Assembly (NCBI RefSeq): GCF_012275375.1 | Contig: NZ_JAAZQJ010000002.1 | Location: 186,001 to 250,000, forward strand | Length of the DNA: 64,000 bases | Source of the DNA: Dyella sp. SG609 | Lineage (GTDB): Bacteria > Pseudomonadota > Gammaproteobacteria > Xanthomonadales > Rhodanobacteraceae | Direction: 5' to 3' | Part shown: in pieces, positions 1 through 64,000 of the stretch | Numbering within the stretch: the first letter of the stretch is position 1 | Layout: the number at the start of each line of letters is the position of its first letter | Made by a program: the position numbers and the translations under genes | The notes under the pieces: model-generated | What the model was told of the DNA's origin: nothing | Seen by the model: only the letters and a program-made list of their open reading frames with translations | Databases searched by the model: none

Positions 1-962
1 GTGGATGCGCTACGCCTTGCCAGCCAGATCATCGCCGCGATGCCGGCCAGCACGAAGGCCACCGGCAAGACCGGCAGGCCGGGCAGCAGCATCACGATAA
101 ACAGCGTGATGCCCACCACCATCAAGGTGCGCGGGTTGGACAGCACCTGCTTGGCGATCTCGCCGCCCAGCTCCGCATCCGACGCGGCGCGCGTGATGAT
201 GATGCCGGTCGCCACCGCGATCACCAGCGAGGGAATCTGCGTGACGATGCCGTCGCCCACCGTCAGCAGGGTGTAGCGGTGCACGGCCTCGGTCCACGGC
301 ATCCCATGCTGGAGCATGCCGATGGACAGGCCGCCGATGATGTCGATCAGCAGAATGACGATGCCGGCGATGGCGTCGCCCTTGACGAACTTGGTGGCGC
401 CGTCCATCGCGCCGTAGAAGTTCGCCTCGCGCTCGATCAGGGAGCGGCGGCGGCGGGCCTCGGCCTCGTCGATCAGCCCCATGTTCATGTCGGCGTCGAT
501 GCTCATCTGCTTGCCGGGCATGCTGTCCAGGGTGAAGCGCGCGGCCACTTCCGCCACGCGCTGCGCGCCGCTGGTCACCACCACGTACTGCACCACCACC
601 AGGATCAGGAACACCACCAGGCCGATCACATAGTTGCCGCCCACCACATAGCTGCCCACCGCACCGATCACATGGCCGGCGCTGCCGCCGTTGAGGATCA
701 GCCGCGTGGCCGACACGTTCAGCGCCAGGCGGAACAGCGTGGTGATCAGCAGCAGCGACGGAAAGGTGGAAAAGCTCAGCGGCGAGTCGGTGAGGAAGGT
801 GATCAGCAGCACCAGCAAGGCGATGCTGAAGTTCACGATCAGCAGGAAATCCAGCAGCCCCGGCGAGACCGGCACGAACAGGATGGTGAGGATGAAGATC
901 ATCGCGCCGACCAGCGCGAGATCCCGCCTGCCATCCAGCAGCTGGCGCAGCAGCCCCTTCAT
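1..962 (-). CDS. sctV: Type III secretion export-gate protein SctV (FHIPEP family), 3' truncated by window edge
   Basis: Forms the inner-membrane export gate of the type III secretion injectisome. The ATG at 962 overlaps the sctU stop as ATGA, and the frame stays open for 320 codons to the window edge, so only the N-terminal membrane half is present; the family is usually about 640-700 residues. Visible are several hydrophobic helices, the FHIPEP signature RLALNVSATRLIL at residues 78-90, the conserved cytoplasmic loop around FTLDSMPGKQMSIDADMN (143-160), and GDAIAGIVILLIDIIGG (195-211). It is the last visible gene of the TPR-sctS-sctT-sctU-sctV operon. The flagellar paralogue FlhA is the alternative, but the presence of sctS, sctT and sctU without any flagellar gene favours SctV. 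Confidence 0.93.
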   Translation of the reverse strand, partial: MKGLLRQLLDGRRDLALVGAMIFILTILFVPVSPGLLDFLLIVNFSIALLVLLITFLTDSPLSFSTFPSLLLITTLFRLALNVSATRLILNGGSAGHVIGAVGSYVVGGNYVIGLVVFLILVVVQYVVVTSGAQRVAEVAARFTLDSMPGKQMSIDADMNMGLIDEAEARRRRSLIEREANFYGAMDGATKFVKGDAIAGIVILLIDIIGGLSIGMLQHGMPWTEAVHRYTLLTVGDGIVTQIPSLVIAVATGIIITRAASDAELGGEIAKQVLSNPRTLMVVGITLFIVMLLPGLPVLPVAFVLAGIAAMIWLARRSAS

Positions 963-2029
963 GTATGCACCTTGTGGCCCGGGCGCGACATCACCCAGCG
1001 GTAGACGGCGCCGACCTCGCCATAGCGTTCGGCCGGCACGCTCTCGTCCAGCGCGCATTCGCGGAACAGCGCACGGGCCAGCGCCGGCGAGCGCACGATC
1101 GGCACGCCATGCCGCGCCGCCACCTGGCGGATGCGCGCGCTGAGCCAGCCGCTGCCCTTGGACAGCACCACCGGCGCGAGCATGCGCGAGCGGCGGTACT
1201 GCAAGGCCACCGCCACGTGCGTGGGGTTGGTCACCACCACGTCGGCGGACGGCACGCGCGCCACCGACTGGATGCGCTTGAGCATGTCGCGCGCAAGGCG
1301 GCGGCGCTTGGAGCGGATGGCCGGGTCGCCTTCGCGGCGCTTGTGTTCGTCCTTCAGCTCGCGGCGGCTCATGCGCAGCTTGCGGATGAATTCGCGGCGC
1401 GAGAACAGCAGGTCCAGCACCGCGATCAGGCCGAATACGAACAGCAGCCACTTGGCCAGATGGCCGAACAGATCCGCCAGCTCCGCCGGAATCGCCGCCG
1501 GCGCCGCGACCGCGGTAGCCATCAGCGGCTGCCACAGCGCATGCGCCATCCACGCCAGCACGGCGGCCAGGATGCCCAGCTTCAGCAGCAGGCGGCCCAG
1601 GTCCCACAGCGTGCGCAGCGAGACGATGCGCTTGAAACCCTTGACGGGATTCAGTCGCGAAGCGTCGGGCTTCAATGGCTGCGTCGAGAACATCGGCCCG
1701 GTCTGCAGCAGATTGGCGGCGATGGCGGCGATGACCAATGCAAAGATCGACGGCGCCAGCGCATGCCACACCGGCGCGAACGCACCGCCCAGCCAATGCC
1801 ACAGTCCGGCGCCGGGCGCCGGCGCCGCGCCGGCCATCGCCAGCGAAGCGCGCACCGCATCGGCCATGGCGCGGCCGATGCCGGCCAGCCCCGCGATAAA
1901 GGCGAAGCAGAACACCGCCAGGCAGATCACCGCCGTCAGCTCGGTGCTGCGCGCGGCCTGCCCTTTCTCGCGCGCTTCCTGCAGGCGGAACGGCGATGGC
2001 TGTTCGGTCTTGTCCTGATCTTCGGCCAT
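959..2029 (-). CDS. sctU: Type III secretion switch protein SctU (YscU/HrcU/FlhB family)
   Basis: Inner-membrane component of the export apparatus that switches substrate specificity after self-cleavage. The 356-residue product has the family N-terminus (DKTEQPSPFRLQEAREKGQ, residues 6-24), four hydrophobic segments, a basic linker (about 211-252) and the autocleavage motif NPTH at 268-271 in the context VVVTNPTHVAVALQY. Length is normal. The ATG at 2029 lies one base after the sctT stop, and the gene ends in an ATGA overlap with sctV, so the genes are translationally coupled. Confidence 0.96.
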   Translation of the reverse strand: MAEDQDKTEQPSPFRLQEAREKGQAARSTELTAVICLAVFCFAFIAGLAGIGRAMADAVRASLAMAGAAPAPGAGLWHWLGGAFAPVWHALAPSIFALVIAAIAANLLQTGPMFSTQPLKPDASRLNPVKGFKRIVSLRTLWDLGRLLLKLGILAAVLAWMAHALWQPLMATAVAAPAAIPAELADLFGHLAKWLLFVFGLIAVLDLLFSRREFIRKLRMSRRELKDEHKRREGDPAIRSKRRRLARDMLKRIQSVARVPSADVVVTNPTHVAVALQYRRSRMLAPVVLSKGSGWLSARIRQVAARHGVPIVRSPALARALFRECALDESVPAERYGEVGAVYRWVMSRPGHKVHT

Positions 2030-2030
2030 C

Positions 2031-2777
2031 TCAGCCCCGGACCATGGATTGCGCGCCGGCCAGGCCGTCCGCGAACAGCCGCCCCAGCAGCGCCGGCGCC
2101 AGGCGCAAGGAACCGGCCAGCAGCACCAGCACCGTCGCCACCTTCAGCGGCAAGGCGAGAAAATAGATATTCGCCTGCGGCATCGAGCGGCTGGCGAAGG
2201 CCACCGCGATATCCACCGCGAACAGGCCCAGCACGACAGGTAGCGTCACCATCAGGCCGAGCAGAAATTGCGAGCCGAGCAGGTTCAGCAGTGCCGTGAG
2301 CGAGGGCGCATGCGCTGCCGCGCCCAGCGGCACCCAGCGCACCGAGGCGACCAGGTGGCGCAGCAGCAGCAGATGGAAACCGAGCGCGAAGAAGGTGAGC
2401 GTGCCGGCCAGCGACAGCACCGTGCCGAGCAGCGAATCGGTGCCCTGCAAGGCCGGATTGAACAGGTTCGCCGAGGCCAGACCCGCCTGCACGTCGAGCA
2501 TGCGTGCGGAGAAACCCAGCGACGCCATCGGCAGCATCACCGCCAGCCCGTAGCAGGCGCCGACCAGCAATTCGGAACAGGCCGCCAGCACCAGATCCGC
2601 CGGCATTGCCGACGGCGCGGCGATGCCGGTGAGCAGCCACGACAGCGCCAGCAGCAGGATCGCGCGCACGTGCAGCGGCGCCCACGCGAACGGCGTAAAC
2701 GCCGGCATCAGCAAGACGGGGACGAAACGCAGCGTGGCCAGCATCCAGGCCACCACGGCAAGCTGCAGGCCGATCAT
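2031..2777 (-). CDS. sctT: Type III secretion export-apparatus protein SctT (HrcT/YscT/FliR family)
   Basis: Polytopic inner-membrane protein of the SctRST export pore. The chosen ATG at 2777 overlaps the sctS stop as ATGA and gives 248 residues, close to the family length of about 260. The open frame runs further upstream, but that extension only reads sctS out of frame. About six hydrophobic segments span the protein, and the central ARMLDVQAGLASANLFNPAL (residues 91-110) matches the conserved FliR/SctT region. The partner sctR is not adjacent in this window. Confidence 0.93.
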   Translation of the reverse strand: MIGLQLAVVAWMLATLRFVPVLLMPAFTPFAWAPLHVRAILLLALSWLLTGIAAPSAMPADLVLAACSELLVGACYGLAVMLPMASLGFSARMLDVQAGLASANLFNPALQGTDSLLGTVLSLAGTLTFFALGFHLLLLRHLVASVRWVPLGAAAHAPSLTALLNLLGSQFLLGLMVTLPVVLGLFAVDIAVAFASRSMPQANIYFLALPLKVATVLVLLAGSLRLAPALLGRLFADGLAGAQSMVRG

Positions 2778-3046
2778 GCCGATCCCATGCCTCCCGCCAT
2801 GCCGATCACCTGCCGGGCGAATTCCACCACCACGGCCATCATCCACGAGCCCAGCAACAGGAACAGCGCCACCACCAGGATCAGCTTGGGGATGAAGGTG
2901 AGCGTCATCTCCTGGATCTGCGTGACCACCTGGAACACCGACACCAGCAGACCCACCAGCAAGGTGCCGAGCAGGATCGGCGCGGACACCTTCGCCGCGG
3001 TCAACAGCATCTGGGCCAGCAGGTGCATGCCGGTATCGGCGTCCAT
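2774..3046 (-). CDS. sctS: Type III secretion export-apparatus protein SctS (HrcS/YscS/FliQ family)
   Basis: Small two-helix inner-membrane protein of the SctRST pore. The ATG at 3046 gives 90 residues, the usual family size. It has two hydrophobic segments (about 12-36 and 50-73) separated by the conserved VVTQIQEMTLTFIPKL stretch (residues 40-55). It starts two bases after the TPR-protein stop and overlaps sctT by ATGA. The longer in-frame start at 3190 lies inside the TPR gene and is rejected. Confidence 0.94.
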   Translation of the reverse strand: MDADTGMHLLAQMLLTAAKVSAPILLGTLLVGLLVSVFQVVTQIQEMTLTFIPKLILVVALFLLLGSWMMAVVVEFARQVIGMAGGMGSA

Positions 3047-3048
3047 GC

Positions 3049-4188
3049 TCAGGCGCGTCCGGCCGGGCGCAGGCGCGCCTGCAGCTGCTGGATGAAATCG
3101 ACCGGGCGGCGCGTGGTGTCGATGCCCGCTTCGGCCAGGATGCCGTCGACCATCGCCGCCGCCTCGCGGTCGCGCCCTTCCGCGCTCCACAGCAGGCTTT
3201 GCGCATAGCGGGCGTTGCGGCTTTGCGGGTCCAGGCGGAGTGCGCGCTTGATGTCGCTGCGCGCTTCGTCGGCATGGCCGTTCAGCGCATGCACCAGGGC
3301 GATGCCGCCGTGGGATTCACCGAAGTTGCGGTCCAGATCGAGCGCCTTGCTGAAATGCGCGTACGCCTGGGCCGGGTTGCCGAGCAGAAGATCGCACCAG
3401 GCCAGCGCGTGCCAGGTGCCGATGTGCTGGCTCATGCGGTCCGTGGCGCGGCTGAGAAAAGCATGCGCGGCAGGCACGTCGCCATTGAGCATCAACGCTT
3501 CACCGGCACCGGCGAGTGCGCGGCCGGCTTCCGGCTGCGTGGCCAATACCTGGGCGAAGGACTGGTAGGCGGACTGGGCATCGTGCGACCACAAGCCGAG
3601 CGTGCCCAGCGTGGTGAGTGCGTCCGATTGCGCGGCGTCGATGCTGAGCGCGTGCTGCGCGGCATCGCGCGCATCGGCCACCTGCGCCAGGTCGAGGTAA
3701 AGCATCGCCAGCAGGCCCCAGGCCTCGGCATGCCGTGGATGGTTCTGCACCACCGCGCCGGCGACGGCCGCCGCGGCTTCGTACTGCTGGCGGTGCTGCA
3801 GCAGGCGGGCATGCAGCAGGGCGATCGCCGGTTCATCGGGCGAGCGCGGCAAGACGGAGGCAAGTACGCGTTCGGCGGCATCGAGCCGGCCCGCGCCCAG
3901 CAGCGCGAACGCAAGATCGTGGCGAACGGCGACGCTGTCGGCGCCGGCTTCGAGGCAGGCCACCAGCGCATCCGCGGCCACCGCGAAGCGGCCACGCGCC
4001 AGCTCGCATCGTCCTGTGCGGAAAAGGAAATCCGGGCGTTCGCGCAATGCGGTCGGCACGCTGTCGAGCGTGCTTTCGGCCTCGTCGAGCAGACCATGGG
4101 CCAGCAAGGCATCGACCAGATCGATCACGATCAGGTCATTGCCCGGGTCCTGGCGATGGAAATCCCGCAGTTGGATCAGCCTGTCCAT
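3049..4188 (-). CDS. TPR-repeat protein leading the type III secretion operon
   Basis: A 379-residue helical protein, rich in Ala and Leu, made of about nine degenerate tetratricopeptide units; clear examples lie around AEAWGLLAMLYLDLAQVADA and GTWHALAWCDLLLGNPAQAY. It has no signal peptide or membrane segment. The start at 4188 is preceded by GGGAGG five bases upstream; an in-frame ATG seven codons earlier lacks such a site. It is the first gene of the sctS-sctT-sctU-sctV operon and ends two bases before sctS, where sctR would often be found. A chaperone or assembly role in secretion is inferred from context only. I do not recognise the subfamily. Confidence 0.8.
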   Translation of the reverse strand: MDRLIQLRDFHRQDPGNDLIVIDLVDALLAHGLLDEAESTLDSVPTALRERPDFLFRTGRCELARGRFAVAADALVACLEAGADSVAVRHDLAFALLGAGRLDAAERVLASVLPRSPDEPAIALLHARLLQHRQQYEAAAAVAGAVVQNHPRHAEAWGLLAMLYLDLAQVADARDAAQHALSIDAAQSDALTTLGTLGLWSHDAQSAYQSFAQVLATQPEAGRALAGAGEALMLNGDVPAAHAFLSRATDRMSQHIGTWHALAWCDLLLGNPAQAYAHFSKALDLDRNFGESHGGIALVHALNGHADEARSDIKRALRLDPQSRNARYAQSLLWSAEGRDREAAAMVDGILAEAGIDTTRRPVDFIQQLQARLRPAGRA

Positions 4189-4809
4189 GGCGACCTCCCG
4201 TTTGACCACTCCCTGTCACGAACGGCGGCGCCCGCAGGCACCACGACGAACCGGTACGACACTTCCCCTCCAACGACCCTTTCCAAGGCCGGCACTGCGT
4301 CCCCTGAACAACCGCCAGATCCCTATCCATGCGGCACGCCAAATCAGCATAGGGGTGAAGGAAATGGCATAGCAAGATCAACTTTGTGGCGTTTTTGGTT
4401 CACAAATGACCGAAAGAAAATGTGATTTATATCGTGAAGAAAATGTCTAAGAAGCTCCGTTTATCGGGTGATTGATTCGGCAACTTCTTTTGCTTGTTAT
4501 AAATTTTTGTGTCGTTATTTCTTGCGACCGCATCAGGGCGCGACGCCACAGATGAATGATTTCTTGCACCAGGCTTTCCTGTTTTAGCGACTTTGGGTCA
4601 TTTGGGCATGGGCAGGGATTTCAGCACTTGTATGCAGTGCAGCAATCGACGGAACATCGCGCACGCGTGCAAAGCGCCCTTCCCCAAACAACTCCTGTCT
4701 ACTGGAATATCAAGCCACGTCGCGGGGTTTCGCGGCCTCGAATTGGGCTGAAATTACGCGGCGATAATCGACAGAATTAATCCAGTAGAAAATACAAATA
4801 GCCCTTGAA
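4189..4809. other. AT-rich divergent intergenic region
   Basis: A 621-base gap between the minus-strand type III operon and the plus-strand DUF4291 gene. The part from about 4380 to 4560 is clearly richer in A and T than its surroundings. It should hold the type III operon promoter. I find no convincing gene, PIP box or sigma-54 site in it. Confidence 0.5.
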
Positions 4810-5382
4810 ATGACGCAAACAAACTTTCCCCAACGCCAGATTCGCGCGCTTTACAACGAGCACACGCTCCGCGTTTATCAGGCCTATTCCCACGCCATCG
4901 CCGACAGCGCCCTCGCCCACCAGACCTTCGTCTCGCCACCGTTCAAGCGCGAGCGCATGACGTGGATCAAGCCGTCTTTCCTATGGATGATGTATCGCGC
5001 CGGATGGGGTGAGAAAGACGATGGACAGCGGCGGATTCTCGCTATCGACATTACTCACGAAGGCTTTGCGTGGGCGCTTGCGCATAGCTGCCCGAGCCAT
5101 CCGGAGCCAGGCATGAGTGCGGATGAGTGGGAGGAGCTCAAGCGGAGATCGCCAGTGCGGATTCAGTGGGATCCGGAGCGGGATCTGCATCTGAATCCGC
5201 TGGATTATCGGGCGATTCAGATGGGGTTGAGTGGGGAGGCGGTGGAGCGGTATGTGGGGGAGTGGATTCGGGGGATTGAGGATGTTACGTCGGAGGCGCG
5301 GGGGATTCATGGGCTTGTGCGCGAAAACCGGTTGCTTGAGGCGAGGAGTGCTTTGCCAAATGAACAGCCTTATTCGGGATGA
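4810..5382 (+). CDS. DUF4291 family protein
   Basis: A 190-residue cytoplasmic protein matching the DUF4291 pattern from end to end: IRALYNEHTLRVYQAYS near the N-terminus, FVSPPFKRERMTWIKPSFLW at 40-59, SPVRIQWDPERDLHLNPLDY at 115-134, and AIQMGLSGEAVERYV. The biochemical function of the family is unknown. It stands alone on the plus strand between the type III operon and the toxin-immunity array. The second half (about 5110-5340) uses unusually many G-ending codons and purine-rich stretches compared with the first half. Confidence 0.85.
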   Translation: MTQTNFPQRQIRALYNEHTLRVYQAYSHAIADSALAHQTFVSPPFKRERMTWIKPSFLWMMYRAGWGEKDDGQRRILAIDITHEGFAWALAHSCPSHPEPGMSADEWEELKRRSPVRIQWDPERDLHLNPLDYRAIQMGLSGEAVERYVGEWIRGIEDVTSEARGIHGLVRENRLLEARSALPNEQPYSG

Positions 5383-5526
5383 CTATTGACGATAAATGTA
5401 CGGCCGCGACCGATTAGCAAACATTGCATCGCCGAAACAGCGCGCGCCGTACAAATATCCCATCCCTTCAAGCCTCGAACTCGGCCACCAACTCAGCCAA
5501 ACAACCAGAGTCGCGCAAAACCCCGA

Positions 5527-5796
5527 TTAATTCTTTTCAGAAATTTGACCACCCATTAGATCAAGAAGAATTTCATCCAGCCTTTCATCACTCAGCCCCG
5601 TCGCGGCGCCATCCGAGCTTTTTCGACGATTTCAATTGATCACTGTCACCATTACTGACGGCGAAACCCCATCAAAATCAGAATAGAGCAGATCGGCCAG
5701 CTCGGAATTTGTGCGCACCTGCTGCCGCTCAAGCAATGCCTTGAACGCTTGACTGGGCAACATCCCCGATCTTAGTAAATCTCTAATGGAACTCAT
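5527..5796 (-). pseudogene. Immunity-like small gene split by an in-frame TGA
   Basis: From the ATG at 5796, with GGTGA six bases upstream, the minus strand reads 54 residues beginning MSSIRDLLRSGMLPSQAFKA to a TGA at 5634-5632. The same frame then continues for 34 more codons, with normal-looking sequence (GLSDERLDEILLDLMGGQIS), to a TAA at 5529-5527. The TGA follows a VTVIN context where TGG would be the simplest ancestor, so this looks like a roughly 90-residue gene broken by one nonsense change. It is the outermost member of the immunity array downstream of the Rhs gene. The family is not recognised; 'immunity' is inferred from position, size and acidity. Confidence 0.55.
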
Positions 5797-5810
5797 ATAT
5801 TCACCAGACA

Positions 5811-5990
5811 GACAAAGGGGCCGGAGGTGGTTAAGCGCTTACTCGAAACGATGGCGCCATCTGACATGCCGTAAAGAAGGATGCTGATGTCGCCAGCTTT
5901 TGTCATCGCCAAATATCTGCATATCAGTTCATCGAAGAACTCAGCATGCCTCGCGGACTGCGCCTACTTGAAGTATGAGCGCGAGCTGGG
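5811..5990. repeat. Dispersed repeat copy A (long form, right half missing)
   Basis: Begins GACAAAGGGGCCGGAGG and matches copy C almost base for base for about 175 bases, up to GAGCGCGAGCTGGG. Sequence identity then stops exactly where copy B begins, so B appears to have replaced or inserted into the right half of A. On the plus strand a short frame (about 5887-5990) ends YLKYERELG, like the corresponding frame in copy C. Confidence 0.8.
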
Positions 5991-5991
5991 A

Positions 5992-6105
5992 GACAAAGGG
6001 GCCGGGGGTAGTTAAGCGCTTACTCGACTCGCCGGAAGCGCTCGATATGAGGCAGCCGAAGTTGAGATTCTGGCCACCGCACTTAACTACCTCCGGCCCC
6101 TTATT
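5992..6105. repeat. Dispersed repeat copy B (short form with inverted ends)
   Basis: About 110 bases bounded by inverted ends: GGGGCCGGGGGTAGTTAAG at 5998-6016 and CTTAACTACCTCCGGCCCC at 6082-6100, 19 bases with one mismatch. The interior is nearly identical to copy D. Relative to copy C it lacks the central part, like a deletion derivative of a longer element. It sits directly downstream of the immunity gene ending at 6130. Confidence 0.85.
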
Positions 6106-6129
6106 GCGCCCCTTTATCATACACGTCCA

Positions 6130-6519
6130 TTATTGCGCTTTTTCAGGTGGCTCTGGCTGACTCTCCGTCCAGTTCCAGCCCGTCTCGCTAATTATGAGGT
6201 CCTCAAAATCGCAAGATGCAGTAACAATCCTCCCCCCACTCCTGATTTGCCGAATGAGTGCCGCAACCCTCAACTGGAAACCCATAACCTGCTCATCCAA
6301 CTCGTCCTCCGCCACTATTTCGACATAGTACTTCGATGCCTCAATAAAATCGTAAGGTTTCTTATTTAGCCGCGACGGGTCAAAGTCTTCATTATTGTAA
6401 ACCAGCAAACTAACATTCATGCCCGAAAAAATATTCTTTCCAGATTCATAGACCGCCCCTTTTACCGCATCAATGACCTCATTCGTATCTATGTACAACA
6501 TGCAAGAGAACTGATCCAT
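6130..6519 (-). CDS. Probable immunity protein for the adjacent orphan toxin tip
   Basis: A 129-residue acidic cytoplasmic protein starting MDQFSCMLYIDTNEVIDAV, with no signal peptide or membrane segment. The start at 6519 has AGGGA about eight bases upstream; earlier in-frame ATGs at 6579 and 6564 lie in the toxin-tip remnant and lack this. It begins 10 bases after the stop of the orphan toxin tip, the usual toxin-immunity arrangement, which is the basis for the call. The immunity family is not recognised. The region is AT-richer than the flanking genome. Confidence 0.6.
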   Translation of the reverse strand: MDQFSCMLYIDTNEVIDAVKGAVYESGKNIFSGMNVSLLVYNNEDFDPSRLNKKPYDFIEASKYYVEIVAEDELDEQVMGFQLRVAALIRQIRSGGRIVTASCDFEDLIISETGWNWTESQPEPPEKAQ

Positions 6520-6529
6520 TAAAACATCC

Positions 6530-6820
6530 CTAGAATCCGAACGATAAAGGCGTTTGCGGGCCATTATCAAAAGCGCCACCCTCTTGAATGACAGTAATTT
6601 GAACCTTGTCTTCCGGAATGTCTAAGGTTCGCGCAATAATTGCCTTCATCGCCGTCAGTTTTGCCTCACCCGCAAATATCCTACCGTTTTGGATGGCGGC
6701 GGTGCGAGACCTAAATTTAGCGCCCTTGGGTCAGGACTGCCGAATCGCTGGGCAACCAGTTCATCGAAACGCTCAGGGGAAACACGGATCCCAAAGTCAA
6801 AGTCCGAATTAGACAAAGGG
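6530..6820 (-). pseudogene. Orphan Rhs-type toxin C-terminal tip, frameshifted
   Basis: Starting right at the edge of repeat copy C, the minus strand reads NSDFDFGIRVSPERFDELVA and then QRFGSPDP. A net one-base loss near 6726-6732 shifts the frame, which continues KGAKFRSRTAAIQNGRIFAG to GGAFDNGPQTPLSFGF and a TAG at 6532-6530. Joined, this is about 95 residues of the kind found at the extreme C-terminus of polymorphic toxins. It has no start codon, and a stop lies in the repeat just upstream. It is interpreted as a displaced toxin cassette cut from its Rhs core; an immunity-like gene follows at 6519. The toxic activity is unknown. Confidence 0.6.
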
Positions 6821-6821
6821 G

Positions 6822-7131
6822 CCGGAGGTAGTTAAGCGCTTACTCGAAACGATGGCGCCATCTGACATGCCGTAAAGAAGGAGGCTGATATCGCCAGCTT
6901 TTGTCATCGCCAAATATCTGCATATCAGTTCATCGAAGAACTTAGCATGCCTCGCGGACTGAGCCTACTTGAAGTATGAGCGCGAGCTGGGTGATCAACG
7001 ACTCCAAGCGATGGTCAAAAAGGGCTTGGGCAGCCAGCATCTGTACGGCCAAAGGGCCAGCCGTCAGCCTCAAGAGGCAACCGAAGTTGACATTCCGGGA
7101 CTGCGTATAACTACCTCCGGCTCCTTATTCG
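6822..7131. repeat. Dispersed repeat copy C (long form, about 300 bases)
   Basis: The only complete long copy. Its left end GGGGCCGGAGGTAGTTAAG starts at 6828, and its right end TAACTACCTCCGG closes near 7120. The left 170 bases match copy A; the right 40 bases resemble the right part of copies B and D. On the plus strand it carries a decayed frame (LKYERELGDQRLQAMVKKGL and onward) interrupted by a TGA where copy A has TGC, and frameshifted near the right end. The right edge supplies the stop codon of the minus-strand gene ending at 7125. Confidence 0.8.
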
Positions 7132-7526
7132 CTCTTCAACGTCATGGCCTCAACCCCTTCAAAGCCCAGGTCCCGCAAGCGCTGAGCGAGTTCGATGGAG
7201 TAATCCAAGTAACCTCGCTCGTTTATAGACTTTTCAGTAAAAAAATTCTTCCCGAGTATGTCGAGAGCATCGTCAAGCTCGATGATCGACTGGCGAGTCC
7301 TATGCGTAAACTCGAGTATGTAGATGTCTGACACCTCACCCTCTGGAATTCCGAATAACACGAATTCCAACCCACCCGAATCGCCCACATAAGCAGGCAC
7401 CTCTTCGAAGCGCCCCGTATCTTCCTTCTTCAGGTGTAAGCCCTTAAATGCAAGATCAATTTTTTTCGCAAGAAGAGAGAGCGGAAGCGAAGCCGGAAAG
7501 CTTACAGTCGCAATAAAATCATTCAT
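7125..7526 (-). CDS. Orphan immunity-like protein
   Basis: A 133-residue protein starting MNDFIATVSFPASLPLSLLA. The start at 7526 is preferred over an in-frame ATG at 7562 because the latter abuts repeat copy D; the ribosome site is weak. There is no signal peptide or membrane segment, and the C-terminal half is acidic. The TAA stop (7127-7125) lies in the edge of repeat copy C. No toxin fragment remains beside it. Immunity function is inferred only from membership of the array; the family is not recognised. Confidence 0.55.
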   Translation of the reverse strand: MNDFIATVSFPASLPLSLLAKKIDLAFKGLHLKKEDTGRFEEVPAYVGDSGGLEFVLFGIPEGEVSDIYILEFTHRTRQSIIELDDALDILGKNFFTEKSINERGYLDYSIELAQRLRDLGFEGVEAMTLKSE

Positions 7527-7557
7527 ACCGCATACCGCCCTTGTAATAAAATAGTAC

Positions 7558-7672
7558 AACAAAGGGGCTGGAGGTAGTTAAACGCTTACTCGACTCGCCG
7601 AAAGCGCTCGATATGAGGCAACCGAAGTTGAGATTCTGACCACTGCATTTAACTACCCCCGGCCCGTTATTC
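7558..7672. repeat. Dispersed repeat copy D (short form)
   Basis: Short-form copy with core 7564-7665, nearly identical in its interior to copy B (CTCGATATGAGGCAACCGAA and following). Its inverted ends have drifted: GGGGCTGGAGGTAGTTAAA on the left and TTTAACTACCCCCGGCCC on the right. It separates the 7125-7526 gene from the cognate Rhs immunity gene. Confidence 0.85.
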
Positions 7673-7776
7673 CCTTATTGGGGGGGGGTACGTTCGTTCA
7701 AAAGACCAAGGAGGTATCAACTCAAGCGAAAGCCGCCGCCGTTAACACCTAGCCCCTTACCCTGTTTGGAACATAA

Positions 7777-7804
7777 GAAGAAGCCACCGAATGGCGGCTT
7801 CTTA
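7777..7804 (-). terminator. Terminator-like hairpin after the Rhs immunity gene
   Basis: On the minus strand AAGAAGCCGCC, loop ATTC, GGTGGCTTCTT forms an 11-base stem with one non-Watson-Crick position, ending in a T-rich arm. It lies eight bases after the stop of the gene at 7812-8120, so it probably ends the rhs-immunity transcript. Confidence 0.65.
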
Positions 7805-7811
7805 ACTAAAC

Positions 7812-8120
7812 CTATTTGACGCCAAGCCTTTCATCGACCTCAATGAATCTCAACAGCTCGTCGAAAAAAGCAGTGAGGCCGTGATCAGCCTTAAGGTCGT
7901 CCCGAATATCTTTCATCAAGCCATAGAATTCGGCGAACTCACCAGCGCTTAGTTCATCTGCGCTGATCATGTTCATACCGAAATCATCTATAGACTCAAG
8001 AAGCCCCCTCGCTACAGGTGACGTCGACACGCGCGCACGAATTGCACTGGTAATGCGTGCAAAGTCTACCGTCCTTACGTCGAGCGATTTTTGCTTGCTA
8101 AGAATGATGGTTCCGGACAT
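7812..8120 (-). CDS. Cognate immunity protein of the giant Rhs toxin (predicted)
   Basis: A 102-residue acidic protein starting MSGTIILSKQKSLDVRTVDF, without signal peptide or membrane segment. The ATG at 8120 lies one base after the Rhs stop codon (8124-8122), so the two genes are almost certainly co-transcribed and translationally coupled. By the standard toxin-immunity order it should neutralise the toxin domain at the C-terminus of the Rhs protein. It is intact, unlike several outer members of the array. The immunity family is not recognised; the role is inferred from context. Confidence 0.7.
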   Translation of the reverse strand: MSGTIILSKQKSLDVRTVDFARITSAIRARVSTSPVARGLLESIDDFGMNMISADELSAGEFAEFYGLMKDIRDDLKADHGLTAFFDELLRFIEVDERLGVK

Positions 8121-8121
8121 T

Positions 8122-11100
8122 TCAATGCACCAAATAGATGACTTTTTTCTGAGAAGACACAGGAAGATTGTTCACGAAATCAAACAACGTCCCCCGGTTC
8201 GTCGGCGTTAAGAAGCGGGTATCAAACGGCATCATATCAACGCCGTTAGGCGCGGCAAGCTTATCGGCAAACGATTGAGAGAACTTTGGGAATGTCTTAT
8301 CAAAATACATATTGATCTTATCGGCCTGAGCAAAGCTATCTGGCGTAAGCTTGAAATCAATACGGGCCCCAGAGAAGTCCCCTGACGTCACCAGGTAGTC
8401 GGCACTCGTGCCGCTTGGGGCGCGCTCCAAAGTTCCACCCAAATAGTTTTCCATCTCAGCTGCTGCCCCAGCTTCGCCGGGCGCATACGCTGCTCTATCT
8501 CCGTCTATAACGTTCAAGCGTTGCTGGGCGGCGATGTCAACTGGATCACGCGCAAAAAGGGTAGTCGGCCCAGAAGGGTTCATTTGGAAACCAGTACGAC
8601 CAATCGCTTCGGCGTTGCCAGCATCAGCAATCGTGTTTGGAACACTTCGAATTGTAATCCTCTGAGCCGAGTCTTCCGCAAAATCAAACTGCCACGCCCC
8701 CTCAGGCCTGGCCATCCAGGTATCCACCGTCGCCAGTTCCGCCTGCCTTTCCGACAGACTCATCGACGACGAGAACCATGGCCCACGTGCTGAAAGAACA
8801 CTCTCCGCCAATACTTCCCTTACAGCCACCTGCCCGGCGCTCTCTAAGCCAAAGACGGGCGCCGTGACCACACTCACGCCCAGCTCCAAGCGGTCGTTCT
8901 TCACCTCCATACCCATGCGGGATCCTTGGGTAAACGGATTGATCCCCTGCAACGTCACGCCATTGTCTTCTGCCGTCAGCGCCGCCCAATAGTCTCCCAA
9001 CCTCTTGAGGACTCCAGGTGCGGCAGTTAACCCGGGCATGGCCACTACGGGAACACCATTTGCATCTCGCGGCGTACTATGAGCCATCACCTCCGCGTTG
9101 TCGTACATCGCGTTCCAGGGCGTATAGGGAGTCGCCCTAAAGCTCGGCTCCTCGCTGCGACCCGTCAGGCTGGACACCAGATTCGACCACGGGAACGCCA
9201 CGCCAGGCATGGGCATGGCTCCGACTTGCGGTTCCGTGCCCAAAGCAGCTTGCAGGCTGACCGGATCGCCGGATCCCAGGAAGGTATCCGACACATCAGT
9301 CGTCACGCTTACCCCCTCAAGCTCGCTTATCGCCGGCATGGCATAAGGAACCCCCTTCCAAGCCACGCTCGAAGCCCCACTCCAATCCGGCGTTCCGGTG
9401 AACCAGGTGTAGTTATCCCGACTTAGTCCGTCAAACGCATAGTTACCAGACTCTGCCGGCATAGCCGGACCACCAGCACCCACCCACGAGCCGTCCGGCG
9501 TCTCCAGGAAGTTCACGTATGGACCCGACGAACCATTCAGGTGCATGGCGGAGTAGGCAATGGCGCCTTCAGACGTGCGTACTTGATTTGCCACAAGCGC
9601 GGTATTCGTCACGCCATAGCCATTCCCAGGCGCTGCTTGTGCATAACGTTCATCCACGGCCGCAACCTGAGGAGAGTCATCCATCGCGCTCTGTGCTCGC
9701 AACTCATAAGCGAGCTCGTCCTGTCCGGCCTGAGAGTTCCATAGAGTGAGGGGATTCATGGAGTCATAAGCCGCGACCTGCGTAGGCAGGCCAATGGCAA
9801 GGCCACTTTGCCCACCTTGACCATTCCACCTCGACAGCGGATTCATCGGGTCATAAGCACCTCCGACCGAAACCTGCTGACGGGACGCCCCTGACGGCTC
9901 ATCCGCCTGCGCGCGCAACGGGAACTCGGACGTCACCCCCATGGCTAACGCATTGCCCGCCACATCCTCACCGATCTGCTGCCAGCTCGGCACATGGTTG
10001 TCCCCCAGCGCGGACCCCGTCACTTTCCGCACCACATCGCCAAGGGCACGCGATTCAAGTCGCTGCAGATAATCGCTATCGCCGTATTGATTGATCCCCA
10101 TACTGGCCACGGTGTCGCCCAGCGCGCCGCTCGTTCGATTCGCAAGACTGTTGGACACCAGCCCCGCCCAGCTGAAATGCGTCGGCTGGCCCGTGATCTT
10201 CGAAGCAATCACATCACCGGCATAGCTCCCCGCCCCCTGCAGTGCCTGCCCCCAGCCGTTCAACACCGGCTGCCCCGCGCTGTCCACGCCAGCGGTGAAC
10301 GCCGTACTGCCCTGCAATCCAGAAGTCACGCCCGCCGTCGCCGCCGCACTCAACGCGCTTTGCCCGACCTCGCCCCAGCTGAAGCCCTGATGGACGCCGG
10401 TGATATCGCCGGCAATCTGACCGGCCGCGTTGCCGGCGGCCGCTGCCGCCGCGGCCGAGGCCACCGATACCGCCGCCGCCGTCGTTGCGGTCACTTCCAC
10501 GCCGGCGGCAGCCAGCTGCTCATACAGAAAACTACTGACCTGGGGACCGGCGTAGTACGTCACGATCACCACCACCGCAATCACTACGATCATCGCCAAC
10601 GCATTGCAATGATGCTGACTCGGCGGCGGCGGCGGCGCGATCGTCGGCAGACTCGGTGTGGTGCTGCCCGTGATATCACTCGGGTTGTACGGCTTGAACG
10701 TCGTCGCATCATTGACGTTCGTGCTCACCACCGGAATCGTCAGATCCTGGCCAATGCTCAAGTCATTGTCGCTACTCATGGCGTTCGCTTGAGCAATGAC
10801 ATACCAGAGACTGGCGTTGCCATAGACCGCCTGCGCAATGCTCTTAAGCGTATCCCCCGCCTGCACCACATACCCGCCCGGGCCACCCTCGCTACTACTG
10901 AACGCAGTAACCCGATCCAGCACATTCAAGGTGCCACCTTCGTCGTACTGGGCCACCTGCTCGCCCATCACATACACGAAGTGCTGGTTCTGATGCCCCG
11001 GATTCGCCCCCTGATCAATGGTCGAACCATTGGCCGTGCCATCCCGGCGGCTGACGATCTGCCCATTCCCGTCATACCCGAACACCCGCACCGTATCCCG

Positions 11101-14100
11101 CACCGTGCCGCCGGCATATTGCGTGTGCTGCGCGATGGCCACGCGGTTGCCGCGGCTGTCGTAATAGCTCTCGTCCGTGGTCGGACGTACGTTCGGCGTA
11201 TTGGAGATGTTCTGGCCGGTGGTGGCGGCCTCCAGGTAGCTGTCCTTGCGCAGATAGGTGATGGTGTACTGGTCGACGCGTCCGCCCGCATCGCGGTACT
11301 GGTACGACACGACATTGCCCATCGCGTCGTAACCGGCCGAGGCATTGGCGCCGGCATAGACCACCGCGTTGTCGAGCGTCAGGCCGCCATACGTGGTGTC
11401 GTCCGGGCCCGGCAAGGTGGTGGGCAGGTTGTCCGTGCCCGAGCCGTCCCAGCCGCTGAGGCGCGTAAAGTTCTGCTGCTCGGCCAGGCGGCCGACGGAG
11501 TCGTACCGGCTGACCGTAGCGCCGGAAAGCCTGCCGCCCACATCCGCACCAGTGCCGGTGTTACCGTCGATGTCATCCGGATCGCCCTTGGTGTTCGGGC
11601 GCTGATCCAGCGTGGTGCCCAGCGCATAGAACTGGTTGATCACAAGCACGTGCCCGGCCGCGTCGTAGCTGCGCGTCTCCGCGATGCCGTTGAAGCTGCC
11701 GCCGGCGGTGATGTCCACCGCATAGTCCGCGCGCACCATTTCGTTGCGGTCGTCGTAGTGCGAGCTCTGCACCAGCGTGTGGCCAGCCGCGTTCACCGTG
11801 GTACGCGTGACCACATTGCCCACCGCGTCATAGCCAAGCGCATAAGAAGACGAAGATGCAGTGACGACGATATTGCCGTTCTGCAGCGCGCCCGCCGATA
11901 CCTGCACGCGGTTGACGCCATCGTAGGTGTACCAGGCATCGACCGTGGTGCTGCCGCTGGTAGCCGTCACCTCGCGGCGGTTGCCCGCTGCGTCGTAGCG
12001 GTAGGTCTCGTCCAGCGTGGTGGTGCTGGTGAGCACGTCCGTCACTACCACGTGGCTGATGCGGTTGTGGCTGTCGTAGGTGGTCTGCGTCACCGTGTGG
12101 ATCGACTTGCCGTTGCCGTCCTTGGTGACGACCTCCTGCCGCGTCTGGTTGCCGTTGGCGTCGTAGCTGTAGCTGTAGACCGAGCCGTCGGCGAAGGTCT
12201 GGGTGGCGAGCTGGCCGTTGGCGTAGTAGGTGTTGGTGGAGCTGTTGGGTGAAGTGGCGGCGGTGACGTAAGGCGGCACCGATGCGTTCTGCGGCGTCGG
12301 TGACCAGTTGTCGCTCTCGCCCAGCAACAGGCCGCTGGACTGGTCGTAGCTGTAGTTGTAAGCGGCGCCGCTCATGTCCACGTGATGGACGACGCGGCCG
12401 TAGGCATCGCGGTCCCAGGTCTCGCTGTCGCCATTGGCATTGATCTGGCTGACCAGGTTGCCGCTGCGGTCGTACACGAAGGTGTTCTGGATGACGCCCG
12501 TGGGTACCTGCGGGACGTACTGATAGTTCCACACCGCCGCGTCGAAGGAGGCCGCGCCGATGCCGTTGGCATAGCCAAAAACGGCCAATGCCGCATAAGC
12601 CGCGCCCGGAGGTGCCGACGCCGTGACGGAGGAGTTCTTCCAGGCACCGCGGCGATCCGTGCTTATGAGGTTGCCCTGGCTAGTGCTGATCAGGTTGCCG
12701 GATGCATCGAACCACTGGATGGCCACCGCACCCGCAGCAGCGGCGCCGGAAGGAGACAGGTACAGCGACACCTGCACCGACGCGGAAATGGTCTGCCCCG
12801 CCGTGACCGGTACATGGTCGCGGTTGACCATGTAGCCGCTGCCATTGCCGCCATAACCGCCGACCCAGGAACCGTTGGAGGTGTTGTCCTGCGTATGGAT
12901 GGACCAGCCGGCTCCCTTGTCCCAGCCGCTGTCGCCGTTCTCGAAATCCGGATTGGTCGGCTGCGGGGTGAAGGTGCCATTGGGCAGGCTCACCACCAGC
13001 TGGCCATCCGGCGCGAGCATGATGGCGCCGGCCGGTGGCACGTAATCCATCGACACGCCGTAGCAATAGACGCTGCTGGCGATGTTGTAGTTGATCGCGT
13101 TGATCCCGAATCCCATCCAGGCCGCGCCCGCCGGAGCCGTCGCCGTCTGCGTGGAATAGCCGATGCCCCGCCCCGCGGAAAGGATGTCGTTGTTGTAAGG
13201 CGCGCTGATGAAATTGCCGTTGGCGTCGAACCAGAGGATCTGGACCGCTCCGCCGCCATGTTCGCCGATCACCTGGAACTGGCCACGGGCGGTGACCGTC
13301 TGCCCGGGCACCACCGGCACGCGATTCAAGTTGGTCATCGCGCCGGCGCCGCTGGCGGTCTGGCCCGAGAAGCAGGCGGTCGAGCCCACCGAAGACCAGC
13401 CTGGATCCGCCTGCCAACCGTTCAAGCCATCGCTGAAATTCGGATTGGTCGGCTGCTGCGTCCACGCCTGGCCGACCCCGCCATGCTGATTGGCCTGGCT
13501 GGCGGCGCGCTGCGCCGCATCCTGGCTCCAGATCACCCGGCCCTGGCTGTCGTAGCCGTAGTAGTTGGCGTGCTTCGCCGCATTGGTCGCATCGCCTGTC
13601 TGCAGATAGGCGGCACCCAGGCCGTCGTAGCTGATCAGGCGATTGCCGGCTTGATCCAGCACGTAGGCCTGCTGCCATACCGCAGAACGCGTAGTGCCGT
13701 CGGCCGACAGCTCGAAGTCGCCCTGCTGCACCGTGCGGCCGAGATTGTCGAGATTCTTGAAAGTGATATGGCCGGTACCGCTCTGCTCAGCCACCTCGCG
13801 GCCGTAGAGGTCATACGCGGTGTACGAGGCCGCGCCGGTGCCATCGACCGTCTTCACCACCTGGCCGACTGCATCGTAGATGGTGCGGGAAGTGTTGCCG
13901 TTCTCGTCGATCGACAGCGTCAGATTGCCATCGACGTCATAACCTGACGTCTTCACCGTGGTGGTGGTGGTGCTGTTGCCGTGAGCGTCCACCACCGCAA
14001 CCGCCGCCCCCGTTTGGGTGAGGACCTGATTGCGTTCGCTATAGGTATAGGTCGTGGTCTGACCCGTTGCATCGGTGGAACTGACGACATTGCCCCAGCG

Positions 14101-17100
14101 GTCGTAGCTGGCGGCAAGCGCGGCATTGCTGCCGCTGGCGGCGCTGTTGCTGGGAGCTTGTACGGCAGTGGCGCGGCCGTCCAGGTCACGGGTGTAGAAC
14201 GTTGTCGCCGTGCCCGTGCCGCCAGTGAGCGGCACGGTGTCGGTGATGAGCTGGCCGGCGAGGTTATAGCCGTAGGTGTGCACTACGCCCGTCTTCGGGT
14301 CGGTAACCGTTACCGCGCGACCCGCCTCGTCATAGACGGTAATGCCGTTCAGCGTGACGCCATCGCCGGTGCCGATCGCTTCGCCGAAGGCGTTGTAGGC
14401 CGTCGAGGTGGCGAGATCCGGCGCGAGGGCGCCAATGCGCTGCACGCTGGTCGACAGCAGATGGTCGTCCAGATCGTAGGTGCTGGTCGAAACGATATGG
14501 GTGGTGCTACCGTCGTTGCCATCCTGCGTCCAGAACGTCTGCCGCAGATGGCCGGCGTTGTCATAGGTCATGTACCTGGCCTTGCTGGAAGACCAGTCGA
14601 CCAGCTCGCCCGAGCCCACGGTCAAGGTCGCCGTAGCGTGCCCCTGCCCGTCGTAGCGGGAATACGTCATCAAGGTCTGGCTTCCGTTCATGGAAGCCTG
14701 CATCGTCAGCAGACGATTGCCGAAGGCGTCGTAGTTATAGGTCACCCACTGCGAGGTGTTGATGTACAGCGAATCGCTGGTCAGATCCAGCGCAGGATTC
14801 GCCGCCAACAAGGCCTGCCAGTTCGACACGAGCACTTTTTCCTGCGGGCTGCTCACCAGCAGGATCCGCCCCAGCGCATCGTATTGCGTGGTGATCGTAC
14901 GCCCGCCCTGCGTCGTCATCATGACCCGGCCTTCGCCGTCGTAGACGTAGCTGGTGGTCACGAAACCATGGACCGTGGCGCCGCTGGCATCGATGTAAGT
15001 GCGTAGGACCGATTCGCTGCTCTTCTGGCCCAGGCTGTTGTAGGTGCAGGTCGAGGTGCGATCGGCGCCCGATGCGCCGGGCAACGCGGGCGGCGCACCG
15101 CCAGCCACCAGGCCGGCCGTGGCGATGGGTGTCGCCCACTCGGTGATCGATACGGCATCGCCGTACGCGTCGTAGGTCCAGCTGGTGACGTAGCCCTGAG
15201 GATCGACCGAAACGGTCTTGTGGCCGAGCGCGTCGTAGTAATTGAACGTGGTCGCCCATACCGCGTCCCCGGAGGCGGGATCGCCCTCCACCAGGGTCGA
15301 CTGGCTCGAGAGATTGCCGTAGGCGTCGTAGGTGTACGTGGTGACCGGCGAGCCGGTGGCGGTGCTGCCGTCGCTCCTGGTGTATGTCACCGCGGGCTGG
15401 GTGACGGCAACCTTGCGACCGAGGCGGTCGTAGGTGGTGACGATGGAGCGGTCGTCCGAAGACGTGGTGAGCTCGGACTGCAGCTGAGAGAGGGTGAGCG
15501 GATTGTCGGCGGACCAGGCGCCCTCCGACATTGCCTGAAGATCGAGCGCATTGGCGTAGCGCGTTACGACAGTCTGGTTGCCATGGACGTCGTACTGGTA
15601 GCCAGTGACATAGCCGCTCGCGTCGACGGTGTAGGCCAGGCGGTCGTCGGCCGTGTAGATCGCATAGGTGTGGCGGCCCGCGGCGTCCTTGGTGACCAGC
15701 AGATGGCTGTTGTCGTCGTAGGTGGCGTAGGTCCACTGACTGGTGGACGTTTCGTCTACGGCGTGAGTGGTTGGGTTGTAGATATTCGCAGGGGACTGGT
15801 CGACGGTCAGTACGCTATGGCCTTGATAGTCGTTGTTGTACTGGAGGTAACGCGCCGCATACTGGCCGTCATCCACCGTGGACCGTGTGAGAAAGCCATC
15901 TGCGTCGTACTCGTACGTGGTGACGATGGGGCGCCAGTCCATGGCGTATTGGCCATCGACGATACGCCCGACCACGACGGATGGACTCGTCTGCTGAATG
16001 AGGTTTCCGCTGCTGTCGTATTGATAGAGCCAGGTCTGGCCGTCCTTATTGGTAAAGGAGGTCTTGAGGCCCCGTGCGTCATAGGTATAGGTGCCGCTTA
16101 CCGAGCCGGACAGTGAATCCAGCGTCTTGCTTACGTTGCCGGCTGCGTCGTAGACCAGGCCGCTGGCCCGGACATCCGATGCACCCGGGTTGGCCTGCGC
16201 GACAGCCGCACTCACTCCGCTCGCATCCCATGTGGAGGGCGCGATGGCGTTGGCGTAGGTCAGCGTCCAGGCCAGCCTCCCATCGCCGTCGTAGCGCTTT
16301 TCGGTGACGTAGCCATTGGCATCGATGCCATAGGCCTCCCGTCCGGCGCCATCGAAAACATGGCGGGTGATATGCGCGCCGCTCGTCGCCACGAGCTGTG
16401 CCACAGCGTCTGCACTGGTGCCGGCGTTGAACGCCGAGAGCGGCAGCAAGGCTCCGTAGGCGATATCTTCGATAGCGTTGCCATCGCCATCGTATCGATG
16501 CTCGATGACGGAGGCCTCACTGCTGGAAACCGCCCGTGCGGAGAAGCGCACCCGACCCATCGCGTCGTAGTAGGTGTACGTCACCTGGGCGGTGGACTCG
16601 CTTGCCCCCGCGGACTGGAGGGCTGTCGCGACATCCGCGGACGTAGCCGTTCCAGCGGCCAGTGCACTGGCAAGAGCACCTGCCGGGTGCAGGGCCGTGC
16701 CGTAGACGATCGTTTCCGTCACCTGCCCGGCGGCGTTGTAGCGGAGCTCCGTCACCATGCCACTCGGGTCGATGGTGAACTGCAGTTGGCCGGCGGTGTT
16801 ATAGACCAGGTAGGAAACGGCATCGTCATCGCTCGTCGCCAGCTGTGGCTGGCGAGGCGTGGTCGAATCGTATTGATAAGAAGGAAGGAGATTCTTGTAG
16901 CGCCGGATGGACACAAGCTGGCCATCGGCGTTGTAGCTTCTCTGGGTCACCAGGCCGTATGGGGGCTGGGTTCCTTCGCCACCGTAGGTTTTGTCTCCCA
17001 CGGGGTTGACCTGATAGATGAGCTGATTGGCTTCGTTGTAGAAGAAGTAAGGGTTGTAGCCATCGAAAGAAGTGCCCTGGGAAGTGACATTCCCATTGGC

Positions 17101-20100
17101 GTCGTACGTGGTGGATACGTCGTTCCTGCCGCCGGTATCGGGATAGGTGTCAGTCGCGCGCCCCAGCGCATCGTAGTTGTACTGAGTGCTGCCCTGCCCC
17201 GACAGAACCTGCGATCCCCCGCGCCATACCGTAGTGATGTCATTGGCCGCGTCGTAGTAATACTCCGTGCGCAGATTCAGATGATCGGTACCCGTGCCCG
17301 GGTCCTGGATCATCACCGCCAGCTTGCCGTTGCCATCGTAGGCGTAGGTGGTGAGAACACCGCTGGCATCCGTTTCGGCAATCTTCAAGCCGGCGCCGTC
17401 ATAGGTGCTGACGACGCGCAGGTTCAAGCCATCGGGATCGACAGTCTTCACCACCACGCGTCCGGCGTCGTCGTAGGTATACGCGGTGACGTGGCCAGCC
17501 GCATCGACGGTGCGCACCAGGCGGCCATCGCCGTCGTAGCTGTTGGTCGCCACGCTGCCGTCGGGGTTGTCCATCTCCAGCAGCCGTCCGGCACCGTCGT
17601 ATCGATACGTCGTGGTGTAGCCGGCCGCGCCGGTGGAAGCCACAACCTGCCCTTCACGATTGCGGGTCGTGCTGGTGACGATATTGCCAGGTGCCGTGAC
17701 CACGACGCTGCGCAGGGCATCGTCGTAGGTATAGGTGGTCACCCGGCCCATGGCGCTCGTTTCGGCGATGACGCGGTCGTAGGCGTCGTAGTCCGTATGC
17801 GTCTCGCGCTGGAGACCATCCACGCTTTGGGCCTGGCTTATGCGGTGGCCGAGATGATCGTAGGTGTAGGTGGTAGTGACTTCGTTGCCATCCGTGGCGG
17901 AGATGAGTTCACCAAACGCGTCATAGTCGAATGCCACATTGCTCGGGCCAGGATCGGAGCTGTAGCGATCTGAAACGCTCCAGCCATTGCCTTCGACGCC
18001 ATCGGACCGGCTGATCAGCAGCCCTCTTGCGTTGTATTCGTAATGGGAAATCCGGGAGTCGAACTGGTCGCTGGCCCAGATGCGCTCGCCGAAGCCGTTG
18101 TATTGGTAGAGGTAGACGTGCTCGTCGCCATTGCCGTCATAGGCGACAGTGGCCGTATGGCTGTCACCGACGCCGTTATAGGAGTAAGTGACGGAATATT
18201 GATCGCCCGAGATGACTTCGACCAGGTTGCCCAGCCCGTCGCGGACATACAGGGTGATCTGGTCGGGATTGTCGCCAGCCAGCTCGGCGGACTTGAATGC
18301 CTGCAGTTTCGCGATCGTCGGAGGATACCCGTCCGCCATTGAAAAGCGAGACGAATATACAATCGACGCAGAAATCTCGCCGAAAGCGTTGTAGTCCGTT
18401 TCGACGACCTCACCCATCAAGCCGTCGACGTCACTTTCCATACTATGGACCGTGTAATTGCGTCGACCTGCTGCGTCATAGACGTACCATGTGCGATTGC
18501 CAAGCGCGTCGGTAGCCAAGGTCTGGTGACCCGCCAGATCGTACTCATAGCGCGTCTCGATGCCGGCTCCATCGGTCTGCGACAGAATATTGCCTGAACC
18601 CCAACGGACCAGCGTGACCGTTCGGGCGTCGGCCGTACCGTCGGCCACGGTCGTCGACTTCAGCCGCCCGGCCAGATCGTAGCTGTAGCGGGTGACGGTG
18701 CCCTCTTCGTTCTGCTCGGTAGCCAATTGGCCGTACGCATCATAAGTGCGGCTACTGGAGCGGGATGAGGCGCCGACCAGAGCTGCCATCACACCGGCCA
18801 GGCTGTCGTCGGCAAGTCCACGCACGGAGCGGTTATAGCGCTGTTGCGTCAGCTGCTGACCATCGAGGTCATAGGTGTACTGCGTGAAATACTCGCCGTC
18901 GAACTCACCAACCACCTGGCCGAAGGCATCGAAGTACCTCTTGGTGGAGCGGTCGTCGTCGCTGGGCTGGATGATCAGGTTCTGCAGTACGTCGGCATTC
19001 GTTTCAGTATCCGCCTGCAATGCGTACGCATGTGTACCGACGAGATGGCCTGCCGCATCGTACTCATTGGTGGTCAGGTACCAATCGGCATCCAGCGCCC
19101 CGGTCAAGCGACCATTGGCGTCATAGTAGTAGCGGTTAACTCTCGGATTCGCGTTGCCGCCGCGATCGACCGCCATCTGTTGAACCAGGCGGCCGGCCGC
19201 ATCGTAGTAGTACGAAGTAACCGAGCCATTGGTGTAGCCGCTGGACTGGGTAGAAGGGTCATTATTTTCGTCGTATTGCCAGGTGCCGCTTCCCACGGAA
19301 TATCCATCAGTGACCGTCTGGACACGGCCCGCCGCGTCGTAGGTGGTGGCCACCACGCGATCAAGCAGAGGCTTTGCCGTCGGCAGCACCGACTGGAGGT
19401 TGACGCTGACGACACCATTAGCCAGCCAGCCGCTGGTACTGATCGTCGTGGCGTAACCGGTCTGATTGATAGCGCGGCCAAGGTCGTCCCGCGCATAGGC
19501 GATGATGGCACCTGCCGCATCCACCGTCGCTTCTACATTTCCGGCCGCGTCATAGAACGTGTAAGACGCATTGCCGAGCGGATCCACCACGGCGACCTGG
19601 CGGCCCGCCTGGTCGTAGACATACTGCGTGGTGCTGGTGGAAAGGGGCGTCTGCGTGCGTGGAACGATGAAGTCGAGCGACGAAGTAGTCGCCGTGCCTC
19701 CGAAGTACTGGGTTTCAAGCAGCGTACCGTACGATGTTTGCTTTACGACGCGTCCCGCCGCGTCGTAAGCGAACTGTGTAATGTGCCCGCCCGTCACGCC
19801 GTAGCCTTCCGCTACGGTGATGGAATAGACCACACGGCCGTTCGCGTCGTAGTACGTATAGGTGGCGTGTGCGTTGACATCGGCGTCGCCCGCTGCCGTC
19901 AGCGCGGCCTGCACATCGGCGATCTGGGCCGTTCCTTCGCTCAGGGCGAGCTTCAAGGCTGCACTTGGTGCTATCGGAGTTGCGTACGCCAGCTTCGCGC
20001 CGACCTGGCCAAGCGTGTTGTAGCGCGTCTCGGCCACATTTCCCAGTGGATCGATGGCGAAGCGCACGTGGCCGTCCGCGTCATAGACCACATAGGAGAC

Positions 20101-23100
20101 ATGGTCTGCGCCGGTCGCCGCGGCGGCAGCCAGTGTGGCACCGAGCGCCATATTGGAAGCGGTCGTTCCGGCAGCCAGTGCCGCGAGAGCCGCGGTGCTG
20201 ACCAAGGCGCCATAGGCGTGCGTGGCTACTACGCGGCCGTTGGCGTCATACGACTGCTGGGTTACCGCCCCCATGGCCGAACCCGGCTGGCCTGCCGGGG
20301 TGATGGTGAAGACGGCTTCGTTGGCTTCGTTGTAGATCGTGTACGTCGTGGCGCCGTTGCCGTCGGTCGATGCGACGAGGTTGTCGTTGGCGTCGTAAGC
20401 GTACGTGGTGGTGATCTGGAGTCCTGTCGGATCCACGATCTTCCGGGTCAACCGGCCAAGGTTGTCGTAGACGTACTTGGTTGTGCTGGCTGCATCGGTG
20501 CCGCCAGCCACCGTGGTGGTCAATACGTGGCCGGCGCCGTCGTACGTATATGCCGTGACGAGTGCGGAACCACCAGACTGGGATCCCTCCGTCTTGCTCA
20601 GGACGTTGCCATCGGCATCGTAAGTGTAGCTGGTGATCGTACCGGCCGGGCTCGTCGTGCTGAGCAGGCGACCTTCGCCGTCATAGAGATTGGAAGTGGT
20701 GAGCGCAAGGCCTGCCGGGTCGACGGTTTCGCTGAGCAAGCGTCCATCGGCATCGTATATGTAGGCGACCTTGTGGCCAGTGGCATCGACGACCGTGCTC
20801 AGATGGCCATTCGCGTCATAGGTGTTGGTGGTGATTTTTCCGGCCGCATCCTTGGTGGTCAGCAGCCGGTTTTCGTCGTCGTAGGTGTAAGTCGTGGTAT
20901 TACCGGCACTGTCTGCCGTACTCAGCGTATTGCCGAGCATATCCTTGGTGATCTGGGTAACGACGCCAGCGGGCGTCGTGATGGTGGTTACCAGGCCTGA
21001 GTCGTTGTACTGATAGGTGGTGACGCCACCGGCGGCGTCGATCTGCTTCACCACCCGGTCGTAGCGATCGTAGTTCGCCTGGGTCGTGCGGAGCTGGCCG
21101 TCGACGACCTGACTGGTTACAACCTGGCGAGACGAGACATCGTAGCTGTAGCTGATCGTCTGCCCACGTGCATCGGTGCGGCTGATCACCCGGCCGAACG
21201 CGTCGTAAGCCACTTGAGAAGTCTGGGATGCAGTGCCTCCGGCGTCGTCCGTTTCGCTGACGCGCTGCCCGCGCTGGTCATAGCGATACTGCGTAATTGA
21301 GCTATTGCTTGCGCTGGGCGTGCTGCCCGGGTTGCTCAGCTGGCTGGTGACCTTTACCAGATCGCCGAAGGCGTCGTACTCATTGGCAATGACGTAGCCG
21401 TCGCCATCGGTGGTCGAGGCCACCTGCCCATTGGCGGTATACACCGTCGCGATATGGTTATTGGCATCGCCAGCGGCGTTCGGCAACGCGGCAACCGCAT
21501 CAGCCACCTGGGCCAGCGTCGCACTGCCCGCATTGAGTTCGGCCCCGGTTCCCGAGCCCCCGGTAATCAAGCTCAGCTGACTGGCATAGGCCGTGGTTGA
21601 AGTTGCCTCGCCAAAAGCGTTGTAGCTGTACGCAGTGACGCTGCCCAGCAAATTCGGGGTTCCGCCGCTCGACTGGCCCTGCACGCGATAAGCCAGGCGC
21701 CCAGCGTCGTCGTAGTAGTACCAGATGCTGTTGCCCTGGCCATCGGTGGTCTGCACCAATTGGCCATCCGCGTTATACGCATTCGTAGTGACAGCGCCGG
21801 TACCGTCGGTTGCCGTCAGCACATCGCCATAGGCGTCATAAGTCGCGGTGCGGGTGCTGTCATTCGTAACTACGAGATTATTGCCTTGCCAAACCGAGGA
21901 CGTCGAATGTGTATTAAGTAAATTTCCCGCTCCGTCGTACGAATAAGTCACCTTCGTGGAAGCCGAGCCGTAGACGTAGTCCATCTCCACCAGACGATTA
22001 CTTGCATCGTAATAACGATGCACAACTTTGCTTTCACCTTGCCTGTAACTGTTCAAGGTGAGGAAATCCGTAAAGCTCGGAATATTCGCGATCTGATCGG
22101 AAGTAAGCGGTGCTGAACCCTTCAGCTCCAAGAAGCGCGTGGTGTAACCCGGTATAAATGTCGTCTCAAGATGGGCATAAACCGTCAGGTAGCCGCCCGC
22201 ATCGATCACACCGATCAAGCGATTCTGCCGATCGTAGTATTGGTGCGTCACTTGGTCCGAATTGCTGGCCGGCACGGCGGCCTGGATAGCTGAAAGTGCC
22301 GGGGCCCCACCAAGTGCTGCGCGCTGACCCGCTGTCAAAGGCGTCGCATAAGTCGTGAGGAGAGTCGGGTTGCCTGCATTATCGTAACTTGTGGTCGTCA
22401 CGTATCCCGATGCATCAATGGTCGCAACTGCGCGATTGCCTACGTCATAGACCGTCTGCGTCAGGCGATCGCCACTGCTGTCCACCATGGCCGCATGCAG
22501 CGCCGACCATGTCACCGGTGTCGCGAGGACGCTCCGCTGCGTCGCGGTCAAGGAAGTAGCGTAAGCCTTGCTAGCCAGCACATTGCCCGCGCCATCGTAG
22601 GTTTTCGTTATGACATTACCCGCGGCGTCGATAGTCGCCACGAGCCTTCCGGCTTCGTCGTAGACCGAATCGGCAACTCGATCTTCAGCGCTCGCCGCAG
22701 GCAGCGGCAATGCCTCGGGTTTCGCTGCTGTCAATGCCCCGGCGCTGATCCATCCGGCGATGTTGATCGTGGTCGCGTAGGCAATTGCACGAACGATTCG
22801 TCCGTCGTTATCCCGCAGGTATTGCGTCACCGCGCCAGCGGCATCCACTACTCCGCTCGCCAGTCCGTCTGCGTCATAGAAGGTGAAGACAGCCCTTCCC
22901 GCGGGATCGATGGCGGCGACAGGCTGGCCTGCGGCGTCATAGAGATACGAAGTGATACGCGAAGCGTTTCCAGCGGCAGCCTGAGTTTGGCTGATCAGCT
23001 GACCTCTGCTGTTTCTAAGCTCGGTCGTCGCCAGGCCGTTGGCCTGGGTAATGACCACGGTGCTCAGGCTGTCCGCATATGCGTAGGTGGTGATTCCCGC

Positions 23101-24882
23101 GGAATCCGCAGTGCTGATCAGGCGCCCCAAACCGTCATATGCGTAACTGCTGGTGAGCGTCAGAGTATTGCGATCCGGCTCGGTTCTTCGGATGACCTGT
23201 AGCAGGCGACCGCTTGCATCGTAAACATACTCAGTGAAAACCGAGCTGTAGCCGACCAGGCCGGCAGTAATACCGCTGCCATCGCTATTTACCGCTCCCC
23301 AAGCCGTGCTCGAAGCGAGCAATCCGCGAACGTCGTAGGCGTATTGAGTAAGCGTGGTTTTTGCGAGCGTTGCTTGCACCGCACCGCTGGCCACCCAGGC
23401 CTGCAGATCGGCCAGGACAGGAGGCGTGCCCGTCGTCAGCGACGTCACGTCATACTGCGCCCCCAGATAGGTCCGCACAGCACTGACCACACTCGCCCCC
23501 GACGCAATCGTCGAATAATCCTGCTCCGTCACCGCCCCTACCGGATCGACCACAAAACACAGCCGATCACTGGCGTCATAAACGTAATACGTCGTCTGCG
23601 CCCCGCTCGCCGCCACATACCCCGGCTGCCCCACCGTTCCCTGCGCCGCCACCGCATACGTGGTCTTGGTAAGCACCTTCCCATCCGCGTTATAGGTGTA
23701 GCCGACGGTATGCCCCGTCGCATCCACCACGCTCAGCAGATTCCCGTCCGCGTCATAGCTGTACCGCGTCGACGCCCCATTGGCATCGATCGACTGCAGC
23801 AGGTTGCCGTTGGCGTCATAGCTGTACTGCGTCGTCGGATTCGCGCCGTTGACCGCCGGCTCCTTCACCTGCACGAGGCGGCCCGAGGCGTCGTAGCCGT
23901 AGCTCCACACCTGCCCCAGCCCATTCGTCACCGTGGTGACGTCGCCGCCCAGGTCGTAGCCGATATTCACCGTCTGCGCCGCGGCGCCGGTGCCCGTGGT
24001 GGCGCTGGCAAGGCGATAGACGCCGTTCGCATCCTGCACATAGGTGTAGCTCGCCACCGTGCCATCGCTCTGCGTGACGGAGGCGATGCGATCGCTGCTG
24101 CCGTCGTACGTATAGGTGGTGGTGTAGCTGCCGGTGCCGGCGCTGTTGGTATCCGATGCCAGCGTGGTGGTGACGGTGCTCAGGCGTCCCTGCGTGTCGT
24201 ACGCGTAAATCACCTGTTGCCGCGTCACCGCCGTCGTCTGGCCCGGCGGGATCTCGGTGATGGAAAGGCCGGTGAGCTGGCCGGCGTCGTTGTAGGAAAG
24301 CGTGAGGGTGTCGCCATCGTCGGCGGCGATCTGCGACAAGCGGCCGCCGGTATAGCTGAAGCTGTAGCTCGCGCCAGTCTGCGTATTGGTCAGTTTCTGC
24401 AGCTGGCCATTGCTGTCGTAGGTTTCCTGCAGGCTGTGCGCGCTGTCGGTCCAGGTCCAGGTGGACGTGCCGGCGTCCCAGGCCAGGCGGTCTTCGGAGC
24501 CGCTCTGTCCGGTGCTGACATAGGCGCCAAGCGTAGCGTCGTAGGCGTAGGCGACGGCGGAGCCGTCGTCGTCCGTGCGTGTCACCGTGCTGCCGGCCGC
24601 ATTGAGCGTGCCGCTCAATCCGCCGACATGGCGCGTGAAGCCGAGCAGCCAGCCGTGGTTGCTCGCCTGCTGGCTGTTGTATGTCCGCAGGAAGTTCAGC
24701 GGCGTGCCGTCGAACAGCAGCGATTCGTCCTGTCCCTGCAACACCAGGTTGCCGGACGCGATATTCGCGTACTGCATGCCATGGGCCTGCCCCAGCGAAG
24801 CGGCTCCGCCTTGCGTCTGGCCCAGTTGGCTCAGCGACGTGTTGGTGAGGCCCAGCCCATTCCCTGCGATGACAGCGACCAT
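8122..24882 (-). CDS. Giant RHS/YD-repeat polymorphic toxin (5586 residues)
   Basis: An uninterrupted 16.8-kb gene with GGGAG six bases before its ATG. Residues 1-100 resemble the N-terminal domain of secreted RHS proteins (IASGNLVLQGQDESLLFDG) and lack a signal peptide. Most of the protein to about 4600 is tandem YD repeats of the YDAxGRL type, expected to form a large beta-shell cocoon. A duplicated module at about 3800-4130, each half opening QPTNPxFxxG, resembles a carbohydrate-binding fold. A LysM motif follows (YVVQAGDTLKSIAQAVYG, about 4668), then a Pro-rich stretch, a membrane helix (about 4757-4780) and an Ala/Gly-rich segment. Two copies of a YDxMNPLxxWN motif lie near 5005-5055. 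The last 130 residues form the variable tip; D5495, D5509 and K5511 (DY...DFK) suggest a PD-(D/E)xK-like nuclease. No PAAR, VgrG or canonical DPxG cleavage motif was seen. Export route is unknown. The tip is AT-richer than the core. Confidence 0.92.
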   Translation of the reverse strand: MVAVIAGNGLGLTNTSLSQLGQTQGGAASLGQAHGMQYANIASGNLVLQGQDESLLFDGTPLNFLRTYNSQQASNHGWLLGFTRHVGGLSGTLNAAGSTVTRTDDDGSAVAYAYDATLGAYVSTGQSGSEDRLAWDAGTSTWTWTDSAHSLQETYDSNGQLQKLTNTQTGASYSFSYTGGRLSQIAADDGDTLTLSYNDAGQLTGLSITEIPPGQTTAVTRQQVIYAYDTQGRLSTVTTTLASDTNSAGTGSYTTTYTYDGSSDRIASVTQSDGTVASYTYVQDANGVYRLASATTGTGAAAQTVNIGYDLGGDVTTVTNGLGQVWSYGYDASGRLVQVKEPAVNGANPTTQYSYDANGNLLQSIDANGASTRYSYDADGNLLSVVDATGHTVGYTYNADGKVLTKTTYAVAAQGTVGQPGYVAASGAQTTYYVYDASDRLCFVVDPVGAVTEQDYSTIASGASVVSAVRTYLGAQYDVTSLTTGTPPVLADLQAWVASGAVQATLAKTTLTQYAYDVRGLLASSTAWGAVNSDGSGITAGLVGYSSVFTEYVYDASGRLLQVIRRTEPDRNTLTLTSSYAYDGLGRLISTADSAGITTYAYADSLSTVVITQANGLATTELRNSRGQLISQTQAAAGNASRITSYLYDAAGQPVAAIDPAGRAVFTFYDADGLASGVVDAAGAVTQYLRDNDGRIVRAIAYATTINIAGWISAGALTAAKPEALPLPAASAEDRVADSVYDEAGRLVATIDAAGNVITKTYDGAGNVLASKAYATSLTATQRSVLATPVTWSALHAAMVDSSGDRLTQTVYDVGNRAVATIDASGYVTTTSYDNAGNPTLLTTYATPLTAGQRAALGGAPALSAIQAAVPASNSDQVTHQYYDRQNRLIGVIDAGGYLTVYAHLETTFIPGYTTRFLELKGSAPLTSDQIANIPSFTDFLTLNSYRQGESKVVHRYYDASNRLVEMDYVYGSASTKVTYSYDGAGNLLNTHSTSSVWQGNNLVVTNDSTRTATYDAYGDVLTATDGTGAVTTNAYNADGQLVQTTDGQGNSIWYYYDDAGRLAYRVQGQSSGGTPNLLGSVTAYSYNAFGEATSTTAYASQLSLITGGSGTGAELNAGSATLAQVADAVAALPNAAGDANNHIATVYTANGQVASTTDGDGYVIANEYDAFGDLVKVTSQLSNPGSTPSASNSSITQYRYDQRGQRVSETDDAGGTASQTSQVAYDAFGRVISRTDARGQTISYSYDVSSRQVVTSQVVDGQLRTTQANYDRYDRVVKQIDAAGGVTTYQYNDSGLVTTITTPAGVVTQITKDMLGNTLSTADSAGNTTTYTYDDENRLLTTKDAAGKITTNTYDANGHLSTVVDATGHKVAYIYDADGRLLSETVDPAGLALTTSNLYDGEGRLLSTTSPAGTITSYTYDADGNVLSKTEGSQSGGSALVTAYTYDGAGHVLTTTVAGGTDAASTTKYVYDNLGRLTRKIVDPTGLQITTTYAYDANDNLVASTDGNGATTYTIYNEANEAVFTITPAGQPGSAMGAVTQQSYDANGRVVATHAYGALVSTAALAALAAGTTASNMALGATLAAAAATGADHVSYVVYDADGHVRFAIDPLGNVAETRYNTLGQVGAKLAYATPIAPSAALKLALSEGTAQIADVQAALTAAGDADVNAHATYTYYDANGRVVYSITVAEGYGVTGGHITQFAYDAAGRVVKQTSYGTLLETQYFGGTATTSSLDFIVPRTQTPLSTSTTQYVYDQAGRQVAVVDPLGNASYTFYDAAGNVEATVDAAGAIIAYARDDLGRAINQTGYATTISTSGWLANGVVSVNLQSVLPTAKPLLDRVVATTYDAAGRVQTVTDGYSVGSGTWQYDENNDPSTQSSGYTNGSVTSYYYDAAGRLVQQMAVDRGGNANPRVNRYYYDANGRLTGALDADWYLTTNEYDAAGHLVGTHAYALQADTETNADVLQNLIIQPSDDDRSTKRYFDAFGQVVGEFDGEYFTQYTYDLDGQQLTQQRYNRSVRGLADDSLAGVMAALVGASSRSSSRTYDAYGQLATEQNEEGTVTRYSYDLAGRLKSTTVADGTADARTVTLVRWGSGNILSQTDGAGIETRYEYDLAGHQTLATDALGNRTWYVYDAAGRRNYTVHSMESDVDGLMGEVVETDYNAFGEISASIVYSSRFSMADGYPPTIAKLQAFKSAELAGDNPDQITLYVRDGLGNLVEVISGDQYSVTYSYNGVGDSHTATVAYDGNGDEHVYLYQYNGFGERIWASDQFDSRISHYEYNARGLLISRSDGVEGNGWSVSDRYSSDPGPSNVAFDYDAFGELISATDGNEVTTTYTYDHLGHRISQAQSVDGLQRETHTDYDAYDRVIAETSAMGRVTTYTYDDALRSVVVTAPGNIVTSTTRNREGQVVASTGAAGYTTTYRYDGAGRLLEMDNPDGSVATNSYDGDGRLVRTVDAAGHVTAYTYDDAGRVVVKTVDPDGLNLRVVSTYDGAGLKIAETDASGVLTTYAYDGNGKLAVMIQDPGTGTDHLNLRTEYYYDAANDITTVWRGGSQVLSGQGSTQYNYDALGRATDTYPDTGGRNDVSTTYDANGNVTSQGTSFDGYNPYFFYNEANQLIYQVNPVGDKTYGGEGTQPPYGLVTQRSYNADGQLVSIRRYKNLLPSYQYDSTTPRQPQLATSDDDAVSYLVYNTAGQLQFTIDPSGMVTELRYNAAGQVTETIVYGTALHPAGALASALAAGTATSADVATALQSAGASESTAQVTYTYYDAMGRVRFSARAVSSSEASVIEHRYDGDGNAIEDIAYGALLPLSAFNAGTSADAVAQLVATSGAHITRHVFDGAGREAYGIDANGYVTEKRYDGDGRLAWTLTYANAIAPSTWDASGVSAAVAQANPGASDVRASGLVYDAAGNVSKTLDSLSGSVSGTYTYDARGLKTSFTNKDGQTWLYQYDSSGNLIQQTSPSVVVGRIVDGQYAMDWRPIVTTYEYDADGFLTRSTVDDGQYAARYLQYNNDYQGHSVLTVDQSPANIYNPTTHAVDETSTSQWTYATYDDNSHLLVTKDAAGRHTYAIYTADDRLAYTVDASGYVTGYQYDVHGNQTVVTRYANALDLQAMSEGAWSADNPLTLSQLQSELTTSSDDRSIVTTYDRLGRKVAVTQPAVTYTRSDGSTATGSPVTTYTYDAYGNLSSQSTLVEGDPASGDAVWATTFNYYDALGHKTVSVDPQGYVTSWTYDAYGDAVSITEWATPIATAGLVAGGAPPALPGASGADRTSTCTYNSLGQKSSESVLRTYIDASGATVHGFVTTSYVYDGEGRVMMTTQGGRTITTQYDALGRILLVSSPQEKVLVSNWQALLAANPALDLTSDSLYINTSQWVTYNYDAFGNRLLTMQASMNGSQTLMTYSRYDGQGHATATLTVGSGELVDWSSSKARYMTYDNAGHLRQTFWTQDGNDGSTTHIVSTSTYDLDDHLLSTSVQRIGALAPDLATSTAYNAFGEAIGTGDGVTLNGITVYDEAGRAVTVTDPKTGVVHTYGYNLAGQLITDTVPLTGGTGTATTFYTRDLDGRATAVQAPSNSAASGSNAALAASYDRWGNVVSSTDATGQTTTYTYSERNQVLTQTGAAVAVVDAHGNSTTTTTVKTSGYDVDGNLTLSIDENGNTSRTIYDAVGQVVKTVDGTGAASYTAYDLYGREVAEQSGTGHITFKNLDNLGRTVQQGDFELSADGTTRSAVWQQAYVLDQAGNRLISYDGLGAAYLQTGDATNAAKHANYYGYDSQGRVIWSQDAAQRAASQANQHGGVGQAWTQQPTNPNFSDGLNGWQADPGWSSVGSTACFSGQTASGAGAMTNLNRVPVVPGQTVTARGQFQVIGEHGGGAVQILWFDANGNFISAPYNNDILSAGRGIGYSTQTATAPAGAAWMGFGINAINYNIASSVYCYGVSMDYVPPAGAIMLAPDGQLVVSLPNGTFTPQPTNPDFENGDSGWDKGAGWSIHTQDNTSNGSWVGGYGGNGSGYMVNRDHVPVTAGQTISASVQVSLYLSPSGAAAAGAVAIQWFDASGNLISTSQGNLISTDRRGAWKNSSVTASAPPGAAYAALAVFGYANGIGAASFDAAVWNYQYVPQVPTGVIQNTFVYDRSGNLVSQINANGDSETWDRDAYGRVVHHVDMSGAAYNYSYDQSSGLLLGESDNWSPTPQNASVPPYVTAATSPNSSTNTYYANGQLATQTFADGSVYSYSYDANGNQTRQEVVTKDGNGKSIHTVTQTTYDSHNRISHVVVTDVLTSTTTLDETYRYDAAGNRREVTATSGSTTVDAWYTYDGVNRVQVSAGALQNGNIVVTASSSSYALGYDAVGNVVTRTTVNAAGHTLVQSSHYDDRNEMVRADYAVDITAGGSFNGIAETRSYDAAGHVLVINQFYALGTTLDQRPNTKGDPDDIDGNTGTGADVGGRLSGATVSRYDSVGRLAEQQNFTRLSGWDGSGTDNLPTTLPGPDDTTYGGLTLDNAVVYAGANASAGYDAMGNVVSYQYRDAGGRVDQYTITYLRKDSYLEAATTGQNISNTPNVRPTTDESYYDSRGNRVAIAQHTQYAGGTVRDTVRVFGYDGNGQIVSRRDGTANGSTIDQGANPGHQNQHFVYVMGEQVAQYDEGGTLNVLDRVTAFSSSEGGPGGYVVQAGDTLKSIAQAVYGNASLWYVIAQANAMSSDNDLSIGQDLTIPVVSTNVNDATTFKPYNPSDITGSTTPSLPTIAPPPPPSQHHCNALAMIVVIAVVVIVTYYAGPQVSSFLYEQLAAAGVEVTATTAAAVSVASAAAAAAAGNAAGQIAGDITGVHQGFSWGEVGQSALSAAATAGVTSGLQGSTAFTAGVDSAGQPVLNGWGQALQGAGSYAGDVIASKITGQPTHFSWAGLVSNSLANRTSGALGDTVASMGINQYGDSDYLQRLESRALGDVVRKVTGSALGDNHVPSWQQIGEDVAGNALAMGVTSEFPLRAQADEPSGASRQQVSVGGAYDPMNPLSRWNGQGGQSGLAIGLPTQVAAYDSMNPLTLWNSQAGQDELAYELRAQSAMDDSPQVAAVDERYAQAAPGNGYGVTNTALVANQVRTSEGAIAYSAMHLNGSSGPYVNFLETPDGSWVGAGGPAMPAESGNYAFDGLSRDNYTWFTGTPDWSGASSVAWKGVPYAMPAISELEGVSVTTDVSDTFLGSGDPVSLQAALGTEPQVGAMPMPGVAFPWSNLVSSLTGRSEEPSFRATPYTPWNAMYDNAEVMAHSTPRDANGVPVVAMPGLTAAPGVLKRLGDYWAALTAEDNGVTLQGINPFTQGSRMGMEVKNDRLELGVSVVTAPVFGLESAGQVAVREVLAESVLSARGPWFSSSMSLSERQAELATVDTWMARPEGAWQFDFAEDSAQRITIRSVPNTIADAGNAEAIGRTGFQMNPSGPTTLFARDPVDIAAQQRLNVIDGDRAAYAPGEAGAAAEMENYLGGTLERAPSGTSADYLVTSGDFSGARIDFKLTPDSFAQADKINMYFDKTFPKFSQSFADKLAAPNGVDMMPFDTRFLTPTNRGTLFDFVNNLPVSSQKKVIYLVH

Positions 24883-25096
24883 GCGTATCTCCCGGATAAA
24901 ACATTGAGGAGGACGCGATTTCTTGCGTCCACTACAAGGTCAATCCAGGAGTTGGGGAAAAAGTTTAGGGCTGGATGCGAATTAGCTTCGCAAAACAGCG
25001 AAGCCGATTTTGTCGGACGGAGCTTGGAGGTAAGAAATTACATCGGAAAGCCACGCAAGCAACTGATTTAAAATAAATCACTGGCCGCGACCGAAC
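24883..25096. other. Intergenic region upstream of the Rhs gene, with a hairpin
   Basis: A 214-base gap downstream of the TonB receptor gene and upstream of the Rhs gene. It contains a perfect 7-base-stem hairpin, GCTTCGC-AAAACA-GCGAAGC, at about 24984-25003. It has no T-run on the minus strand, so it is not a standard terminator for the receptor gene. No clear sigma-70 promoter for the Rhs gene was found. Confidence 0.5.
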
Positions 25097-27505
25097 TCAG
25101 AAGTCGTAAACCCCCGTCACCATCGCCATCCGCCCCTGCCGCACCGGCACGAAGCTCTGGTCGGCATTGACCGCATACAAGGTGCGGTCGAACAGATTGC
25201 GCAAGCCCAGCGTCAAGCGCCAATCCCCACCGTAGTAGGTGACATTGGCATCCACGCTCGCCTGCCCCGGCAGATCGAAATAGCCGCCGCCCTGCAGGCG
25301 CCCCACGCTGCGGCTGCGCGCGGAAACGCCCGCCGCCACGCCCCACGAGCGCAGCGATTCGCGCTGGAAGCGGTAGTTGGCCCAGGCGCTGAGCAAGTGC
25401 CGCGGCGCCGCCACCGGTTGCGTGCCATCGTCGTTGCGGATGTGCGCATGGGTGTAATTGAGCACGCCTTCCAGTCCGCGCGTGATCTGGCCGGTGAACT
25501 CCACTTCCACGCCGTGGTTGGTCTGACCGGGTCCAGGCGTGGCGAAGTACGGCGGCTCCGGCGCGATGTAATCCACGCTGTGGTCCAGCGTGATGCGATA
25601 CCAGGCCACGTTGAGCCGCGCGCGCTGCTGGAACAGGTCGATGCGCGTGCCCGCTTCCCATTGGCGCGATTTCGCCGGCGGCAGCGGCTGGCCGTCCTCG
25701 CCCAGCAGCGAATTGGCCTGGAAGCCGGAGGTGTGGTTGACGTACAGCGCCACTTCCGGCGTCGCTTTGAACAGCACGCCCGCCTTCGGCACCCACTGGT
25801 TCTTGCGCAGGCGGCGCGGGCTGCCGTCGGCCCAGGACGTGGACAGCTCGTACGAGGTGCGCCGCAGCGCCAGCAGCACGTCCCAGCGTTCGCCCAGCGC
25901 GAGCTGGTCCTGCAGGAACAGGCCGGTCTCGGTGGTCCAGTCGCCGCCGCCCAGGGCCTGCACGAAGGCCGCGTCGTCGGTGCTCACGCGCGCACTCGGC
26001 AGCGCCGCATTGGTGAACAGGTTGTAGGACTGCGAAGGGCCCACCTTCAGCGTGTCGCGCTGGCGGTCGCGGCCGGCCTTGGTGCGCGCGTAGTCGACGC
26101 CCAGCACCACGGTGTGGGTGATGTCGCCCTGCTCGAACACGCCGGTGAGGTCGTTCTGCAAGGTGTAGAACGCATCCGAGTAGCGGAACGTGCGCGCGGT
26201 GGCGTCGACGTCGCCGGTCAGATAGCCGTCCGTCAAGGACCAGCCCTGCCCGCTGGTGCGCTGCTTCACGTACTGGCCGCGGCTGCGGAAGGTCCAGTGG
26301 CTGTCCAGGCCCTGTTCCAGCGTGAACACGGCGCGGTTGGTGCGATAAGTCGAATGGTCGCCGGGGTTGCCGGTCAGGATGCCGTACGGCGACATCGCGG
26401 CCAGCGTATCGCCGAGCAGCACCGTGTGGTCCGGCCCCGGCACGCGGTTGGTGACCAGCTCGTAGCCCAGGGTGAAGCGCGTGGCATCGCGCTCCCAGCC
26501 CAGCGATGGCGCGAAGTACGCGCTGCGCTGGCCGCGATAGCCCTGCGCGCTGCGGTCGGCGTGGTTGCCGGCGGCGACCAGGCGGTAGGTCCAGCCGCCG
26601 CCGTTGCCGAGCGCGCCAGCCAGATCCACGCCCAGGCGCGCGCCGTCGTAACGCCCCAGCGACCAGCTGAGCTGGCGCACCGGGTCGCTCTGCGGCCGCT
26701 TCATCACCACGTTCACCAGGCCGCCGAAATTGTTGTTGACCGAGGCGTCGCCGAGGATCGCCTCCGGCCCTTTAAGCACTTCGATGCGCTCGATGCCGAT
26801 CAGCGGCGGCAGGTCTTCGGTGCGCGCGACGCCGTTGGGCATGCCGTCGGTCATGCCGTTGCCGGCGTTGAAGCCGCGGATGCGGAACAGCGCGGGGCCG
26901 TCGAAGCCGTCCATGTACTGCACGCCGGCCACGTTGCGCACGGCGTCGGCCACGGTCACCGCCTGCTGCGTGTCCATCAGGTCGCGGGTGACCACGCTCA
27001 CCGACTGCGGCACCTTCGCCAGCGGCGTATCGGTGCGCGTGGCCGCGCTGGTGGAGCCGGCGCGGTAGCCCACGTCGCCGATCAGGGTGCCCTGCACCTG
27101 GATCGCCGCCAGCGAGGCGACGATCGGCACGCTGGGCTTGGCCTCCAGCAGGCTGCTGCGGTAATAGCTGGCCGCCACCGGCATGGGGCGGCGCTTGACC
27201 ACCACGGTGCCGGCGTCCACCGCCTCGTACTCCAGGCCGGTGCCGCGCAGCAGTTCGGCCATGCCCTGTTCCAGCGTGAGCGCGCCGGCGGCGCCTTCGC
27301 TGCGCAGGTCCATGATCGCCTGGCCCGCGGTCAGCACCTGCACATTGGCCTGCTTGCCGAACGCGATCAGCGCGCTGGACAGCGGCTGGGCGGGAATCGC
27401 GAAGTCCACCGTGACGCGCGTCGGCGCGGGCTCCGCCCAGGCGGCGGCGATGGCGAGCGACAGCGCGAAGCTGCCGCCGAACCATGAAAGCGCGCGCCGA
27501 ACCAT
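25097..27505 (-). CDS. TonB-dependent siderophore receptor with STN signalling domain (FecA/FpvA type)
   Basis: Outer-membrane receptor, 802 residues from the ATG at 27505. Order: signal peptide ending AAAWA near 24; STN domain (about 33-105) containing FAIPAQPLSSALIAFGKQAN; a linker; plug domain (about 155-265) with VPQSVSVVTRDLMDTQQAVT and IERIEVLKGPEAILGD; then a 22-strand barrel ending VTGVYDF with the aromatic C-terminal residue. The STN domain and the upstream sigma/FecR pair indicate cell-surface signalling induced by the bound ferric siderophore. The frame is open another 56 codons upstream, but those codons do not look like a signal sequence. The particular siderophore cannot be read from sequence. 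Confidence 0.93.
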   Translation of the reverse strand: MVRRALSWFGGSFALSLAIAAAWAEPAPTRVTVDFAIPAQPLSSALIAFGKQANVQVLTAGQAIMDLRSEGAAGALTLEQGMAELLRGTGLEYEAVDAGTVVVKRRPMPVAASYYRSSLLEAKPSVPIVASLAAIQVQGTLIGDVGYRAGSTSAATRTDTPLAKVPQSVSVVTRDLMDTQQAVTVADAVRNVAGVQYMDGFDGPALFRIRGFNAGNGMTDGMPNGVARTEDLPPLIGIERIEVLKGPEAILGDASVNNNFGGLVNVVMKRPQSDPVRQLSWSLGRYDGARLGVDLAGALGNGGGWTYRLVAAGNHADRSAQGYRGQRSAYFAPSLGWERDATRFTLGYELVTNRVPGPDHTVLLGDTLAAMSPYGILTGNPGDHSTYRTNRAVFTLEQGLDSHWTFRSRGQYVKQRTSGQGWSLTDGYLTGDVDATARTFRYSDAFYTLQNDLTGVFEQGDITHTVVLGVDYARTKAGRDRQRDTLKVGPSQSYNLFTNAALPSARVSTDDAAFVQALGGGDWTTETGLFLQDQLALGERWDVLLALRRTSYELSTSWADGSPRRLRKNQWVPKAGVLFKATPEVALYVNHTSGFQANSLLGEDGQPLPPAKSRQWEAGTRIDLFQQRARLNVAWYRITLDHSVDYIAPEPPYFATPGPGQTNHGVEVEFTGQITRGLEGVLNYTHAHIRNDDGTQPVAAPRHLLSAWANYRFQRESLRSWGVAAGVSARSRSVGRLQGGGYFDLPGQASVDANVTYYGGDWRLTLGLRNLFDRTLYAVNADQSFVPVRQGRMAMVTGVYDF

Positions 27506-27607
27506 GCGGTGTTCAATCCCCCCGGACTGCGATGTCCTAAAGGCCGAAGTCTGGCATGGGACGCCACATACACCAAGGCCGCGATTGTGAAGAGCGGCCC
27601 TGCCTTG

Positions 27608-27749
27608 CACAGGGGCTGCGGGCGGGTAGCGGAGGCGCATCGTCGCAACCCTTCGCCGGCGGGGAGTTGGCAAAGGCGCGCTCGCGTTCCATCCAGACCA
27701 AAGGCACGAGGCGGACTGGCGCCGCCACTACCCGCCCGCAGCCCCCGTG
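27608..27749. repeat. Inverted repeat element between receptor and FecR genes
   Basis: GGGGCTGCGGGCGGGTAG at 27612-27629 has a perfect 18-base inverted copy at 27728-27745, and similarity extends several bases on both sides with mismatches. The 98-base interior shows no gene. It may be a small dispersed element or a large RNA stem between fecR-like and receptor genes in the same transcript. Confidence 0.7.
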
Positions 27750-27762
27750 GAGGGCGCTGCGT

Positions 27763-28749
27763 TCAATGCCGCTCCGCGCTCGACAGCACCACGTGGTCGC
27801 CGAACGCGCTCACCTGCACCGGGAAGACCCGCGGCAAGGCCTCTACCCAGCGGTCGATCGCATCCACCCGCACGGTGCCGGTGAAGGTCAGCGCGCCCAC
27901 GCGCGGATCGGCGATCTGCACCGGCCGGCGGCTGTAGCGGTTGATGCTGGCCACCACCACGAACAGCGGCTCGTTGACGAATTCCAGGCGGCGGCCGCGC
28001 CACGCGGTGGCGTCGTCCACCGCGATCGGGCCGATGGAGATGCCGCCGTTACCGGCCTGGGGGTCGTACAGCACCTGCTGGCCGGCCCCGGCTTCGAGCG
28101 CGTCCTTACCGCCGGGCACGCTCACGCGCACGCGGCCCTCGGTCACCGCCACCGCGACGCGGTCGCCGGTGCGGCGCACGTTGAACGCGGTGCCCAGGTC
28201 GCGGATCAACAGCGGACCCGCCACCACCTCGAACGGCCGCTGCTCGTGCACCACGCTGAAGAAGGCCTCGCCCTCGCGCAGCTCGATCTTGCGCAGGTCG
28301 TCGGCATAGCGCGCGGTAATGGCGGAAGCGCCGCCCAGGGCCACGCGCGTGCCGTCCGGCAGGGCCAGGTCGCGGTTCTGTCCCACCGCGCTGGCGTAGG
28401 GCTGCGCCTGCGGGCGGTAGATGCGGTCGAGCATGCGCCCGCCGAGCACCGCCAGCAGCAGCGAGGCCGCCACCGCGCCGAGCCACAGCGGCCAGCGCAC
28501 GCGGCGCTCGGCGGCGCCGGCGAATTCGGCCACGAAGGCCTCGCGCGCATGGCTGTCGGCCTGGCCCAGGCGCTGGCTCAGGCGGCTGACTTCCTCGAAG
28601 GCGCGGGCGTGGGTGTCGTCCTCTTCCATCCAGGCCAGCCATTGCTCGATGGTGGCGTCGGAGGGGGCCTCGGCACGCAGGCGCGTCCACCATTGCGCGG
28701 CCGCCTGCGTCACGCGATCGCCCGCGCCGGCAAAAGTCATGGCCATCAT
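27763..28749 (-). CDS. FecR-family transmembrane anti-sigma/signalling protein
   Basis: Inner-membrane protein of 328 residues that relays the signal from the receptor STN domain to the ECF sigma factor. The ATG at 28749 overlaps the sigma-factor stop as ATGA, which sets the start. It has a cytoplasmic DUF4880-type N-terminus with WWTRLRAEAPSDATIEQWLA, one membrane helix at about 84-104 (WLGAVAASLLLAVLGG), and a periplasmic FecR domain (QNRDLALPDGTRVALGGASA through VTEGRVRV). A C-terminal DUF4974-like part (LTFTGTVRVDAIDRWVEALP) follows. Length is normal. It is the middle gene of sigma-FecR-receptor, all on the minus strand. Confidence 0.9.
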   Translation of the reverse strand: MMAMTFAGAGDRVTQAAAQWWTRLRAEAPSDATIEQWLAWMEEDDTHARAFEEVSRLSQRLGQADSHAREAFVAEFAGAAERRVRWPLWLGAVAASLLLAVLGGRMLDRIYRPQAQPYASAVGQNRDLALPDGTRVALGGASAITARYADDLRKIELREGEAFFSVVHEQRPFEVVAGPLLIRDLGTAFNVRRTGDRVAVAVTEGRVRVSVPGGKDALEAGAGQQVLYDPQAGNGGISIGPIAVDDATAWRGRRLEFVNEPLFVVVASINRYSRRPVQIADPRVGALTFTGTVRVDAIDRWVEALPRVFPVQVSAFGDHVVLSSAERH

Positions 28750-29336
28750 GGCGTCTCCGAGGGTTGGATGCGCGCGCGGCAATGGGCCAGCGCGTTGCTG
28801 ACGTGGTAGCGCACCATGCGCTCGCTGAGTTTCATGGTCTGGGCGATGGCGCCGAAGTCGCGCCCCTCGATCACGTGCATCACAAAAGCCTTGCTGGTCT
28901 TGGCCGGCAGCTCGCGCAGCGCGGCGCGCACTTCGCGCCACTGCTGCAGCGCCGAGGCATGCTGTTCGGGGATGGGCTGGGCGAACCAGTCGTCGTCCGG
29001 CGCGTCGGCCGGGGCATTGGCGCGCACGGCGCGCATGCGCAGCCGGTCCACCGCCAGGTTGGCGGCGATGCGGAACAGCAGGGCGCGCGGCGCGGCGATG
29101 GGGTCGGCGTCCTTCATCGCCAGCATGCGCACGTACACCTCCTGGGCCACCTCCTGCGCATCCGAGCGCGAATTGAGGCGGGCGGCCAGGAAGGCGACCA
29201 GGGTGCGGTTGTGCTCGCGGAACAGCGCGGCGATCTGCGCGGCGCGGTCCTCCGTGCCGGCGGACACCTCCGGCGGGGCGGCGTGCGGGCCCGGGCTATC
29301 CATGCGGGGCGCGGCCGTGCTGAGTGGGTCTGGCAT
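28746..29336 (-). CDS. ECF sigma factor, FecI type
   Basis: A 196-residue RNA polymerase sigma factor expected to activate the adjacent receptor operon in response to a siderophore. Region 2 is visible at about residues 34-102 (LFREHNRTLVAFLAARLNSR, and AQEVAQEVYVRMLAM for the core-binding and -10 part). Region 4 lies at about 135-190 (LRELPAKTSKAFVMHVIEGR and LSERMVRYHVSNAL, the -35 helix-turn-helix). An N-terminal extension of about 25 residues is Pro-rich; a later start is possible. It overlaps the FecR gene by four bases. Confidence 0.9.
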   Translation of the reverse strand: MPDPLSTAAPRMDSPGPHAAPPEVSAGTEDRAAQIAALFREHNRTLVAFLAARLNSRSDAQEVAQEVYVRMLAMKDADPIAAPRALLFRIAANLAVDRLRMRAVRANAPADAPDDDWFAQPIPEQHASALQQWREVRAALRELPAKTSKAFVMHVIEGRDFGAIAQTMKLSERMVRYHVSNALAHCRARIQPSETP

Positions 29337-29433
29337 TCATCAAGGCGCGGAACGTAGGTATGGCGGTGGAGATGAGCCTAGACGTTCGGCCCGGAGATTT
29401 TTGAAATCCGGGCGCCAGAGGCACACCAGCGCA

Positions 29434-29469
29434 TGGCGTAGGTTGGGGTGAGCGCAGCGAACCCCAACA
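29434..29469. repeat. Palindromic intergenic repeat (GGTTGGGGTG type)
   Basis: GTAGGTTGGGGTGAGCGCAG followed by CGAACCCCAACA forms a hairpin with a TTGGGGT/ACCCCAA stem. This is the widely dispersed bacterial intergenic palindrome type. It lies between the ECF sigma gene and the DUF6496 gene. Confidence 0.75.
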
Positions 29470-29494
29470 AACCCGGCAGGTCCCGAACCGCGCC

Positions 29495-29989
29495 CTAGGC
29501 CCGACGCCGCGCCGCCCGCGTCTTCGCCGCCTTCTTCGCCGCAGCCGAGCGCTGCGCCGCACTCTTGGTCCGCGCGCCCTTCTTCGCCGCGGCAGAACGC
29601 GACGACGACGACCGCTTCGCCGCCGCCCGCTTGCCCTGCTTCGCCAGCGACTCGTGCGACGCGGCCGAGTGGCCTTCACGCTTCAGCGCCGTCTTGGTGG
29701 CGCGCGAACGCTTCGCCGAAGTCTTGTGCGGATGCTTCGCCGCACGCTCGTCCTGCGCGGCCTTCTTGCGCGTGGCCTTGCTCGCCGATTTTTTCGCCGG
29801 CACCTTCACGCCGGCCCGGCGCGCTTTCGACAGGCCGATGGCGATCGCCTGCTTGGCCGAGCGGGCACCGTGCTTGCCCTCGCGCACATGTTCGATCTCC
29901 TCGTGCACGTACTCGCCGGCCTGCGTGCTCGGCGCCTTGCCTTGGCGCTTGTCGCGTGCCGCGGCTTTGCGGGTCTTTGCTTCGGGCAT
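29495..29989 (-). CDS. DUF6496-type protein with histone-like Lys/Ala tail
   Basis: A 164-residue very basic protein. The N-terminal part (about 20-60) has EYVHEEIEHVREGKHGARSA followed by KQAIAIGLSKARRAG, matching DUF6496. The remainder is a low-complexity tail of AAKK, KRS and KTR blocks resembling histone H1-like nucleoid proteins, suggesting DNA binding or nucleoid association. It is divergent from the KGG stress gene at 30311 and sits in a group of stress-type genes. The function is inferred from composition. Confidence 0.75.
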   Translation of the reverse strand: MPEAKTRKAAARDKRQGKAPSTQAGEYVHEEIEHVREGKHGARSAKQAIAIGLSKARRAGVKVPAKKSASKATRKKAAQDERAAKHPHKTSAKRSRATKTALKREGHSAASHESLAKQGKRAAAKRSSSSRSAAAKKGARTKSAAQRSAAAKKAAKTRAARRRA

Positions 29990-30310
29990 GTCGTGATACT
30001 CCGCGATGGCTCAGGTATCGACGGGTGTAGGCCAGGCGCCGTCGATATCGAGTCGACAGCACGTCAAGCGGATGCCTGCATCTCACGCTCGTTCAGCCGC
30101 GCGGCACGCGCGCACGCATGAACAGCGCATGCGCCGTGCGTGTACTTCTTTCATGCTCGCGAAAAATTTGCGCGACGAAAACATCAAGCGTTGCAGGCTA
30201 AGCACGCCACGACGCCGATTGCGCACATGGCACGGATGTTGCGGCGACGAAAGCGCGCGAGGCCTGCAGGCCTGCGCGATCCCCCTTCGGCCACACACAG
30301 AGAGAAGCCC
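29990..30310. other. Divergent intergenic region, nothing coding seen
   Basis: A 321-base gap between the minus-strand DUF6496 gene and the plus-strand KGG gene. It should contain both promoters. I see no clear promoter hexamers, conserved repeat or RNA gene here. Confidence 0.5.
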
Positions 30311-30574
30311 ATGACTTCCAAAGAGACGACAGGACAAGCAGCGCCTCTTCGCGGTTTTGCGCGGATGGACCCCCAGCGTCAGCGCCAGGTGTCATCGCTG
30401 GGCGGACGCACCGCGCATGCCCGCGGCAGTGCCCACGAATTCACCAGCGAGGAAGCACGCCTCGCCGGCCACAAAGGGGGCAAGGCGGTCAGCGAGAACC
30501 GCGAACACATGGCGGCCATCGGCCGCATCGGCGGCCGCCGCCTGCGCGCGCAGCGGGAATCCCAGCCCTCCTGA
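30311..30574 (+). CDS. KGG-repeat stress-induced protein
   Basis: An 87-residue hydrophilic protein with three glycine motifs at regular spacing: SSLGGRTAHA, GHKGGKAVSE and GRIGGRRLRA, the pattern of the stress-induced KGG (YciG-like) family. The ATG at 30311 follows AGAGAAGCCC and begins MTSKETTGQAAPLRG; the longer open frame upstream is not plausible coding sequence. It is the first gene of a plus-strand run with a DUF4142 and a BON protein, a combination typical of general stress loci. Molecular function is unknown. Confidence 0.82.
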   Translation: MTSKETTGQAAPLRGFARMDPQRQRQVSSLGGRTAHARGSAHEFTSEEARLAGHKGGKAVSENREHMAAIGRIGGRRLRAQRESQPS

Positions 30575-30626
30575 GCGTCCATCGCACGCCCCGGCCATCC
30601 CCACCCCAGAAGGATCGGAGAGCGTC

Positions 30627-31244
30627 ATGCCTAAACGCAGCCTGTTCCTCACGGCCCTGGCGTCGAGCCTCCTCGCGCTGGCCTGCCTTCCGGCGGCCAG
30701 CGCGAGCGAAGGCTCGCCCGCCGATCAGGCCTTTCTCACCCGCGCCGCCGCAGCCGGCAGCGCCGAAGTCGCCCTGGGGCAGCTGGCCCTGCAGAAAACC
30801 AGCTCGCCGCAGACCAGGCAGCTGGCCCAGCACATCGTGTCCGACCACACCAAGGCCAATGAACAGCTGGTCGCGCTCGCGCGCCAGAAGCAGATCACCG
30901 TCGCGCCCGAACCGGACGCGGCCGCCAAGCAGAAGCTGGACAAGCTGCAGAAACTAGACGGCGACGCCTTCGACCGCACCTACGCGCAGGACATGGTCAA
31001 GGACCACCAGCAGGCCATCGCCCTGTTCACCAAGGCGTCGGCCAGCGCCACCGACAACGACGTCAAGCAATTCGCCGCGCAGACCCTGCCGGTGCTGAAA
31101 GACCATCTGCAGATGGCGCAGCAGCTGCGCAGGGCCGGCCGCGACGAAATGCAGGGTCCGGCCACCCCGCGTTCGCCGATGCAGGAAATGCCTTCCTCGA
31201 CGCAACCGCCGCCGAGTAGCGGACCGCCCAGCAATGGGCACTGA
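30627..31244 (+). CDS. DUF4142 periplasmic protein
   Basis: A 205-residue exported protein. The signal peptide MPKRSLFLTALASSLLALAC ends near PAASAS (about residue 26). The DUF4142 four-helix region follows, with ADQAFLTRAAAAGSAEVALG, IVSDHTKANEQLVALA and DRTYAQDMVKDHQQAIALF at the usual spacing. The C-terminus is Pro/Ser-rich. The start at 30627 has GGAG nine bases upstream. DUF4142 is a ferritin-like helical family often near stress genes; no activity is assigned. Confidence 0.88.
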   Translation: MPKRSLFLTALASSLLALACLPAASASEGSPADQAFLTRAAAAGSAEVALGQLALQKTSSPQTRQLAQHIVSDHTKANEQLVALARQKQITVAPEPDAAAKQKLDKLQKLDGDAFDRTYAQDMVKDHQQAIALFTKASASATDNDVKQFAAQTLPVLKDHLQMAQQLRRAGRDEMQGPATPRSPMQEMPSSTQPPPSSGPPSNGH

Positions 31245-31270
31245 TCCATCCCTCTTTTAGCCATCCATCC

Positions 31271-31290
31271 GACCGGCGCCTGCGCCGGTC
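31271..31290. repeat. Perfect hairpin upstream of the BON-domain gene
   Basis: GACCGGCGC-CT-GCGCCGGTC is a perfect 9-base stem ending four bases before the GGAG ribosome site of the gene at 31303. There is no T-run. It may act on mRNA stability or translation between the DUF4142 and BON genes. Confidence 0.6.
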
Positions 31291-31302
31291 CTGGAGAATG
31301 TC

Positions 31303-32271
31303 ATGAAGCATCGCCACCCCTATCCTTCCGGGCCGCAACGCGGCGGCTACGGTGCGTATGACGAAACATGGCGCGGGCCCGGCAGCGGTCCGTGGCGGGA
31401 AGCCGGCGGGCGCGCCGAAGGCCGCGGCGATCCCCGCAACCCGCAAGGGCGCCGCGCCGGACCCGGCTATCGCGACCACGACCGCTACGGCCCCCACAGC
31501 GACTACCTCTCCGCCACCGCCGAAGGCTATGGCGACATCGACGAAGGCTATCTGCCGCCCGCCTGGGACGAGGCCGGCCCGCAGCACGGCGGCTACCGCA
31601 ACACCTTCGCCAGCGACACCGGCGGCTACGGCAGCGATCGCCCCGCGGACTGGCGCGAACGTTGGCAAGACGAATATCCGCGCGGCTTCGCCGGCTATGG
31701 CACCGACCGCGCAGGCCGCCTGCAGGGACCGCACGGCGTGCGCCGCGACTATGGCGACGAAGGCGGACGGCAACGCTTCGGCCAGGGCTACGGTTCACCC
31801 TCCGGAGGCGCCTCGTGGGGCGGCCCGCACTGGGACAATCCCCAATACCGCGACTACCAGGCCGACTACGGCCGCCGCCAGTACGCGCGCAGCCCCACCG
31901 ACTTCATGGACGAGCGCTACCCGTTCGGCCACGACTACGGCGCCGGCCCCAGCCACTATCGCCAGGCACCGAAGGGCTATCAGCGCTCGGACGAGCGCAT
32001 CCGGGAAGACGTCTGCGAACGGTTGTCGGAAGACCCGCGGATCGATGCGCGCGAGCTCGAGGTGAGCGTGCAAGGCGGCGTGGTCACGCTCGAGGGCACG
32101 GTACCTTCGCGCCAGATGAAGCACCTTGCCGAGGACTGCGCGGACCGCAGCTTCGGAGTGAAGGACGTGGAGAACCGGGTGCGGGTGGAGCAGCGGGATC
32201 ATCGGGATGAGGATCTGCGCAGTTCGACCGCCGGCGCCGGGACGTATACAGGGGCGGCGCAGAAACACTGA
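31303..32271 (+). CDS. BON-domain protein with a long Gly/Tyr/Arg-rich N-terminus
   Basis: A 322-residue protein. Residues 1-225 are low-complexity, rich in Gly, Tyr, Arg and Asp (many GGYG, RDY and GYG units) and predicted disordered. The C-terminal BON domain spans about 228-300: SDERIREDVCERLSEDPRID, then ELEVSVQGGVVTLEGTVPSR and VKDVENRVRV. BON domains bind membranes or lipids. There is no signal peptide, so it may be cytoplasmic, like similar stress proteins. GGAG lies seven bases upstream of the start. It follows the KGG and DUF4142 genes. Confidence 0.82.
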   Translation: MKHRHPYPSGPQRGGYGAYDETWRGPGSGPWREAGGRAEGRGDPRNPQGRRAGPGYRDHDRYGPHSDYLSATAEGYGDIDEGYLPPAWDEAGPQHGGYRNTFASDTGGYGSDRPADWRERWQDEYPRGFAGYGTDRAGRLQGPHGVRRDYGDEGGRQRFGQGYGSPSGGASWGGPHWDNPQYRDYQADYGRRQYARSPTDFMDERYPFGHDYGAGPSHYRQAPKGYQRSDERIREDVCERLSEDPRIDARELEVSVQGGVVTLEGTVPSRQMKHLAEDCADRSFGVKDVENRVRVEQRDHRDEDLRSSTAGAGTYTGAAQKH

Positions 32272-32275
32272 AGCC

Positions 32276-32408
32276 CGTCATTCCGGCGCAGGCCGGAATC
32301 CAGTAGCGAGAGCCTCTCATGGAGCTTGTGCATCCACGATGCGGCTTTTGGACGTCCGTACGAAAATCGTACGTTGCCGCTACTGGATTCCCGCCTGCGC
32401 CGGAATGG
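32276..32408. repeat. REP-type inverted pair (ATTCCGGC family), copy 1
   Basis: CGTCATTCCGGCGCAGGCCG at the left is inverted at the right (ACTGGATTCCCGCCTGCGCC...), around a short variable loop with its own hairpin CGTACGA-AAA-TCGTACG at 32357-32373. The right arm runs into the 3' end of the ABC transporter gene. A second copy lies at 60301-60494. Confidence 0.85.
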
Positions 32409-34077
32409 CGGTCGAAGGCATCCAGCCGCCCAGCACCACGCACCGGTCCGCCAAAGCCCGCACGCTGGCACGGTGCGAAATCACCAGCAGCATTGTCTGC
32501 GGCAACCGCCGCTTCAGCATCGCCAGCACGTCGATCTCCGCCGCCGCATCCAGGGCCCCGGTCGACTCGTCCAGAATCGCCAGGAACGGCCTGCGCAGCA
32601 GCAGCTGCGCCAGCAGCAGGCGCTGCAGCTCGCCGCCCGACAGCTGGCTGGAACGATCGCGCAGTGCGAGATCCAGGCCCTGTTCGCTCGCGCGCAGGCG
32701 CCGGTCCAGCCCGACGTCCGCCAGCACCTCGTGCATGCGCTGCTCGCTGGCTTGCGGATCGGCCCAGCGCAGGCATTCGCGCACCGTTGCCTGCCACGGC
32801 CGCACGTGCTGGCTGACGAAGGCCGCGTGCCGCGCATGGCGCCGGTAAGCATCGAAATCGAGCGTGCGGCCGCCGATCTTGGCGGCGAAATCGGCCGGCT
32901 CGATCAAGCCGGCCAGCACGTCGGCGAGGCTGCTCTTGCCTGCGCCCGAATCGCCGGCGATCAAGGTCAGCTCGCCCGGCACCAGCACGATGTCGCGCAC
33001 TTCCGCGCCATGCAGCGCCACCGCCGAGCGCACGCGCTCGATGCGCAAGACGGCCCCTTCCGGAAACGCCCCAGGCGCACCCGCGACCACCGCATCGCCG
33101 GCCAGCCCCGCGTAGCGCCGCCACAGCTCGAAGGCCGGCACCGCCGAGCGCAGCTGGCGGAAACTCTGCCGCGTCGACACCAGATACGGCAGCAGCCGCC
33201 CCAGCAGCAGGCTTACCGCGATCAGCGAGGCGCGCGCATCGCCCTGCAGCCGGTGCGCCAGCATGAACATCGCGGCGATGCCGGCGGCAGCGAGCAGTTC
33301 CAGCCATAGCCTGCCGGAGGCCAGCATGTCCTGCTGATGCTCGTAGCCGCGCGCCAGTTCGCGCGAGACATCGCCATACGCCGCCTGCTCCACGCCCTCG
33401 CGGCCGAACGAACGGATATGGCGCAGGCGCCGCGGAAAATCCTCGCTCAGCCAGAACAGCCGGGTCAGGTCCGCCACGTACTTGCGGCTGACCCGCGCCT
33501 GCTCCTGCCCGCGCGAACGCGACACCAGCACGCCCAGCAAGGCCAGCAGCGGCACGGCCAGCATCAGCATCGGCGAGATCCAGAACGCGAACGCCAGGCT
33601 GATCGCGCAGGTCAGGCCGGCCACCCACAGCTGCAGCAGGCCGCTGAAGCCCTGCATCATGATCTCGATGTTGTAGGTGAGCACGTTGGCGATCTCGGCC
33701 GAGGTCGCATCGGCCAGCGCGGCCAGCGGCGCGTGGATCAGATGACCGTGCACGCGGCGGCGCAGATCCGCGCCGTAGTCGCCGGTCAGGCGCGCGGCCA
33801 GCAGGGACGACCACCAGCGCAACGCCGCCAAGGCAAATGCCGCGGCAACGAAAGCCCCCGCCTGCACATCCACGCCGCGATGCAGATAGAAGCCGCTTTC
33901 GGCCCCCGGCGCACCGAGGCTGACCAGCGGCACCAGCAGCACCGCGGCAAGACTGCCGGCGAGTGCGGACGCCACCGACAGCACCACGTAGAACGCCATC
34001 TGCCACGCGTGCCGGCGTTCCAGCGTGTCGGCGAATGCCGCGGGCAGCAGCCGGTCGGTGAAATTGCGCGCGCTCAT
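32380..34077 (-). CDS. ABC exporter, fused membrane and ATPase domains
   Basis: A 565-residue half-transporter. The membrane domain spans about 20-330 with six predicted helices; the ATPase has Walker A GDSGAGKSS (375-383), signature LSGGE, Walker B FLAILDES and the switch His in VISHR. The ATG at 34077 overlaps the stop of the HPr-kinase-like gene as ATGA, which sets the start. Similar exporters serve peptide or lipid-linked substrates; there is no C39 peptidase domain. The last residues, AIPAQAGIQ, are encoded by the REP repeat arm, which also supplies the stop. It is the second gene of the operon starting at promoter 35148-35176; the substrate is unknown. Confidence 0.88.
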   Translation of the reverse strand: MSARNFTDRLLPAAFADTLERRHAWQMAFYVVLSVASALAGSLAAVLLVPLVSLGAPGAESGFYLHRGVDVQAGAFVAAAFALAALRWWSSLLAARLTGDYGADLRRRVHGHLIHAPLAALADATSAEIANVLTYNIEIMMQGFSGLLQLWVAGLTCAISLAFAFWISPMLMLAVPLLALLGVLVSRSRGQEQARVSRKYVADLTRLFWLSEDFPRRLRHIRSFGREGVEQAAYGDVSRELARGYEHQQDMLASGRLWLELLAAAGIAAMFMLAHRLQGDARASLIAVSLLLGRLLPYLVSTRQSFRQLRSAVPAFELWRRYAGLAGDAVVAGAPGAFPEGAVLRIERVRSAVALHGAEVRDIVLVPGELTLIAGDSGAGKSSLADVLAGLIEPADFAAKIGGRTLDFDAYRRHARHAAFVSQHVRPWQATVRECLRWADPQASEQRMHEVLADVGLDRRLRASEQGLDLALRDRSSQLSGGELQRLLLAQLLLRRPFLAILDESTGALDAAAEIDVLAMLKRRLPQTMLLVISHRASVRALADRCVVLGGWMPSTAIPAQAGIQ

Positions 34078-35105
34078 CGTTCCAGCCACGCCGATAGGGC
34101 GGCCACCGCTTCCTCGGGATGCCGCGCGCGCGCCAGCCGATGCACGCCCAGCCGCACGCACTGGCGGCAGAACTCATCCCAGCCGGGCAGGCCTGCCGCA
34201 TAGGGCTGATCCGCGGCCAGCCGCGCGATCGCTTCGCTGGGCGGCAGCGGCGTCAACAAGCGTTCGGCCGGCCGCGCCGAGACCAGCACCACGCCTTTGA
34301 GTTGCAATGGCTCCGGCGCCAATCGCCCATGGCCGCCGCGCAGATCGACTTCATATTTCTCCACGCCGCTGCGGCGGCGGATCGTCGGCGAACGGCGAAT
34401 CCAGTCGCGCACGCCCGCGTCGTCGACGAAGCGAAACGCATCGTCCGTCACATGCAGATAATTGGCCACGCCCGTCGCCCGCAGATAGTCCGGATGCACG
34501 AACACCGCATCCTCGGCGAGGAAATCCAGGCCACCCAGCAGGCTGTGCAAGGCCAGCGTCGACTTGCCCGCCCCGCTCTCGCCCAGCAGCAGCACGCCCT
34601 GCCCATCGCGCCCGACGCAGGCGCCATGCAGCGGCACCAGCCCCTGCGCGCGCTGCGCCAGCACGAACACGGCGAATTCCAGCAGCTCGTAGCGCACGTG
34701 GTACGGATGGCGCGCCAGCATCGCCGGCGAAGCCACCACCAGCGCCTGCCGCCGCGCCGGCGCGATCGCGGCGTAATGCGCCGCATCCATCACGCCGCAC
34801 AGCAGCCCCGCACCGGAGCGCATATGCACCGGCGGCGGCGCGTCCAGGCTGGCGGCATCGGCCGGCTCGGCCAGCCGCAGCTCGATATGCAGCGCAGGCG
34901 CTGCCGCCGGAAAGCGATGCGCCGGCAAGCCGCCATACGCCGCCTCGATCACCTCCAGCCAGGCCTCGTCGTCGGCCTCGAACCGCACGTCCGCGCCGAG
35001 CACACATGCATTCACGGCAAAACGCCGCGCCGTCCGTTCGCCGAACGGATCGATCGCGGCGTCGTCGACCGGCGCGGGGCGCGCGGCAAGGCCCAGGTTG
35101 GTCAA
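34074..35105 (-). CDS. HPr-kinase-like P-loop protein
   Basis: A 343-residue protein with the HPr kinase/phosphorylase-like C-terminal fold. The P-loop GESGAGKST is at about 175-183 in LLLGESGAGKSTLALHSLLG, followed by FLAEDAVFVHP, a Walker B-like stretch. It lacks the full HPrK N-terminal domain. Such stand-alone kinases occur in peptide-maturation and polysaccharide clusters rather than sugar regulation. Start: a TTG at 35105 with GGAG eight bases upstream is chosen because the predicted ECF promoter (35148-35176) would lie inside the gene if the only upstream ATG (35237) were used. It overlaps the ABC exporter gene by ATGA. The target is unknown. Confidence 0.72.
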   Translation of the reverse strand: MTNLGLAARPAPVDDAAIDPFGERTARRFAVNACVLGADVRFEADDEAWLEVIEAAYGGLPAHRFPAAAPALHIELRLAEPADAASLDAPPPVHMRSGAGLLCGVMDAAHYAAIAPARRQALVVASPAMLARHPYHVRYELLEFAVFVLAQRAQGLVPLHGACVGRDGQGVLLLGESGAGKSTLALHSLLGGLDFLAEDAVFVHPDYLRATGVANYLHVTDDAFRFVDDAGVRDWIRRSPTIRRRSGVEKYEVDLRGGHGRLAPEPLQLKGVVLVSARPAERLLTPLPPSEAIARLAADQPYAAGLPGWDEFCRQCVRLGVHRLARARHPEEAVAALSAWLER

Positions 35106-35147
35106 GCGAAGGACTCCGTCGGCGGGGCTGTGGTCCGCGTCTGGCGT

Positions 35148-35176
35148 GAGTGCCGCCGCGGCGCCGGAAAGTTGCC
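35148..35176 (-). promoter_or_regulatory. Predicted ECF promoter P4 (HPrK-like/ABC operon)
   Basis: Minus strand: GGCAACT, 15 bases, GGCACTC followed by A. The -10 element ends 42 bases before the TTG start at 35105. It has the same elements and spacing as five other sites in this window. Confidence 0.65.
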
Positions 35177-35210
35177 TTGTCGCGCGCCACGCCCGGCTGC
35201 GGGCGCCGCT

Positions 35211-35239
35211 CGCAACCGAACCCGCGCGGCGCGGCACTC
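35211..35239 (+). promoter_or_regulatory. Predicted ECF promoter P5 (radical-SAM/nucleotidyltransferase operon)
   Basis: Plus strand: CGCAACC, 15 bases, GGCACTC followed by A. It lies 66 bases before the ATG at 35306 and is divergent from P4 in the same gap. Elements and spacing are identical to the site before the ECF sigma gene. Confidence 0.72.
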
Positions 35240-35305
35240 ACGCCCAGCGACAACGGAACACCGCGCCCGCGCGGCACGCTCCCGGCGATCACAAGGCCCC
35301 ACTCC

Positions 35306-36796
35306 ATGCTCAGAATCCAGGTCAGCCACTCCTACTTCCTGCGCTACGACCGCAAGCAGTGGGAACGCGGCAAGCCCTACCCGCCCCTGGCCACCCTGCA
35401 GGTGGCTTCCCTGCTGTGGGACCTGGGCCACGAGGTGAGCCTGTTCGACGCCATGCTGGCCGAAGGCGTGGAGGACTACGCCGGCTCGCTCGCCGCCGCG
35501 GCGCCGGACGTGGTGGTCATCTACGAGGACAACTTCAATTACCTCACCAAGATGTGCCTGAACCGGATGCGCGAAGCGGCCTGCCAGATGATCGGCGAGG
35601 CGCGCGCGCACGGTGCGCGCGTGATCGTCGCCGGCTCCGATGCTTCGGACCACCCGGAAGCGTTTCTCGCCGCCGGCGCCGAGGCGGTGCTGGTGGGCGA
35701 AGGCATCGCCGCGCTGCTCGACCTGATCGGCCGGCTCAACGACGACCTGCGGATGGATATCGCGCCGTGGACCGCGGACCTCGCCGGCGTGGCCACGCTG
35801 TCGCAGGGCCAGCAGCGCCTGACCCGCATCGGCGCGCAGCCGCCGGATCCGCGCCTGGGCGGGCATCCGGCCTGGGACCTGGTGGACATCGAGCGCTATC
35901 GCACGCTGTGGCAGGAGCGGCACGGCTATTTCAGCCTGAACATGGCCGCTTCGCGCGGCTGCCCGTTCCGCTGCCACTGGTGCGCCAAGCCGATCTGGGG
36001 CAACCACTACAAGCAGCGCGGCCCGCGCGACGTCGCCGAGGAAATGATCTACCTCAAGCGCGCCTACGCGCCGGACCATATCTGGATGGCGGACGACATC
36101 TTCGGCTTCCACGTCGACTGGGTCACCCAGTTCGCCGAGCATCTGCGGGACGCGGACGGCTCGGTGCCGTTCACCATCCAGACCCGCGCGGACCTGTCCA
36201 GCGACCGCATGGTCGCGGCGCTGGCGCAGGCCGGCTGCGCCGAGGCGTGGATCGGCGCCGAAAGCGGCAGCCAGGCGGTGCTCGACCGCATGAACAAGGG
36301 CACCACGATCGCCGAGCTGCACAGTGCGCGCGACCGCTTCCGCCAGTACGGCATCCGCGTGGGCTTCTTCGTGCAGCTGGGCTATCTGGGCGAGCAATTG
36401 GAAGACTTGAAAGCGACGCGCGCGCTGATCGAACGCGCCGCGCCGGACGATATCGGCGTGAGCGTGTCGTACCCGCTGCCGGGCACCAAGTTCTACGAGC
36501 AGGTGAAGGCGCAGCTTGGGCGCAAGACGCATTGGCAGGACAGCGGCGACCTCGCCATGATGTTCCGCGGCGCCTACGACTCGGAGTTCTATCGGCGCGT
36601 GCGCGACCTGCTGCACGAACAGGTGGTGCTGCAGAAGGCGCAGCCGCGCAACCATCCCTCGCAGGACGCGCGGGCGCTGGCCGGACTCGACGCACGCTGG
36701 GACGCGCTGATGGCCGAGGAACGCCAGTACCGCCGCGCCGACGCCACGCCCGCGCACGACCTGGCCCTGCCCGCCGGCCGCACGGCCAGCGCCTGA
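35306..36796 (+). CDS. B12-binding-type radical SAM protein
   Basis: A 496-residue enzyme. The N-terminal part (about 1-150) has the cobalamin-binding-like Rossmann layout (LATLQVASLLWDLGHEVSLF, PDVVVIYEDN, VIVAGSDASDHPEAFLAAGA). The radical SAM core carries C219, C223 and C226 in SRGCPFRCHWCAKP for the 4Fe-4S cluster, then a TIM-barrel region with IWMADDIFGF and WIGAESGSQAVLDRM. The reaction is unknown; relatives perform methylations or rearrangements on peptides, lipids or sugars. The start at 35306 fits the promoter at 35211-35239. It is followed after one base by the nucleotidyltransferase gene. Confidence 0.88.
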   Translation: MLRIQVSHSYFLRYDRKQWERGKPYPPLATLQVASLLWDLGHEVSLFDAMLAEGVEDYAGSLAAAAPDVVVIYEDNFNYLTKMCLNRMREAACQMIGEARAHGARVIVAGSDASDHPEAFLAAGAEAVLVGEGIAALLDLIGRLNDDLRMDIAPWTADLAGVATLSQGQQRLTRIGAQPPDPRLGGHPAWDLVDIERYRTLWQERHGYFSLNMAASRGCPFRCHWCAKPIWGNHYKQRGPRDVAEEMIYLKRAYAPDHIWMADDIFGFHVDWVTQFAEHLRDADGSVPFTIQTRADLSSDRMVAALAQAGCAEAWIGAESGSQAVLDRMNKGTTIAELHSARDRFRQYGIRVGFFVQLGYLGEQLEDLKATRALIERAAPDDIGVSVSYPLPGTKFYEQVKAQLGRKTHWQDSGDLAMMFRGAYDSEFYRRVRDLLHEQVVLQKAQPRNHPSQDARALAGLDARWDALMAEERQYRRADATPAHDLALPAGRTASA

Positions 36797-36797
36797 A

Positions 36798-38054
36798 ATG
36801 CCCGTGCTCGCCTTCCCCGCCGGACGCCTCCGCACGCCCAGGCCCGCGCCGCTGCCTCCGCTGAAGCAGGTGCGCGCCGGCCTGCGCCGCGCCACCGAGG
36901 CCTTGGCCGAGGAACTGGCCCTGGTGCGCCCCGGCGGCGTGCTGCCGGCGTGGAGCGAACTGGAATGGCGGCTCGCCACCGCAGCTGCCGTCGCGCACGG
37001 CGTGGCGCCGCTGCTGCATCGCTTCTCGACATGGCAGCGGGTGGAGTGGCGCCGTTTTCTGGACCGCCAGCGCCAGCACGTGGCGCAGCGCCATGTACGC
37101 ATCGAAGCGCTGCTGCGGCGCATCGATGCTTCTTTCCGCGCCGCCGGCGTGCCTGTCCTCGCTCTCAAGGGGGCGGCCCTGCACGGTCTCGGGCTGTATG
37201 CGCCGGGTGACCGCCCGATGGCCGACATCGACCTGCTGGTGCGCGCCGGCGACGCGGACCGGGCGGCGGCACTGCTGTGCGGGCTGGGCTACACGGAAGC
37301 CTTCGCGCAGTGGAAGCACCGCGCGTTCAAGCCCGCCGCGGGCGGCGCGGTGGCGGGGCTGGGCGAGCATCGCGACACCGCGGTGAATATCGAGCTGCAT
37401 ACGCGTATCCACGAGCGGCTGCCGGCCTCGATCGTGGACATCACGCCGATGGTGTTTCCGCCGGGTCCGCGGCCGGGACTGAATCCTTATCCATCGAACG
37501 GCGCGCTGATGGCGCATCTGCTGCTGCATGCGGCCGGCAATATCTGCAGCCGCACCTTGCGCCTGCTGCACCTCAACGACATCTCGCTGCTCGCCACGCG
37601 GATGACGCTGGCGGACTGGGAAGTGCTGTGGTCCGCCGGCAACCCTTGGTGGGCCTTGCCACCGCTGCGGCTGGTGGCGCGCTATTACCGCAATGCGGTG
37701 CCGGCGGCGGTGCTGGCGCGTCTGCGGCGCGGCTGTCCGCCATGGCTGCGCGCCGCGGCGAAGCGGCAGACGCTGACGCGGGTGTCATGTTCGGACCTGT
37801 GGCTGCAGGCCTTGCCCGGGATCGAGTGGTCGCGCACGCCGGGCGAAGCGCTGCGCTATCTGCGGCATCGCTTCGTGCCGGACGAGGAGAGCCGGCAGGA
37901 GCGGCAGGATATGGCGCGGACGCAGTTGTGGCTGCAGGGACAGGCGTGGGTGACGCGTTCGCAGGCGCGGCGCTTGCTGCGGCGGCTGGCGGGGTCGGTG
38001 CCGCGGATGGATACGTTGTATGTGGTGCGCGCCGCGCTTGAGGCGCAGGAGTGA
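36798..38054 (+). CDS. Nucleotidyltransferase-family protein (NTP_transf_5 type)
   Basis: A 418-residue cytoplasmic protein with the nucleotidyltransferase signature near 121-149: PVLALKGAALHGLGLY followed by RPMADIDLLVR, in which the D-x-D pair (MADID) is the expected metal site. A helical C-terminal region contains HLNDISLLA. Proteins of this family occur in polysaccharide clusters and, together with HPr-kinase-like proteins and ABC exporters, in phosphorylated lasso-peptide clusters; both partners are adjacent here. No lasso cyclase or protease gene is present. The start is one base after the radical-SAM stop, so they are one operon. Confidence 0.8.
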   Translation: MPVLAFPAGRLRTPRPAPLPPLKQVRAGLRRATEALAEELALVRPGGVLPAWSELEWRLATAAAVAHGVAPLLHRFSTWQRVEWRRFLDRQRQHVAQRHVRIEALLRRIDASFRAAGVPVLALKGAALHGLGLYAPGDRPMADIDLLVRAGDADRAAALLCGLGYTEAFAQWKHRAFKPAAGGAVAGLGEHRDTAVNIELHTRIHERLPASIVDITPMVFPPGPRPGLNPYPSNGALMAHLLLHAAGNICSRTLRLLHLNDISLLATRMTLADWEVLWSAGNPWWALPPLRLVARYYRNAVPAAVLARLRRGCPPWLRAAAKRQTLTRVSCSDLWLQALPGIEWSRTPGEALRYLRHRFVPDEESRQERQDMARTQLWLQGQAWVTRSQARRLLRRLAGSVPRMDTLYVVRAALEAQE

Positions 38055-38090
38055 AACGCAAAGCGCAAGATGAAACTCGCCCCACCTATC

Positions 38091-38251
38091 TGCCCCCTCT
38101 CCCCTCCGGGGAGAGGGTCGGGGTGAGGGGCCGGGCGGAGCGATGAGCTGACGGTCATCTCGAGCTCGAGAGCTTTTCTTCGCTCCGTAGCAGCGCTGCC
38201 GCGAGCACCCGCCCCTCATCTGCCTGCCGGCATCTTCTCCCCGGAGGGGCG
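38091..38251. repeat. REP-type inverted pair (CCCTCTCCCC family), copy 1
   Basis: CCCTCTCCCCTCCGGGGAGA followed by GGGTCGGGGTGAGGGG at the left is answered in inverse by CACCCGCCCCTCATC...CTTCTCCCCGGAGGGG at the right, with a variable centre containing TCGAGCTCGA. It lies between two convergent genes and may act as a bidirectional transcript end. Copies occur at 44792-44942 and 53333-53490. Confidence 0.85.
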
Positions 38252-38261
38252 AAGAGTTCGA

Positions 38262-39365
38262 TTAGGTGGGCTTCAACAAGCTTCGATACAAAGCCTCGAA
38301 CCGCTCCGCCGTATAAACCGCATCCTCATCCACCGCCCGCCGCTGTGCCTCGTGCGCCAGCCGCAGGCGCAGTTCCTCATCCTCCAGCACCTGCCGCACC
38401 GCGCCGGCCAGCGCCGCATGATCCCCCACCGGCACCGCCAGCGCCGCCGCCGGCGACCACTCGGCCAGGTGGCCCACTGCCGTCCCCACCGTCGGCACGC
38501 CGGCCACCGCCGCCTCCAGCAACACCAGCGGCCCGGCCTCGTGCAGCGACGACATCACCAGCAGGTCGGCCGCTTCCATCAACGGCCGCAGTTCGCGCTG
38601 CGTCTTGAAGCCGAGAAAGCGCACCTGCGCGTCCAGATCGAGTGCGTGCCGGAGCCGCTGCATCTCGCCATCGAGCGTATCGACGCCGACGATGTCCATC
38701 TGGAATGCCACGCCTTGCGCGGCGAGCGCGGCCAAGGCACGCAGCGAGGTCGGCTGATCCTTCACCCGGTTGAGGCTCGCCACATGCAGCAGCCGCGCCG
38801 GCCCCGAGGCTCGCCGCCGCGGCGGCAACGGCGGCCACGCCGCCAAATCCACACCCAGCGGCAAACGCTGCGCCTCGATACCCAAAGCCTGCAGCGATGC
38901 CAGGATGGGCGCACTCGCCGCCGTCACCGCCGCCGCGGCGCGCAAGGTCACCGCCTCGCGCGCGCGGCTCACCCATCGCTGCCGCCCGCCATAACGGATC
39001 GCGGGCAAGGCGATCAATTCGCCACCGGCGATATGCACCAGGCCAGGGCGGCGCATCAGCTTCGCCGCCGCGATCGCCACCAGGCTGCAGGTGCCGGAGA
39101 AAATCGCCTGCACCGCATCGAAGGCCCCGCGCTGGTGCTCGGCCAGGATCGCCGCGATCGCCCGCAAACGCTGCCTGCCATCGCCGATGTTGTGGACCGT
39201 CGCACCACGCAGCATCCATGTCGCAGGCTTAGGCTCCTGCCGCAGCACGAACACATGCACCTCATGCCGCCGCGCCAGCTGCCCGATCAAGGCCAGAAAC
39301 GCCGGAATCACCCGCTCCTCGCCGCCGCGGTCCACGCCGCCCGGCAAGACCAGCGCGAGCTTCAT
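38262..39365 (-). CDS. Glycosyltransferase, GT4 family (second of a pair)
   Basis: A 367-residue GT-B glycosyltransferase. The N-terminal domain opens MKLALVLPGGVDRGGEERVI with the glycine-rich acceptor loop. The C-terminal half has LLHVASLNRVKDQPTSLRAL (start of the donor domain), VRFLGFKTQRELRPLMEAAD and SSLHEAGPLVLLEAAVAGVP, the E-x7-E-type donor-sugar motif of GT4. The ATG overlaps the preceding glycosyltransferase stop as ATGA. It is the last gene of the minus-strand run from 44765 and probably adds a sugar to a lipid-linked saccharide or modified acceptor; donor and acceptor are unknown. Confidence 0.88.
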   Translation of the reverse strand: MKLALVLPGGVDRGGEERVIPAFLALIGQLARRHEVHVFVLRQEPKPATWMLRGATVHNIGDGRQRLRAIAAILAEHQRGAFDAVQAIFSGTCSLVAIAAAKLMRRPGLVHIAGGELIALPAIRYGGRQRWVSRAREAVTLRAAAAVTAASAPILASLQALGIEAQRLPLGVDLAAWPPLPPRRRASGPARLLHVASLNRVKDQPTSLRALAALAAQGVAFQMDIVGVDTLDGEMQRLRHALDLDAQVRFLGFKTQRELRPLMEAADLLVMSSLHEAGPLVLLEAAVAGVPTVGTAVGHLAEWSPAAALAVPVGDHAALAGAVRQVLEDEELRLRLAHEAQRRAVDEDAVYTAERFEALYRSLLKPT

Positions 39366-40489
39366 GCCGCCTCCCACGCCGCCGCGCGGGGGCGCCCGGC
39401 CAGCAAGGCGGCATAAGCCTCGGCCCAGCGCCGCCCCACCGCCGCGAACGACAGCTCGGCGTCGAAATGCGCGCGCACCTCGGCGCGCGTGGGGCCGGCC
39501 GCGGCCATCGCCACCAGCGCATCCGCCAGGCGTCCGGTATCGCCGCAAGGCCACAGGCGGCCGAGGCGGCCATCGCCGGTCAAGGCGCGGAACGAAGGAA
39601 TATCGGTCAGCACCGGCACCGCGCCGCAGGCCATCGCCTCCAGCGCCGCGTAGCCGCAGCTTTCCGCGCGCGAGCCGGCGACGAAGATATCCGCCGCGCG
39701 CTGCAGCAGCTCGACCTTCTCGTGCGGCACCCGCCCCAGCAGATGCACGCGCCCGGCCAGCCAGGGATCGCGCGCGATGCGCGCCTGCACGGCCTCCCGC
39801 ATCGGCGCGTTGCCGTAGGCGCACCACAGTTGCAGATCCGGCAGGCGCCGCGCGGCCAGCGCCACGCCGTCGAGTACCGCCAGGGGATCCTTGCCCGCCG
39901 CCAGATGCCCCACCCACAGCACGCAGGGATAGCCATGCAGGCCCGTGGCGTAGCGTGCCTGGGCGCGGTCGCCCGGCGTGAAGCGGCAACTGGATTCGGG
40001 GATCGCGAACACCCGTGTTCCGGGCCGGAAAAGCTTTGCCTCGACAAACGGCGCCGCCAGCGCCGGCGCGGTAAACGCCACGCCGGCGGCCGCCGCATAC
40101 CAGCGCCGCCACGGCGCGCGCCGCCACCAGCCGGGCGGACGGTTGGCATGGTCCTGCAGCAGGATCGGCAGCCACGGCAGCCGCTTCGACAAGGCATGCG
40201 CCTGCGGCGCGAAATCCAGGCCGTGCACGTGCGCCAGTCCGGCGCCGGCACCCACCAGCGCAGCGGCAAGACGCCGCGGACCGTCCTTGCCGTCCAGCGG
40301 CAGAAAGCGGTACTCGACGCCTGCGCGCACGAATGCCGCCTCGCGTGCCGCATTCTGGATCACCGACACGCGCACGCCCGCCGAAGCCACCGCATCGGCG
40401 ACATCCGCCAGCGTGTGCCAATGCACCGGCAGGTCGCCGGGTTCGATCTGCGGCGGCGCCGGCACCAGGTTGAGCTGGGCGATATGCAC
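39362..40489 (-). CDS. Glycosyltransferase, GT4 family (first of a pair)
   Basis: A 375-residue GT-B enzyme with donor-domain motifs YPCVLWVGHLAAGKDPLAVL, VHLLGRVPHEKVELLQRAAD and ESCGYAALEAMACGAVPVLT, the last being the GT4 E-x7-E region. The N-terminal domain includes AHVHGLDFAPQAHALSKRLP. It lies seven bases after the radical-SAM gene and overlaps the next glycosyltransferase by ATGA. Together they form the end of the methyltransferase/radical-SAM operon. Sugar specificity cannot be read. Confidence 0.87.
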   Translation of the reverse strand: MHIAQLNLVPAPPQIEPGDLPVHWHTLADVADAVASAGVRVSVIQNAAREAAFVRAGVEYRFLPLDGKDGPRRLAAALVGAGAGLAHVHGLDFAPQAHALSKRLPWLPILLQDHANRPPGWWRRAPWRRWYAAAAGVAFTAPALAAPFVEAKLFRPGTRVFAIPESSCRFTPGDRAQARYATGLHGYPCVLWVGHLAAGKDPLAVLDGVALAARRLPDLQLWCAYGNAPMREAVQARIARDPWLAGRVHLLGRVPHEKVELLQRAADIFVAGSRAESCGYAALEAMACGAVPVLTDIPSFRALTGDGRLGRLWPCGDTGRLADALVAMAAAGPTRAEVRAHFDAELSFAAVGRRWAEAYAALLAGRPRAAAWEAA

Positions 40490-40496
40490 GCGGGGC

Positions 40497-41996
40497 CTAC
40501 AGGCTCGACACCTGCGGCAGGCGCAGCTTCACCCAGCGGTTGGCCAGGTTCAGTTCCCACGGCTGGTCGTAGCGGCGATAGCGGTAGCGCCACGAGGCCA
40601 TGGTGCGCAGGCCGTGTTTCGCCCAGCGCGGCGTGCGCATGTCCTGCACGGTGGGATAGCGGCAGCGCAGCACGGTAACGAAATCGTGGATGCGCTTGCG
40701 CATCTTGTCGGTCAGCCAGGGCGCATCGGCGTGGCAGGCATAGTCCACCCACTGCGGCTGCGCCCATTCTTCCGGCGTCGAGGGGAACACCACCGGCTCG
40801 CCGTTGAGATCCAGCAGCGGCATCGAGGCGCGCTTGCCGCGGTCGCTCTCGTGCTTGGCGCTTTCGGGCAGCGGCGTATAGACGTAGACGATGATTTCCG
40901 AGGCGGGGTTGATCCGCTTCAGCTCGCGGATGAACTCGAAGGTGTGCTCGGTTTCTTCTTCGGTATCCACCGGCGGCGCCACCATGAAGGAGAGCTCCGG
41001 AATCACCCCGTTGCGCCGGCACAGCTCGGCCACTTCCAGCGTCTGGTCCGGCCGCGTGCCCTTGCGGATTTCCTTGAGCATCTTGCCGCTGGGCGATTCG
41101 GCGCCGATATAGGCCATCTTCAGGCGGCTCTTGCGCACCAGCTTCCAGGTGCTCTCGGAAAGATTCAGCAGCGCATCGGCGCGCGCATAGCACCACCACG
41201 GCATTTCCAGCTTCGCCATCACTTCCAGCAGCGGGATCATCTCCACTTCGCGGTCGAAGAAGTTGTGGTCGAAGAACTGCACGGAATCGGCGCCAAGCTC
41301 GTACTTCAGATACTTCAGATCGCGCTCCAGCCGCTGCACCGCCGGCAGCGCGGTGGCGCCGCCGAACATGGCGTTGACGCCGCAGAAGGTGCAGCGGAAG
41401 CGGCAGCCCAGCGCGGCCTGGTGGCCGGCGGTGCGGCGGCCGAGGAAGGTGCGGGCCAGGTACTGCCGCGGATCGCCGAGCTTGTCGTACGGCAACTGCA
41501 CCGAGGGATCGCCGGGCACGAAGTGGCGGTTCGGGTTGTGCACGTGCTCGTCGCCGCGCTTCCACGACAAGCCGGCCACCTTGGCCACCTCGCCCTGCCC
41601 GCCCAGCGCCGCGACCAGCTCGGCCATGGTCTGCTCGCCCTGCGCACGGATCGCGTAATCCACGTAAGGCGCGGCCAGCGCGGTATCGGTGTACAGCGTG
41701 GGGAAATAGCCGCCCCATACGATCGGCACCTGCGGGTGGCGCTCGCGGATCGCCTTGGAAAGCTCGATCGACGGCGCCAGCTGCGGCCCGCCCATCACGC
41801 TCAGGCCCACCGCGTCCACGCCGCCCCGGTCCAGCGCCTGCAAGGTGGTACGGATGAAATCGCGGTCGACATTGCCGTCGACGATGCGGCTGCTGCCGCG
41901 CCGGTCCAGCGCGGCGGCCAGGTTCAGCAGGGCCAGCGGAAAGCGTGCGCTGGAGCGCGCGGTAATGGTCGGGTTGATCAGCAGGGTATGGGGCAT
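40497..41996 (-). CDS. B12-binding-type radical SAM protein (second)
   Basis: A 499-residue enzyme. The cobalamin-binding-like N-terminus includes DAVGLSVMGGPQLAPSIELS and VPIVWGGYFPTLY (about 60-103). The radical SAM core has C198, C202 and C205 in LGCRFRCTFCGVNAMFGG, then FFDHNFFD and MAYIGAESPSGKMLKEIRKG. The start at 41996 (MPHTLLINPTITARSS) matches the usual beginning of this family; the open frame upstream reads the methyltransferase gene out of frame. It lies nine bases after that gene. The substrate is unknown. Confidence 0.88.
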   Translation of the reverse strand: MPHTLLINPTITARSSARFPLALLNLAAALDRRGSSRIVDGNVDRDFIRTTLQALDRGGVDAVGLSVMGGPQLAPSIELSKAIRERHPQVPIVWGGYFPTLYTDTALAAPYVDYAIRAQGEQTMAELVAALGGQGEVAKVAGLSWKRGDEHVHNPNRHFVPGDPSVQLPYDKLGDPRQYLARTFLGRRTAGHQAALGCRFRCTFCGVNAMFGGATALPAVQRLERDLKYLKYELGADSVQFFDHNFFDREVEMIPLLEVMAKLEMPWWCYARADALLNLSESTWKLVRKSRLKMAYIGAESPSGKMLKEIRKGTRPDQTLEVAELCRRNGVIPELSFMVAPPVDTEEETEHTFEFIRELKRINPASEIIVYVYTPLPESAKHESDRGKRASMPLLDLNGEPVVFPSTPEEWAQPQWVDYACHADAPWLTDKMRKRIHDFVTVLRCRYPTVQDMRTPRWAKHGLRTMASWRYRYRRYDQPWELNLANRWVKLRLPQVSSL

Positions 41997-42004
41997 GGCA
42001 GTCG

Positions 42005-42703
42005 TCACCCGTGCCGGCGCAGGCGGAACACCAGCGCCACCGGCACGTCCAGGGCGATGGGATCGAAACGCGCGTTGGCGGGAATATCGGCGGGATCGAG
42101 CATGGGTTCGCGCACCTCCTCGATCGCCAGGTCCAGCGCCGCGCAGGCGCGGTGCCAGTGGCTGTACAGATGCGGCGTGTGCCGTACGGCGTAGCGTTCG
42201 CCGCCGGCCTTGAAGTCGCGCAGCCAGCCCAGCGCATGGCCGGTGGGATGGAAATCGCTGCACAGCAGGCTGCCGCCGGGTTTCGTCGCGCGGCGCAGTT
42301 CGGCCAGCGCGCGCGGCAGGTCGTCGATATGGCCGAGCACCAGGCCGCTGATGGTGAGGTCGGCGCGGGCATCCTCCACCGGCAGCTCCACCACGCTGCC
42401 GCGCAGCAGGGTCAGTTCGGTATCCGGACGCAGATCGGCCAGCTCGCCGTAGGCGCGTTCGAGCATCGGCAAGGAGAGATCCACGCCGGTCAGGCGCGTG
42501 GCGCCGCGGTGCGCGGCATGGCGCAGATAGCGGCCGCTGCCGCAGCCGGCATCCAGCACCGCCTGCTCGCGCAGGTCGGTGGGCAGCAGCGCGAGCATGG
42601 CGCGCTCCTCGGCCTGCATCACCGGGTTGTGCGCAAAGGCCGGGTAACTGGCGGCCCATAGCGCGTACGCGGCTTCGGGTTCGAGGATGAGGGGGCGGGT
42701 CAT
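42005..42703 (-). CDS. Class I SAM-dependent methyltransferase
   Basis: A 232-residue enzyme with motif I VLDAGCGSGRYLRHAA (about 49-64), motif II LTGVDLS with acidic D, ADLTISGLVLGHIDD (motif IV region) and a post-motif ALAELRRATKPGGSLLCSDF. This is the Methyltransf_11 pattern. The ATG overlaps the amidohydrolase stop by four bases. The substrate is unknown; position next to a radical SAM gene and two glycosyltransferases suggests action on a glycan or natural-product intermediate. Confidence 0.86.
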   Translation of the reverse strand: MTRPLILEPEAAYALWAASYPAFAHNPVMQAEERAMLALLPTDLREQAVLDAGCGSGRYLRHAAHRGATRLTGVDLSLPMLERAYGELADLRPDTELTLLRGSVVELPVEDARADLTISGLVLGHIDDLPRALAELRRATKPGGSLLCSDFHPTGHALGWLRDFKAGGERYAVRHTPHLYSHWHRACAALDLAIEEVREPMLDPADIPANARFDPIALDVPVALVFRLRRHG

Positions 42704-43896
42704 GCCTGCGCTCCCGCCAGCAACGAAGCCGCGCCGGCTGCGGCGAACGCCAGTCCTGGCTCCAGTGCCAGCAGCGCCGGATCCGCCAGTTCCTTCGCCA
42801 GCAGCTTGGGCCGGCCGTCGAGCATCACCGGCACCGCCTCCACGCCCGCTGCGTCGAACCAGCCGGCGAAATCCGGATCGGCGATGCGCGGCACGCCGCC
42901 GCGCACCACCGCGCGCAAGTCGGCGCGGCTGAGACCGACCAGGCTGTCGGCCACTGCGCCGCCCGCATCGGCCACGATCACCATGTCGGCGGGCGCACCG
43001 GGAACGAGGCGCCCATGTTCAGGCATGCGCAGCACATCGGCGCCCTGATGCGTGGCCATCGCCAGCAGTGCGTTGCTGTGCAGGCCGCCCACCACCGCGG
43101 CCACGCAGAGTTCTTCGAGCAGGTCGCGCGCGCCGCTCAGGCGCGAATCGCTGCCCAGCGCAAGGCGGCCGGCCGCCTGCAGCTTGCGCGGATCGAGCGT
43201 GCGGCCGAGCAAGGTGAGATTGCTGGCCGGACACCACACCACCGCGGCGCCGCTGGCGATCACCTTGGCGATGTCCTGCTCGCCGAGGCCGACGCCATGC
43301 GCCAGCACGGTGCGTGCATCGAGGCAACCCAGTTGCTCGAGTTGTGCGAGCTCGGCCCGCGCTACATCGTCCGTGCCTTCGGCCAGATGGATCAGCCACG
43401 GCGAACCGGCCGGCGTGGCATCGAAGCTCTCGCGCACCGGCGGGCCGTAAGCCCAGCCCAGCGCATAGGCCCAGCCATGGCCGCGCAACAGCGCCACCGG
43501 GAAATCCGGCGCATCCAGTGCTTCGTGCCAGGGATCGTGGTGCGCCACGCAGGTCACGCCGGCCAGCAGGTTCTTCAGTGCGCCGTGGCGCAGGCGCAGG
43601 TCCTTCGGCAACTGCAGCGCGGCCGCCACTTCCGGCGCGCGGAAATGCGCCTGGAACGCTTCGATCCAGGCGTAGCTGTTGGGAAACGGCTGTCGCCGCG
43701 GCAACGGCGGCACGGCATTGACGTGCAGATGCTCGTGCGCGTTGACCAGCCCCGGGAACACCATGTGTCCGCGCAGGTCGAGCGAAAAGCCGCGCACCGG
43801 TTGCGCTTCGGCCACGCGCCCGTCGCGGATCGCCAGCGGCAGGCGCGAGGTACCGTCCTCGCTCACCACCGTCCCGCCGTGCAGGATCGCGTCCAC
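42700..43896 (-). CDS. Amidohydrolase-family protein (GTG start)
   Basis: A 398-residue metal-dependent hydrolase. It begins VDAILHGGTVVSEDGT, the N-terminal beta-sandwich, then FPGLVNAHEHLHVNA with the HxH metal pair. Further ligand candidates are the His in VTCVAHHDPWHEA and VLAHGVGLGE, and Asp in LALGSDSRLSG. The GTG at 43896 lies two bases after the methyltransferase stop and is the only sensible start. The layout resembles the aminohydrolase (ATZ/TRZ-like) branch of the amidohydrolase superfamily; the substrate is unknown. It is unusual in a polysaccharide block and may process a modified base, amide or lactone. Confidence 0.82.
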   Translation of the reverse strand: MDAILHGGTVVSEDGTSRLPLAIRDGRVAEAQPVRGFSLDLRGHMVFPGLVNAHEHLHVNAVPPLPRRQPFPNSYAWIEAFQAHFRAPEVAAALQLPKDLRLRHGALKNLLAGVTCVAHHDPWHEALDAPDFPVALLRGHGWAYALGWAYGPPVRESFDATPAGSPWLIHLAEGTDDVARAELAQLEQLGCLDARTVLAHGVGLGEQDIAKVIASGAAVVWCPASNLTLLGRTLDPRKLQAAGRLALGSDSRLSGARDLLEELCVAAVVGGLHSNALLAMATHQGADVLRMPEHGRLVPGAPADMVIVADAGGAVADSLVGLSRADLRAVVRGGVPRIADPDFAGWFDAAGVEAVPVMLDGRPKLLAKELADPALLALEPGLAFAAAGAASLLAGAQA

Positions 43897-43898
43897 GC

Positions 43899-44765
43899 TC
43901 AGCGCCGGCGCATCACGATCAGGAAGTGATCGCCCATGTCGCGCAGCAGCGGCGCCGCGCCCCAGCGATCGTCGAGCAGGCCCAGCCGCTCGTAGCGCGC
44001 CGGGTGGCGCCGGTAGCGGTCCACCAGGTACGGCGGCGGCATGAACAGGCTCAGCGCGCGATAGCCCTCCAGCGCGAAACCTTCGGCAAAGCTGCGGTAG
44101 AACTCGCGCGGCAGGTAATAGCGGGTCCAGATGGTGTGGTAGTTCATGCCCACCGCGGTGGCGCCGCGCGCGGCGCGCACGGCCGCGCGGCGGAAGCGGC
44201 CGCGCCGCACGTAGTGCGCGATCTCCCACGGGCAGATCCGGCCGATCACCGAGAACACCAGATAACCGCCGGGGCGCACCAGGCGCGCGCATTCGGCGGC
44301 AACCGCGGGCAGGTCCAGCGCGCAGTTGAGCGGACCGAAGTTGGAATACATCCCGTCGAACGGGCCTTCGAACAGATCGCCGGTACCGCTGCCGATGCGC
44401 GCCAGCTCCTGCACCCCGATATGCGCGGCGCGCACGTCGCCTTCCATGCCCGCGGCGGCGGCGCGGTCGCGCGTACGCTCGACCATGCGCGGCGACCAGT
44501 CGGTGGCCAGCACGCGGAAACCGCGCTGGCCGAATTCCACCGCATCGATGCCGGTGCCGCAGCCCAGGTCCACCAGCCGCGAGCCCGGCGCGAACAGGCG
44601 CTGCACGGTGTCCCACAGGGTCAGCCGCATGCGCTGGATCAATTCGTTGTTGCCGCGCGGGCCGTCGTAGTCGGCGGCCACGCTGTCGAACGCGCGCTGG
44701 GTGTCGAGCAGGCGCGCGTGGTCGAGGGCGGCCGGTTCCAGTTCGTGCGGACTGCTCATTTCCAA
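43899..44765 (-). CDS. Class I SAM-dependent methyltransferase
   Basis: A 288-residue enzyme with AFDSVAADYDGPRGNNEL before motif I (LVDLGCGTGIDAVEFG, about 64-79), VLATDWSPRMVERTR and FDGMYSNFGPLNCALD. The C-terminal part, with MNYHTIWTRYYLPREFYRSF, is specific to its subfamily. An alternative start two codons later (MSSPH) is equally possible. It is the first gene after promoter P6 and REP copy 2. The substrate is unknown. Confidence 0.84.
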   Translation of the reverse strand: MEMSSPHELEPAALDHARLLDTQRAFDSVAADYDGPRGNNELIQRMRLTLWDTVQRLFAPGSRLVDLGCGTGIDAVEFGQRGFRVLATDWSPRMVERTRDRAAAAGMEGDVRAAHIGVQELARIGSGTGDLFEGPFDGMYSNFGPLNCALDLPAVAAECARLVRPGGYLVFSVIGRICPWEIAHYVRRGRFRRAAVRAARGATAVGMNYHTIWTRYYLPREFYRSFAEGFALEGYRALSLFMPPPYLVDRYRRHPARYERLGLLDDRWGAAPLLRDMGDHFLIVMRRR

Positions 44766-44791
44766 CGTTGGTTCTCCACTTCAGTTTGGAA

Positions 44792-44942
44792 TCCTTCTCC
44801 CCGCCGGGGAGAAGGTGGCGGCAGCCGGATGAGGGGTGGGGCTCGCGGAAAGGGATCGACAAGGCGTCGCCCGCTTTCCGCTCCTGCTTCTATGCTCCGC
44901 CCGCCCCCTCACCCCAACCCTCTCCCCGGAGGGGAGAGGGGG
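44792..44942. repeat. REP-type inverted pair (CCCTCTCCCC family), copy 2
   Basis: Left arm CCTTCTCCCCGCCGGGGAGA, right arm CCCTCTCCCCGGAGGGGAGA preceded by CCCCCTCACCCCAAC. It lies in the leader between promoter P6 and the methyltransferase gene at 44765. Confidence 0.85.
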
Positions 44943-44963
44943 CTGGCGTTGTGGCTATTGGGT

Positions 44964-44992
44964 GAGTGCCGCTCAGCCCCGCATCGGTTGCG
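44964..44992 (-). promoter_or_regulatory. Predicted ECF promoter P6 (methyltransferase/radical-SAM/glycosyltransferase operon)
   Basis: Minus strand: CGCAACC, 15 bases, GGCACTC followed by A. The -35 element lies in the last codons of the wzz gene and the -10 just past its stop. The downstream gene starts about 200 bases away, beyond the REP element, so the transcript would carry a long leader. Confidence 0.65.
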
Positions 44993-45806
44993 CCGCGCGC
45001 CGCCGCGCATCCAGCGCCACCGCCACGAACAGGCCCAGGCCCAGGCCGCCGAGCAGGCCCACGCCCAGGATCAGCACGCGGTTCGGCGCCACCGGGTGGT
45101 CCGGCTGGTAGATCGGCCACGGCATCGAGGTGGCGAACGTGTAGTTGGCGCTCATCCGCGCGGCCAGGTCGCTGCGCGCATTGCGCAGCTCGCGCACCTC
45201 GGTGTCCTTGTTCGCCAGCAGCAGGCCGGCGGCCACGGCATTGCCCTGCCCGGCCACGCCATCCTTGCCGGCCGCCTGCTGCAGGCCATCGCGTTCGGCG
45301 GTCGCCGTGCGCAGGTCGGCCTGCACTTCGTCCAGGCGCGCCCGCGCCTGCGCCAGGGGCTCGGCCAGCAGCTGGCCGTGGATGGCCTGCAGGCGCTCGA
45401 CCGTCGCCAGCACCAGGCGCCTGGCCTGTTCCGGGGAGGCCGCGCGCACGCTGAGCTTGATCAGGCCGGCATAGAACGACGGCTCGGCCTTCAGGCTCGC
45501 GCGATATCCGCGGGCTTCGGGCGAATTCGCCGCCAGCCCCGCGCTCTGCGTCACCTCGTCCTGGAACGAGCGCGTCTGCAGGCGATCGAGCACGCGCTGG
45601 AACGGTTCCGGCCGCGGGTCCTGCCCCGCCGGCGCGGTACCGACCTGGCCCACCTGCACCCAGGCGGTGGCTTCGTAGCGCGGCTTGGCCAGGAACGCGT
45701 AGGCGACGGCCAGCGCCACCACGGCCAGCAGCGCCACGGCGAAACCGCGCCACTGGCGGGTGAGCAGGCGCCACAGATCGATCAGGTAGATTTCGTCATG
45801 GTGCAT
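44973..45806 (-). CDS. wzz: Polysaccharide chain-length determinant (Wzz/PCP family)
   Basis: A 277-residue inner-membrane protein that sets polymer length in Wzy-dependent polysaccharide synthesis. It has an N-terminal helix at about 21-40 (GFAVALLAVVALAVAYAFLA), a periplasmic part rich in coiled coil (about 140-215), and a C-terminal helix at about 246-266 (ILGVGLLGGLGLGLFVAVAL) after the Pro-rich PIYQPDHPVAPNRV. This is the Wzz domain architecture without the cytoplasmic tyrosine-kinase domain. It overlaps the polymerase gene by 11 bases and is the last gene of the operon from 53230. Confidence 0.88.
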   Translation of the reverse strand: MHHDEIYLIDLWRLLTRQWRGFAVALLAVVALAVAYAFLAKPRYEATAWVQVGQVGTAPAGQDPRPEPFQRVLDRLQTRSFQDEVTQSAGLAANSPEARGYRASLKAEPSFYAGLIKLSVRAASPEQARRLVLATVERLQAIHGQLLAEPLAQARARLDEVQADLRTATAERDGLQQAAGKDGVAGQGNAVAAGLLLANKDTEVRELRNARSDLAARMSANYTFATSMPWPIYQPDHPVAPNRVLILGVGLLGGLGLGLFVAVALDARRRAAQPMRG

Positions 45807-46950
45807 GGTGGTCGACTCGGGACAAGGAGAAGGAAGGCGGCGGCCGGCGCGGCAGCCAGGCGGCGAACAGCTGCATCAGCAGGCATAGCGCGATGAAACC
45901 CGCGCTCATGAAGGTGTAGGCCTGCGGCGCGAACGGCGCCATCGCGGCGACATAGGCCATGCGCAGGAAGATCAGCAGCGAGAACAGCGAGGTGGACGCG
46001 CACAGCCGCCGCGCGCTCCACACCAGCATCGCGTACAGCCCCAGCATCGCCGCCACCGCCCCGGCGGGACCCAGCGCGAGCAGGAACGGGAAATACTCGG
46101 TGCCGACATTGATCGTCGGCGAATCCAGCGGAATGCCGGTGCCGGCGGTGACGATGGAACCGCGCAGCGGCACCACCTGGTTCAGCAGGAAATCCGCGTT
46201 GTGATACCGCTTGGCCAGCATCGAGGCGAAGTTGTACGGCCCCGCGGTGAGATACAGCAGCAGCCATTTCACGCCAGGCGGCGCTTCGCGGTACAGCGCG
46301 CCGAACGGCAGGGTCACGCCCTCCAGCGGCCCCGAACGCAGGATGCCCAGCACCGCGAACAGCACCGCGCCCACCAGGCCCAGCAACAGCACCGCCGGCC
46401 ACGGCAGGCGCAGCCCGCCCTTGCGCCGCAGCACCAGCACCAGGGCCACCGAGAACAGGCTGGCGAAGATGCGGTTGCGGTCGATCACCAGGATCGGAAA
46501 CACGATGCCCGCCAGCACCATCGCATAGCGCAGGCCGCGATGGCGCACGCATAGCAACCCAACCGGCGGCAGCACCCAGCACCACGCGGAAAGATGCCGG
46601 ATATGTTCGCGGCCGCCTTCCATCTGCGCATAGGCGGAAGGTTTATCCAGCAGCGGAATCGGAAACAGCGCCAGGTCCAGCACGCAGAACACCGCCACCA
46701 GCGCGCAGAACGCGAAGGCGACCATGGCCTCGCGCGTGCCCGCGTACTCGCGCAGCGCGAAGCGCTCGAACGGCGGCAGGCGCACGCCGCTCAGGGCATC
46801 CAGCGCCAGCATCGCCACCGCGCCGGCGATCAGCAGCAGCACGCCGTCGAGATAGCCTTCCGGCAGGTCGTACGTGAGCAGCGTCGCCCCGCAGGCCAGC
46901 AGCATCGGCAGGCCCAGGTACGTGGAGGGACGGCGCAACAGGGCTTTCAT
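45796..46950 (-). CDS. wzy: Wzy-like polysaccharide polymerase
   Basis: A 384-residue polytopic membrane protein with about ten hydrophobic segments and a large periplasmic loop (about 215-280, including SMLAKRYHNADFLLNQVVPL and SPTINVGTEYFPFLLALGPA). This fits an O-antigen/exopolysaccharide repeat-unit polymerase. Identification rests on topology and on its place between glycosyltransferase/flippase genes and wzz, since Wzy sequences are poorly conserved. It overlaps the glycosyltransferase gene upstream by four bases. Confidence 0.75.
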   Translation of the reverse strand: MKALLRRPSTYLGLPMLLACGATLLTYDLPEGYLDGVLLLIAGAVAMLALDALSGVRLPPFERFALREYAGTREAMVAFAFCALVAVFCVLDLALFPIPLLDKPSAYAQMEGGREHIRHLSAWCWVLPPVGLLCVRHRGLRYAMVLAGIVFPILVIDRNRIFASLFSVALVLVLRRKGGLRLPWPAVLLLGLVGAVLFAVLGILRSGPLEGVTLPFGALYREAPPGVKWLLLYLTAGPYNFASMLAKRYHNADFLLNQVVPLRGSIVTAGTGIPLDSPTINVGTEYFPFLLALGPAGAVAAMLGLYAMLVWSARRLCASTSLFSLLIFLRMAYVAAMAPFAPQAYTFMSAGFIALCLLMQLFAAWLPRRPPPSFSLSRVDHHAP

Positions 46951-47873
46951 GCCCGTTCCGCCTGCGGATGCGCCGACGGCAGGCGCAGCTTCGCCAGGCC
47001 GCGCAGCGCCAGGCAGGCGGCCATGCGCCAGGCCAGCCGCAGCGGGCGGTGCTGCAGGAAGGCGATCTTGGCGCCGATGAAATGCGCCTGCGCCTTCAGC
47101 AGCTGGCGGTCCGGCCCGTCGAACAGTTCCACCCGGCGCAACGCCACCCGTCGCGACTCGGCCAGGTTGGCCACGCGCGTGGCGACGTGGCGGGTCTTGC
47201 TCAGGTTGGCATCGTGCAGGCGGTAGGCGCAGACCGGCCGGTCGATAAAGCCCAGCGCATCGCGCGCGACCAGGCGCAGGAAGAAATCCCAGTCGTCGAT
47301 GCGCAGTTCTTCCGTCCAGCCGGAAATCGCGCCGGGCACGCTACGCCGCAGCAGCGCCACCGGGCCGCCGATCGCCCAATGGCGGATCACCGCGCGGCGG
47401 ATGCCGTCGTCGGTGGCGTACTGGCGCTTGTCGGCATGGTGCAGGCTGCGCATGCCGCTTTCGTGCACGCGGTTGCCATAGCAGTCGACCACCACCGAAT
47501 CGCCCACCACCGCCCATTTGCGCGGATGCGCCTGCAGATAGCGCACCTGCGCCTCCAGGCCGCCGGGCAACAGGAAATCATCGCTGGCGCCGAGCTTGAG
47601 GAAGTCGCCGCGCGCCAGCGAAGCCAGCTCGTTGAGCGTGGCCGCCACGCCGCGGTTTTCGCGGCGCCGGTAGACGATCGGCAGCGTGCTTTCGTGCCGC
47701 GCGATCCACTGCGCGATCTTGCCCGGCGTGCCGTCGATCGAACCGTCGTCGATGATCACCACTTCCTTCGCCGGGTAGGGATCCTCCAGCACGCTGTCCA
47801 GGCAGCGCAGCACGAAGCGCTCGTGGTTGTGCGCGGGAATCAGCACCGACACCAGCGGCCATTCGCTGCCCAT
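46947..47873 (-). CDS. Glycosyltransferase, GT2 family
   Basis: A 308-residue GT-A glycosyltransferase. It begins MGSEWPLVSVLIPAHNHERF, then VVIIDDGSIDGTPGKIAQW (the DDGS nucleotide-binding motif) and FLKLGASDDFLLPGGLEAQV with the metal-binding DD pair; the late motif is ELRIDDWDFFLRL. It adds a sugar to the growing repeat unit; donor and linkage are unknown. The start at 47873 is two bases after the flippase stop. Being the only GT2 in this operon, further transferases must come from the neighbouring operon or elsewhere. Confidence 0.88.
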   Translation of the reverse strand: MGSEWPLVSVLIPAHNHERFVLRCLDSVLEDPYPAKEVVIIDDGSIDGTPGKIAQWIARHESTLPIVYRRRENRGVAATLNELASLARGDFLKLGASDDFLLPGGLEAQVRYLQAHPRKWAVVGDSVVVDCYGNRVHESGMRSLHHADKRQYATDDGIRRAVIRHWAIGGPVALLRRSVPGAISGWTEELRIDDWDFFLRLVARDALGFIDRPVCAYRLHDANLSKTRHVATRVANLAESRRVALRRVELFDGPDRQLLKAQAHFIGAKIAFLQHRPLRLAWRMAACLALRGLAKLRLPSAHPQAERA

Positions 47874-47875
47874 GG

Positions 47876-49126
47876 CTACAAGCTCCTCAGGTAGCGGCGC
47901 GCCACCAGCAGATTGAAGGCGAGATAGAACAGGTAGTTCACCGCGAACGCGTACACGGCGCCGGGCAGCCCGTACCAGCGGGTAAATACGAAGACCAGGG
48001 CCAGATAGCTGGCGGCGAAGACGAATTCCGACAGCACGAACAGGCCGGTCATGGCCTTGGCCAGCATCAGGTACGACAGCACGAACGAGGCGATCTTGAT
48101 CACGTCGCCGATCAGCTGCGGCCCGTACAGCGCATTGGCGGCGGCGAAGTCGGCGGTGAACAGCGCGCGCGTCACCCATTCGCGCGCCACGTACACCAGC
48201 AGGGCCAGCGTCGCCGCGGCCGGCAGCAGCTGGCGCCAGGCCTGGCCCAGCTCGCGCTTCAGCTCCTCGCGCTCGCGCACCGCGGCCAGCCTGGGCAGGT
48301 AATAGACGTTGATCGCGGTGGTGAGGAACAGCAGGTAGGCGTCCGACACCCGCGTCACCGCCTGCCAGTAGCCGACCTGCTCCCAGCCGAACTGCGCGGC
48401 CAGATGGTCGCGCACCGCGATATTGACCAGCGGCGCGCACAGCGCGGAACTGAGCGTCATCAGCGAGAACGTGGCCAGCCGCACGATCATGTCGCGGTCG
48501 TAGCCGGCGCGCAGCATGCCGGGGCGGAAATCCGGGCTGCGCCACCACGCCGGCAGGCCGATCGCCAGCCACAGCAGCTGGCCCAGCACCAGCGCCAGCA
48601 GCGCGCCGTACAGACCCTGCTGCCACGACAGCCACGCCGCCAGCAGGATGCTCAGCGCCGAACCCACCACCTGGATGAACACCAGCCGGCGCACGTCCAT
48701 GAAGCCGTTGATCACCGCCAGCAGATAGTTGCTTACCGCAATGCCGACCTGCGCGAATGCCAGCACCCGCAGCAGGCCTTCGTAGCGCGCATCGTCCAGC
48801 AGCCACAGCGCGAGCTGCCGGCTGAACAGCAAGGCAGCCAGGCCCATCAGAATGGCCGCGCACAGCGCATAGCCCAGCGCCGCGCGCAGCAGGCGCGCCA
48901 GGCGTTCCGGATCGTCGCGGTACTCGGCCACGTATTTGACGATGGCCGCGCTGATCCCGCCGCCGGCCAGCACCGCCAGCAGCGACATCAGGCTCATGAA
49001 CTGGCCGAGCTTGCCTACGCCGTCCGGCCCGGCCGCCCACGCCACCAGTTTCACCACCACCAGGCCCGCGAGCAGGCGCGCGGCGGTGCCGATGGCGCTG
49101 TACAGGCCGGCGCGGGCGATGCTCAT
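47876..49126 (-). CDS. wzx: Polysaccharide repeat-unit flippase (Wzx/WzxE-like)
   Basis: A 416-residue inner-membrane protein of the MOP superfamily with about twelve helices. The start reads [20 protein letters not shown], followed by [16 protein letters not shown] and [20 protein letters not shown], the pattern of WzxE-type translocases. It would move undecaprenyl-pyrophosphate-linked repeat units to the periplasm. The ATG overlaps the aminotransferase stop as ATGA. Confidence 0.88.
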
Positions 49127-50235
49127 GCGCTGCCCTTGAAGCTGCGGCAGGCGGCGATAACGCGTTCCACCGCCGCGTCGTCCAGCGCCGGATTCAGCGG
49201 CAGGCTCAGCACTTCCGCATGCAGCCGCTCGGCCACCGGCAGCTGCAGGCGATGCCATTGCGCATAGGCGGGCTGGCGATGCGCCGGCACCGGGTAATGC
49301 ACCTGGGTGTGGATGCCGTGCGCCTGCAGATGGCGCTGCAAGGCATCGCGCCGCCGGCTGCGCACCACGAACAGATGCCAGACGTGGCCTTCCTCGCGCG
49401 CCACCGGCGGCAACGCGATGGCCGGGTTGTCGATGCCTTCGCAATAGCGCCGCGCGATGCGGCGGCGGAGCAGGATCTCTTCGTCCAGATGCGCCAGCTT
49501 CACCCGCAGCAGCGCGGCCTGCATTTCGTCCAGGCGCGAATTCACGCCCTGGAACTGGTGCTGATACTTGGTTTCGGAGCCGTAGTTGCGCAAGGCCGCG
49601 ACACGGCGCGCCAGCGCATCGTCGCTGGTGGTGACCGCGCCGCCGTCGCCGAGCGCGCCGAGGTTCTTGGTCGGGAAAAAGCTGAAGGCCGCCGCATCGC
49701 CGAAGGCACCGGCCTTGCAACCATCGAGCGATGCGCCATGCGCCTGCGCGGCATCCTCGATCAGCAGCAGTCCGCGGCGGCGCGCCAAGGCGGCCAGCGC
49801 CGGCATCTCGGCCAGCTGCCCATACAGATGCACCGCGATGATGGCGCGCGTGCGCGGCCCGATCGCCTGCTCCACCTGGGCCGGATCGAGATTGAAGGTC
49901 AGCGGATCCGGCTCCACCGGCACCGGCACCAGCCCGCTCTGGCTCACCGCCAGGAAGGTGGCGATAAAGGTGTTGGCGGGCACGATCACCTCGTCGCCCT
50001 CGCGCAGCGCACCCAGGCCGCGCCAAGCACGCAGGATCAGCGCCAGCGCATCCAGCCCGTTGCCCACGCCCAGCGCATGGCGCACGCCGCAGTAGTCGGC
50101 GAACTCGCGCTCGAACGCTTCCAGCTCCGCGCCCAGGATGTACCAGCCCGAGTCGATCACGCGCGCGGCCGCGGCTTTCAGCGCCTCGGCGTAGCGCGCG
50201 TTGACCGCCTGCAGGTCGAAGAACGGGACGCTCAT
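49123..50235 (-). CDS. Sugar aminotransferase, DegT/DnrJ/EryC1/StrS family (FdtB/QdtB-like)
   Basis: A 370-residue PLP enzyme. It begins [20 protein letters not shown]; the cofactor Lys is K190 in [17 protein letters not shown], and D161 in [12 protein letters not shown] contacts the pyridine nitrogen. With the ketoisomerase and acyltransferase of the same operon it should make a dTDP-3-amino-3,6-dideoxyhexose (Fuc3N or Qui3N type), i.e. the FdtB/QdtB step; which epimer cannot be told. The ATG at 50235 overlaps the GNAT gene stop, so the in-frame ATG seven codons earlier is rejected. Confidence 0.88.
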
Positions 50236-51167
50236 GCGAACTCCCATTCGTAGCAATCGTGCACCGCGGCGCGCGCGCCGAAGCGCTCCTTCTGCGCGAC
50301 CAGCCCGGCGTTCAGCACGCGCCCGGCCTGCTCGGTGGAAATGCCGAAGCTGAAGTGGCGCTTGTGCGCATAGCTGTGCTCGATCAGTTCGGCCAGCAGC
50401 AGGCTCAGCGCATGGCGCTGGCGGCCGGCTTCGGAGGCGGCCAGGTATTGGGTGTGGGCTGCAGGACCGAGGTCGTAGACGAGCGCGGCGGCCAGCACTT
50501 CGTGTTCGTCCGCCACTTCGTGCAGCACGATCTGCTGCGGGAAACGGCCCTGCAGCAGGCGCAGCTCGGCCAGCGAATGGACCGGCGTGGCTTCGTGCCT
50601 GGCCAGTACGTCCGTCAGCAGCGCGTGGAAGGGTGCGAGATCGCCGCCGGTACGCACACTCAGCCCGGCCTTGCGTGCCTTGGCCACCGCACGGCGGCGC
50701 TCGCCGGTGAATTCGAACGGCTCGCGCAATGCGATTACCGAAGACAGGTCGCGCCGCACCAGCCGGGCGCCCAGGCGATGCAGCGCATAGAGATCTTCTT
50801 CCGCGGGATAGGCATGGAATACATGCGGCACGGCCTTGTAGAGCAGCCGCTTCGCACCCAGGGCGCGGTAGTGCCCGGCGATCTTTTCGAATGCTTCCAG
50901 CGCCGCCTCGGCACGCAGCGCCCGCGAGCTGATCAGCCCCGCATAAGTCAGCCCGCCATGGCTGCTGACCTGCTCGCCGTCGCGGTTGGCCGGCAGCACG
51001 GCGACCGGTTCGCCGTCCTTCTCGATCAGCAGCGAGGCGTCGGCGAAGCGCTCGGCGTGATAGTCCATGTAGCCGCGCAGGTGCAGCAGGTTGCCATTGC
51101 GCGAACGCGCCACCAGCGCATCCCAGGCCGCGGCGTCGGCGGGCGTGTAAGGCTTAACCGAGAGCAT
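50232..51167 (-). CDS. GNAT/FemAB-like acyltransferase
   Basis: A 311-residue cytoplasmic protein with a tandem GNAT layout: [20 protein letters not shown] near the N-terminus, and a C-terminal half with [20 protein letters not shown] and [20 protein letters not shown]. This pattern resembles FemAB-related acyl- or peptidyl-transferases in polysaccharide clusters. It may acylate the amino sugar or another repeat-unit residue. It overlaps the preceding gene by 14 bases and the aminotransferase gene by four. Confidence 0.75.
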
Positions 51168-52137
51168 GCGCGCCCTCCGCGACGGCCTGGTCCGCCTTGC
51201 CTTCGAACGTAGCCTCGGCCAGGCCGAAGCCGGCCATGCCCATGTCGTTGCCGTTGTAGAACATCAGCAGCTTGCTGCCGTGGCGCAGCAGCGCCGGATA
51301 GCTCAGCGCGCGCGCATCCCAGCCGTCGCGGGACGGCGCGATGCCCAGCGCCTCGTCGTGGCGTTCCCAATGCACGCCGTCGTCGCTGAACGCCACGCCG
51401 GGCTGATAGCGTCCCGCGCGGTCGCCCCAGGTGAAGTACATGACGTAGCGTCCGCCGAGCCGGTACACGCGCGGCCGCCCGATACGGTATTCGTCGCCGC
51501 GGGGCAGCAGGCAGATGCGGTCGCCGCGCGGGATGGCGCCAAGGTCGCGCGTCTCGGTGCAGCAGATGTGATAGCGCGGAAACGGCCGGCCGCCGATCGA
51601 TTCCCAGTCGTCGCCTACCGCGTACCACAGGCGCCACAGGCCTTGCTCGTAATGCGCGCTGTGGATGGCGGCGATGGTGCTGCGGCGCGGCGCGCGATCC
51701 AGGATCGGCGTCTCCTGCACACGCTGGAAGCGCTGTCCGCCGTCGGTGGACAGCGCCAGTCCGCTGAAGGCGAGGAACTTGGCCTTGGCCACTTGCTGGA
51801 AGCCCACGTAGAACAGATGCAGCCCGCCGGGTGCATCCACCACGTCGCCCAGGATCATGCCGTTGTCGTCGAAGCAGCCGCCGCGGCCGACATCCAGCGC
51901 CGGCCTGGTGCTGACGCCGAGCACGCGCGTGGGCTCTGCCGCCGCCAGGTCGACATAGCCGAGCCGGCTGACGCCGGCATCGTCGCGAAAGCCCGCATAG
52001 ACGCGGATGCGCTCTTCGTCGAGCCGCCACGGCGTGGGCGTCAGCGCCGAATGGCGCATCCAGCCGCCGACGCCCTGGCGCGCCACGTCGAAGACCAGTC
52101 CGCGCTTGGTCCAGGCGAGTGGGATGGCGGCAGGCAT
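51154..52137 (-). CDS. Five-bladed beta-propeller glycosidase-like protein
   Basis: A 327-residue protein with no signal peptide. Repeated blade-like segments can be seen (RIRVYAGFRDDAGVSRLGYV, GLHLFYVGFQ, LWRLWYAVGDDW, RYVMYFTWGDRAGRYQPGVA, KLLMFYNGNDMG), typical of GH32/GH43/GH130-like propellers. Cytoplasmic members of this kind occur in polysaccharide operons and often lack proven hydrolase activity. It might act as a phosphorylase, transferase or binding protein. It lies five bases after the acyltransferase gene and overlaps the GNAT gene. Confidence 0.72.
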   Translation of the reverse strand: MPAAIPLAWTKRGLVFDVARQGVGGWMRHSALTPTPWRLDEERIRVYAGFRDDAGVSRLGYVDLAAAEPTRVLGVSTRPALDVGRGGCFDDNGMILGDVVDAPGGLHLFYVGFQQVAKAKFLAFSGLALSTDGGQRFQRVQETPILDRAPRRSTIAAIHSAHYEQGLWRLWYAVGDDWESIGGRPFPRYHICCTETRDLGAIPRGDRICLLPRGDEYRIGRPRVYRLGGRYVMYFTWGDRAGRYQPGVAFSDDGVHWERHDEALGIAPSRDGWDARALSYPALLRHGSKLLMFYNGNDMGMAGFGLAEATFEGKADQAVAEGAHALG

Positions 52138-52142
52138 GCGCG

Positions 52143-52808
52143 CTAGAACCTCACATCCAGGCTGGAGCGGTCCGGCAAGGCGCGCGCAGGCGAGCCGACG
52201 TAGACCTTGCCCGGTTCGGTATCGCGCACCACCAGGGCGCCGGAGCCGATCACATTGTCGGCCGCCACTTTCACGCCGTCGTTGAAGGTGGCGTTGACGC
52301 CGACGAAGCTGCTTTCGCCGATGTCGCAGAAGCCCGAGATCACCGCGTGCGAGGCGACGAACACATGGTCGCGCACCACCGTGCGGTGCCCGACGTGATT
52401 GCCGCTCCACAGGATGCAGTTGTTGCCCACCGTGACGAAGGGCTGGACCACGTTGTGCTCGAAGATGAAGCTGTTCTCGCCGATCTCCACATTGCGCCAG
52501 ACGAAGGCGCGGCTGCTCACGTAGCTGGCGAAGCGGTAGCCCCTGGCCTTGGCGTCGAGATAGAAACGCGTGCGCAGGCGGTTGAGGCCCGTGGCGGGAA
52601 TCGCCACGAACAACTCGGCGTCGCCGGGTGCGTAGCGCGAGGCAAGCTCCTCGTAAGCCAGCACCGGGCGGCCTTCCAGCTCGGTGTCCTTCAGGTGCGC
52701 GCGTTCTACGCTGAAGGCGACCACGTCGTAGTCGCTGTCGTGCTCGAAGTATTCGAGCGCGATCCGCGCCATCTCGCCCGCGCCGATCAGCACCAGCGGC
52801 CGGCTCAT
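52143..52808 (-). CDS. Sugar O/N-acyltransferase, NeuD/PglD type with hexapeptide repeats
   Basis: A 221-residue enzyme. The N-terminal Rossmann-like domain begins MSRPLVLIGAGEMARIALEY (PglD_N type); a left-handed beta-helix follows from about 110 with hexapeptide units (VEIGENSFIFEHNVVQPFVT, CDIGESSFVGVNATFNDGVK, NVIGSGALVVRDT). The likely catalytic His is in WSGNHVGHRTVV. In this operon it probably acetylates the 3-amino group made by the aminotransferase (QdtC/FdtC-equivalent step). It overlaps the ketoisomerase gene by four bases. Confidence 0.85.
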   Translation of the reverse strand: MSRPLVLIGAGEMARIALEYFEHDSDYDVVAFSVERAHLKDTELEGRPVLAYEELASRYAPGDAELFVAIPATGLNRLRTRFYLDAKARGYRFASYVSSRAFVWRNVEIGENSFIFEHNVVQPFVTVGNNCILWSGNHVGHRTVVRDHVFVASHAVISGFCDIGESSFVGVNATFNDGVKVAADNVIGSGALVVRDTEPGKVYVGSPARALPDRSSLDVRF

Positions 52809-53230
52809 GCCACCGCGCCCCCGAGGCGGCGGAAGCCGTTGGCTTCGCGCAGGAATTCGTCGTAGTCGGTGATGTAGTCGGCCGGATCGTAGAACTGGTC
52901 GGCCAGCACCATCAGCACGCAGTCGTCGCTGAAGCCGTACAGCTCGCGCCACACCATGTCGCCCAGCAGCAGGCCCTGGCTCGGGTCGTTCAGCACCACC
53001 TCGACCGGGCCGGTACCGTCGTCCAGCAGGATGGTCACCGAGCCGCGCACGGCCACCGCCAGCTGCTTGAGGTGGCGGTGCGCATGGCGGCCGCGGTGCA
53101 CGTTCGGCTCGGTGGCGTACACGTAGTACACCCGCCGGATCTCGAACGGCACGTTGCGCTCCTGTTCCAAGGCCACGAGCATGCCGCCGTGGTCGCCGTG
53201 CTGCTGAAACTGGATGCGTTCGATGTCCAT
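52805..53230 (-). CDS. dTDP-4-dehydro-6-deoxyglucose 3,4-ketoisomerase (FdtA/QdtA, WxcM-like)
   Basis: A 141-residue cupin enzyme that moves the keto group from C4 to C3 of dTDP-4-keto-6-deoxyglucose. It begins MDIERIQFQQHGDHGGMLVA, with conserved RVYYVYATEPNVHRGRHAHR and LKQLAVAVRGSVTILLDDG; the two His of RGRHAHR are the catalytic pair in this family. It is the first gene of the nine-gene polysaccharide operon, 45 bases after promoter P3. RmlA/RmlB, needed to supply its substrate, are not in the window. Confidence 0.9.
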   Translation of the reverse strand: MDIERIQFQQHGDHGGMLVALEQERNVPFEIRRVYYVYATEPNVHRGRHAHRHLKQLAVAVRGSVTILLDDGTGPVEVVLNDPSQGLLLGDMVWRELYGFSDDCVLMVLADQFYDPADYITDYDEFLREANGFRRLGGAVA

Positions 53231-53274
53231 CGTGGCTGGCTCTTCGCTCGTGTGAGAACGACCTGTTCGAGGCT

Positions 53275-53303
53275 GAGTGCCGGTGGCGCAGCGAAAGGTT
53301 GCA
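53275..53303 (-). promoter_or_regulatory. Predicted ECF promoter P3 (polysaccharide operon)
   Basis: Minus strand: TGCAACC, TTT-rich start of the 15-base spacer, then GGCACTC followed by A. It lies 44 bases before the ketoisomerase ATG at 53230, almost the same distance as P1 to the sigma gene. Confidence 0.72.
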
Positions 53304-53332
53304 GCGATGCATTCCATCCCAGCGACAACCTG

Positions 53333-53490
53333 CTCCCTCTCCCCTGCGGGGAGAGGGTTGGGGTGAGGGGCCGGGCGGAGCGGAAAGCGAACGGTCTTCT
53401 CAAGCTCCAGAGCTTTTTCTGTGCTTCGTAAAAACACTGTGGCTAGAGCGTCCCCCTCACCCCAGCCCTCTCCCCGCAGGGGAGAGGGAG
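53333..53490. repeat. REP-type inverted pair (CCCTCTCCCC family), copy 3
   Basis: CTCCCTCTCCCCTGCGGGGA plus GAGGGTTGGGGTGAGGGG at the left and CCCCCTCACCCCAGCCCTCT plus CCCCGCAGGGGAGAGGGAG at the right, an almost perfect inverse. It separates the divergent promoters P3 and P2; it fills much of the 358-base gap between the polysaccharide and cytochrome operons. Confidence 0.88.
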
Positions 53491-53498
53491 CAAGTTGT

Positions 53499-53527
53499 CG
53501 CAACCTTTTTGGCTCGATCCAGCACCT
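53499..53527 (+). promoter_or_regulatory. Predicted ECF promoter P2 (cytochrome operon)
   Basis: Plus strand: CGCAACC followed by TTTTT, 15-base spacer, then AGCACCT, a weaker -10 than the GGCACTC of the other sites. The first 11 bases (CGCAACCTTTT) are identical to P1. It lies 61 bases before the cytochrome b561 start. Confidence 0.55.
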
Positions 53528-53588
53528 ACGCCTCGACACGACGCGCGGGGATCGCCGGATGGGTTCGAGGTACCAGGACAAGGCCGAC

Positions 53589-54170
53589 ATGCCGATGCCG
53601 GGCAGCACGCCCGCCGTCGGCGGCCGCACGGAAACGCAGGAACCGCTGCGCCGCCCGCGCGGCATGGCGATCCTGCACTGGGGCACGGTGCTGCTGCTGA
53701 TCGCCGCCGCCGCCTTCGCGCTGATCCGCGACGAAGTCGCCGGCCGCGTCGCGCGCCAATGGCTGCTGGAAGGCCATCGCCATACCGGCCTGCTGGTGCT
53801 GCTGCTGGCGGTGCTGCGCATCGGCCTGCGCCTGCGTCACGGGCGCCTGCCGCAGGCCGTCCATTCGCGCGTCATCCGCATCGCCGCGTGGCTCACCCAT
53901 GCCGCGCTGTATCTGATCCTGCTCGCGCTGCCGCTGGTCGGCTGGGCGCTGAGCAATGCCGAGGGCAAGCCGGTGACTCTGTTCGGCGCCGCCCTGCCCG
54001 CGCTGGTGGCGGACGACGAAGACCTCGCCGACGCCCTGCTCGTATGGCACCAGGACATCGCCTGGGCCTTGCTCGCCCTGGTGCTGCTGCATATCGGCGC
54101 CGCGCTCTATCACCACTTCGTGCGGCGCGACGACGTGCTGCGCGCGATGTGGCCGTGGCGTTCGCGCTGA
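53589..54170 (+). CDS. Cytochrome b561-type membrane protein
   Basis: A 193-residue inner-membrane di-heme b cytochrome that should pass electrons between the quinone pool and periplasmic carriers. Four helices are visible with candidate heme His in MAILHWGTVLLLIAAA, LEGHRHTGLLVLLLAVL, AAWLTHAALYLILLALPL and WHQDIAWALLALVLLHIG. The start at 53589 has AAGG six bases upstream; another ATG 10 codons earlier is possible. It is the first gene of an operon with an outer-membrane cytochrome-barrel protein and a cytochrome c. Confidence 0.85.
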   Translation: MPMPGSTPAVGGRTETQEPLRRPRGMAILHWGTVLLLIAAAAFALIRDEVAGRVARQWLLEGHRHTGLLVLLLAVLRIGLRLRHGRLPQAVHSRVIRIAAWLTHAALYLILLALPLVGWALSNAEGKPVTLFGAALPALVADDEDLADALLVWHQDIAWALLALVLLHIGAALYHHFVRRDDVLRAMWPWRSR

Positions 54171-54227
54171 ATCTTTCGCTGTAACCCCTCGCGCAAGTCC
54201 CCCATCCCGACACACCAAGGAGGTTTC

Positions 54228-55568
54228 ATGCTGTCTCTGCCGTATCGCCGGATGGCGCGCCGCACGCGGAACATGACCGTGCTGTACGGCGTGGGCGCCG
54301 CCTTCTCGCTGGCCTGCACCACCGCGCAGGCCATTCCCGTCTATGCCCGCCAGACCGGCGCCGCCTGCGCCGACTGCCACGCCGGCTCCTATGGCCCGGC
54401 GCTCACGCCCTACGGCATGCGCTTCAAGCTCAACGGCTATACCGACACCGACGGCAAGGGCTTCAAGATCCCGGTGGCCGCGCAACTGATCGGCACGCGC
54501 TCGGTGCCGGCGCGCGGCGAGAGCTCCAACCGGCTGACCGAAGCGGACGTCTATCTGGCCGGACGCCTGACCGAGCAGGTCGGCGGCTATGTGAAAGTGA
54601 CCAGCAACAACGACGGCCACAACCGCTTCGACACCAAGCTGAGCGACTTGGACCTGCGCTTCGTCGCCAAGGAGCTGAAGCTCGGCGGCAAGGACCTCAC
54701 GCTGGGCGTGAGCGTCAACAACAATCCCGGTTTCCAGGATCCGATCGCCGCCCTGCCCGCGGCATCTTCGCTGGGTCCGCCGGGCGTGACCGGCACCGTG
54801 CTCAATCCGTCCAGCCCGAATGCGCCGGCCAACCGCGTGTTCGGCGCCACCGTGTACGGCTTGTACGACTCGCGCTGGTACGGCGAGCTGGGCACCTACA
54901 ACTCGATGCAGCGCTCCACCCAGGACCGCCTCGGCTACAACCCCAATGGCGACCCGGGCAAGCTGCACGACACCGGCTATGCGCGCTTCGCCTACATGCG
55001 CGACATGCGGCGGCAGTTCTTCTCCGCGGGCGTGGTCGCGCTCACCACCAAGCGCGAGCTGCCGCGCACCGGCGGCCCGATGGACCGGCTCACCGACCTG
55101 GGCTACGACCTCACCTACCAGTTCCTCGGCAACCGCGAGCACATCGTGCAGCTGAGCTACGTGAACATCCTGGAGCGGCGCAAATACGGCAGCACGCCGG
55201 CCAGCCCGATCGCGCCGGGCCTGCTGGCCAAGCCGCGCGGCACGGTGCACGACCAGACCCTGACCGTGGCCTACACCTTCAAGCAGAGCTATACCCTGCT
55301 GTTCTCGCACCTGGTCAGCACCGGCTCACGCGACGATGCGCGCTTCGTCCCCTACGGCGTGCCGGATACCACCGCCAACCTCGTCAGCCTGTACTGGGCG
55401 CCGTTCGGCAAGGACGACTCGTACACCTCGATGGCCAATCTCAAGCTCGCCGCCAACTGGTTCCGCTTCACCCGTTTCAATGGCGCCCGCGACAACATCT
55501 TCGGCGCGCCGGGCACCAATGCACGCGACTTCAATGCCTTCTCCCTTACCGCCGCCGTGGCGTTCTGA
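54228..55568 (+). CDS. Outer-membrane beta-barrel protein with one CxxCH heme motif
   Basis: A 446-residue exported protein. The signal peptide (probably from M16, MTVLYGVGAAFSLACTTAQA) is followed almost at once by a c-heme motif C47-A-D-C50-H51. The remainder shows alternating beta-strand pattern (VYLAGRLTEQVGGYVKVTSN, TVYGLYDSRWYGELGTYNSM, FSLTAAVAF at the end) consistent with an outer-membrane barrel ending in Phe. A perfect AAGGAGG lies four bases before the start region. Together with the flanking b561 and cytochrome c it suggests electron transfer to or across the outer membrane. Function is inferred; I do not know a characterised relative. Confidence 0.78.
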   Translation: MLSLPYRRMARRTRNMTVLYGVGAAFSLACTTAQAIPVYARQTGAACADCHAGSYGPALTPYGMRFKLNGYTDTDGKGFKIPVAAQLIGTRSVPARGESSNRLTEADVYLAGRLTEQVGGYVKVTSNNDGHNRFDTKLSDLDLRFVAKELKLGGKDLTLGVSVNNNPGFQDPIAALPAASSLGPPGVTGTVLNPSSPNAPANRVFGATVYGLYDSRWYGELGTYNSMQRSTQDRLGYNPNGDPGKLHDTGYARFAYMRDMRRQFFSAGVVALTTKRELPRTGGPMDRLTDLGYDLTYQFLGNREHIVQLSYVNILERRKYGSTPASPIAPGLLAKPRGTVHDQTLTVAYTFKQSYTLLFSHLVSTGSRDDARFVPYGVPDTTANLVSLYWAPFGKDDSYTSMANLKLAANWFRFTRFNGARDNIFGAPGTNARDFNAFSLTAAVAF

Positions 55569-55581
55569 CCGGATCCGATGC

Positions 55582-55983
55582 GTGAAGACCTCAAGCCTTA
55601 AGCGAAACCTTCGAAACCTCGCCCTCGCCGCGCTGGCCTGCGCCTGGATGGCGGCCTCGCCGGCCTTCGCCGGCGATGCGTCGGCCGGCGCCGACGTGTT
55701 CAAGAGCGAATGCGCCGAGTGCCACAGCATCAAGGAGGGCCGCAACAAGAAAGGCCCCAGCCTGTTCGGCGTGCTGGGCCGCAAGGCGGCGACGGTGCCG
55801 GACTATGAGTACTCCGATGCGCTGCGTGCGCAGTCGTCATGGGTGTGGACACCGGAACAACTGCACAGTTATCTCGCTCAACCGGCCAAGCGCGCCAATC
55901 CCGGTACGAAAATGAAATACGATGGGCTGAACGATGCAAAACAGCTCGACGATCTCATTTCCTACCTGGGCACGCTCCACTGA
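55582..55983 (+). CDS. Class I cytochrome c, periplasmic (GTG start)
   Basis: A 133-residue monoheme cytochrome. The GTG at 55582 begins the signal peptide VKTSSLKRNLRNLALAALAC, cleaved near ASPAFA (30). The heme site is C44-AE-C47-H48 in VFKSECAECHSI, and the axial Met is in NPGTKMKYDG. Size and spacing fit a small soluble class I cytochrome c of the type that shuttles electrons in the periplasm. The ATG at 55578 is out of frame. It lies 13 bases after the barrel-cytochrome gene. Confidence 0.88.
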   Translation: MKTSSLKRNLRNLALAALACAWMAASPAFAGDASAGADVFKSECAECHSIKEGRNKKGPSLFGVLGRKAATVPDYEYSDALRAQSSWVWTPEQLHSYLAQPAKRANPGTKMKYDGLNDAKQLDDLISYLGTLH

Positions 55984-56027
55984 CGACACGTTCCGCCGCT
56001 GTATGCACTGCCTTGCCGCTACGCCGG

Positions 56028-56696
56028 ATGCTTCCCGGCGTGGCGGCCCTCTGCATGGCGCTGCCGCTGCATGCGGGCACGCTCGGCGGCGGCATCGCAC
56101 TGAGTTCGCAGCTGGTCGACCGAGGCCAGGCCATCACCAGGGCCACGCCGGTGCTGCAGGGCGTGCTGTCGTGGACCACGCCGGACGGCTGGGCGCTGGG
56201 GCTTTCCGCCAGCGCCCAGGCACGCTCGCCGGGAGGCATGGTGGAAGCGATGGGCCAGGTCGCGCACTACTGGACGCTGTCGGACGACTGGTCCATGCAG
56301 GCCAGCGCCATCTACTACAAATACCCCATGCGCAGCCGCTTCTTCGACCGCGGCGAAGGCGGACTGCACTGGACCTACCGTGACGTGCTGACCTTCGGCG
56401 TGTCGGCCACCCGCTTCACCCACGCCGACCACGAGCGCACCCGGCCGGGCGCGGATGCCACCTTTCACTGGCCGCTGACCGAAGAACTGTCGCTGTCGGT
56501 GGGCGCCGGCGTGGCCAAGTCCTATTTCGACCCCTACCCCTATTACCGCTACGGCCATGCCGGCCTGGCGTGGACCCGCGGCGCCTGGCGGGTGGAGCTG
56601 GACCGGGTGGCGGCGGATGTGAAGACGCCCCGCTACTGGCGTTCACGTTCGCCCGAGGCGGAGCCCTGGGTGGCGACCGTGCTCTGGTCGTTCTGA
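56028..56696 (+). CDS. Predicted outer-membrane protein (TIGR02001-like)
   Basis: A 222-residue exported protein with a short signal peptide (MLPGVAALCMALPLHAG). The mature part starts GTLGGGIALSSQLVDRGQAI and is a series of amphipathic strands ending VATVLWSF with terminal Phe, fitting a small barrel. The early DRGQAITRATPVLQG stretch recalls the TIGR02001 (Gcw_chp) family of unknown function, a weak assignment. The start is uncertain: a TTG at 56013 is in frame. It closes the cytochrome operon, so it may support the same envelope electron-transfer module. Confidence 0.65.
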   Translation: MLPGVAALCMALPLHAGTLGGGIALSSQLVDRGQAITRATPVLQGVLSWTTPDGWALGLSASAQARSPGGMVEAMGQVAHYWTLSDDWSMQASAIYYKYPMRSRFFDRGEGGLHWTYRDVLTFGVSATRFTHADHERTRPGADATFHWPLTEELSLSVGAGVAKSYFDPYPYYRYGHAGLAWTRGAWRVELDRVAADVKTPRYWRSRSPEAEPWVATVLWSF

Positions 56697-56722
56697 GCGC
56701 TTGCGACGGATCCCAACCCCGG

Positions 56723-56751
56723 CGCAACCTTTTCCTATCCGGTCGGCACTC
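56723..56751 (+). promoter_or_regulatory. Predicted autoregulatory ECF promoter P1 (sigma/anti-sigma/protease operon)
   Basis: Plus strand: CGCAACC followed by TTTT, 15-base spacer, GGCACTC followed by A. It lies 43 bases before the sigma-factor ATG at 56795. It is the best example of the motif found before all six operons between 32.4 and 59.3 kb. Confidence 0.72.
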
Positions 56752-56794
56752 ATGGGGACAGCCACGCCGCCCTCCGACCGGTGACCTGATACCC

Positions 56795-57379
56795 ATGAAC
56801 GAAGCCGATATCGAAGCCGATGCCACCGACCGCGCGCTGTTGCAGCGCATGGCGGCGGGCGACCGCGTGGCCCTGGCCACGCTGTACCGCGGCTACCACG
56901 GCCGCCTGACCCGCTTTCTGACGCGCCTGACCCGGCGGCCGGACGTGATCGAGGAAGTCATCAACGACTGCTTCTGGATCGCCTGGCAGAAGGCCGGCAC
57001 CTTCCAGGGCGATTCGCGGGTATCCACCTGGATCATGGGCATCGCCTACCGCTGCGGCCTGAAGGCCCTGCGCCAGCATGGCGACGAGCCGATCGAGGAC
57101 GACGCCCTGTACGGCGACCGCGCCCCCAGCCACGACCCCAGCGAAGACCACGAACTGCGCGACTGGCTGGGCAAGGCGCTGGAGCGCCTCACCGTCGACC
57201 AGCGCGTGGTGCTGGAGCTGGTCTACGGCGTGGGCCATTCGCTCAACGACGTGGCCGTGATCATGCAGTGCCCGGTGGGCACGGTGAAGGCGCGGCTTTT
57301 TCACGCGCGGGTGCGCCTGCGCAATGTGTTGCCGGATCTTGCCGGCGAATCCTCAGCGCACGTTGGAGGTGCGCCATGA
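56795..57379 (+). CDS. ECF sigma factor, likely regulator of the flanking operons
   Basis: A 194-residue RNA polymerase sigma factor. Region 2 spans about 25-95 (LYRGYHGRLTRFLTRLTRRP, VIEEVINDCFWIAWQKAGTF, RVSTWIMGIAYRCGLKAL); region 4 spans about 130-180 (ERLTVDQRVVLELVYGVGHS, CPVGTVKARLFHARVRLRNV). The start at 56795 (MNEADIEADATDRAL) is preferred; the open frame upstream reads intergenic sequence containing the promoter. It overlaps the zinc-finger anti-sigma gene by ATGA. It is distinct from the FecI-type sigma factor at 28746. Confidence 0.92.
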   Translation: MNEADIEADATDRALLQRMAAGDRVALATLYRGYHGRLTRFLTRLTRRPDVIEEVINDCFWIAWQKAGTFQGDSRVSTWIMGIAYRCGLKALRQHGDEPIEDDALYGDRAPSHDPSEDHELRDWLGKALERLTVDQRVVLELVYGVGHSLNDVAVIMQCPVGTVKARLFHARVRLRNVLPDLAGESSAHVGGAP

Positions 57380-58023
57380 CGTTTTCGATCAACGCCAGCC
57401 GGGATTGCGCCCGCGCCTGGGAAGCCATGCCCTGGGTGCTGCAGGGCAATGCCTCGCCGGAGCAGGCCGAATGGCTGGACGGCCATCTCGCGCAGTGCGA
57501 AGCCTGCCGCGCCGAATATGCGCAGCAGATCCGCCTGCGCGACGCGCTGGCGCTGCCGGCCGATGTCGCGGTGGACGCCAACGCCGGCCTGAAGCATCTG
57601 CTCGACCGCCTGGACGCGCACGACGCCGAAGCCGCCGCGCCCGCCAGGGCACGCGCGCGCAGCAGCGGCTGGCTGCTGCGCGGCCTGGCCGCCGCGGTGC
57701 TGCTGCAGGCGCTGGGCATCGGCATCCTCGGCCTGAAGCTGTATCGCGAACAGGGCGCGGCCGACTACCGCACCTACAGCAGCCAGGACGGCGCCGCCGC
57801 GCCGGCCGGGGCGATCCGCGTGATCCCGGATGCCAGCATGAAGGTGGTGGACTGGAATGCCGCGGTGCATGCGCTGCACCTGCAGGTGGTGGGCGGCCCC
57901 AACACGGTGGGCGCCTATACCGTGGTGGCCGCCGACACCGCTACCACCCAGGCCGAAGTGGTGCGCCAGCTGCGCGCCACGCGCGGCATCCGCATGGCCG
58001 AGCCGGTAGCCTCGGTCCCGTGA
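57376..58023 (+). CDS. Zinc-finger transmembrane anti-sigma factor
   Basis: A 215-residue protein with a cytoplasmic zf-HC2 motif in LDGHLAQCEACRAEYAQQI (H-x3-C-x2-C, about 36-46). One membrane helix at about 97-114 (SGWLLRGLAAAVLLQALGIG) and a periplasmic domain of about 95 residues follow. This is the ZAS-type inhibitor expected to hold the adjacent sigma factor until an envelope signal releases it. The start at 57376 overlaps the sigma gene, and its stop overlaps the GTG start of the protease gene. Confidence 0.87.
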   Translation: MTFSINASRDCARAWEAMPWVLQGNASPEQAEWLDGHLAQCEACRAEYAQQIRLRDALALPADVAVDANAGLKHLLDRLDAHDAEAAAPARARARSSGWLLRGLAAAVLLQALGIGILGLKLYREQGAADYRTYSSQDGAAAPAGAIRVIPDASMKVVDWNAAVHALHLQVVGGPNTVGAYTVVAADTATTQAEVVRQLRATRGIRMAEPVASVP

Positions 58024-59318
58024 AAGCGACGCTGCGCGCCTGCCTCGCCTTCGCCATGGCGCTTGCGCTGGGCGCCTGCGCGTCGGCGCCGGCCGGGCGC
58101 GGCAAGGCGGCGGCAATGCCTGCGGCCGCGGCGTCGATGAACAGCCAGCGCGACATCGTGCTGGCCGTGGCCAACCCGCTCGATCCGCCGGGCACGCATG
58201 CCGGCTCCAGCCTGCTCGGCTATGCGCCGCCGGGCCATTACGGCGCCGGGCAGCGCGCGGTCTCGCAGCTGGACGAACTGAAGCAGCGCTACGGCCTGCG
58301 CGAAGTGGTCGGCTGGCCGATCAAGGCGCTGGGCCTGTTCTGCATCGTGGTGGAACCGCCCGCGGGCGCCGACCGCGAGGCCCTGCTGCAGAACCTGGCC
58401 AAGGACGAGCGCGTGAAGCTCGCCCAGCCGCTGCAGGACTACGAAGTCTATGCGGATACGCAGCAGCAGGCCCCGCACAAGTACAACGATCCCTACGCCG
58501 ACCTGCAGCGCGGCTTCGTCGAGACCGACGCCGCCACCGCGCACGAGACCAGCCAGGGCGGCGGCGTGCACGTGGCCATCGTCGATACCGGCGCGGACGT
58601 CACGCATCCCGACCTGCAAGGCCGCATCGCCGACACCCACAACGCGGTGGACGGCGACGCCGCCGCCTTCGACCGCGATGCGCACGGCACCGAAGTGGCC
58701 GGCATCATCGCGGCCATGGGCGACAACCACCAGGGCATTGTCGGCATCGCGCCCAAGGCGGTGCTGAGCGTCTACAAGGCCTGCTGGTATCCGGACCGCA
58801 ACGCCGGCGCGCGCTGCAATTCGTTCACCCTGGCCAAGGCGCTGGCGGCGGTGCTGGACACCGATGCGCGCGTGGTCAATCTCAGCCTGGGCGGCCCGGC
58901 CGATCCGCTGCTGGGCAAGCTGCTGGACGAACTGCTGCGGCAGAAGCGCATCGTGGTGGCGGCGCGTCCGCCGGACGGCGACGCCAAGGGTTTTCCCGAC
59001 AACTCGCCCGGTGTGATCGTGGTGCGTTCCGCCGCCGCCACGCCGGCGCCGCCGGACGTAGTAAGCGCGCCGGGCAGCGACATCCTCACCACCCAGCCGC
59101 ATGGCGGCTACGACTTCACCTCGGGTTCCTCGATGGCGGCCGCGCACGTCACCGGCATCGTCGCGCTGCTGCTGTCGATCCAGCCGGATCTCGATGCCGC
59201 ATCGATCCGCAAGCTGCTGCTGATGGATGGCAAGACGGCCAACGGCCAGAGCCAGGTAAACGCGGCACTGGCGGTGCGGGCCCTGCAGAGTTCGCTGCAC
59301 CACGCCGGGTCGCCTTGA
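58020..59318 (+). CDS. Subtilisin-like serine protease lipoprotein (S8), GTG start
   Basis: A 432-residue exported protein with lipobox LALGAC (Cys20), so probably membrane-anchored. The triad is D189 (AIVDTGADVTHPDL), H222 (DAHGTEVAGI) and S371 (TSGSSMAAAHVTG), in normal order and spacing. The usual oxyanion-hole Asn (as in AAGN) is not seen: the strand reads IVVAARPPDGDAKG (311-324). An N-terminal part of about 130 residues may be a prodomain. The GTG overlaps the anti-sigma stop as GTGA. Being co-transcribed with sigma and anti-sigma factors, it may take part in regulated proteolysis of the anti-sigma factor; this is inference. Confidence 0.86.
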   Translation: MKATLRACLAFAMALALGACASAPAGRGKAAAMPAAAASMNSQRDIVLAVANPLDPPGTHAGSSLLGYAPPGHYGAGQRAVSQLDELKQRYGLREVVGWPIKALGLFCIVVEPPAGADREALLQNLAKDERVKLAQPLQDYEVYADTQQQAPHKYNDPYADLQRGFVETDAATAHETSQGGGVHVAIVDTGADVTHPDLQGRIADTHNAVDGDAAAFDRDAHGTEVAGIIAAMGDNHQGIVGIAPKAVLSVYKACWYPDRNAGARCNSFTLAKALAAVLDTDARVVNLSLGGPADPLLGKLLDELLRQKRIVVAARPPDGDAKGFPDNSPGVIVVRSAAATPAPPDVVSAPGSDILTTQPHGGYDFTSGSSMAAAHVTGIVALLLSIQPDLDAASIRKLLLMDGKTANGQSQVNAALAVRALQSSLHHAGSP

Positions 59319-59376
59319 CGGCCGCTGCTTCGCGGCCGCGCGCCGCATAGACCTCGACGCTCAGCTCCCTGGCCTT

Positions 59377-59410
59377 AAATGACATGGCGCAACCGCGCCC
59401 GTCATTTTAT
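59377..59410 (+). terminator. Rho-independent terminator-like hairpin after the protease operon
   Basis: AAATGAC, bulge, GGCGC, loop AACC, GCGCC, C, GTCATTT, followed by TATT. Twelve base pairs with one internal bulge and A/T-rich flanks on both sides make it a plausible terminator for the sigma-factor operon, perhaps bidirectional. Confidence 0.7.
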
Positions 59411-59528
59411 TCGTATGCGCCTGCGCGATCCTTTACATCTGCGCGGCTCCCGAAGCTCCGGCGCGACATGCCGCGCAGCTTCGCCCGCAACGCCGGCGTT
59501 GCGCTTCCCCGATACGAATACCCAGACC

Positions 59529-60281
59529 ATGACGCCCCCTTCCCGCCGCCAGTTCCTGCAGCTCTCCGCCCTTGCCATGGCTTCGGCGGCAACGCCCTGG
59601 GCCGACCTCCAGGCCCGCGCCCTGCCCTCGCCCGGCTTCCCGCCGCTGCCGGCGCACCGCCCCACGGGGCAGGAGGCGCTGGACCGGCTGTTGCAAGGCA
59701 ATGCGCGTTTCGTCGCCGGCAAGGGCTCGGCCGCCTGCCGCACGCCGGAAGACTTCGCCAAGGTGGCGCAGGGCCAGGCGCCGTTCGCCGCCATCATCGC
59801 CTGCGCCGATTCGCGCACCGCGCCGGAAATCATCTTCGACCAGGGCGTGGGCCAGCTCTTCACCGTGCGCGCCGCCGGCAACGTGGTGGCCGGCAGCGGG
59901 CCGGTGATGAAGGGCAGCATCGAATACGCGGTGGCCGAGCTTGGCGTGTCGCTGATCCTGGTGCTGGGCCACAGCGAATGCGGCGCGATGAAGGCCGCCA
60001 TCCAGTTCCGCCACGAGCAGAACAAGCCGGCCGGCGCGATCGACGACCTGCTGGAACTGATCTATCCGGCCGTCGATCAGGCCGTGGCGCAGGACGACAA
60101 GCTCAGCGGCAAGGCGCTGCAGAAGCAGGTGACCTACAACAACGTCAGCAACGGCGTGCAGCGGCTGCGCGGGCTGGATCCGATCATCGCGCCGGCGGTG
60201 CGTTCGGGGGCGTTGATGGTGGCGGGTGCGGTGCATGATCTGGCCACGGGTACGGTGACGGTGTGGCCGAAGCTGGCTTGA
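59529..60281 (+). CDS. Beta-class carbonic anhydrase with Tat signal
   Basis: A 250-residue enzyme interconverting CO2 and bicarbonate. The N-terminus MTPPSRRQFLQLSALAMASA is a twin-arginine signal, so the folded protein should be exported to the periplasm. Zinc ligands are C92, H148 and C151 (ACADSRTAPE; GHSECGAMK), and D94-R96 form the catalytic dyad. The start at 59529 is the only one giving this signal; longer frames run through the terminator. It is separate from the sigma operon: the upstream gap has a terminator and no GGCACTC motif. Confidence 0.9.
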   Translation: MTPPSRRQFLQLSALAMASAATPWADLQARALPSPGFPPLPAHRPTGQEALDRLLQGNARFVAGKGSAACRTPEDFAKVAQGQAPFAAIIACADSRTAPEIIFDQGVGQLFTVRAAGNVVAGSGPVMKGSIEYAVAELGVSLILVLGHSECGAMKAAIQFRHEQNKPAGAIDDLLELIYPAVDQAVAQDDKLSGKALQKQVTYNNVSNGVQRLRGLDPIIAPAVRSGALMVAGAVHDLATGTVTVWPKLA

Positions 60282-60300
60282 TGCTGGCCGAAGCAATGCT

Positions 60301-60494
60301 CGTCATTCCGGCGCAGGCCGGACGAGCGCGCAGCGCGAAGAACGCCCGCAGGGCGGCCCCGAAGGGGTGAGCGAAGCGAATCATCCAGTAACCGCGCCGC
60401 CTGGTTTTCGGCAGAACGTTCAAGAGCAGCGCTCTGGGACTGCACGCTCCATAAAGCGCATCGCTACTGGATTCCGGCCTGCGCCGGAATGACG
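60301..60494. repeat. REP-type inverted pair (ATTCCGGC family), copy 2
   Basis: CGTCATTCCGGCGCAGGCCG at the left edge and CGGCCTGCGCCGGAATGACG at the right edge form a perfect 20-base inverse. The 150-base centre contains GAGCGAAGCGAATCATCCAG and other repeat-like pieces. The right arm provides the tail and stop of the AraC remnant. Confidence 0.87.
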
Positions 60495-60645
60495 GAGGTT
60501 GGGGCTCCGTGCCTGCGGCGATATTCCGCTGGCGTTACTCCCAGGTACTGCACAAACGCACGCCGCAGATGATCGGCGTTGGAGAAGCCGCACAGCGCGG
60601 CCACCTGCCTGGGCGCATGGGCGCCTGCTCCAGACGAGCAGCCGG
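60464..60645 (-). pseudogene. Remnant of an AraC-family regulator (C-terminal helix-turn-helix)
   Basis: The minus strand reads APRQVAALCGFSNADHLRRA then FVQYLGVTPAEYRRRHGAP, the second helix-turn-helix of AraC/GlxA-type regulators. It then enters the REP arm, giving TSVIPAQAGIQ and a TAG. No start codon or first helix-turn-helix remains: the frame begins right after the stop of the gene at 60647. It is a truncated, dead gene. Confidence 0.75.
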
Positions 60646-60646
60646 C

Positions 60647-61210
60647 TCACTCGCCGATCGCGTGGAAAACCTTGTCCGACGCCAGCGAGAGCAGGATCTT
60701 CGAGGCAGGCAGATAGGCGCAGCGCACGGCATCGCCCTTGCGCAGCTCGTTGAATACGCGCTCGGGCACGGCGAAGTTGCCGGGTTCCTTCAGCGGCGGC
60801 ACCACCACGCGGATCAGGCAGTCGGGCGTGCCGCCGTTGCGGGCGAGATAGAAGCGGTCGCCGACGATGCCGTCGACGACCAGCTTCGAACCGACTTTCA
60901 GATCCTCGGCCAGCCGCTTCGCCTTGCGGCGCAGCGCCCACAGGAAGAAACCCGCCATCGGCAGCAGCATGCCGCCCAGCATCAGGAACACCCAGGCGTG
61001 CTTGTCGTGGCGATGTCCGAGGAAGGCGCCGGTCAGGCCGATCAGCAGGCATAACGCGCCGACGGCCATCATCAGAGTGGAGGCAACGGCGAGCACGCCT
61101 CGCGCCGTGCGCTGCGGCGACGCCGACCAGTAGGCCTCGACGGCCTCGCGCTCCCGCGGCGTGAGCCGCACGCGCGTGCCCGGCATGGCGGGGACTCGAC
61201 GAGCGGCCAT
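60647..61210 (-). CDS. Small membrane protein of unknown function
   Basis: A 187-residue protein with a basic N-terminus, two membrane helices (about 41-64, VASTLMMAVGALCLLIGLTG, and 73-94, VFLMLGGMLLPMAGFFLWAL) and a cytoplasmic or periplasmic C-terminal domain of about 90 residues (SKLVVDGIVGDRFYLARNGG, DCLIRVVVPPLKEPGNFAVP). I do not recognise the family. A later start at the second Met (MPGTRVRLTP) is possible. It stands alone between the AraC remnant and the autotransporter. Confidence 0.7.
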   Translation of the reverse strand: MAARRVPAMPGTRVRLTPREREAVEAYWSASPQRTARGVLAVASTLMMAVGALCLLIGLTGAFLGHRHDKHAWVFLMLGGMLLPMAGFFLWALRRKAKRLAEDLKVGSKLVVDGIVGDRFYLARNGGTPDCLIRVVVPPLKEPGNFAVPERVFNELRKGDAVRCAYLPASKILLSLASDKVFHAIGE

Positions 61211-61322
61211 CTAAACCATGGCCCGCTGCGTTCTTACCGATCCCATCGCGCATTCCCTCGCAGGCCGGACCGCCCGGCGGGCCGCACCATGACATGCAGC
61301 CCGCCGCAGCGACAAGCCGCGG

Positions 61323-64000
61323 CTAGAAATTCACACGGAAGCCCGCCGAGGCGCGCCATCCACCGGCCAGTGCATCCGTCCGCGATGCATGCCCGGCTTC
61401 CGCATACGCACTCCACGTCAAACCGAACGCCACCCGCCCGCCCACGGCCACCTCGCGTGTGGTGGCGTGGCGCGCCGGCAGGATCACCGGCAGCGAACCA
61501 CCGTCGAGCGAGGCGGTGATATCGGGGCGGTCGCCCACCGTATGCACCACCGCCACGCGGGCGTAGGCATCGCCGGTCAAGGTCGGGCCGAGGAAAAAGC
61601 TCTGGCCGAACAGCATGCCGGCGCGGGACATGAAGGTGTGGTTGCGCTGCGTATCGAAGCGCACGCGGTTGCTGGCCGTGTACCCGACCGCCCCGATCGA
61701 ACCATAGGCCGCCTGCACCTGCGGCTCGATATAGCCGCCATGTTCGCCGCGGAAACGGCGGCCCACGCGCACCGACACGCTGGATGCGCGCGCATGGTAG
61801 CGGCCGGAGGTGACGCCGAAAGCGTCGCGCGAGGTGTAGTTGTCGCCCAGTCGCCCGGTGCGCGCCACAGCGTCGGCAAACAAACCGTTGCCCGTATTCC
61901 ACACGCCATAGACGCCGACCGAATCGCCGCGCAGATCGGCGCTGCCGTTCTGCAGGTCGGCGCGGGATTGCGCATGCGTATACACCACGCCGACAGTGCC
62001 GCGGCCCTGGTCGGCATCCGCGCGCCATTCCGCACCGGCGCTGACGTTGGTGGCGTTCTGCCGGTAGCTGCGGCCGTCCGCGCTGTCGCCCTTCAGGCTG
62101 CCGCCGTCCGTATCGGCCCAGAAGGCGGAGCCGGCCGGCGCGTCGTCCAGGCGCGATGCTTCGCTGCGGCGGGAGACGGCGCGCTCGTCCAGTTGCCAGA
62201 GATTGGTCAGTGCAAGCGCGGCGTCGGCGGCGACCAGTACGCCGGTGGAGGGCGCGATCGCCACGTTGCCGGCGGCCGGATCGGAAGCGGCCGTGCCGGT
62301 GGCGGGTGGCGTGCCGCCGCTTGTAGTGGTGCCGCTGCCGGTGTTGGCATTCCCACCCGTCGTCGTGCCGCTGCCGGCGCCGGTATTCGAACCCGTCGTC
62401 GCGCCGCCGCCGCCGCCGGAGCCGGAGCCGGAGCCGGTGCCCGTGGTGCCGCCGCCATTCGGCGGCGCGCTCGATCCATCGCCAGCGATATCGATACCCG
62501 CCAGCAGGATCTGCCGATGATCCGCGCTCAGGCTCACCCGCGGCGTATAGCTGAAACGCACCAGCGCGTTCTGATAGGTGCCGCTCCACTGACCCGACAA
62601 CCCGGCAGCGGCCAGGAAATTCGCCGTGCCGTTCGCCGCCGTGCTGGCGTCGACGATCACGATCGGACTGGCGGCGAGGATCGACGTGCCGGTGCGCAAG
62701 CTGGTGGCATTGATCCAGGACGTATCGTCCAGCGCCGGGTCGTACGCCAGGCGCACGTTCTGCGTGCCTTGCGCGCTGAACGAGCTGACGCCGCTGCCGA
62801 ACACCACCTTGTCCGCCGTGCCGTTGCGCACGTCGCTGAGCAAGGTGAACGCAGCGCCGTCGGCAAGACTGACCGCCGCGCCGCTACCCGCACTGCTGCC
62901 GATCTGCAGCGTACGCAGGCTGTATGCCGGCACGCTGCCAGGCGCAAAGCTGCCCCAGCTGGCGGCCATGTCGATCGCACTGCCGCTGCCTACGCTGAGG
63001 CTGCCGGCGCCGAAGTCGGTGGCCAGGGCGCCGCTGCCGGCGGCGATCCAGCGCGCGCCGTTGTTCACCACCAGGTTGGCCGCGCCCACGGTGCCGTCCG
63101 TATCGGCCAGCACCAGGCCGTTGAGCCAGGAGCCGGAAGTATCGAGCTTCAGATTCAGCGTGCCGAGGAAGCCGCCGCTGTTCGAAGCGGTGAGCACATC
63201 GCCCTGGATGGCGACGGCATGGCCGCCGCCCTGGTTGATGTTGGTGGTGGCCGACGCCCCGGCCGTGGGCCGCGTGACCACGCCGTAGTGATTGGCCGCC
63301 GTCGAGCCCGCCGCCTTGGCGATGGACAGCGCGCCGTTGAAGTCCGCCGCGCCGTAGTTGGCCACACCATAGGTGGCGCCGGCCTTTTCCGACACCGTGA
63401 TATCGACATCGCTGGCCGCCGTGAACGACATGCCGTTGCGGATGCCGTACGCCGAATGCGTGCCCTGGTTGCCGGTCGGCAGCAGCCGCACCAGCTTGCC
63501 CGCGGTGGCCAGGGTCATGCGGCCGTTGTTGTCGATGCCCAGCACGTCCGAGTCGCCCTCGAAGGTGCCGTTGGTGGCGGTGACGGTCAGGTTGCCGTCG
63601 AAGCGCATGTAGCCGTTGCCGCCATTGCCGCCGAAGTTGTACGCGCCGACGGTGTCGCCGAAGCGGTTGGGGCCGCCCTGCACGGTGATGGTGGCGTCGC
63701 CGAAGAACTCGGTCTTGGACAGGCGGTGGCCGGCATTGACGCCGAAAGCGGTGCGGTTGCCGAACGCCGTGATGGTGGTGGTGCCGACCACGCCGATATA
63801 GCCGTTGTTGCGGATACCCATCACCGTCGAGCCGCGGGCGATGGCGTACAGCTTCAGGTTGCCGCCGATCTCCGTGCGCGTGGATACGCTGGGGTTCCAG
63901 ATGCCGTTGACGTTGTCCGACGGGTAGATGCCGCTGGCGGTGAGGTCGACGTTGCCGCTGATGCGCAGGATGCTGCGCCCGTCGCCCATGATCGCGTAGT
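61323..64000 (-). CDS. Autotransporter (type Va), C-terminal part; 5' end outside window
   Basis: The frame is open to the window edge, so the ATG at 63989 is not the true start. At least 892 codons are present. The passenger is a repetitive beta-helix rich in Gly, Asn and Thr (for example SDVDITVSEKAGATYGVANY, LVVNNGARWIAAGSGAL). A low-complexity Gly/Thr/Ser linker lies at about 500-555 of the visible part. The C-terminal autotransporter barrel of about 280 residues (LWQLDERAVSRRSEASRLDD; VGVVYTHAQSRADLQNGSAD) ends in SAGFRVNF with the terminal Phe for outer-membrane insertion. The passenger activity is unknown; it may be an adhesin. Confidence 0.88.
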   Translation of the reverse strand, partial: YAIMGDGRSILRISGNVDLTASGIYPSDNVNGIWNPSVSTRTEIGGNLKLYAIARGSTVMGIRNNGYIGVVGTTTITAFGNRTAFGVNAGHRLSKTEFFGDATITVQGGPNRFGDTVGAYNFGGNGGNGYMRFDGNLTVTATNGTFEGDSDVLGIDNNGRMTLATAGKLVRLLPTGNQGTHSAYGIRNGMSFTAASDVDITVSEKAGATYGVANYGAADFNGALSIAKAAGSTAANHYGVVTRPTAGASATTNINQGGGHAVAIQGDVLTASNSGGFLGTLNLKLDTSGSWLNGLVLADTDGTVGAANLVVNNGARWIAAGSGALATDFGAGSLSVGSGSAIDMAASWGSFAPGSVPAYSLRTLQIGSSAGSGAAVSLADGAAFTLLSDVRNGTADKVVFGSGVSSFSAQGTQNVRLAYDPALDDTSWINATSLRTGTSILAASPIVIVDASTAANGTANFLAAAGLSGQWSGTYQNALVRFSYTPRVSLSADHRQILLAGIDIAGDGSSAPPNGGGTTGTGSGSGSGGGGGATTGSNTGAGSGTTTGGNANTGSGTTTSGGTPPATGTAASDPAAGNVAIAPSTGVLVAADAALALTNLWQLDERAVSRRSEASRLDDAPAGSAFWADTDGGSLKGDSADGRSYRQNATNVSAGAEWRADADQGRGTVGVVYTHAQSRADLQNGSADLRGDSVGVYGVWNTGNGLFADAVARTGRLGDNYTSRDAFGVTSGRYHARASSVSVRVGRRFRGEHGGYIEPQVQAAYGSIGAVGYTASNRVRFDTQRNHTFMSRAGMLFGQSFFLGPTLTGDAYARVAVVHTVGDRPDITASLDGGSLPVILPARHATTREVAVGGRVAFGLTWSAYAEAGHASRTDALAGGWRASAGFRVNF

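Follow-up and report, generated by a model that had tools for sequence, protein, structure and literature searches.

The 64-kb stretch of Dyella DNA analysed here (the window) contains a block of six operons with the following genes:

32380 to 35105, minus strand: HPrK-like/ABC operon, with an ABC exporter (ABC_tran, ABC_membrane) from 32380
34074 to 35105, minus strand: HprK-related kinase-like protein of this operon, TTG start (Pfam Hpr_kinase_C 27.4 bits, below the cut-off of 33.3)
35306 to 38054, plus strand: B12-binding radical SAM protein and NTP_transf_5 nucleotidyltransferase
38262 to 44759, minus strand: methyltransferase, amidohydrolase, methyltransferase, B12-binding radical SAM protein and two GT4 glycosyltransferases
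44973 to 52807, minus strand: rest of the polysaccharide operon (NeuD-type acetyltransferase, propeller-type glycoside-hydrolase-like protein, FemAB/GNAT protein, DegT/FdtB-like aminotransferase, Wzx, GT2, Wzy-like and Wzz-like proteins)
52805 to 53230, minus strand: FdtA-like protein of the WxcM-like family (Pfam PF05523 153 bits)
53559 to 54170, plus strand: cytochrome b561, start approximate (Pfam PF01292 89 bits for ORF 53421-54170)
54228 to 55568, plus strand: barrel-like protein of 446 aa with one N-terminal CXXCH, a Cyc2-like layout
55582 to 55983, plus strand: c550-like cytochrome c, start approximate, inside ORF 55336-55983 (Pfam Cytochrom_C 34.1 bits)
56028 to 56696, plus strand: TorF-like putative porin, start approximate, inside ORF 55839-56696 (TIGR02001 39 bits, under the cut-off of 47.15)
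56795 to 57379, plus strand: ECF sigma factor, 194 aa (Pfam Sigma70_r2 at 30-96, r4_2 at 123-175)
57376 to 58023, plus strand: zf-HC2 anti-sigma factor, 215 aa (Pfam PF13490 29.2 bits, cut-off 22.2)
58020 to 59318, plus strand: S8 (subtilase) protein with signal peptide and pro-region (Pfam PF00082 113 bits)

The sigma factor comprises regions 2 and 4 only, in about 190 aa, which places it among the ECF (group IV) sigma-70 factors, and orthologues at 69% identity or more occur in 54 of 147 genomes of the family, its own included. An N-terminal zinc-finger domain and a gene beside that of the sigma factor mark the anti-sigma factor as class I zf-HC2. The FdtA/FdtB/NeuD-like genes suggest a Fuc3NAc-type sugar; the Wzy-like membrane protein matched no family, and the HprK-related protein matched TIGR04352/04355 weakly. 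The frame 53495-54184 was rejected as the b561 gene, the PF01292 match being in ORF 53421-54170, and the c550-like protein scores 81.3 bits with NCBIfam NF043008, under its cut-off of 240.

An earlier note on this DNA had described one motif, CGCAACC-N15-GGCACTC with one or two substitutions, ahead of all six operons. Each site lies where the note placed it, upstream of the first gene of one operon and with 15 bases separating the elements; the substitutions were as described at two sites, three others are exact and one departs at three positions. The predicted promoters are listed with their mismatches to this motif and their scores in a matrix built from other genomes:

35147 to 35176, minus strand: promoter of the HPrK-like/ABC operon; two mismatches; score 18.1
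35211 to 35240, plus strand: promoter of the radical-SAM/nucleotidyltransferase operon; exact; score 7.5; weak class, no CTTT extension
44963 to 44992, minus strand: promoter of the methyltransferase/amidohydrolase/radical-SAM/GT4 operon; exact; score 10.0; weak class, no CTTT extension
53274 to 53303, minus strand: promoter of the polysaccharide operon, TGCAACCTTTCGCTGCGCCACCGGCACTCA; one mismatch; score 25.4
53499 to 53528, plus strand: promoter of the cytochrome operon, CGCAACCTTTTTGGCTCGATCCAGCACCTA; three mismatches; score 32.2, the highest in the window
56723 to 56752, plus strand: promoter of the sigma/anti-sigma/S8 operon, CGCAACCTTT-N12-GGCACTCA, its first base lying 72 nt upstream of the start codon of sigma; exact; score 25.1

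REP-like palindromes adjoin two of the sites.

At up to three mismatches, the window holds 16 matches against 17.0 expected, which is no excess, so the six-site claim depends on the good matches. In the organism's own genome (5,127,844 bases), the three exact matches all lie inside the block, as do four of the five with at most one mismatch, but at two mismatches or fewer a reversed-pattern control was equally frequent (41 + 34 versus 25 + 34), and at two to three mismatches the motif was no commoner than that control. We took an improved consensus from orthologues rather than from loose counts of the earlier motif, using a matrix of 22 sites that precede sigma orthologues in genomes other than the own. 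Seven loci were held out of this matrix (L039, L041, L046, L051, L052, L055 and L060), and each contains a site, with scores from 9.8 to 45.4. Applied to the window at a score of at least 7, the matrix returned exactly the six sites and nothing else, where chance predicts 0.3 per 64 kb (40 Markov sequences). The cytochrome site, previously thought the weaker one, ranks as a strong promoter by its score. Weakness belongs instead to the sites at 35211 and 44964, the latter of which overlaps the 3′ end of the Wzz-like gene about 200 nt ahead of the first gene of its operon. Orthologues of the operon behind 44964 are preceded by the variant TTCAACCAAAG...GGCACTCA, and CAACC-N15-xGCACT(C/T)A stands at −61 to −121 in all 16 tested orthologues of the radical-SAM/nucleotidyltransferase operon; these two promoters, weak by matrix, may need help.

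Outside the block, a methyltransferase/flavin-reductase pair is preceded by a seventh strong site (matrix 33.2), and this unlinked operon means that the regulon is not purely contiguous. A near-match at C7:68452 was discarded (matrix −19.3), and five further hits (L221, L228, L230, L250 and L253) have no consistent gene behind them. Counts for ABC, like initial ones for HPrK and the unlinked methyltransferase, drew on stretches picked for containing a pattern hit; selection-free counts cover HPrK and the methyltransferase/flavin-reductase pair. In 30 relatives taken without regard to the motif, the pair has a site of at least 8 in 14 and no recognisable one in about ten. HPrK orthologues occur in 53 of 53 sigma-bearing relatives and, found in the same motif-blind manner, have a site upstream in 26 of 30.

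Conservation upstream of orthologues, a check that the earlier note had proposed, bore out the sites before sigma, cytochrome b561, FdtA and HPrK. Across 80 named loci (1.5 Mb), 215 sites score at least 8: 78 precede sigma (78 of 80 loci, within 260 nt of the gene), 62 precede FdtA (62 of 70), 51 precede b561 (51 of 54), 7 precede other tested genes and 17 none of them; at the tested distance, no site was found for sigma in two loci, FdtA in eight and b561 in three. Sites scoring at least 14 number 171, against none in a 0.75-Mb Markov control. A site of at least 8 lies within 300 bp of 30 of 30 sigma orthologues, including all seven that were outside the training set. A repeated motif that arose by chance, or as a repeat element spread with the block, could draw on the GC-rich genome, on three-mismatch hits that equal chance and on the palindromes beside two sites. 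Against it, conservation is concentrated in the two elements, with a variable spacer between them, the sites hold their position before the same genes across a wide range of sigma identity, and genes internal to operons are hardly ever preceded by a site; we regard such an origin as extremely improbable.

It is also very unlikely, if less remotely so, that the motif is real but serves a different ECF sigma factor or an activator that binds DNA. A first look with this sigma factor as query gave 15 candidate stretches in the own genome, so relatives of it may exist, but presence of the motif follows the sigma gene across genomes. In the 54 genomes with an orthologue (the own included), there are 197 hits at no more than one mismatch, compared with 14 for the reversed pattern, and 52 of the 54 genomes are hit; in 54 other genomes of the family, the pattern is hit in 13 of the 20 with a sigma homologue of E 1e-43 or better and in 2 of the 34 with weaker ECF matches only or none. 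The distance to the sigma gene is also nearly fixed, including in other genera, where 15 of 20 homologues at 43–53% identity have an upstream site scoring at least 8, four of the remainder have the same elements with one extra spacer base and one has none.

Comparison between genomes shows the sites themselves, that they stand ahead of first genes, that their presence follows the sigma gene and that they are conserved. Very probably, GCAACC(TTT)-N12-GGYACYYA is the target of the sigma factor at 56795, which would transcribe from it at least seven operons: its own, five more in the block and one unlinked. Predicted autoregulation is strongly supported by comparison; of the autoregulated contiguous regulon put forward in the earlier note, self-control and control of the neighbouring operons fit the conservation of the sites, and contiguity does not survive the unlinked seventh site. 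We suggest that the zf-HC2 factor would restrain sigma until its periplasmic domain and the S8 protein relay an envelope event. Release would then raise a polysaccharide set (FdtA/FdtB/NeuD-like genes, Wzx, Wzy-like and Wzz) together with genes for tailoring and export (methyltransferases, B12 radical SAM enzymes, HPrK-like protein and ABC exporter) and an envelope electron conduit (b561, c550 and the haem-barrel protein, or MtrA with MtrB in some relatives).

By eye, the anti-sigma factor has a hydrophobic stretch and the window's S8 signal peptide is lipobox-like. The C-terminal domain of the anti-sigma factor appears to be related to the S8 pro-region: with diverse sequences, hhalign gave E 8.8e-5 and a score of 30.6, compared with at most 17.2 in 100 column shuffles. 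Shallow profile comparisons of the two were not significant (E 0.096; score 17.4, with 60 shuffles reaching 20.1), and when four proteins of each kind were compared with Pfam (E up to 10), Inhibitor_I9 was not among the families matched. The Asp/His/Ser catalytic triad is kept in 47 of 47 S8 sequences. At the oxyanion-hole column, positioned by alignment to 1dbi, none of the 47 has Asn (Pro in 43, Ala in 3, Gly in 1), the window's protein having Pro.

If the S8 protein were simply a site-1 protease for the anti-sigma factor, and the likeness of the two domains chance, this would agree with the intact triad, with the shallow comparisons and with stepwise proteolysis of anti-sigma factors, a known mode of activation described for RsiV (PMC4183432). 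This reading sits poorly with the missing Asn and with a diverse-member match above every shuffle, and we put it somewhat short of an even chance. The kinship and the missing Asn together suggest a prodomain-docking switch. In its full form, which we hold tentatively and consider rather unlikely, the periplasmic domain of the anti-sigma factor would dock on the S8 catalytic domain by prodomain exchange, and a slow or inactive S8 protein would act as the sensor, binding or trimming the anti-sigma factor once its own pro-region leaves and thereby freeing sigma for the joint building of a coat of polysaccharide and an electron conduit, itself exchangeable, in the outer membrane. The sigma/anti-sigma/S8 gene set is found again in further genera of the family, and the kinship of the two domains supplies a definite hypothesis of how it might signal.

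The proteins of the cytochrome operon look able to pass electrons across the outer membrane. In the haem/barrel protein, C47, C50 and H51, which form the single CXXCH after the signal peptide, are invariant in 39 alignment rows, as is the C-terminal Phe; the protein has no Pfam or NCBIfam match and none of significance among solved structures (best E 0.11). The TorF-like gene is present in 79 of the 80 named loci, the haem/barrel protein in 56 and MtrA/MtrB in 15, and the latter two never occur together, so the electron-transfer genes appear exchangeable. MtrA and MtrB form a transmembrane conduit. In L173, the locus used for this comparison, they are a decahaem MtrA (TIGR03508, MtrA/DmsE, 257.6 bits, cut-off 192.2; 10 CXXCH) and an MtrB/PioB barrel (Pfam MtrB_PioB PF11854, 246.8 bits, cut-off 23; TIGR03509 171.2 bits, below its cut-off of 240.05). 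MtrAB stands behind the same promoter in all seven testable Rhodanobacter-type loci; MtrA is not behind a clear site in 7 of 14 testable loci, and placement of MtrAB behind the promoter was rejected as a general rule. On a quick tree of 74 of the 80 loci, which excludes the window and six loci without all three usable proteins, that placement requires at least three changes. Electron-transfer genes that serve periplasmic redox balance under peroxide or thiol stress, rather than extracellular electron transfer, would suit the secreted redoxin and flavin-reductase-like protein among the genes behind sites, but some relatives have MtrA and MtrB in the same place behind the promoter, and we consider that purpose distinctly less than evenly probable. 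That two unrelated conduits can stand in for each other behind the same promoter speaks for a response that needs electron passage through the envelope and not a particular protein.

Among the literature matches listed, with most subscription journals outside coverage, no paper on this regulon was found. In known autoregulated ECF operons with a compact regulon, the anti-sigma gene lies beside the sigma gene, the operon has its own promoter and the targets share a −35/−10 motif, and the Dyella system is predicted to be alike in this. The Sinorhizobium meliloti ECFs (PMC6180224) are one example. Unlike these, the third gene of the Dyella operon encodes an S8 protein, with a pro-region similar to the C-terminal domain of the anti-sigma factor, and its proposed regulon joins polysaccharide and electron-conduit genes. 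AlgU of Pseudomonas has a different promoter motif and a different anti-sigma system. It is nevertheless alike as an ECF sigma factor that increases exopolysaccharide production, as the Dyella factor is proposed to do, and the excerpt of PMC9141998 describing it names no electron conduit. Cyc2 cytochrome–porin fusions share with the Dyella protein one N-terminal CXXCH and a barrel-like region, and PMC10654088 links Acidithiobacillus Cyc2 with a cluster dominated by homologues from Rhodanobacteraceae and several further groups. A search for a curated Cyc2 model gave none, and the likeness is one of sequence layout; unlike Cyc2, the Dyella protein shares its predicted ECF-type promoter with b561, c550 and TorF-like genes. 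Relatives of the MtrAB/PioAB conduits are absent from the window's own locus, and only the Rhodanobacter-type arrangement places them behind the promoter. The proposed regulon is open to test in soil bacteria, and Xanthomonas has a conserved one; through it, a single signal would link surface polysaccharide to a likely outer-membrane electron conduit.

The six ECF-type promoter motifs that the earlier note placed in the ~27-kb block 32380..59318 are borne out, each with 15 bases between its elements:

56723 (+), before the sigma operon: ECF sigma factor gene (56795..57379, +), zf-HC2 anti-sigma gene, S8 (subtilase) gene
53499 (+), before the cytochrome operon (b561 first)
53275 (-), before the polysaccharide operon (FdtA first)
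35148 (-), before the HPrK/ABC operon
35211 (+), before the radical SAM operon
44964 (-), before the methyltransferase operon

Good matches, unlike loose ones, separate these sites from chance: with up to three mismatches the window holds 16 motif matches against 17.0 expected, whereas exact matches number only three in the whole genome (5,127,844 bases), all within the block, as are four of the five with at most one mismatch. With up to two mismatches, the pattern GCAACCTTT-N12-GGYACYYA occurs six times in this genome: five of these matches fall inside the block, and the sixth is at position 127254 of contig C6, ahead of a methyltransferase and a flavin-reductase-like gene. The 35211 site fits this pattern only at three mismatches, where the genome-wide count (15+8) shows no excess over the reversed control (20+15). 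REP-like palindromes (CCCTCTCCCC...GGGGAGAGGG) also lie in gaps at window positions 38095, 44906, 53335 and 53454; some adjoin regulon promoters, and the one at 53454 stops just upstream of the cytochrome promoter.

A site scoring at least 8 precedes all 30 sigma orthologues with fetched loci (L031-L060, own genome included). In the 23 on the plus strand, GCAACC(TTT)-N-GGYACYYA lies 57-71 nt upstream of the start codon, and 22 of these sites, our own genome excluded, trained a matrix. The seven loci held out all carry a site 59-72 nt upstream of the start (scores 9.8 to 45.4). Scanning the window at a score of at least 7 (0.3 expected per 64 kb) returned exactly the six sites, with the cytochrome site, previously considered the weaker one, scoring highest.

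Conservation upstream of orthologues was confirmed in 80 named loci (1.5 Mb) picked by sigma protein alone, which hold 171 sites scoring at least 14, compared with none in a 0.75-Mb Markov control. Of 215 sites scoring at least 8, most precede sigma (78/80 loci), FdtA (62/70) and b561 (51/54); four precede the first methyltransferase (4/11), three other genes have one each, and 17 precede no tested gene, 14 of them sitting, by position, at the cytochrome-promoter place with other genes behind. The Rhodanobacteraceae sigma sites are partly the training set; those of FdtA, b561 and Xanthomonas lie outside it, and the 21 Xanthomonas loci have sites before sigma in 20/21, FdtA in 18/20 and b561 in 21/21. 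Across 140 loci (best site within 300 bp upstream; some genomes represented twice, some loci selected for a pattern match), sites of at least 8 precede sigma in 98/100, b561 in 63/65, FdtA in 80/90, radical SAM in 7/16 and the first methyltransferase in 6/27. They were found only rarely before NeuD (1/81) and the haem-barrel gene (2/67), and never before anti-sigma (0/100), S8 (0/97), c550 (0/66), TorF (0/98), the propeller protein (0/81), FemAB (0/81), FdtB (0/88), Wzx (0/79), GT2 (0/79), Wzy (0/39), Wzz (0/32), the amidohydrolase (0/21) or the rest of its operon (0/15, 0/10, 0/6, 0/5). The two weak window sites, 35211 and 44964, belong to variant motif classes: radical-SAM orthologues carry CAACC-N15-xGCACT(C/T)A in 16/16 tested, and CAACC occurs in 21 of 22 methyltransferase rows inspected (of 27), as TTCAACC in 18.

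Among the best 80 of 169 named relatives, sigma orthologues occur in Luteibacter, Rhodanobacter, Frateuria, Pinirhizobacter and Xanthomonas, that of D. marensis being 97% identical to our own. Orthologues of at least 69% identity are encoded by 54 of 147 Rhodanobacteraceae genomes, own included, with a gap below (next 53%). Allowing one mismatch, the pattern occurs 197 times in these 54 and its reversed control 14 times (52 genomes matched); in 54 of the 93 other family genomes the counts are 23 and 7 (15 matched). Those 15 comprise 13 of the 20 genomes whose homologue reaches E 1e-43 or better (43-53% identity) and only 2 of the 34 (G008, G037) with weaker ECF matches (34-46%) or none. Beside 20 distant sigma homologues of 43-53% identity, from other genera of the family, the S8 gene adjoins the anti-sigma gene in 19 (in the 20th the contig ends); an upstream site of at least 8 is present in 15, the same elements with one extra spacer base in four, and none in one.

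HPrK and flavin-reductase loci were picked without regard to the motif. An HPrK orthologue is present in 53/53 sigma-bearing relatives, and its proposed control held in this unselected sample, with a site of at least 8 in 26 of 30 relatives with loci. The flavin-reductase-like gene is found in 35/53. Its counterpart in our genome is:

L104:7300-8884 (contig C6), unlinked target, methyltransferase and flavin-reductase-like gene

The two genes adjoin in 30/30 relatives' loci, and the methyltransferase is preceded by a site of at least 8 in 14/30 (13/16 in stretches selected for the motif), by weaker forms in about six more and by none in about ten; the pair is thus a frequent target, not a general one. 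A secreted redoxin (AhpC/TSA) lies immediately downstream of unlinked regulon sites in three relatives (L215, L216, L218). The regulon first proposed is supported, more precisely drawn and extended past the block, the site before the C6 operon indicating that it is not confined there.

The polysaccharide operon encodes FdtA-like, FdtB-like and NeuD-type proteins, Wzx, a Wzz-like protein and a Wzy-like membrane protein without a family match; from pathway knowledge, its product presumably contains a Fuc3NAc-type sugar. Also predicted to be controlled are a tailoring set, an HPrK-like protein with an ABC exporter, and a B12 radical SAM protein with a nucleotidyltransferase. Elsewhere in the window, 8122-24882 (-) is a single open frame of 5,586 codons, possibly a giant surface protein, and 61323-63989 (-) encodes, by eye, an autotransporter-like protein with repeats and then a barrel-like C-terminus.

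A haem-barrel protein (one N-terminal CXXCH and a barrel-like region) is encoded in 56 of the 80 loci, MtrA/MtrB relatives in 15 and neither in 9 (some stretches being short); the two never occur together (0/80) in the fetched stretches, each spanning 20.6 kb or less. In Rhodanobacter-type loci, the same place is occupied by a decahaem MtrA, with 10 CXXCH in L173, together with MtrB and a dihaem cytochrome, and the site lies 148-151 nt upstream of MtrA in 7/7 testable loci (L167, which is cut, was left out). The other seven MtrA loci have no clear site before MtrA (best score 6.1):

L144, L182, L184 (three Dyella), genes reversed
L185, L186, L207, L213 (four MAG or draft genomes), genes behind the sigma operon

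With diverse members included, the anti-sigma C-terminal domain aligns with the S8 pro-region across 58 columns at E 8.8e-5 and probability 59.8, and the score of 30.6 exceeds both the 17.2 reached by the best of 100 column shuffles and the 12.4 obtained on reversal; shallow alignments of the two were unconvincing. The S8 protein retains a complete catalytic triad and lacks the oxyanion Asn in 47/47 sequences. Together, these sequence features suggest that the S8 protein may control the anti-sigma factor through a prodomain-docking switch. Directly after the S8 gene, 59379-60281 (+) encodes, by eye, a carbonic-anhydrase-like protein with a Tat-like signal; the window scan placed no site of at least 7 before it.

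Neither the make-up of this regulon nor the anti-sigma/S8 relation was found in the open-access literature searched; the autoregulated ECF regulon itself is a known class. The haem-barrel protein resembles Cyc2 in layout and is a candidate member of that family; PMC10654088 connects Acidithiobacillus Cyc2 to a cluster containing Rhodanobacteraceae homologues.
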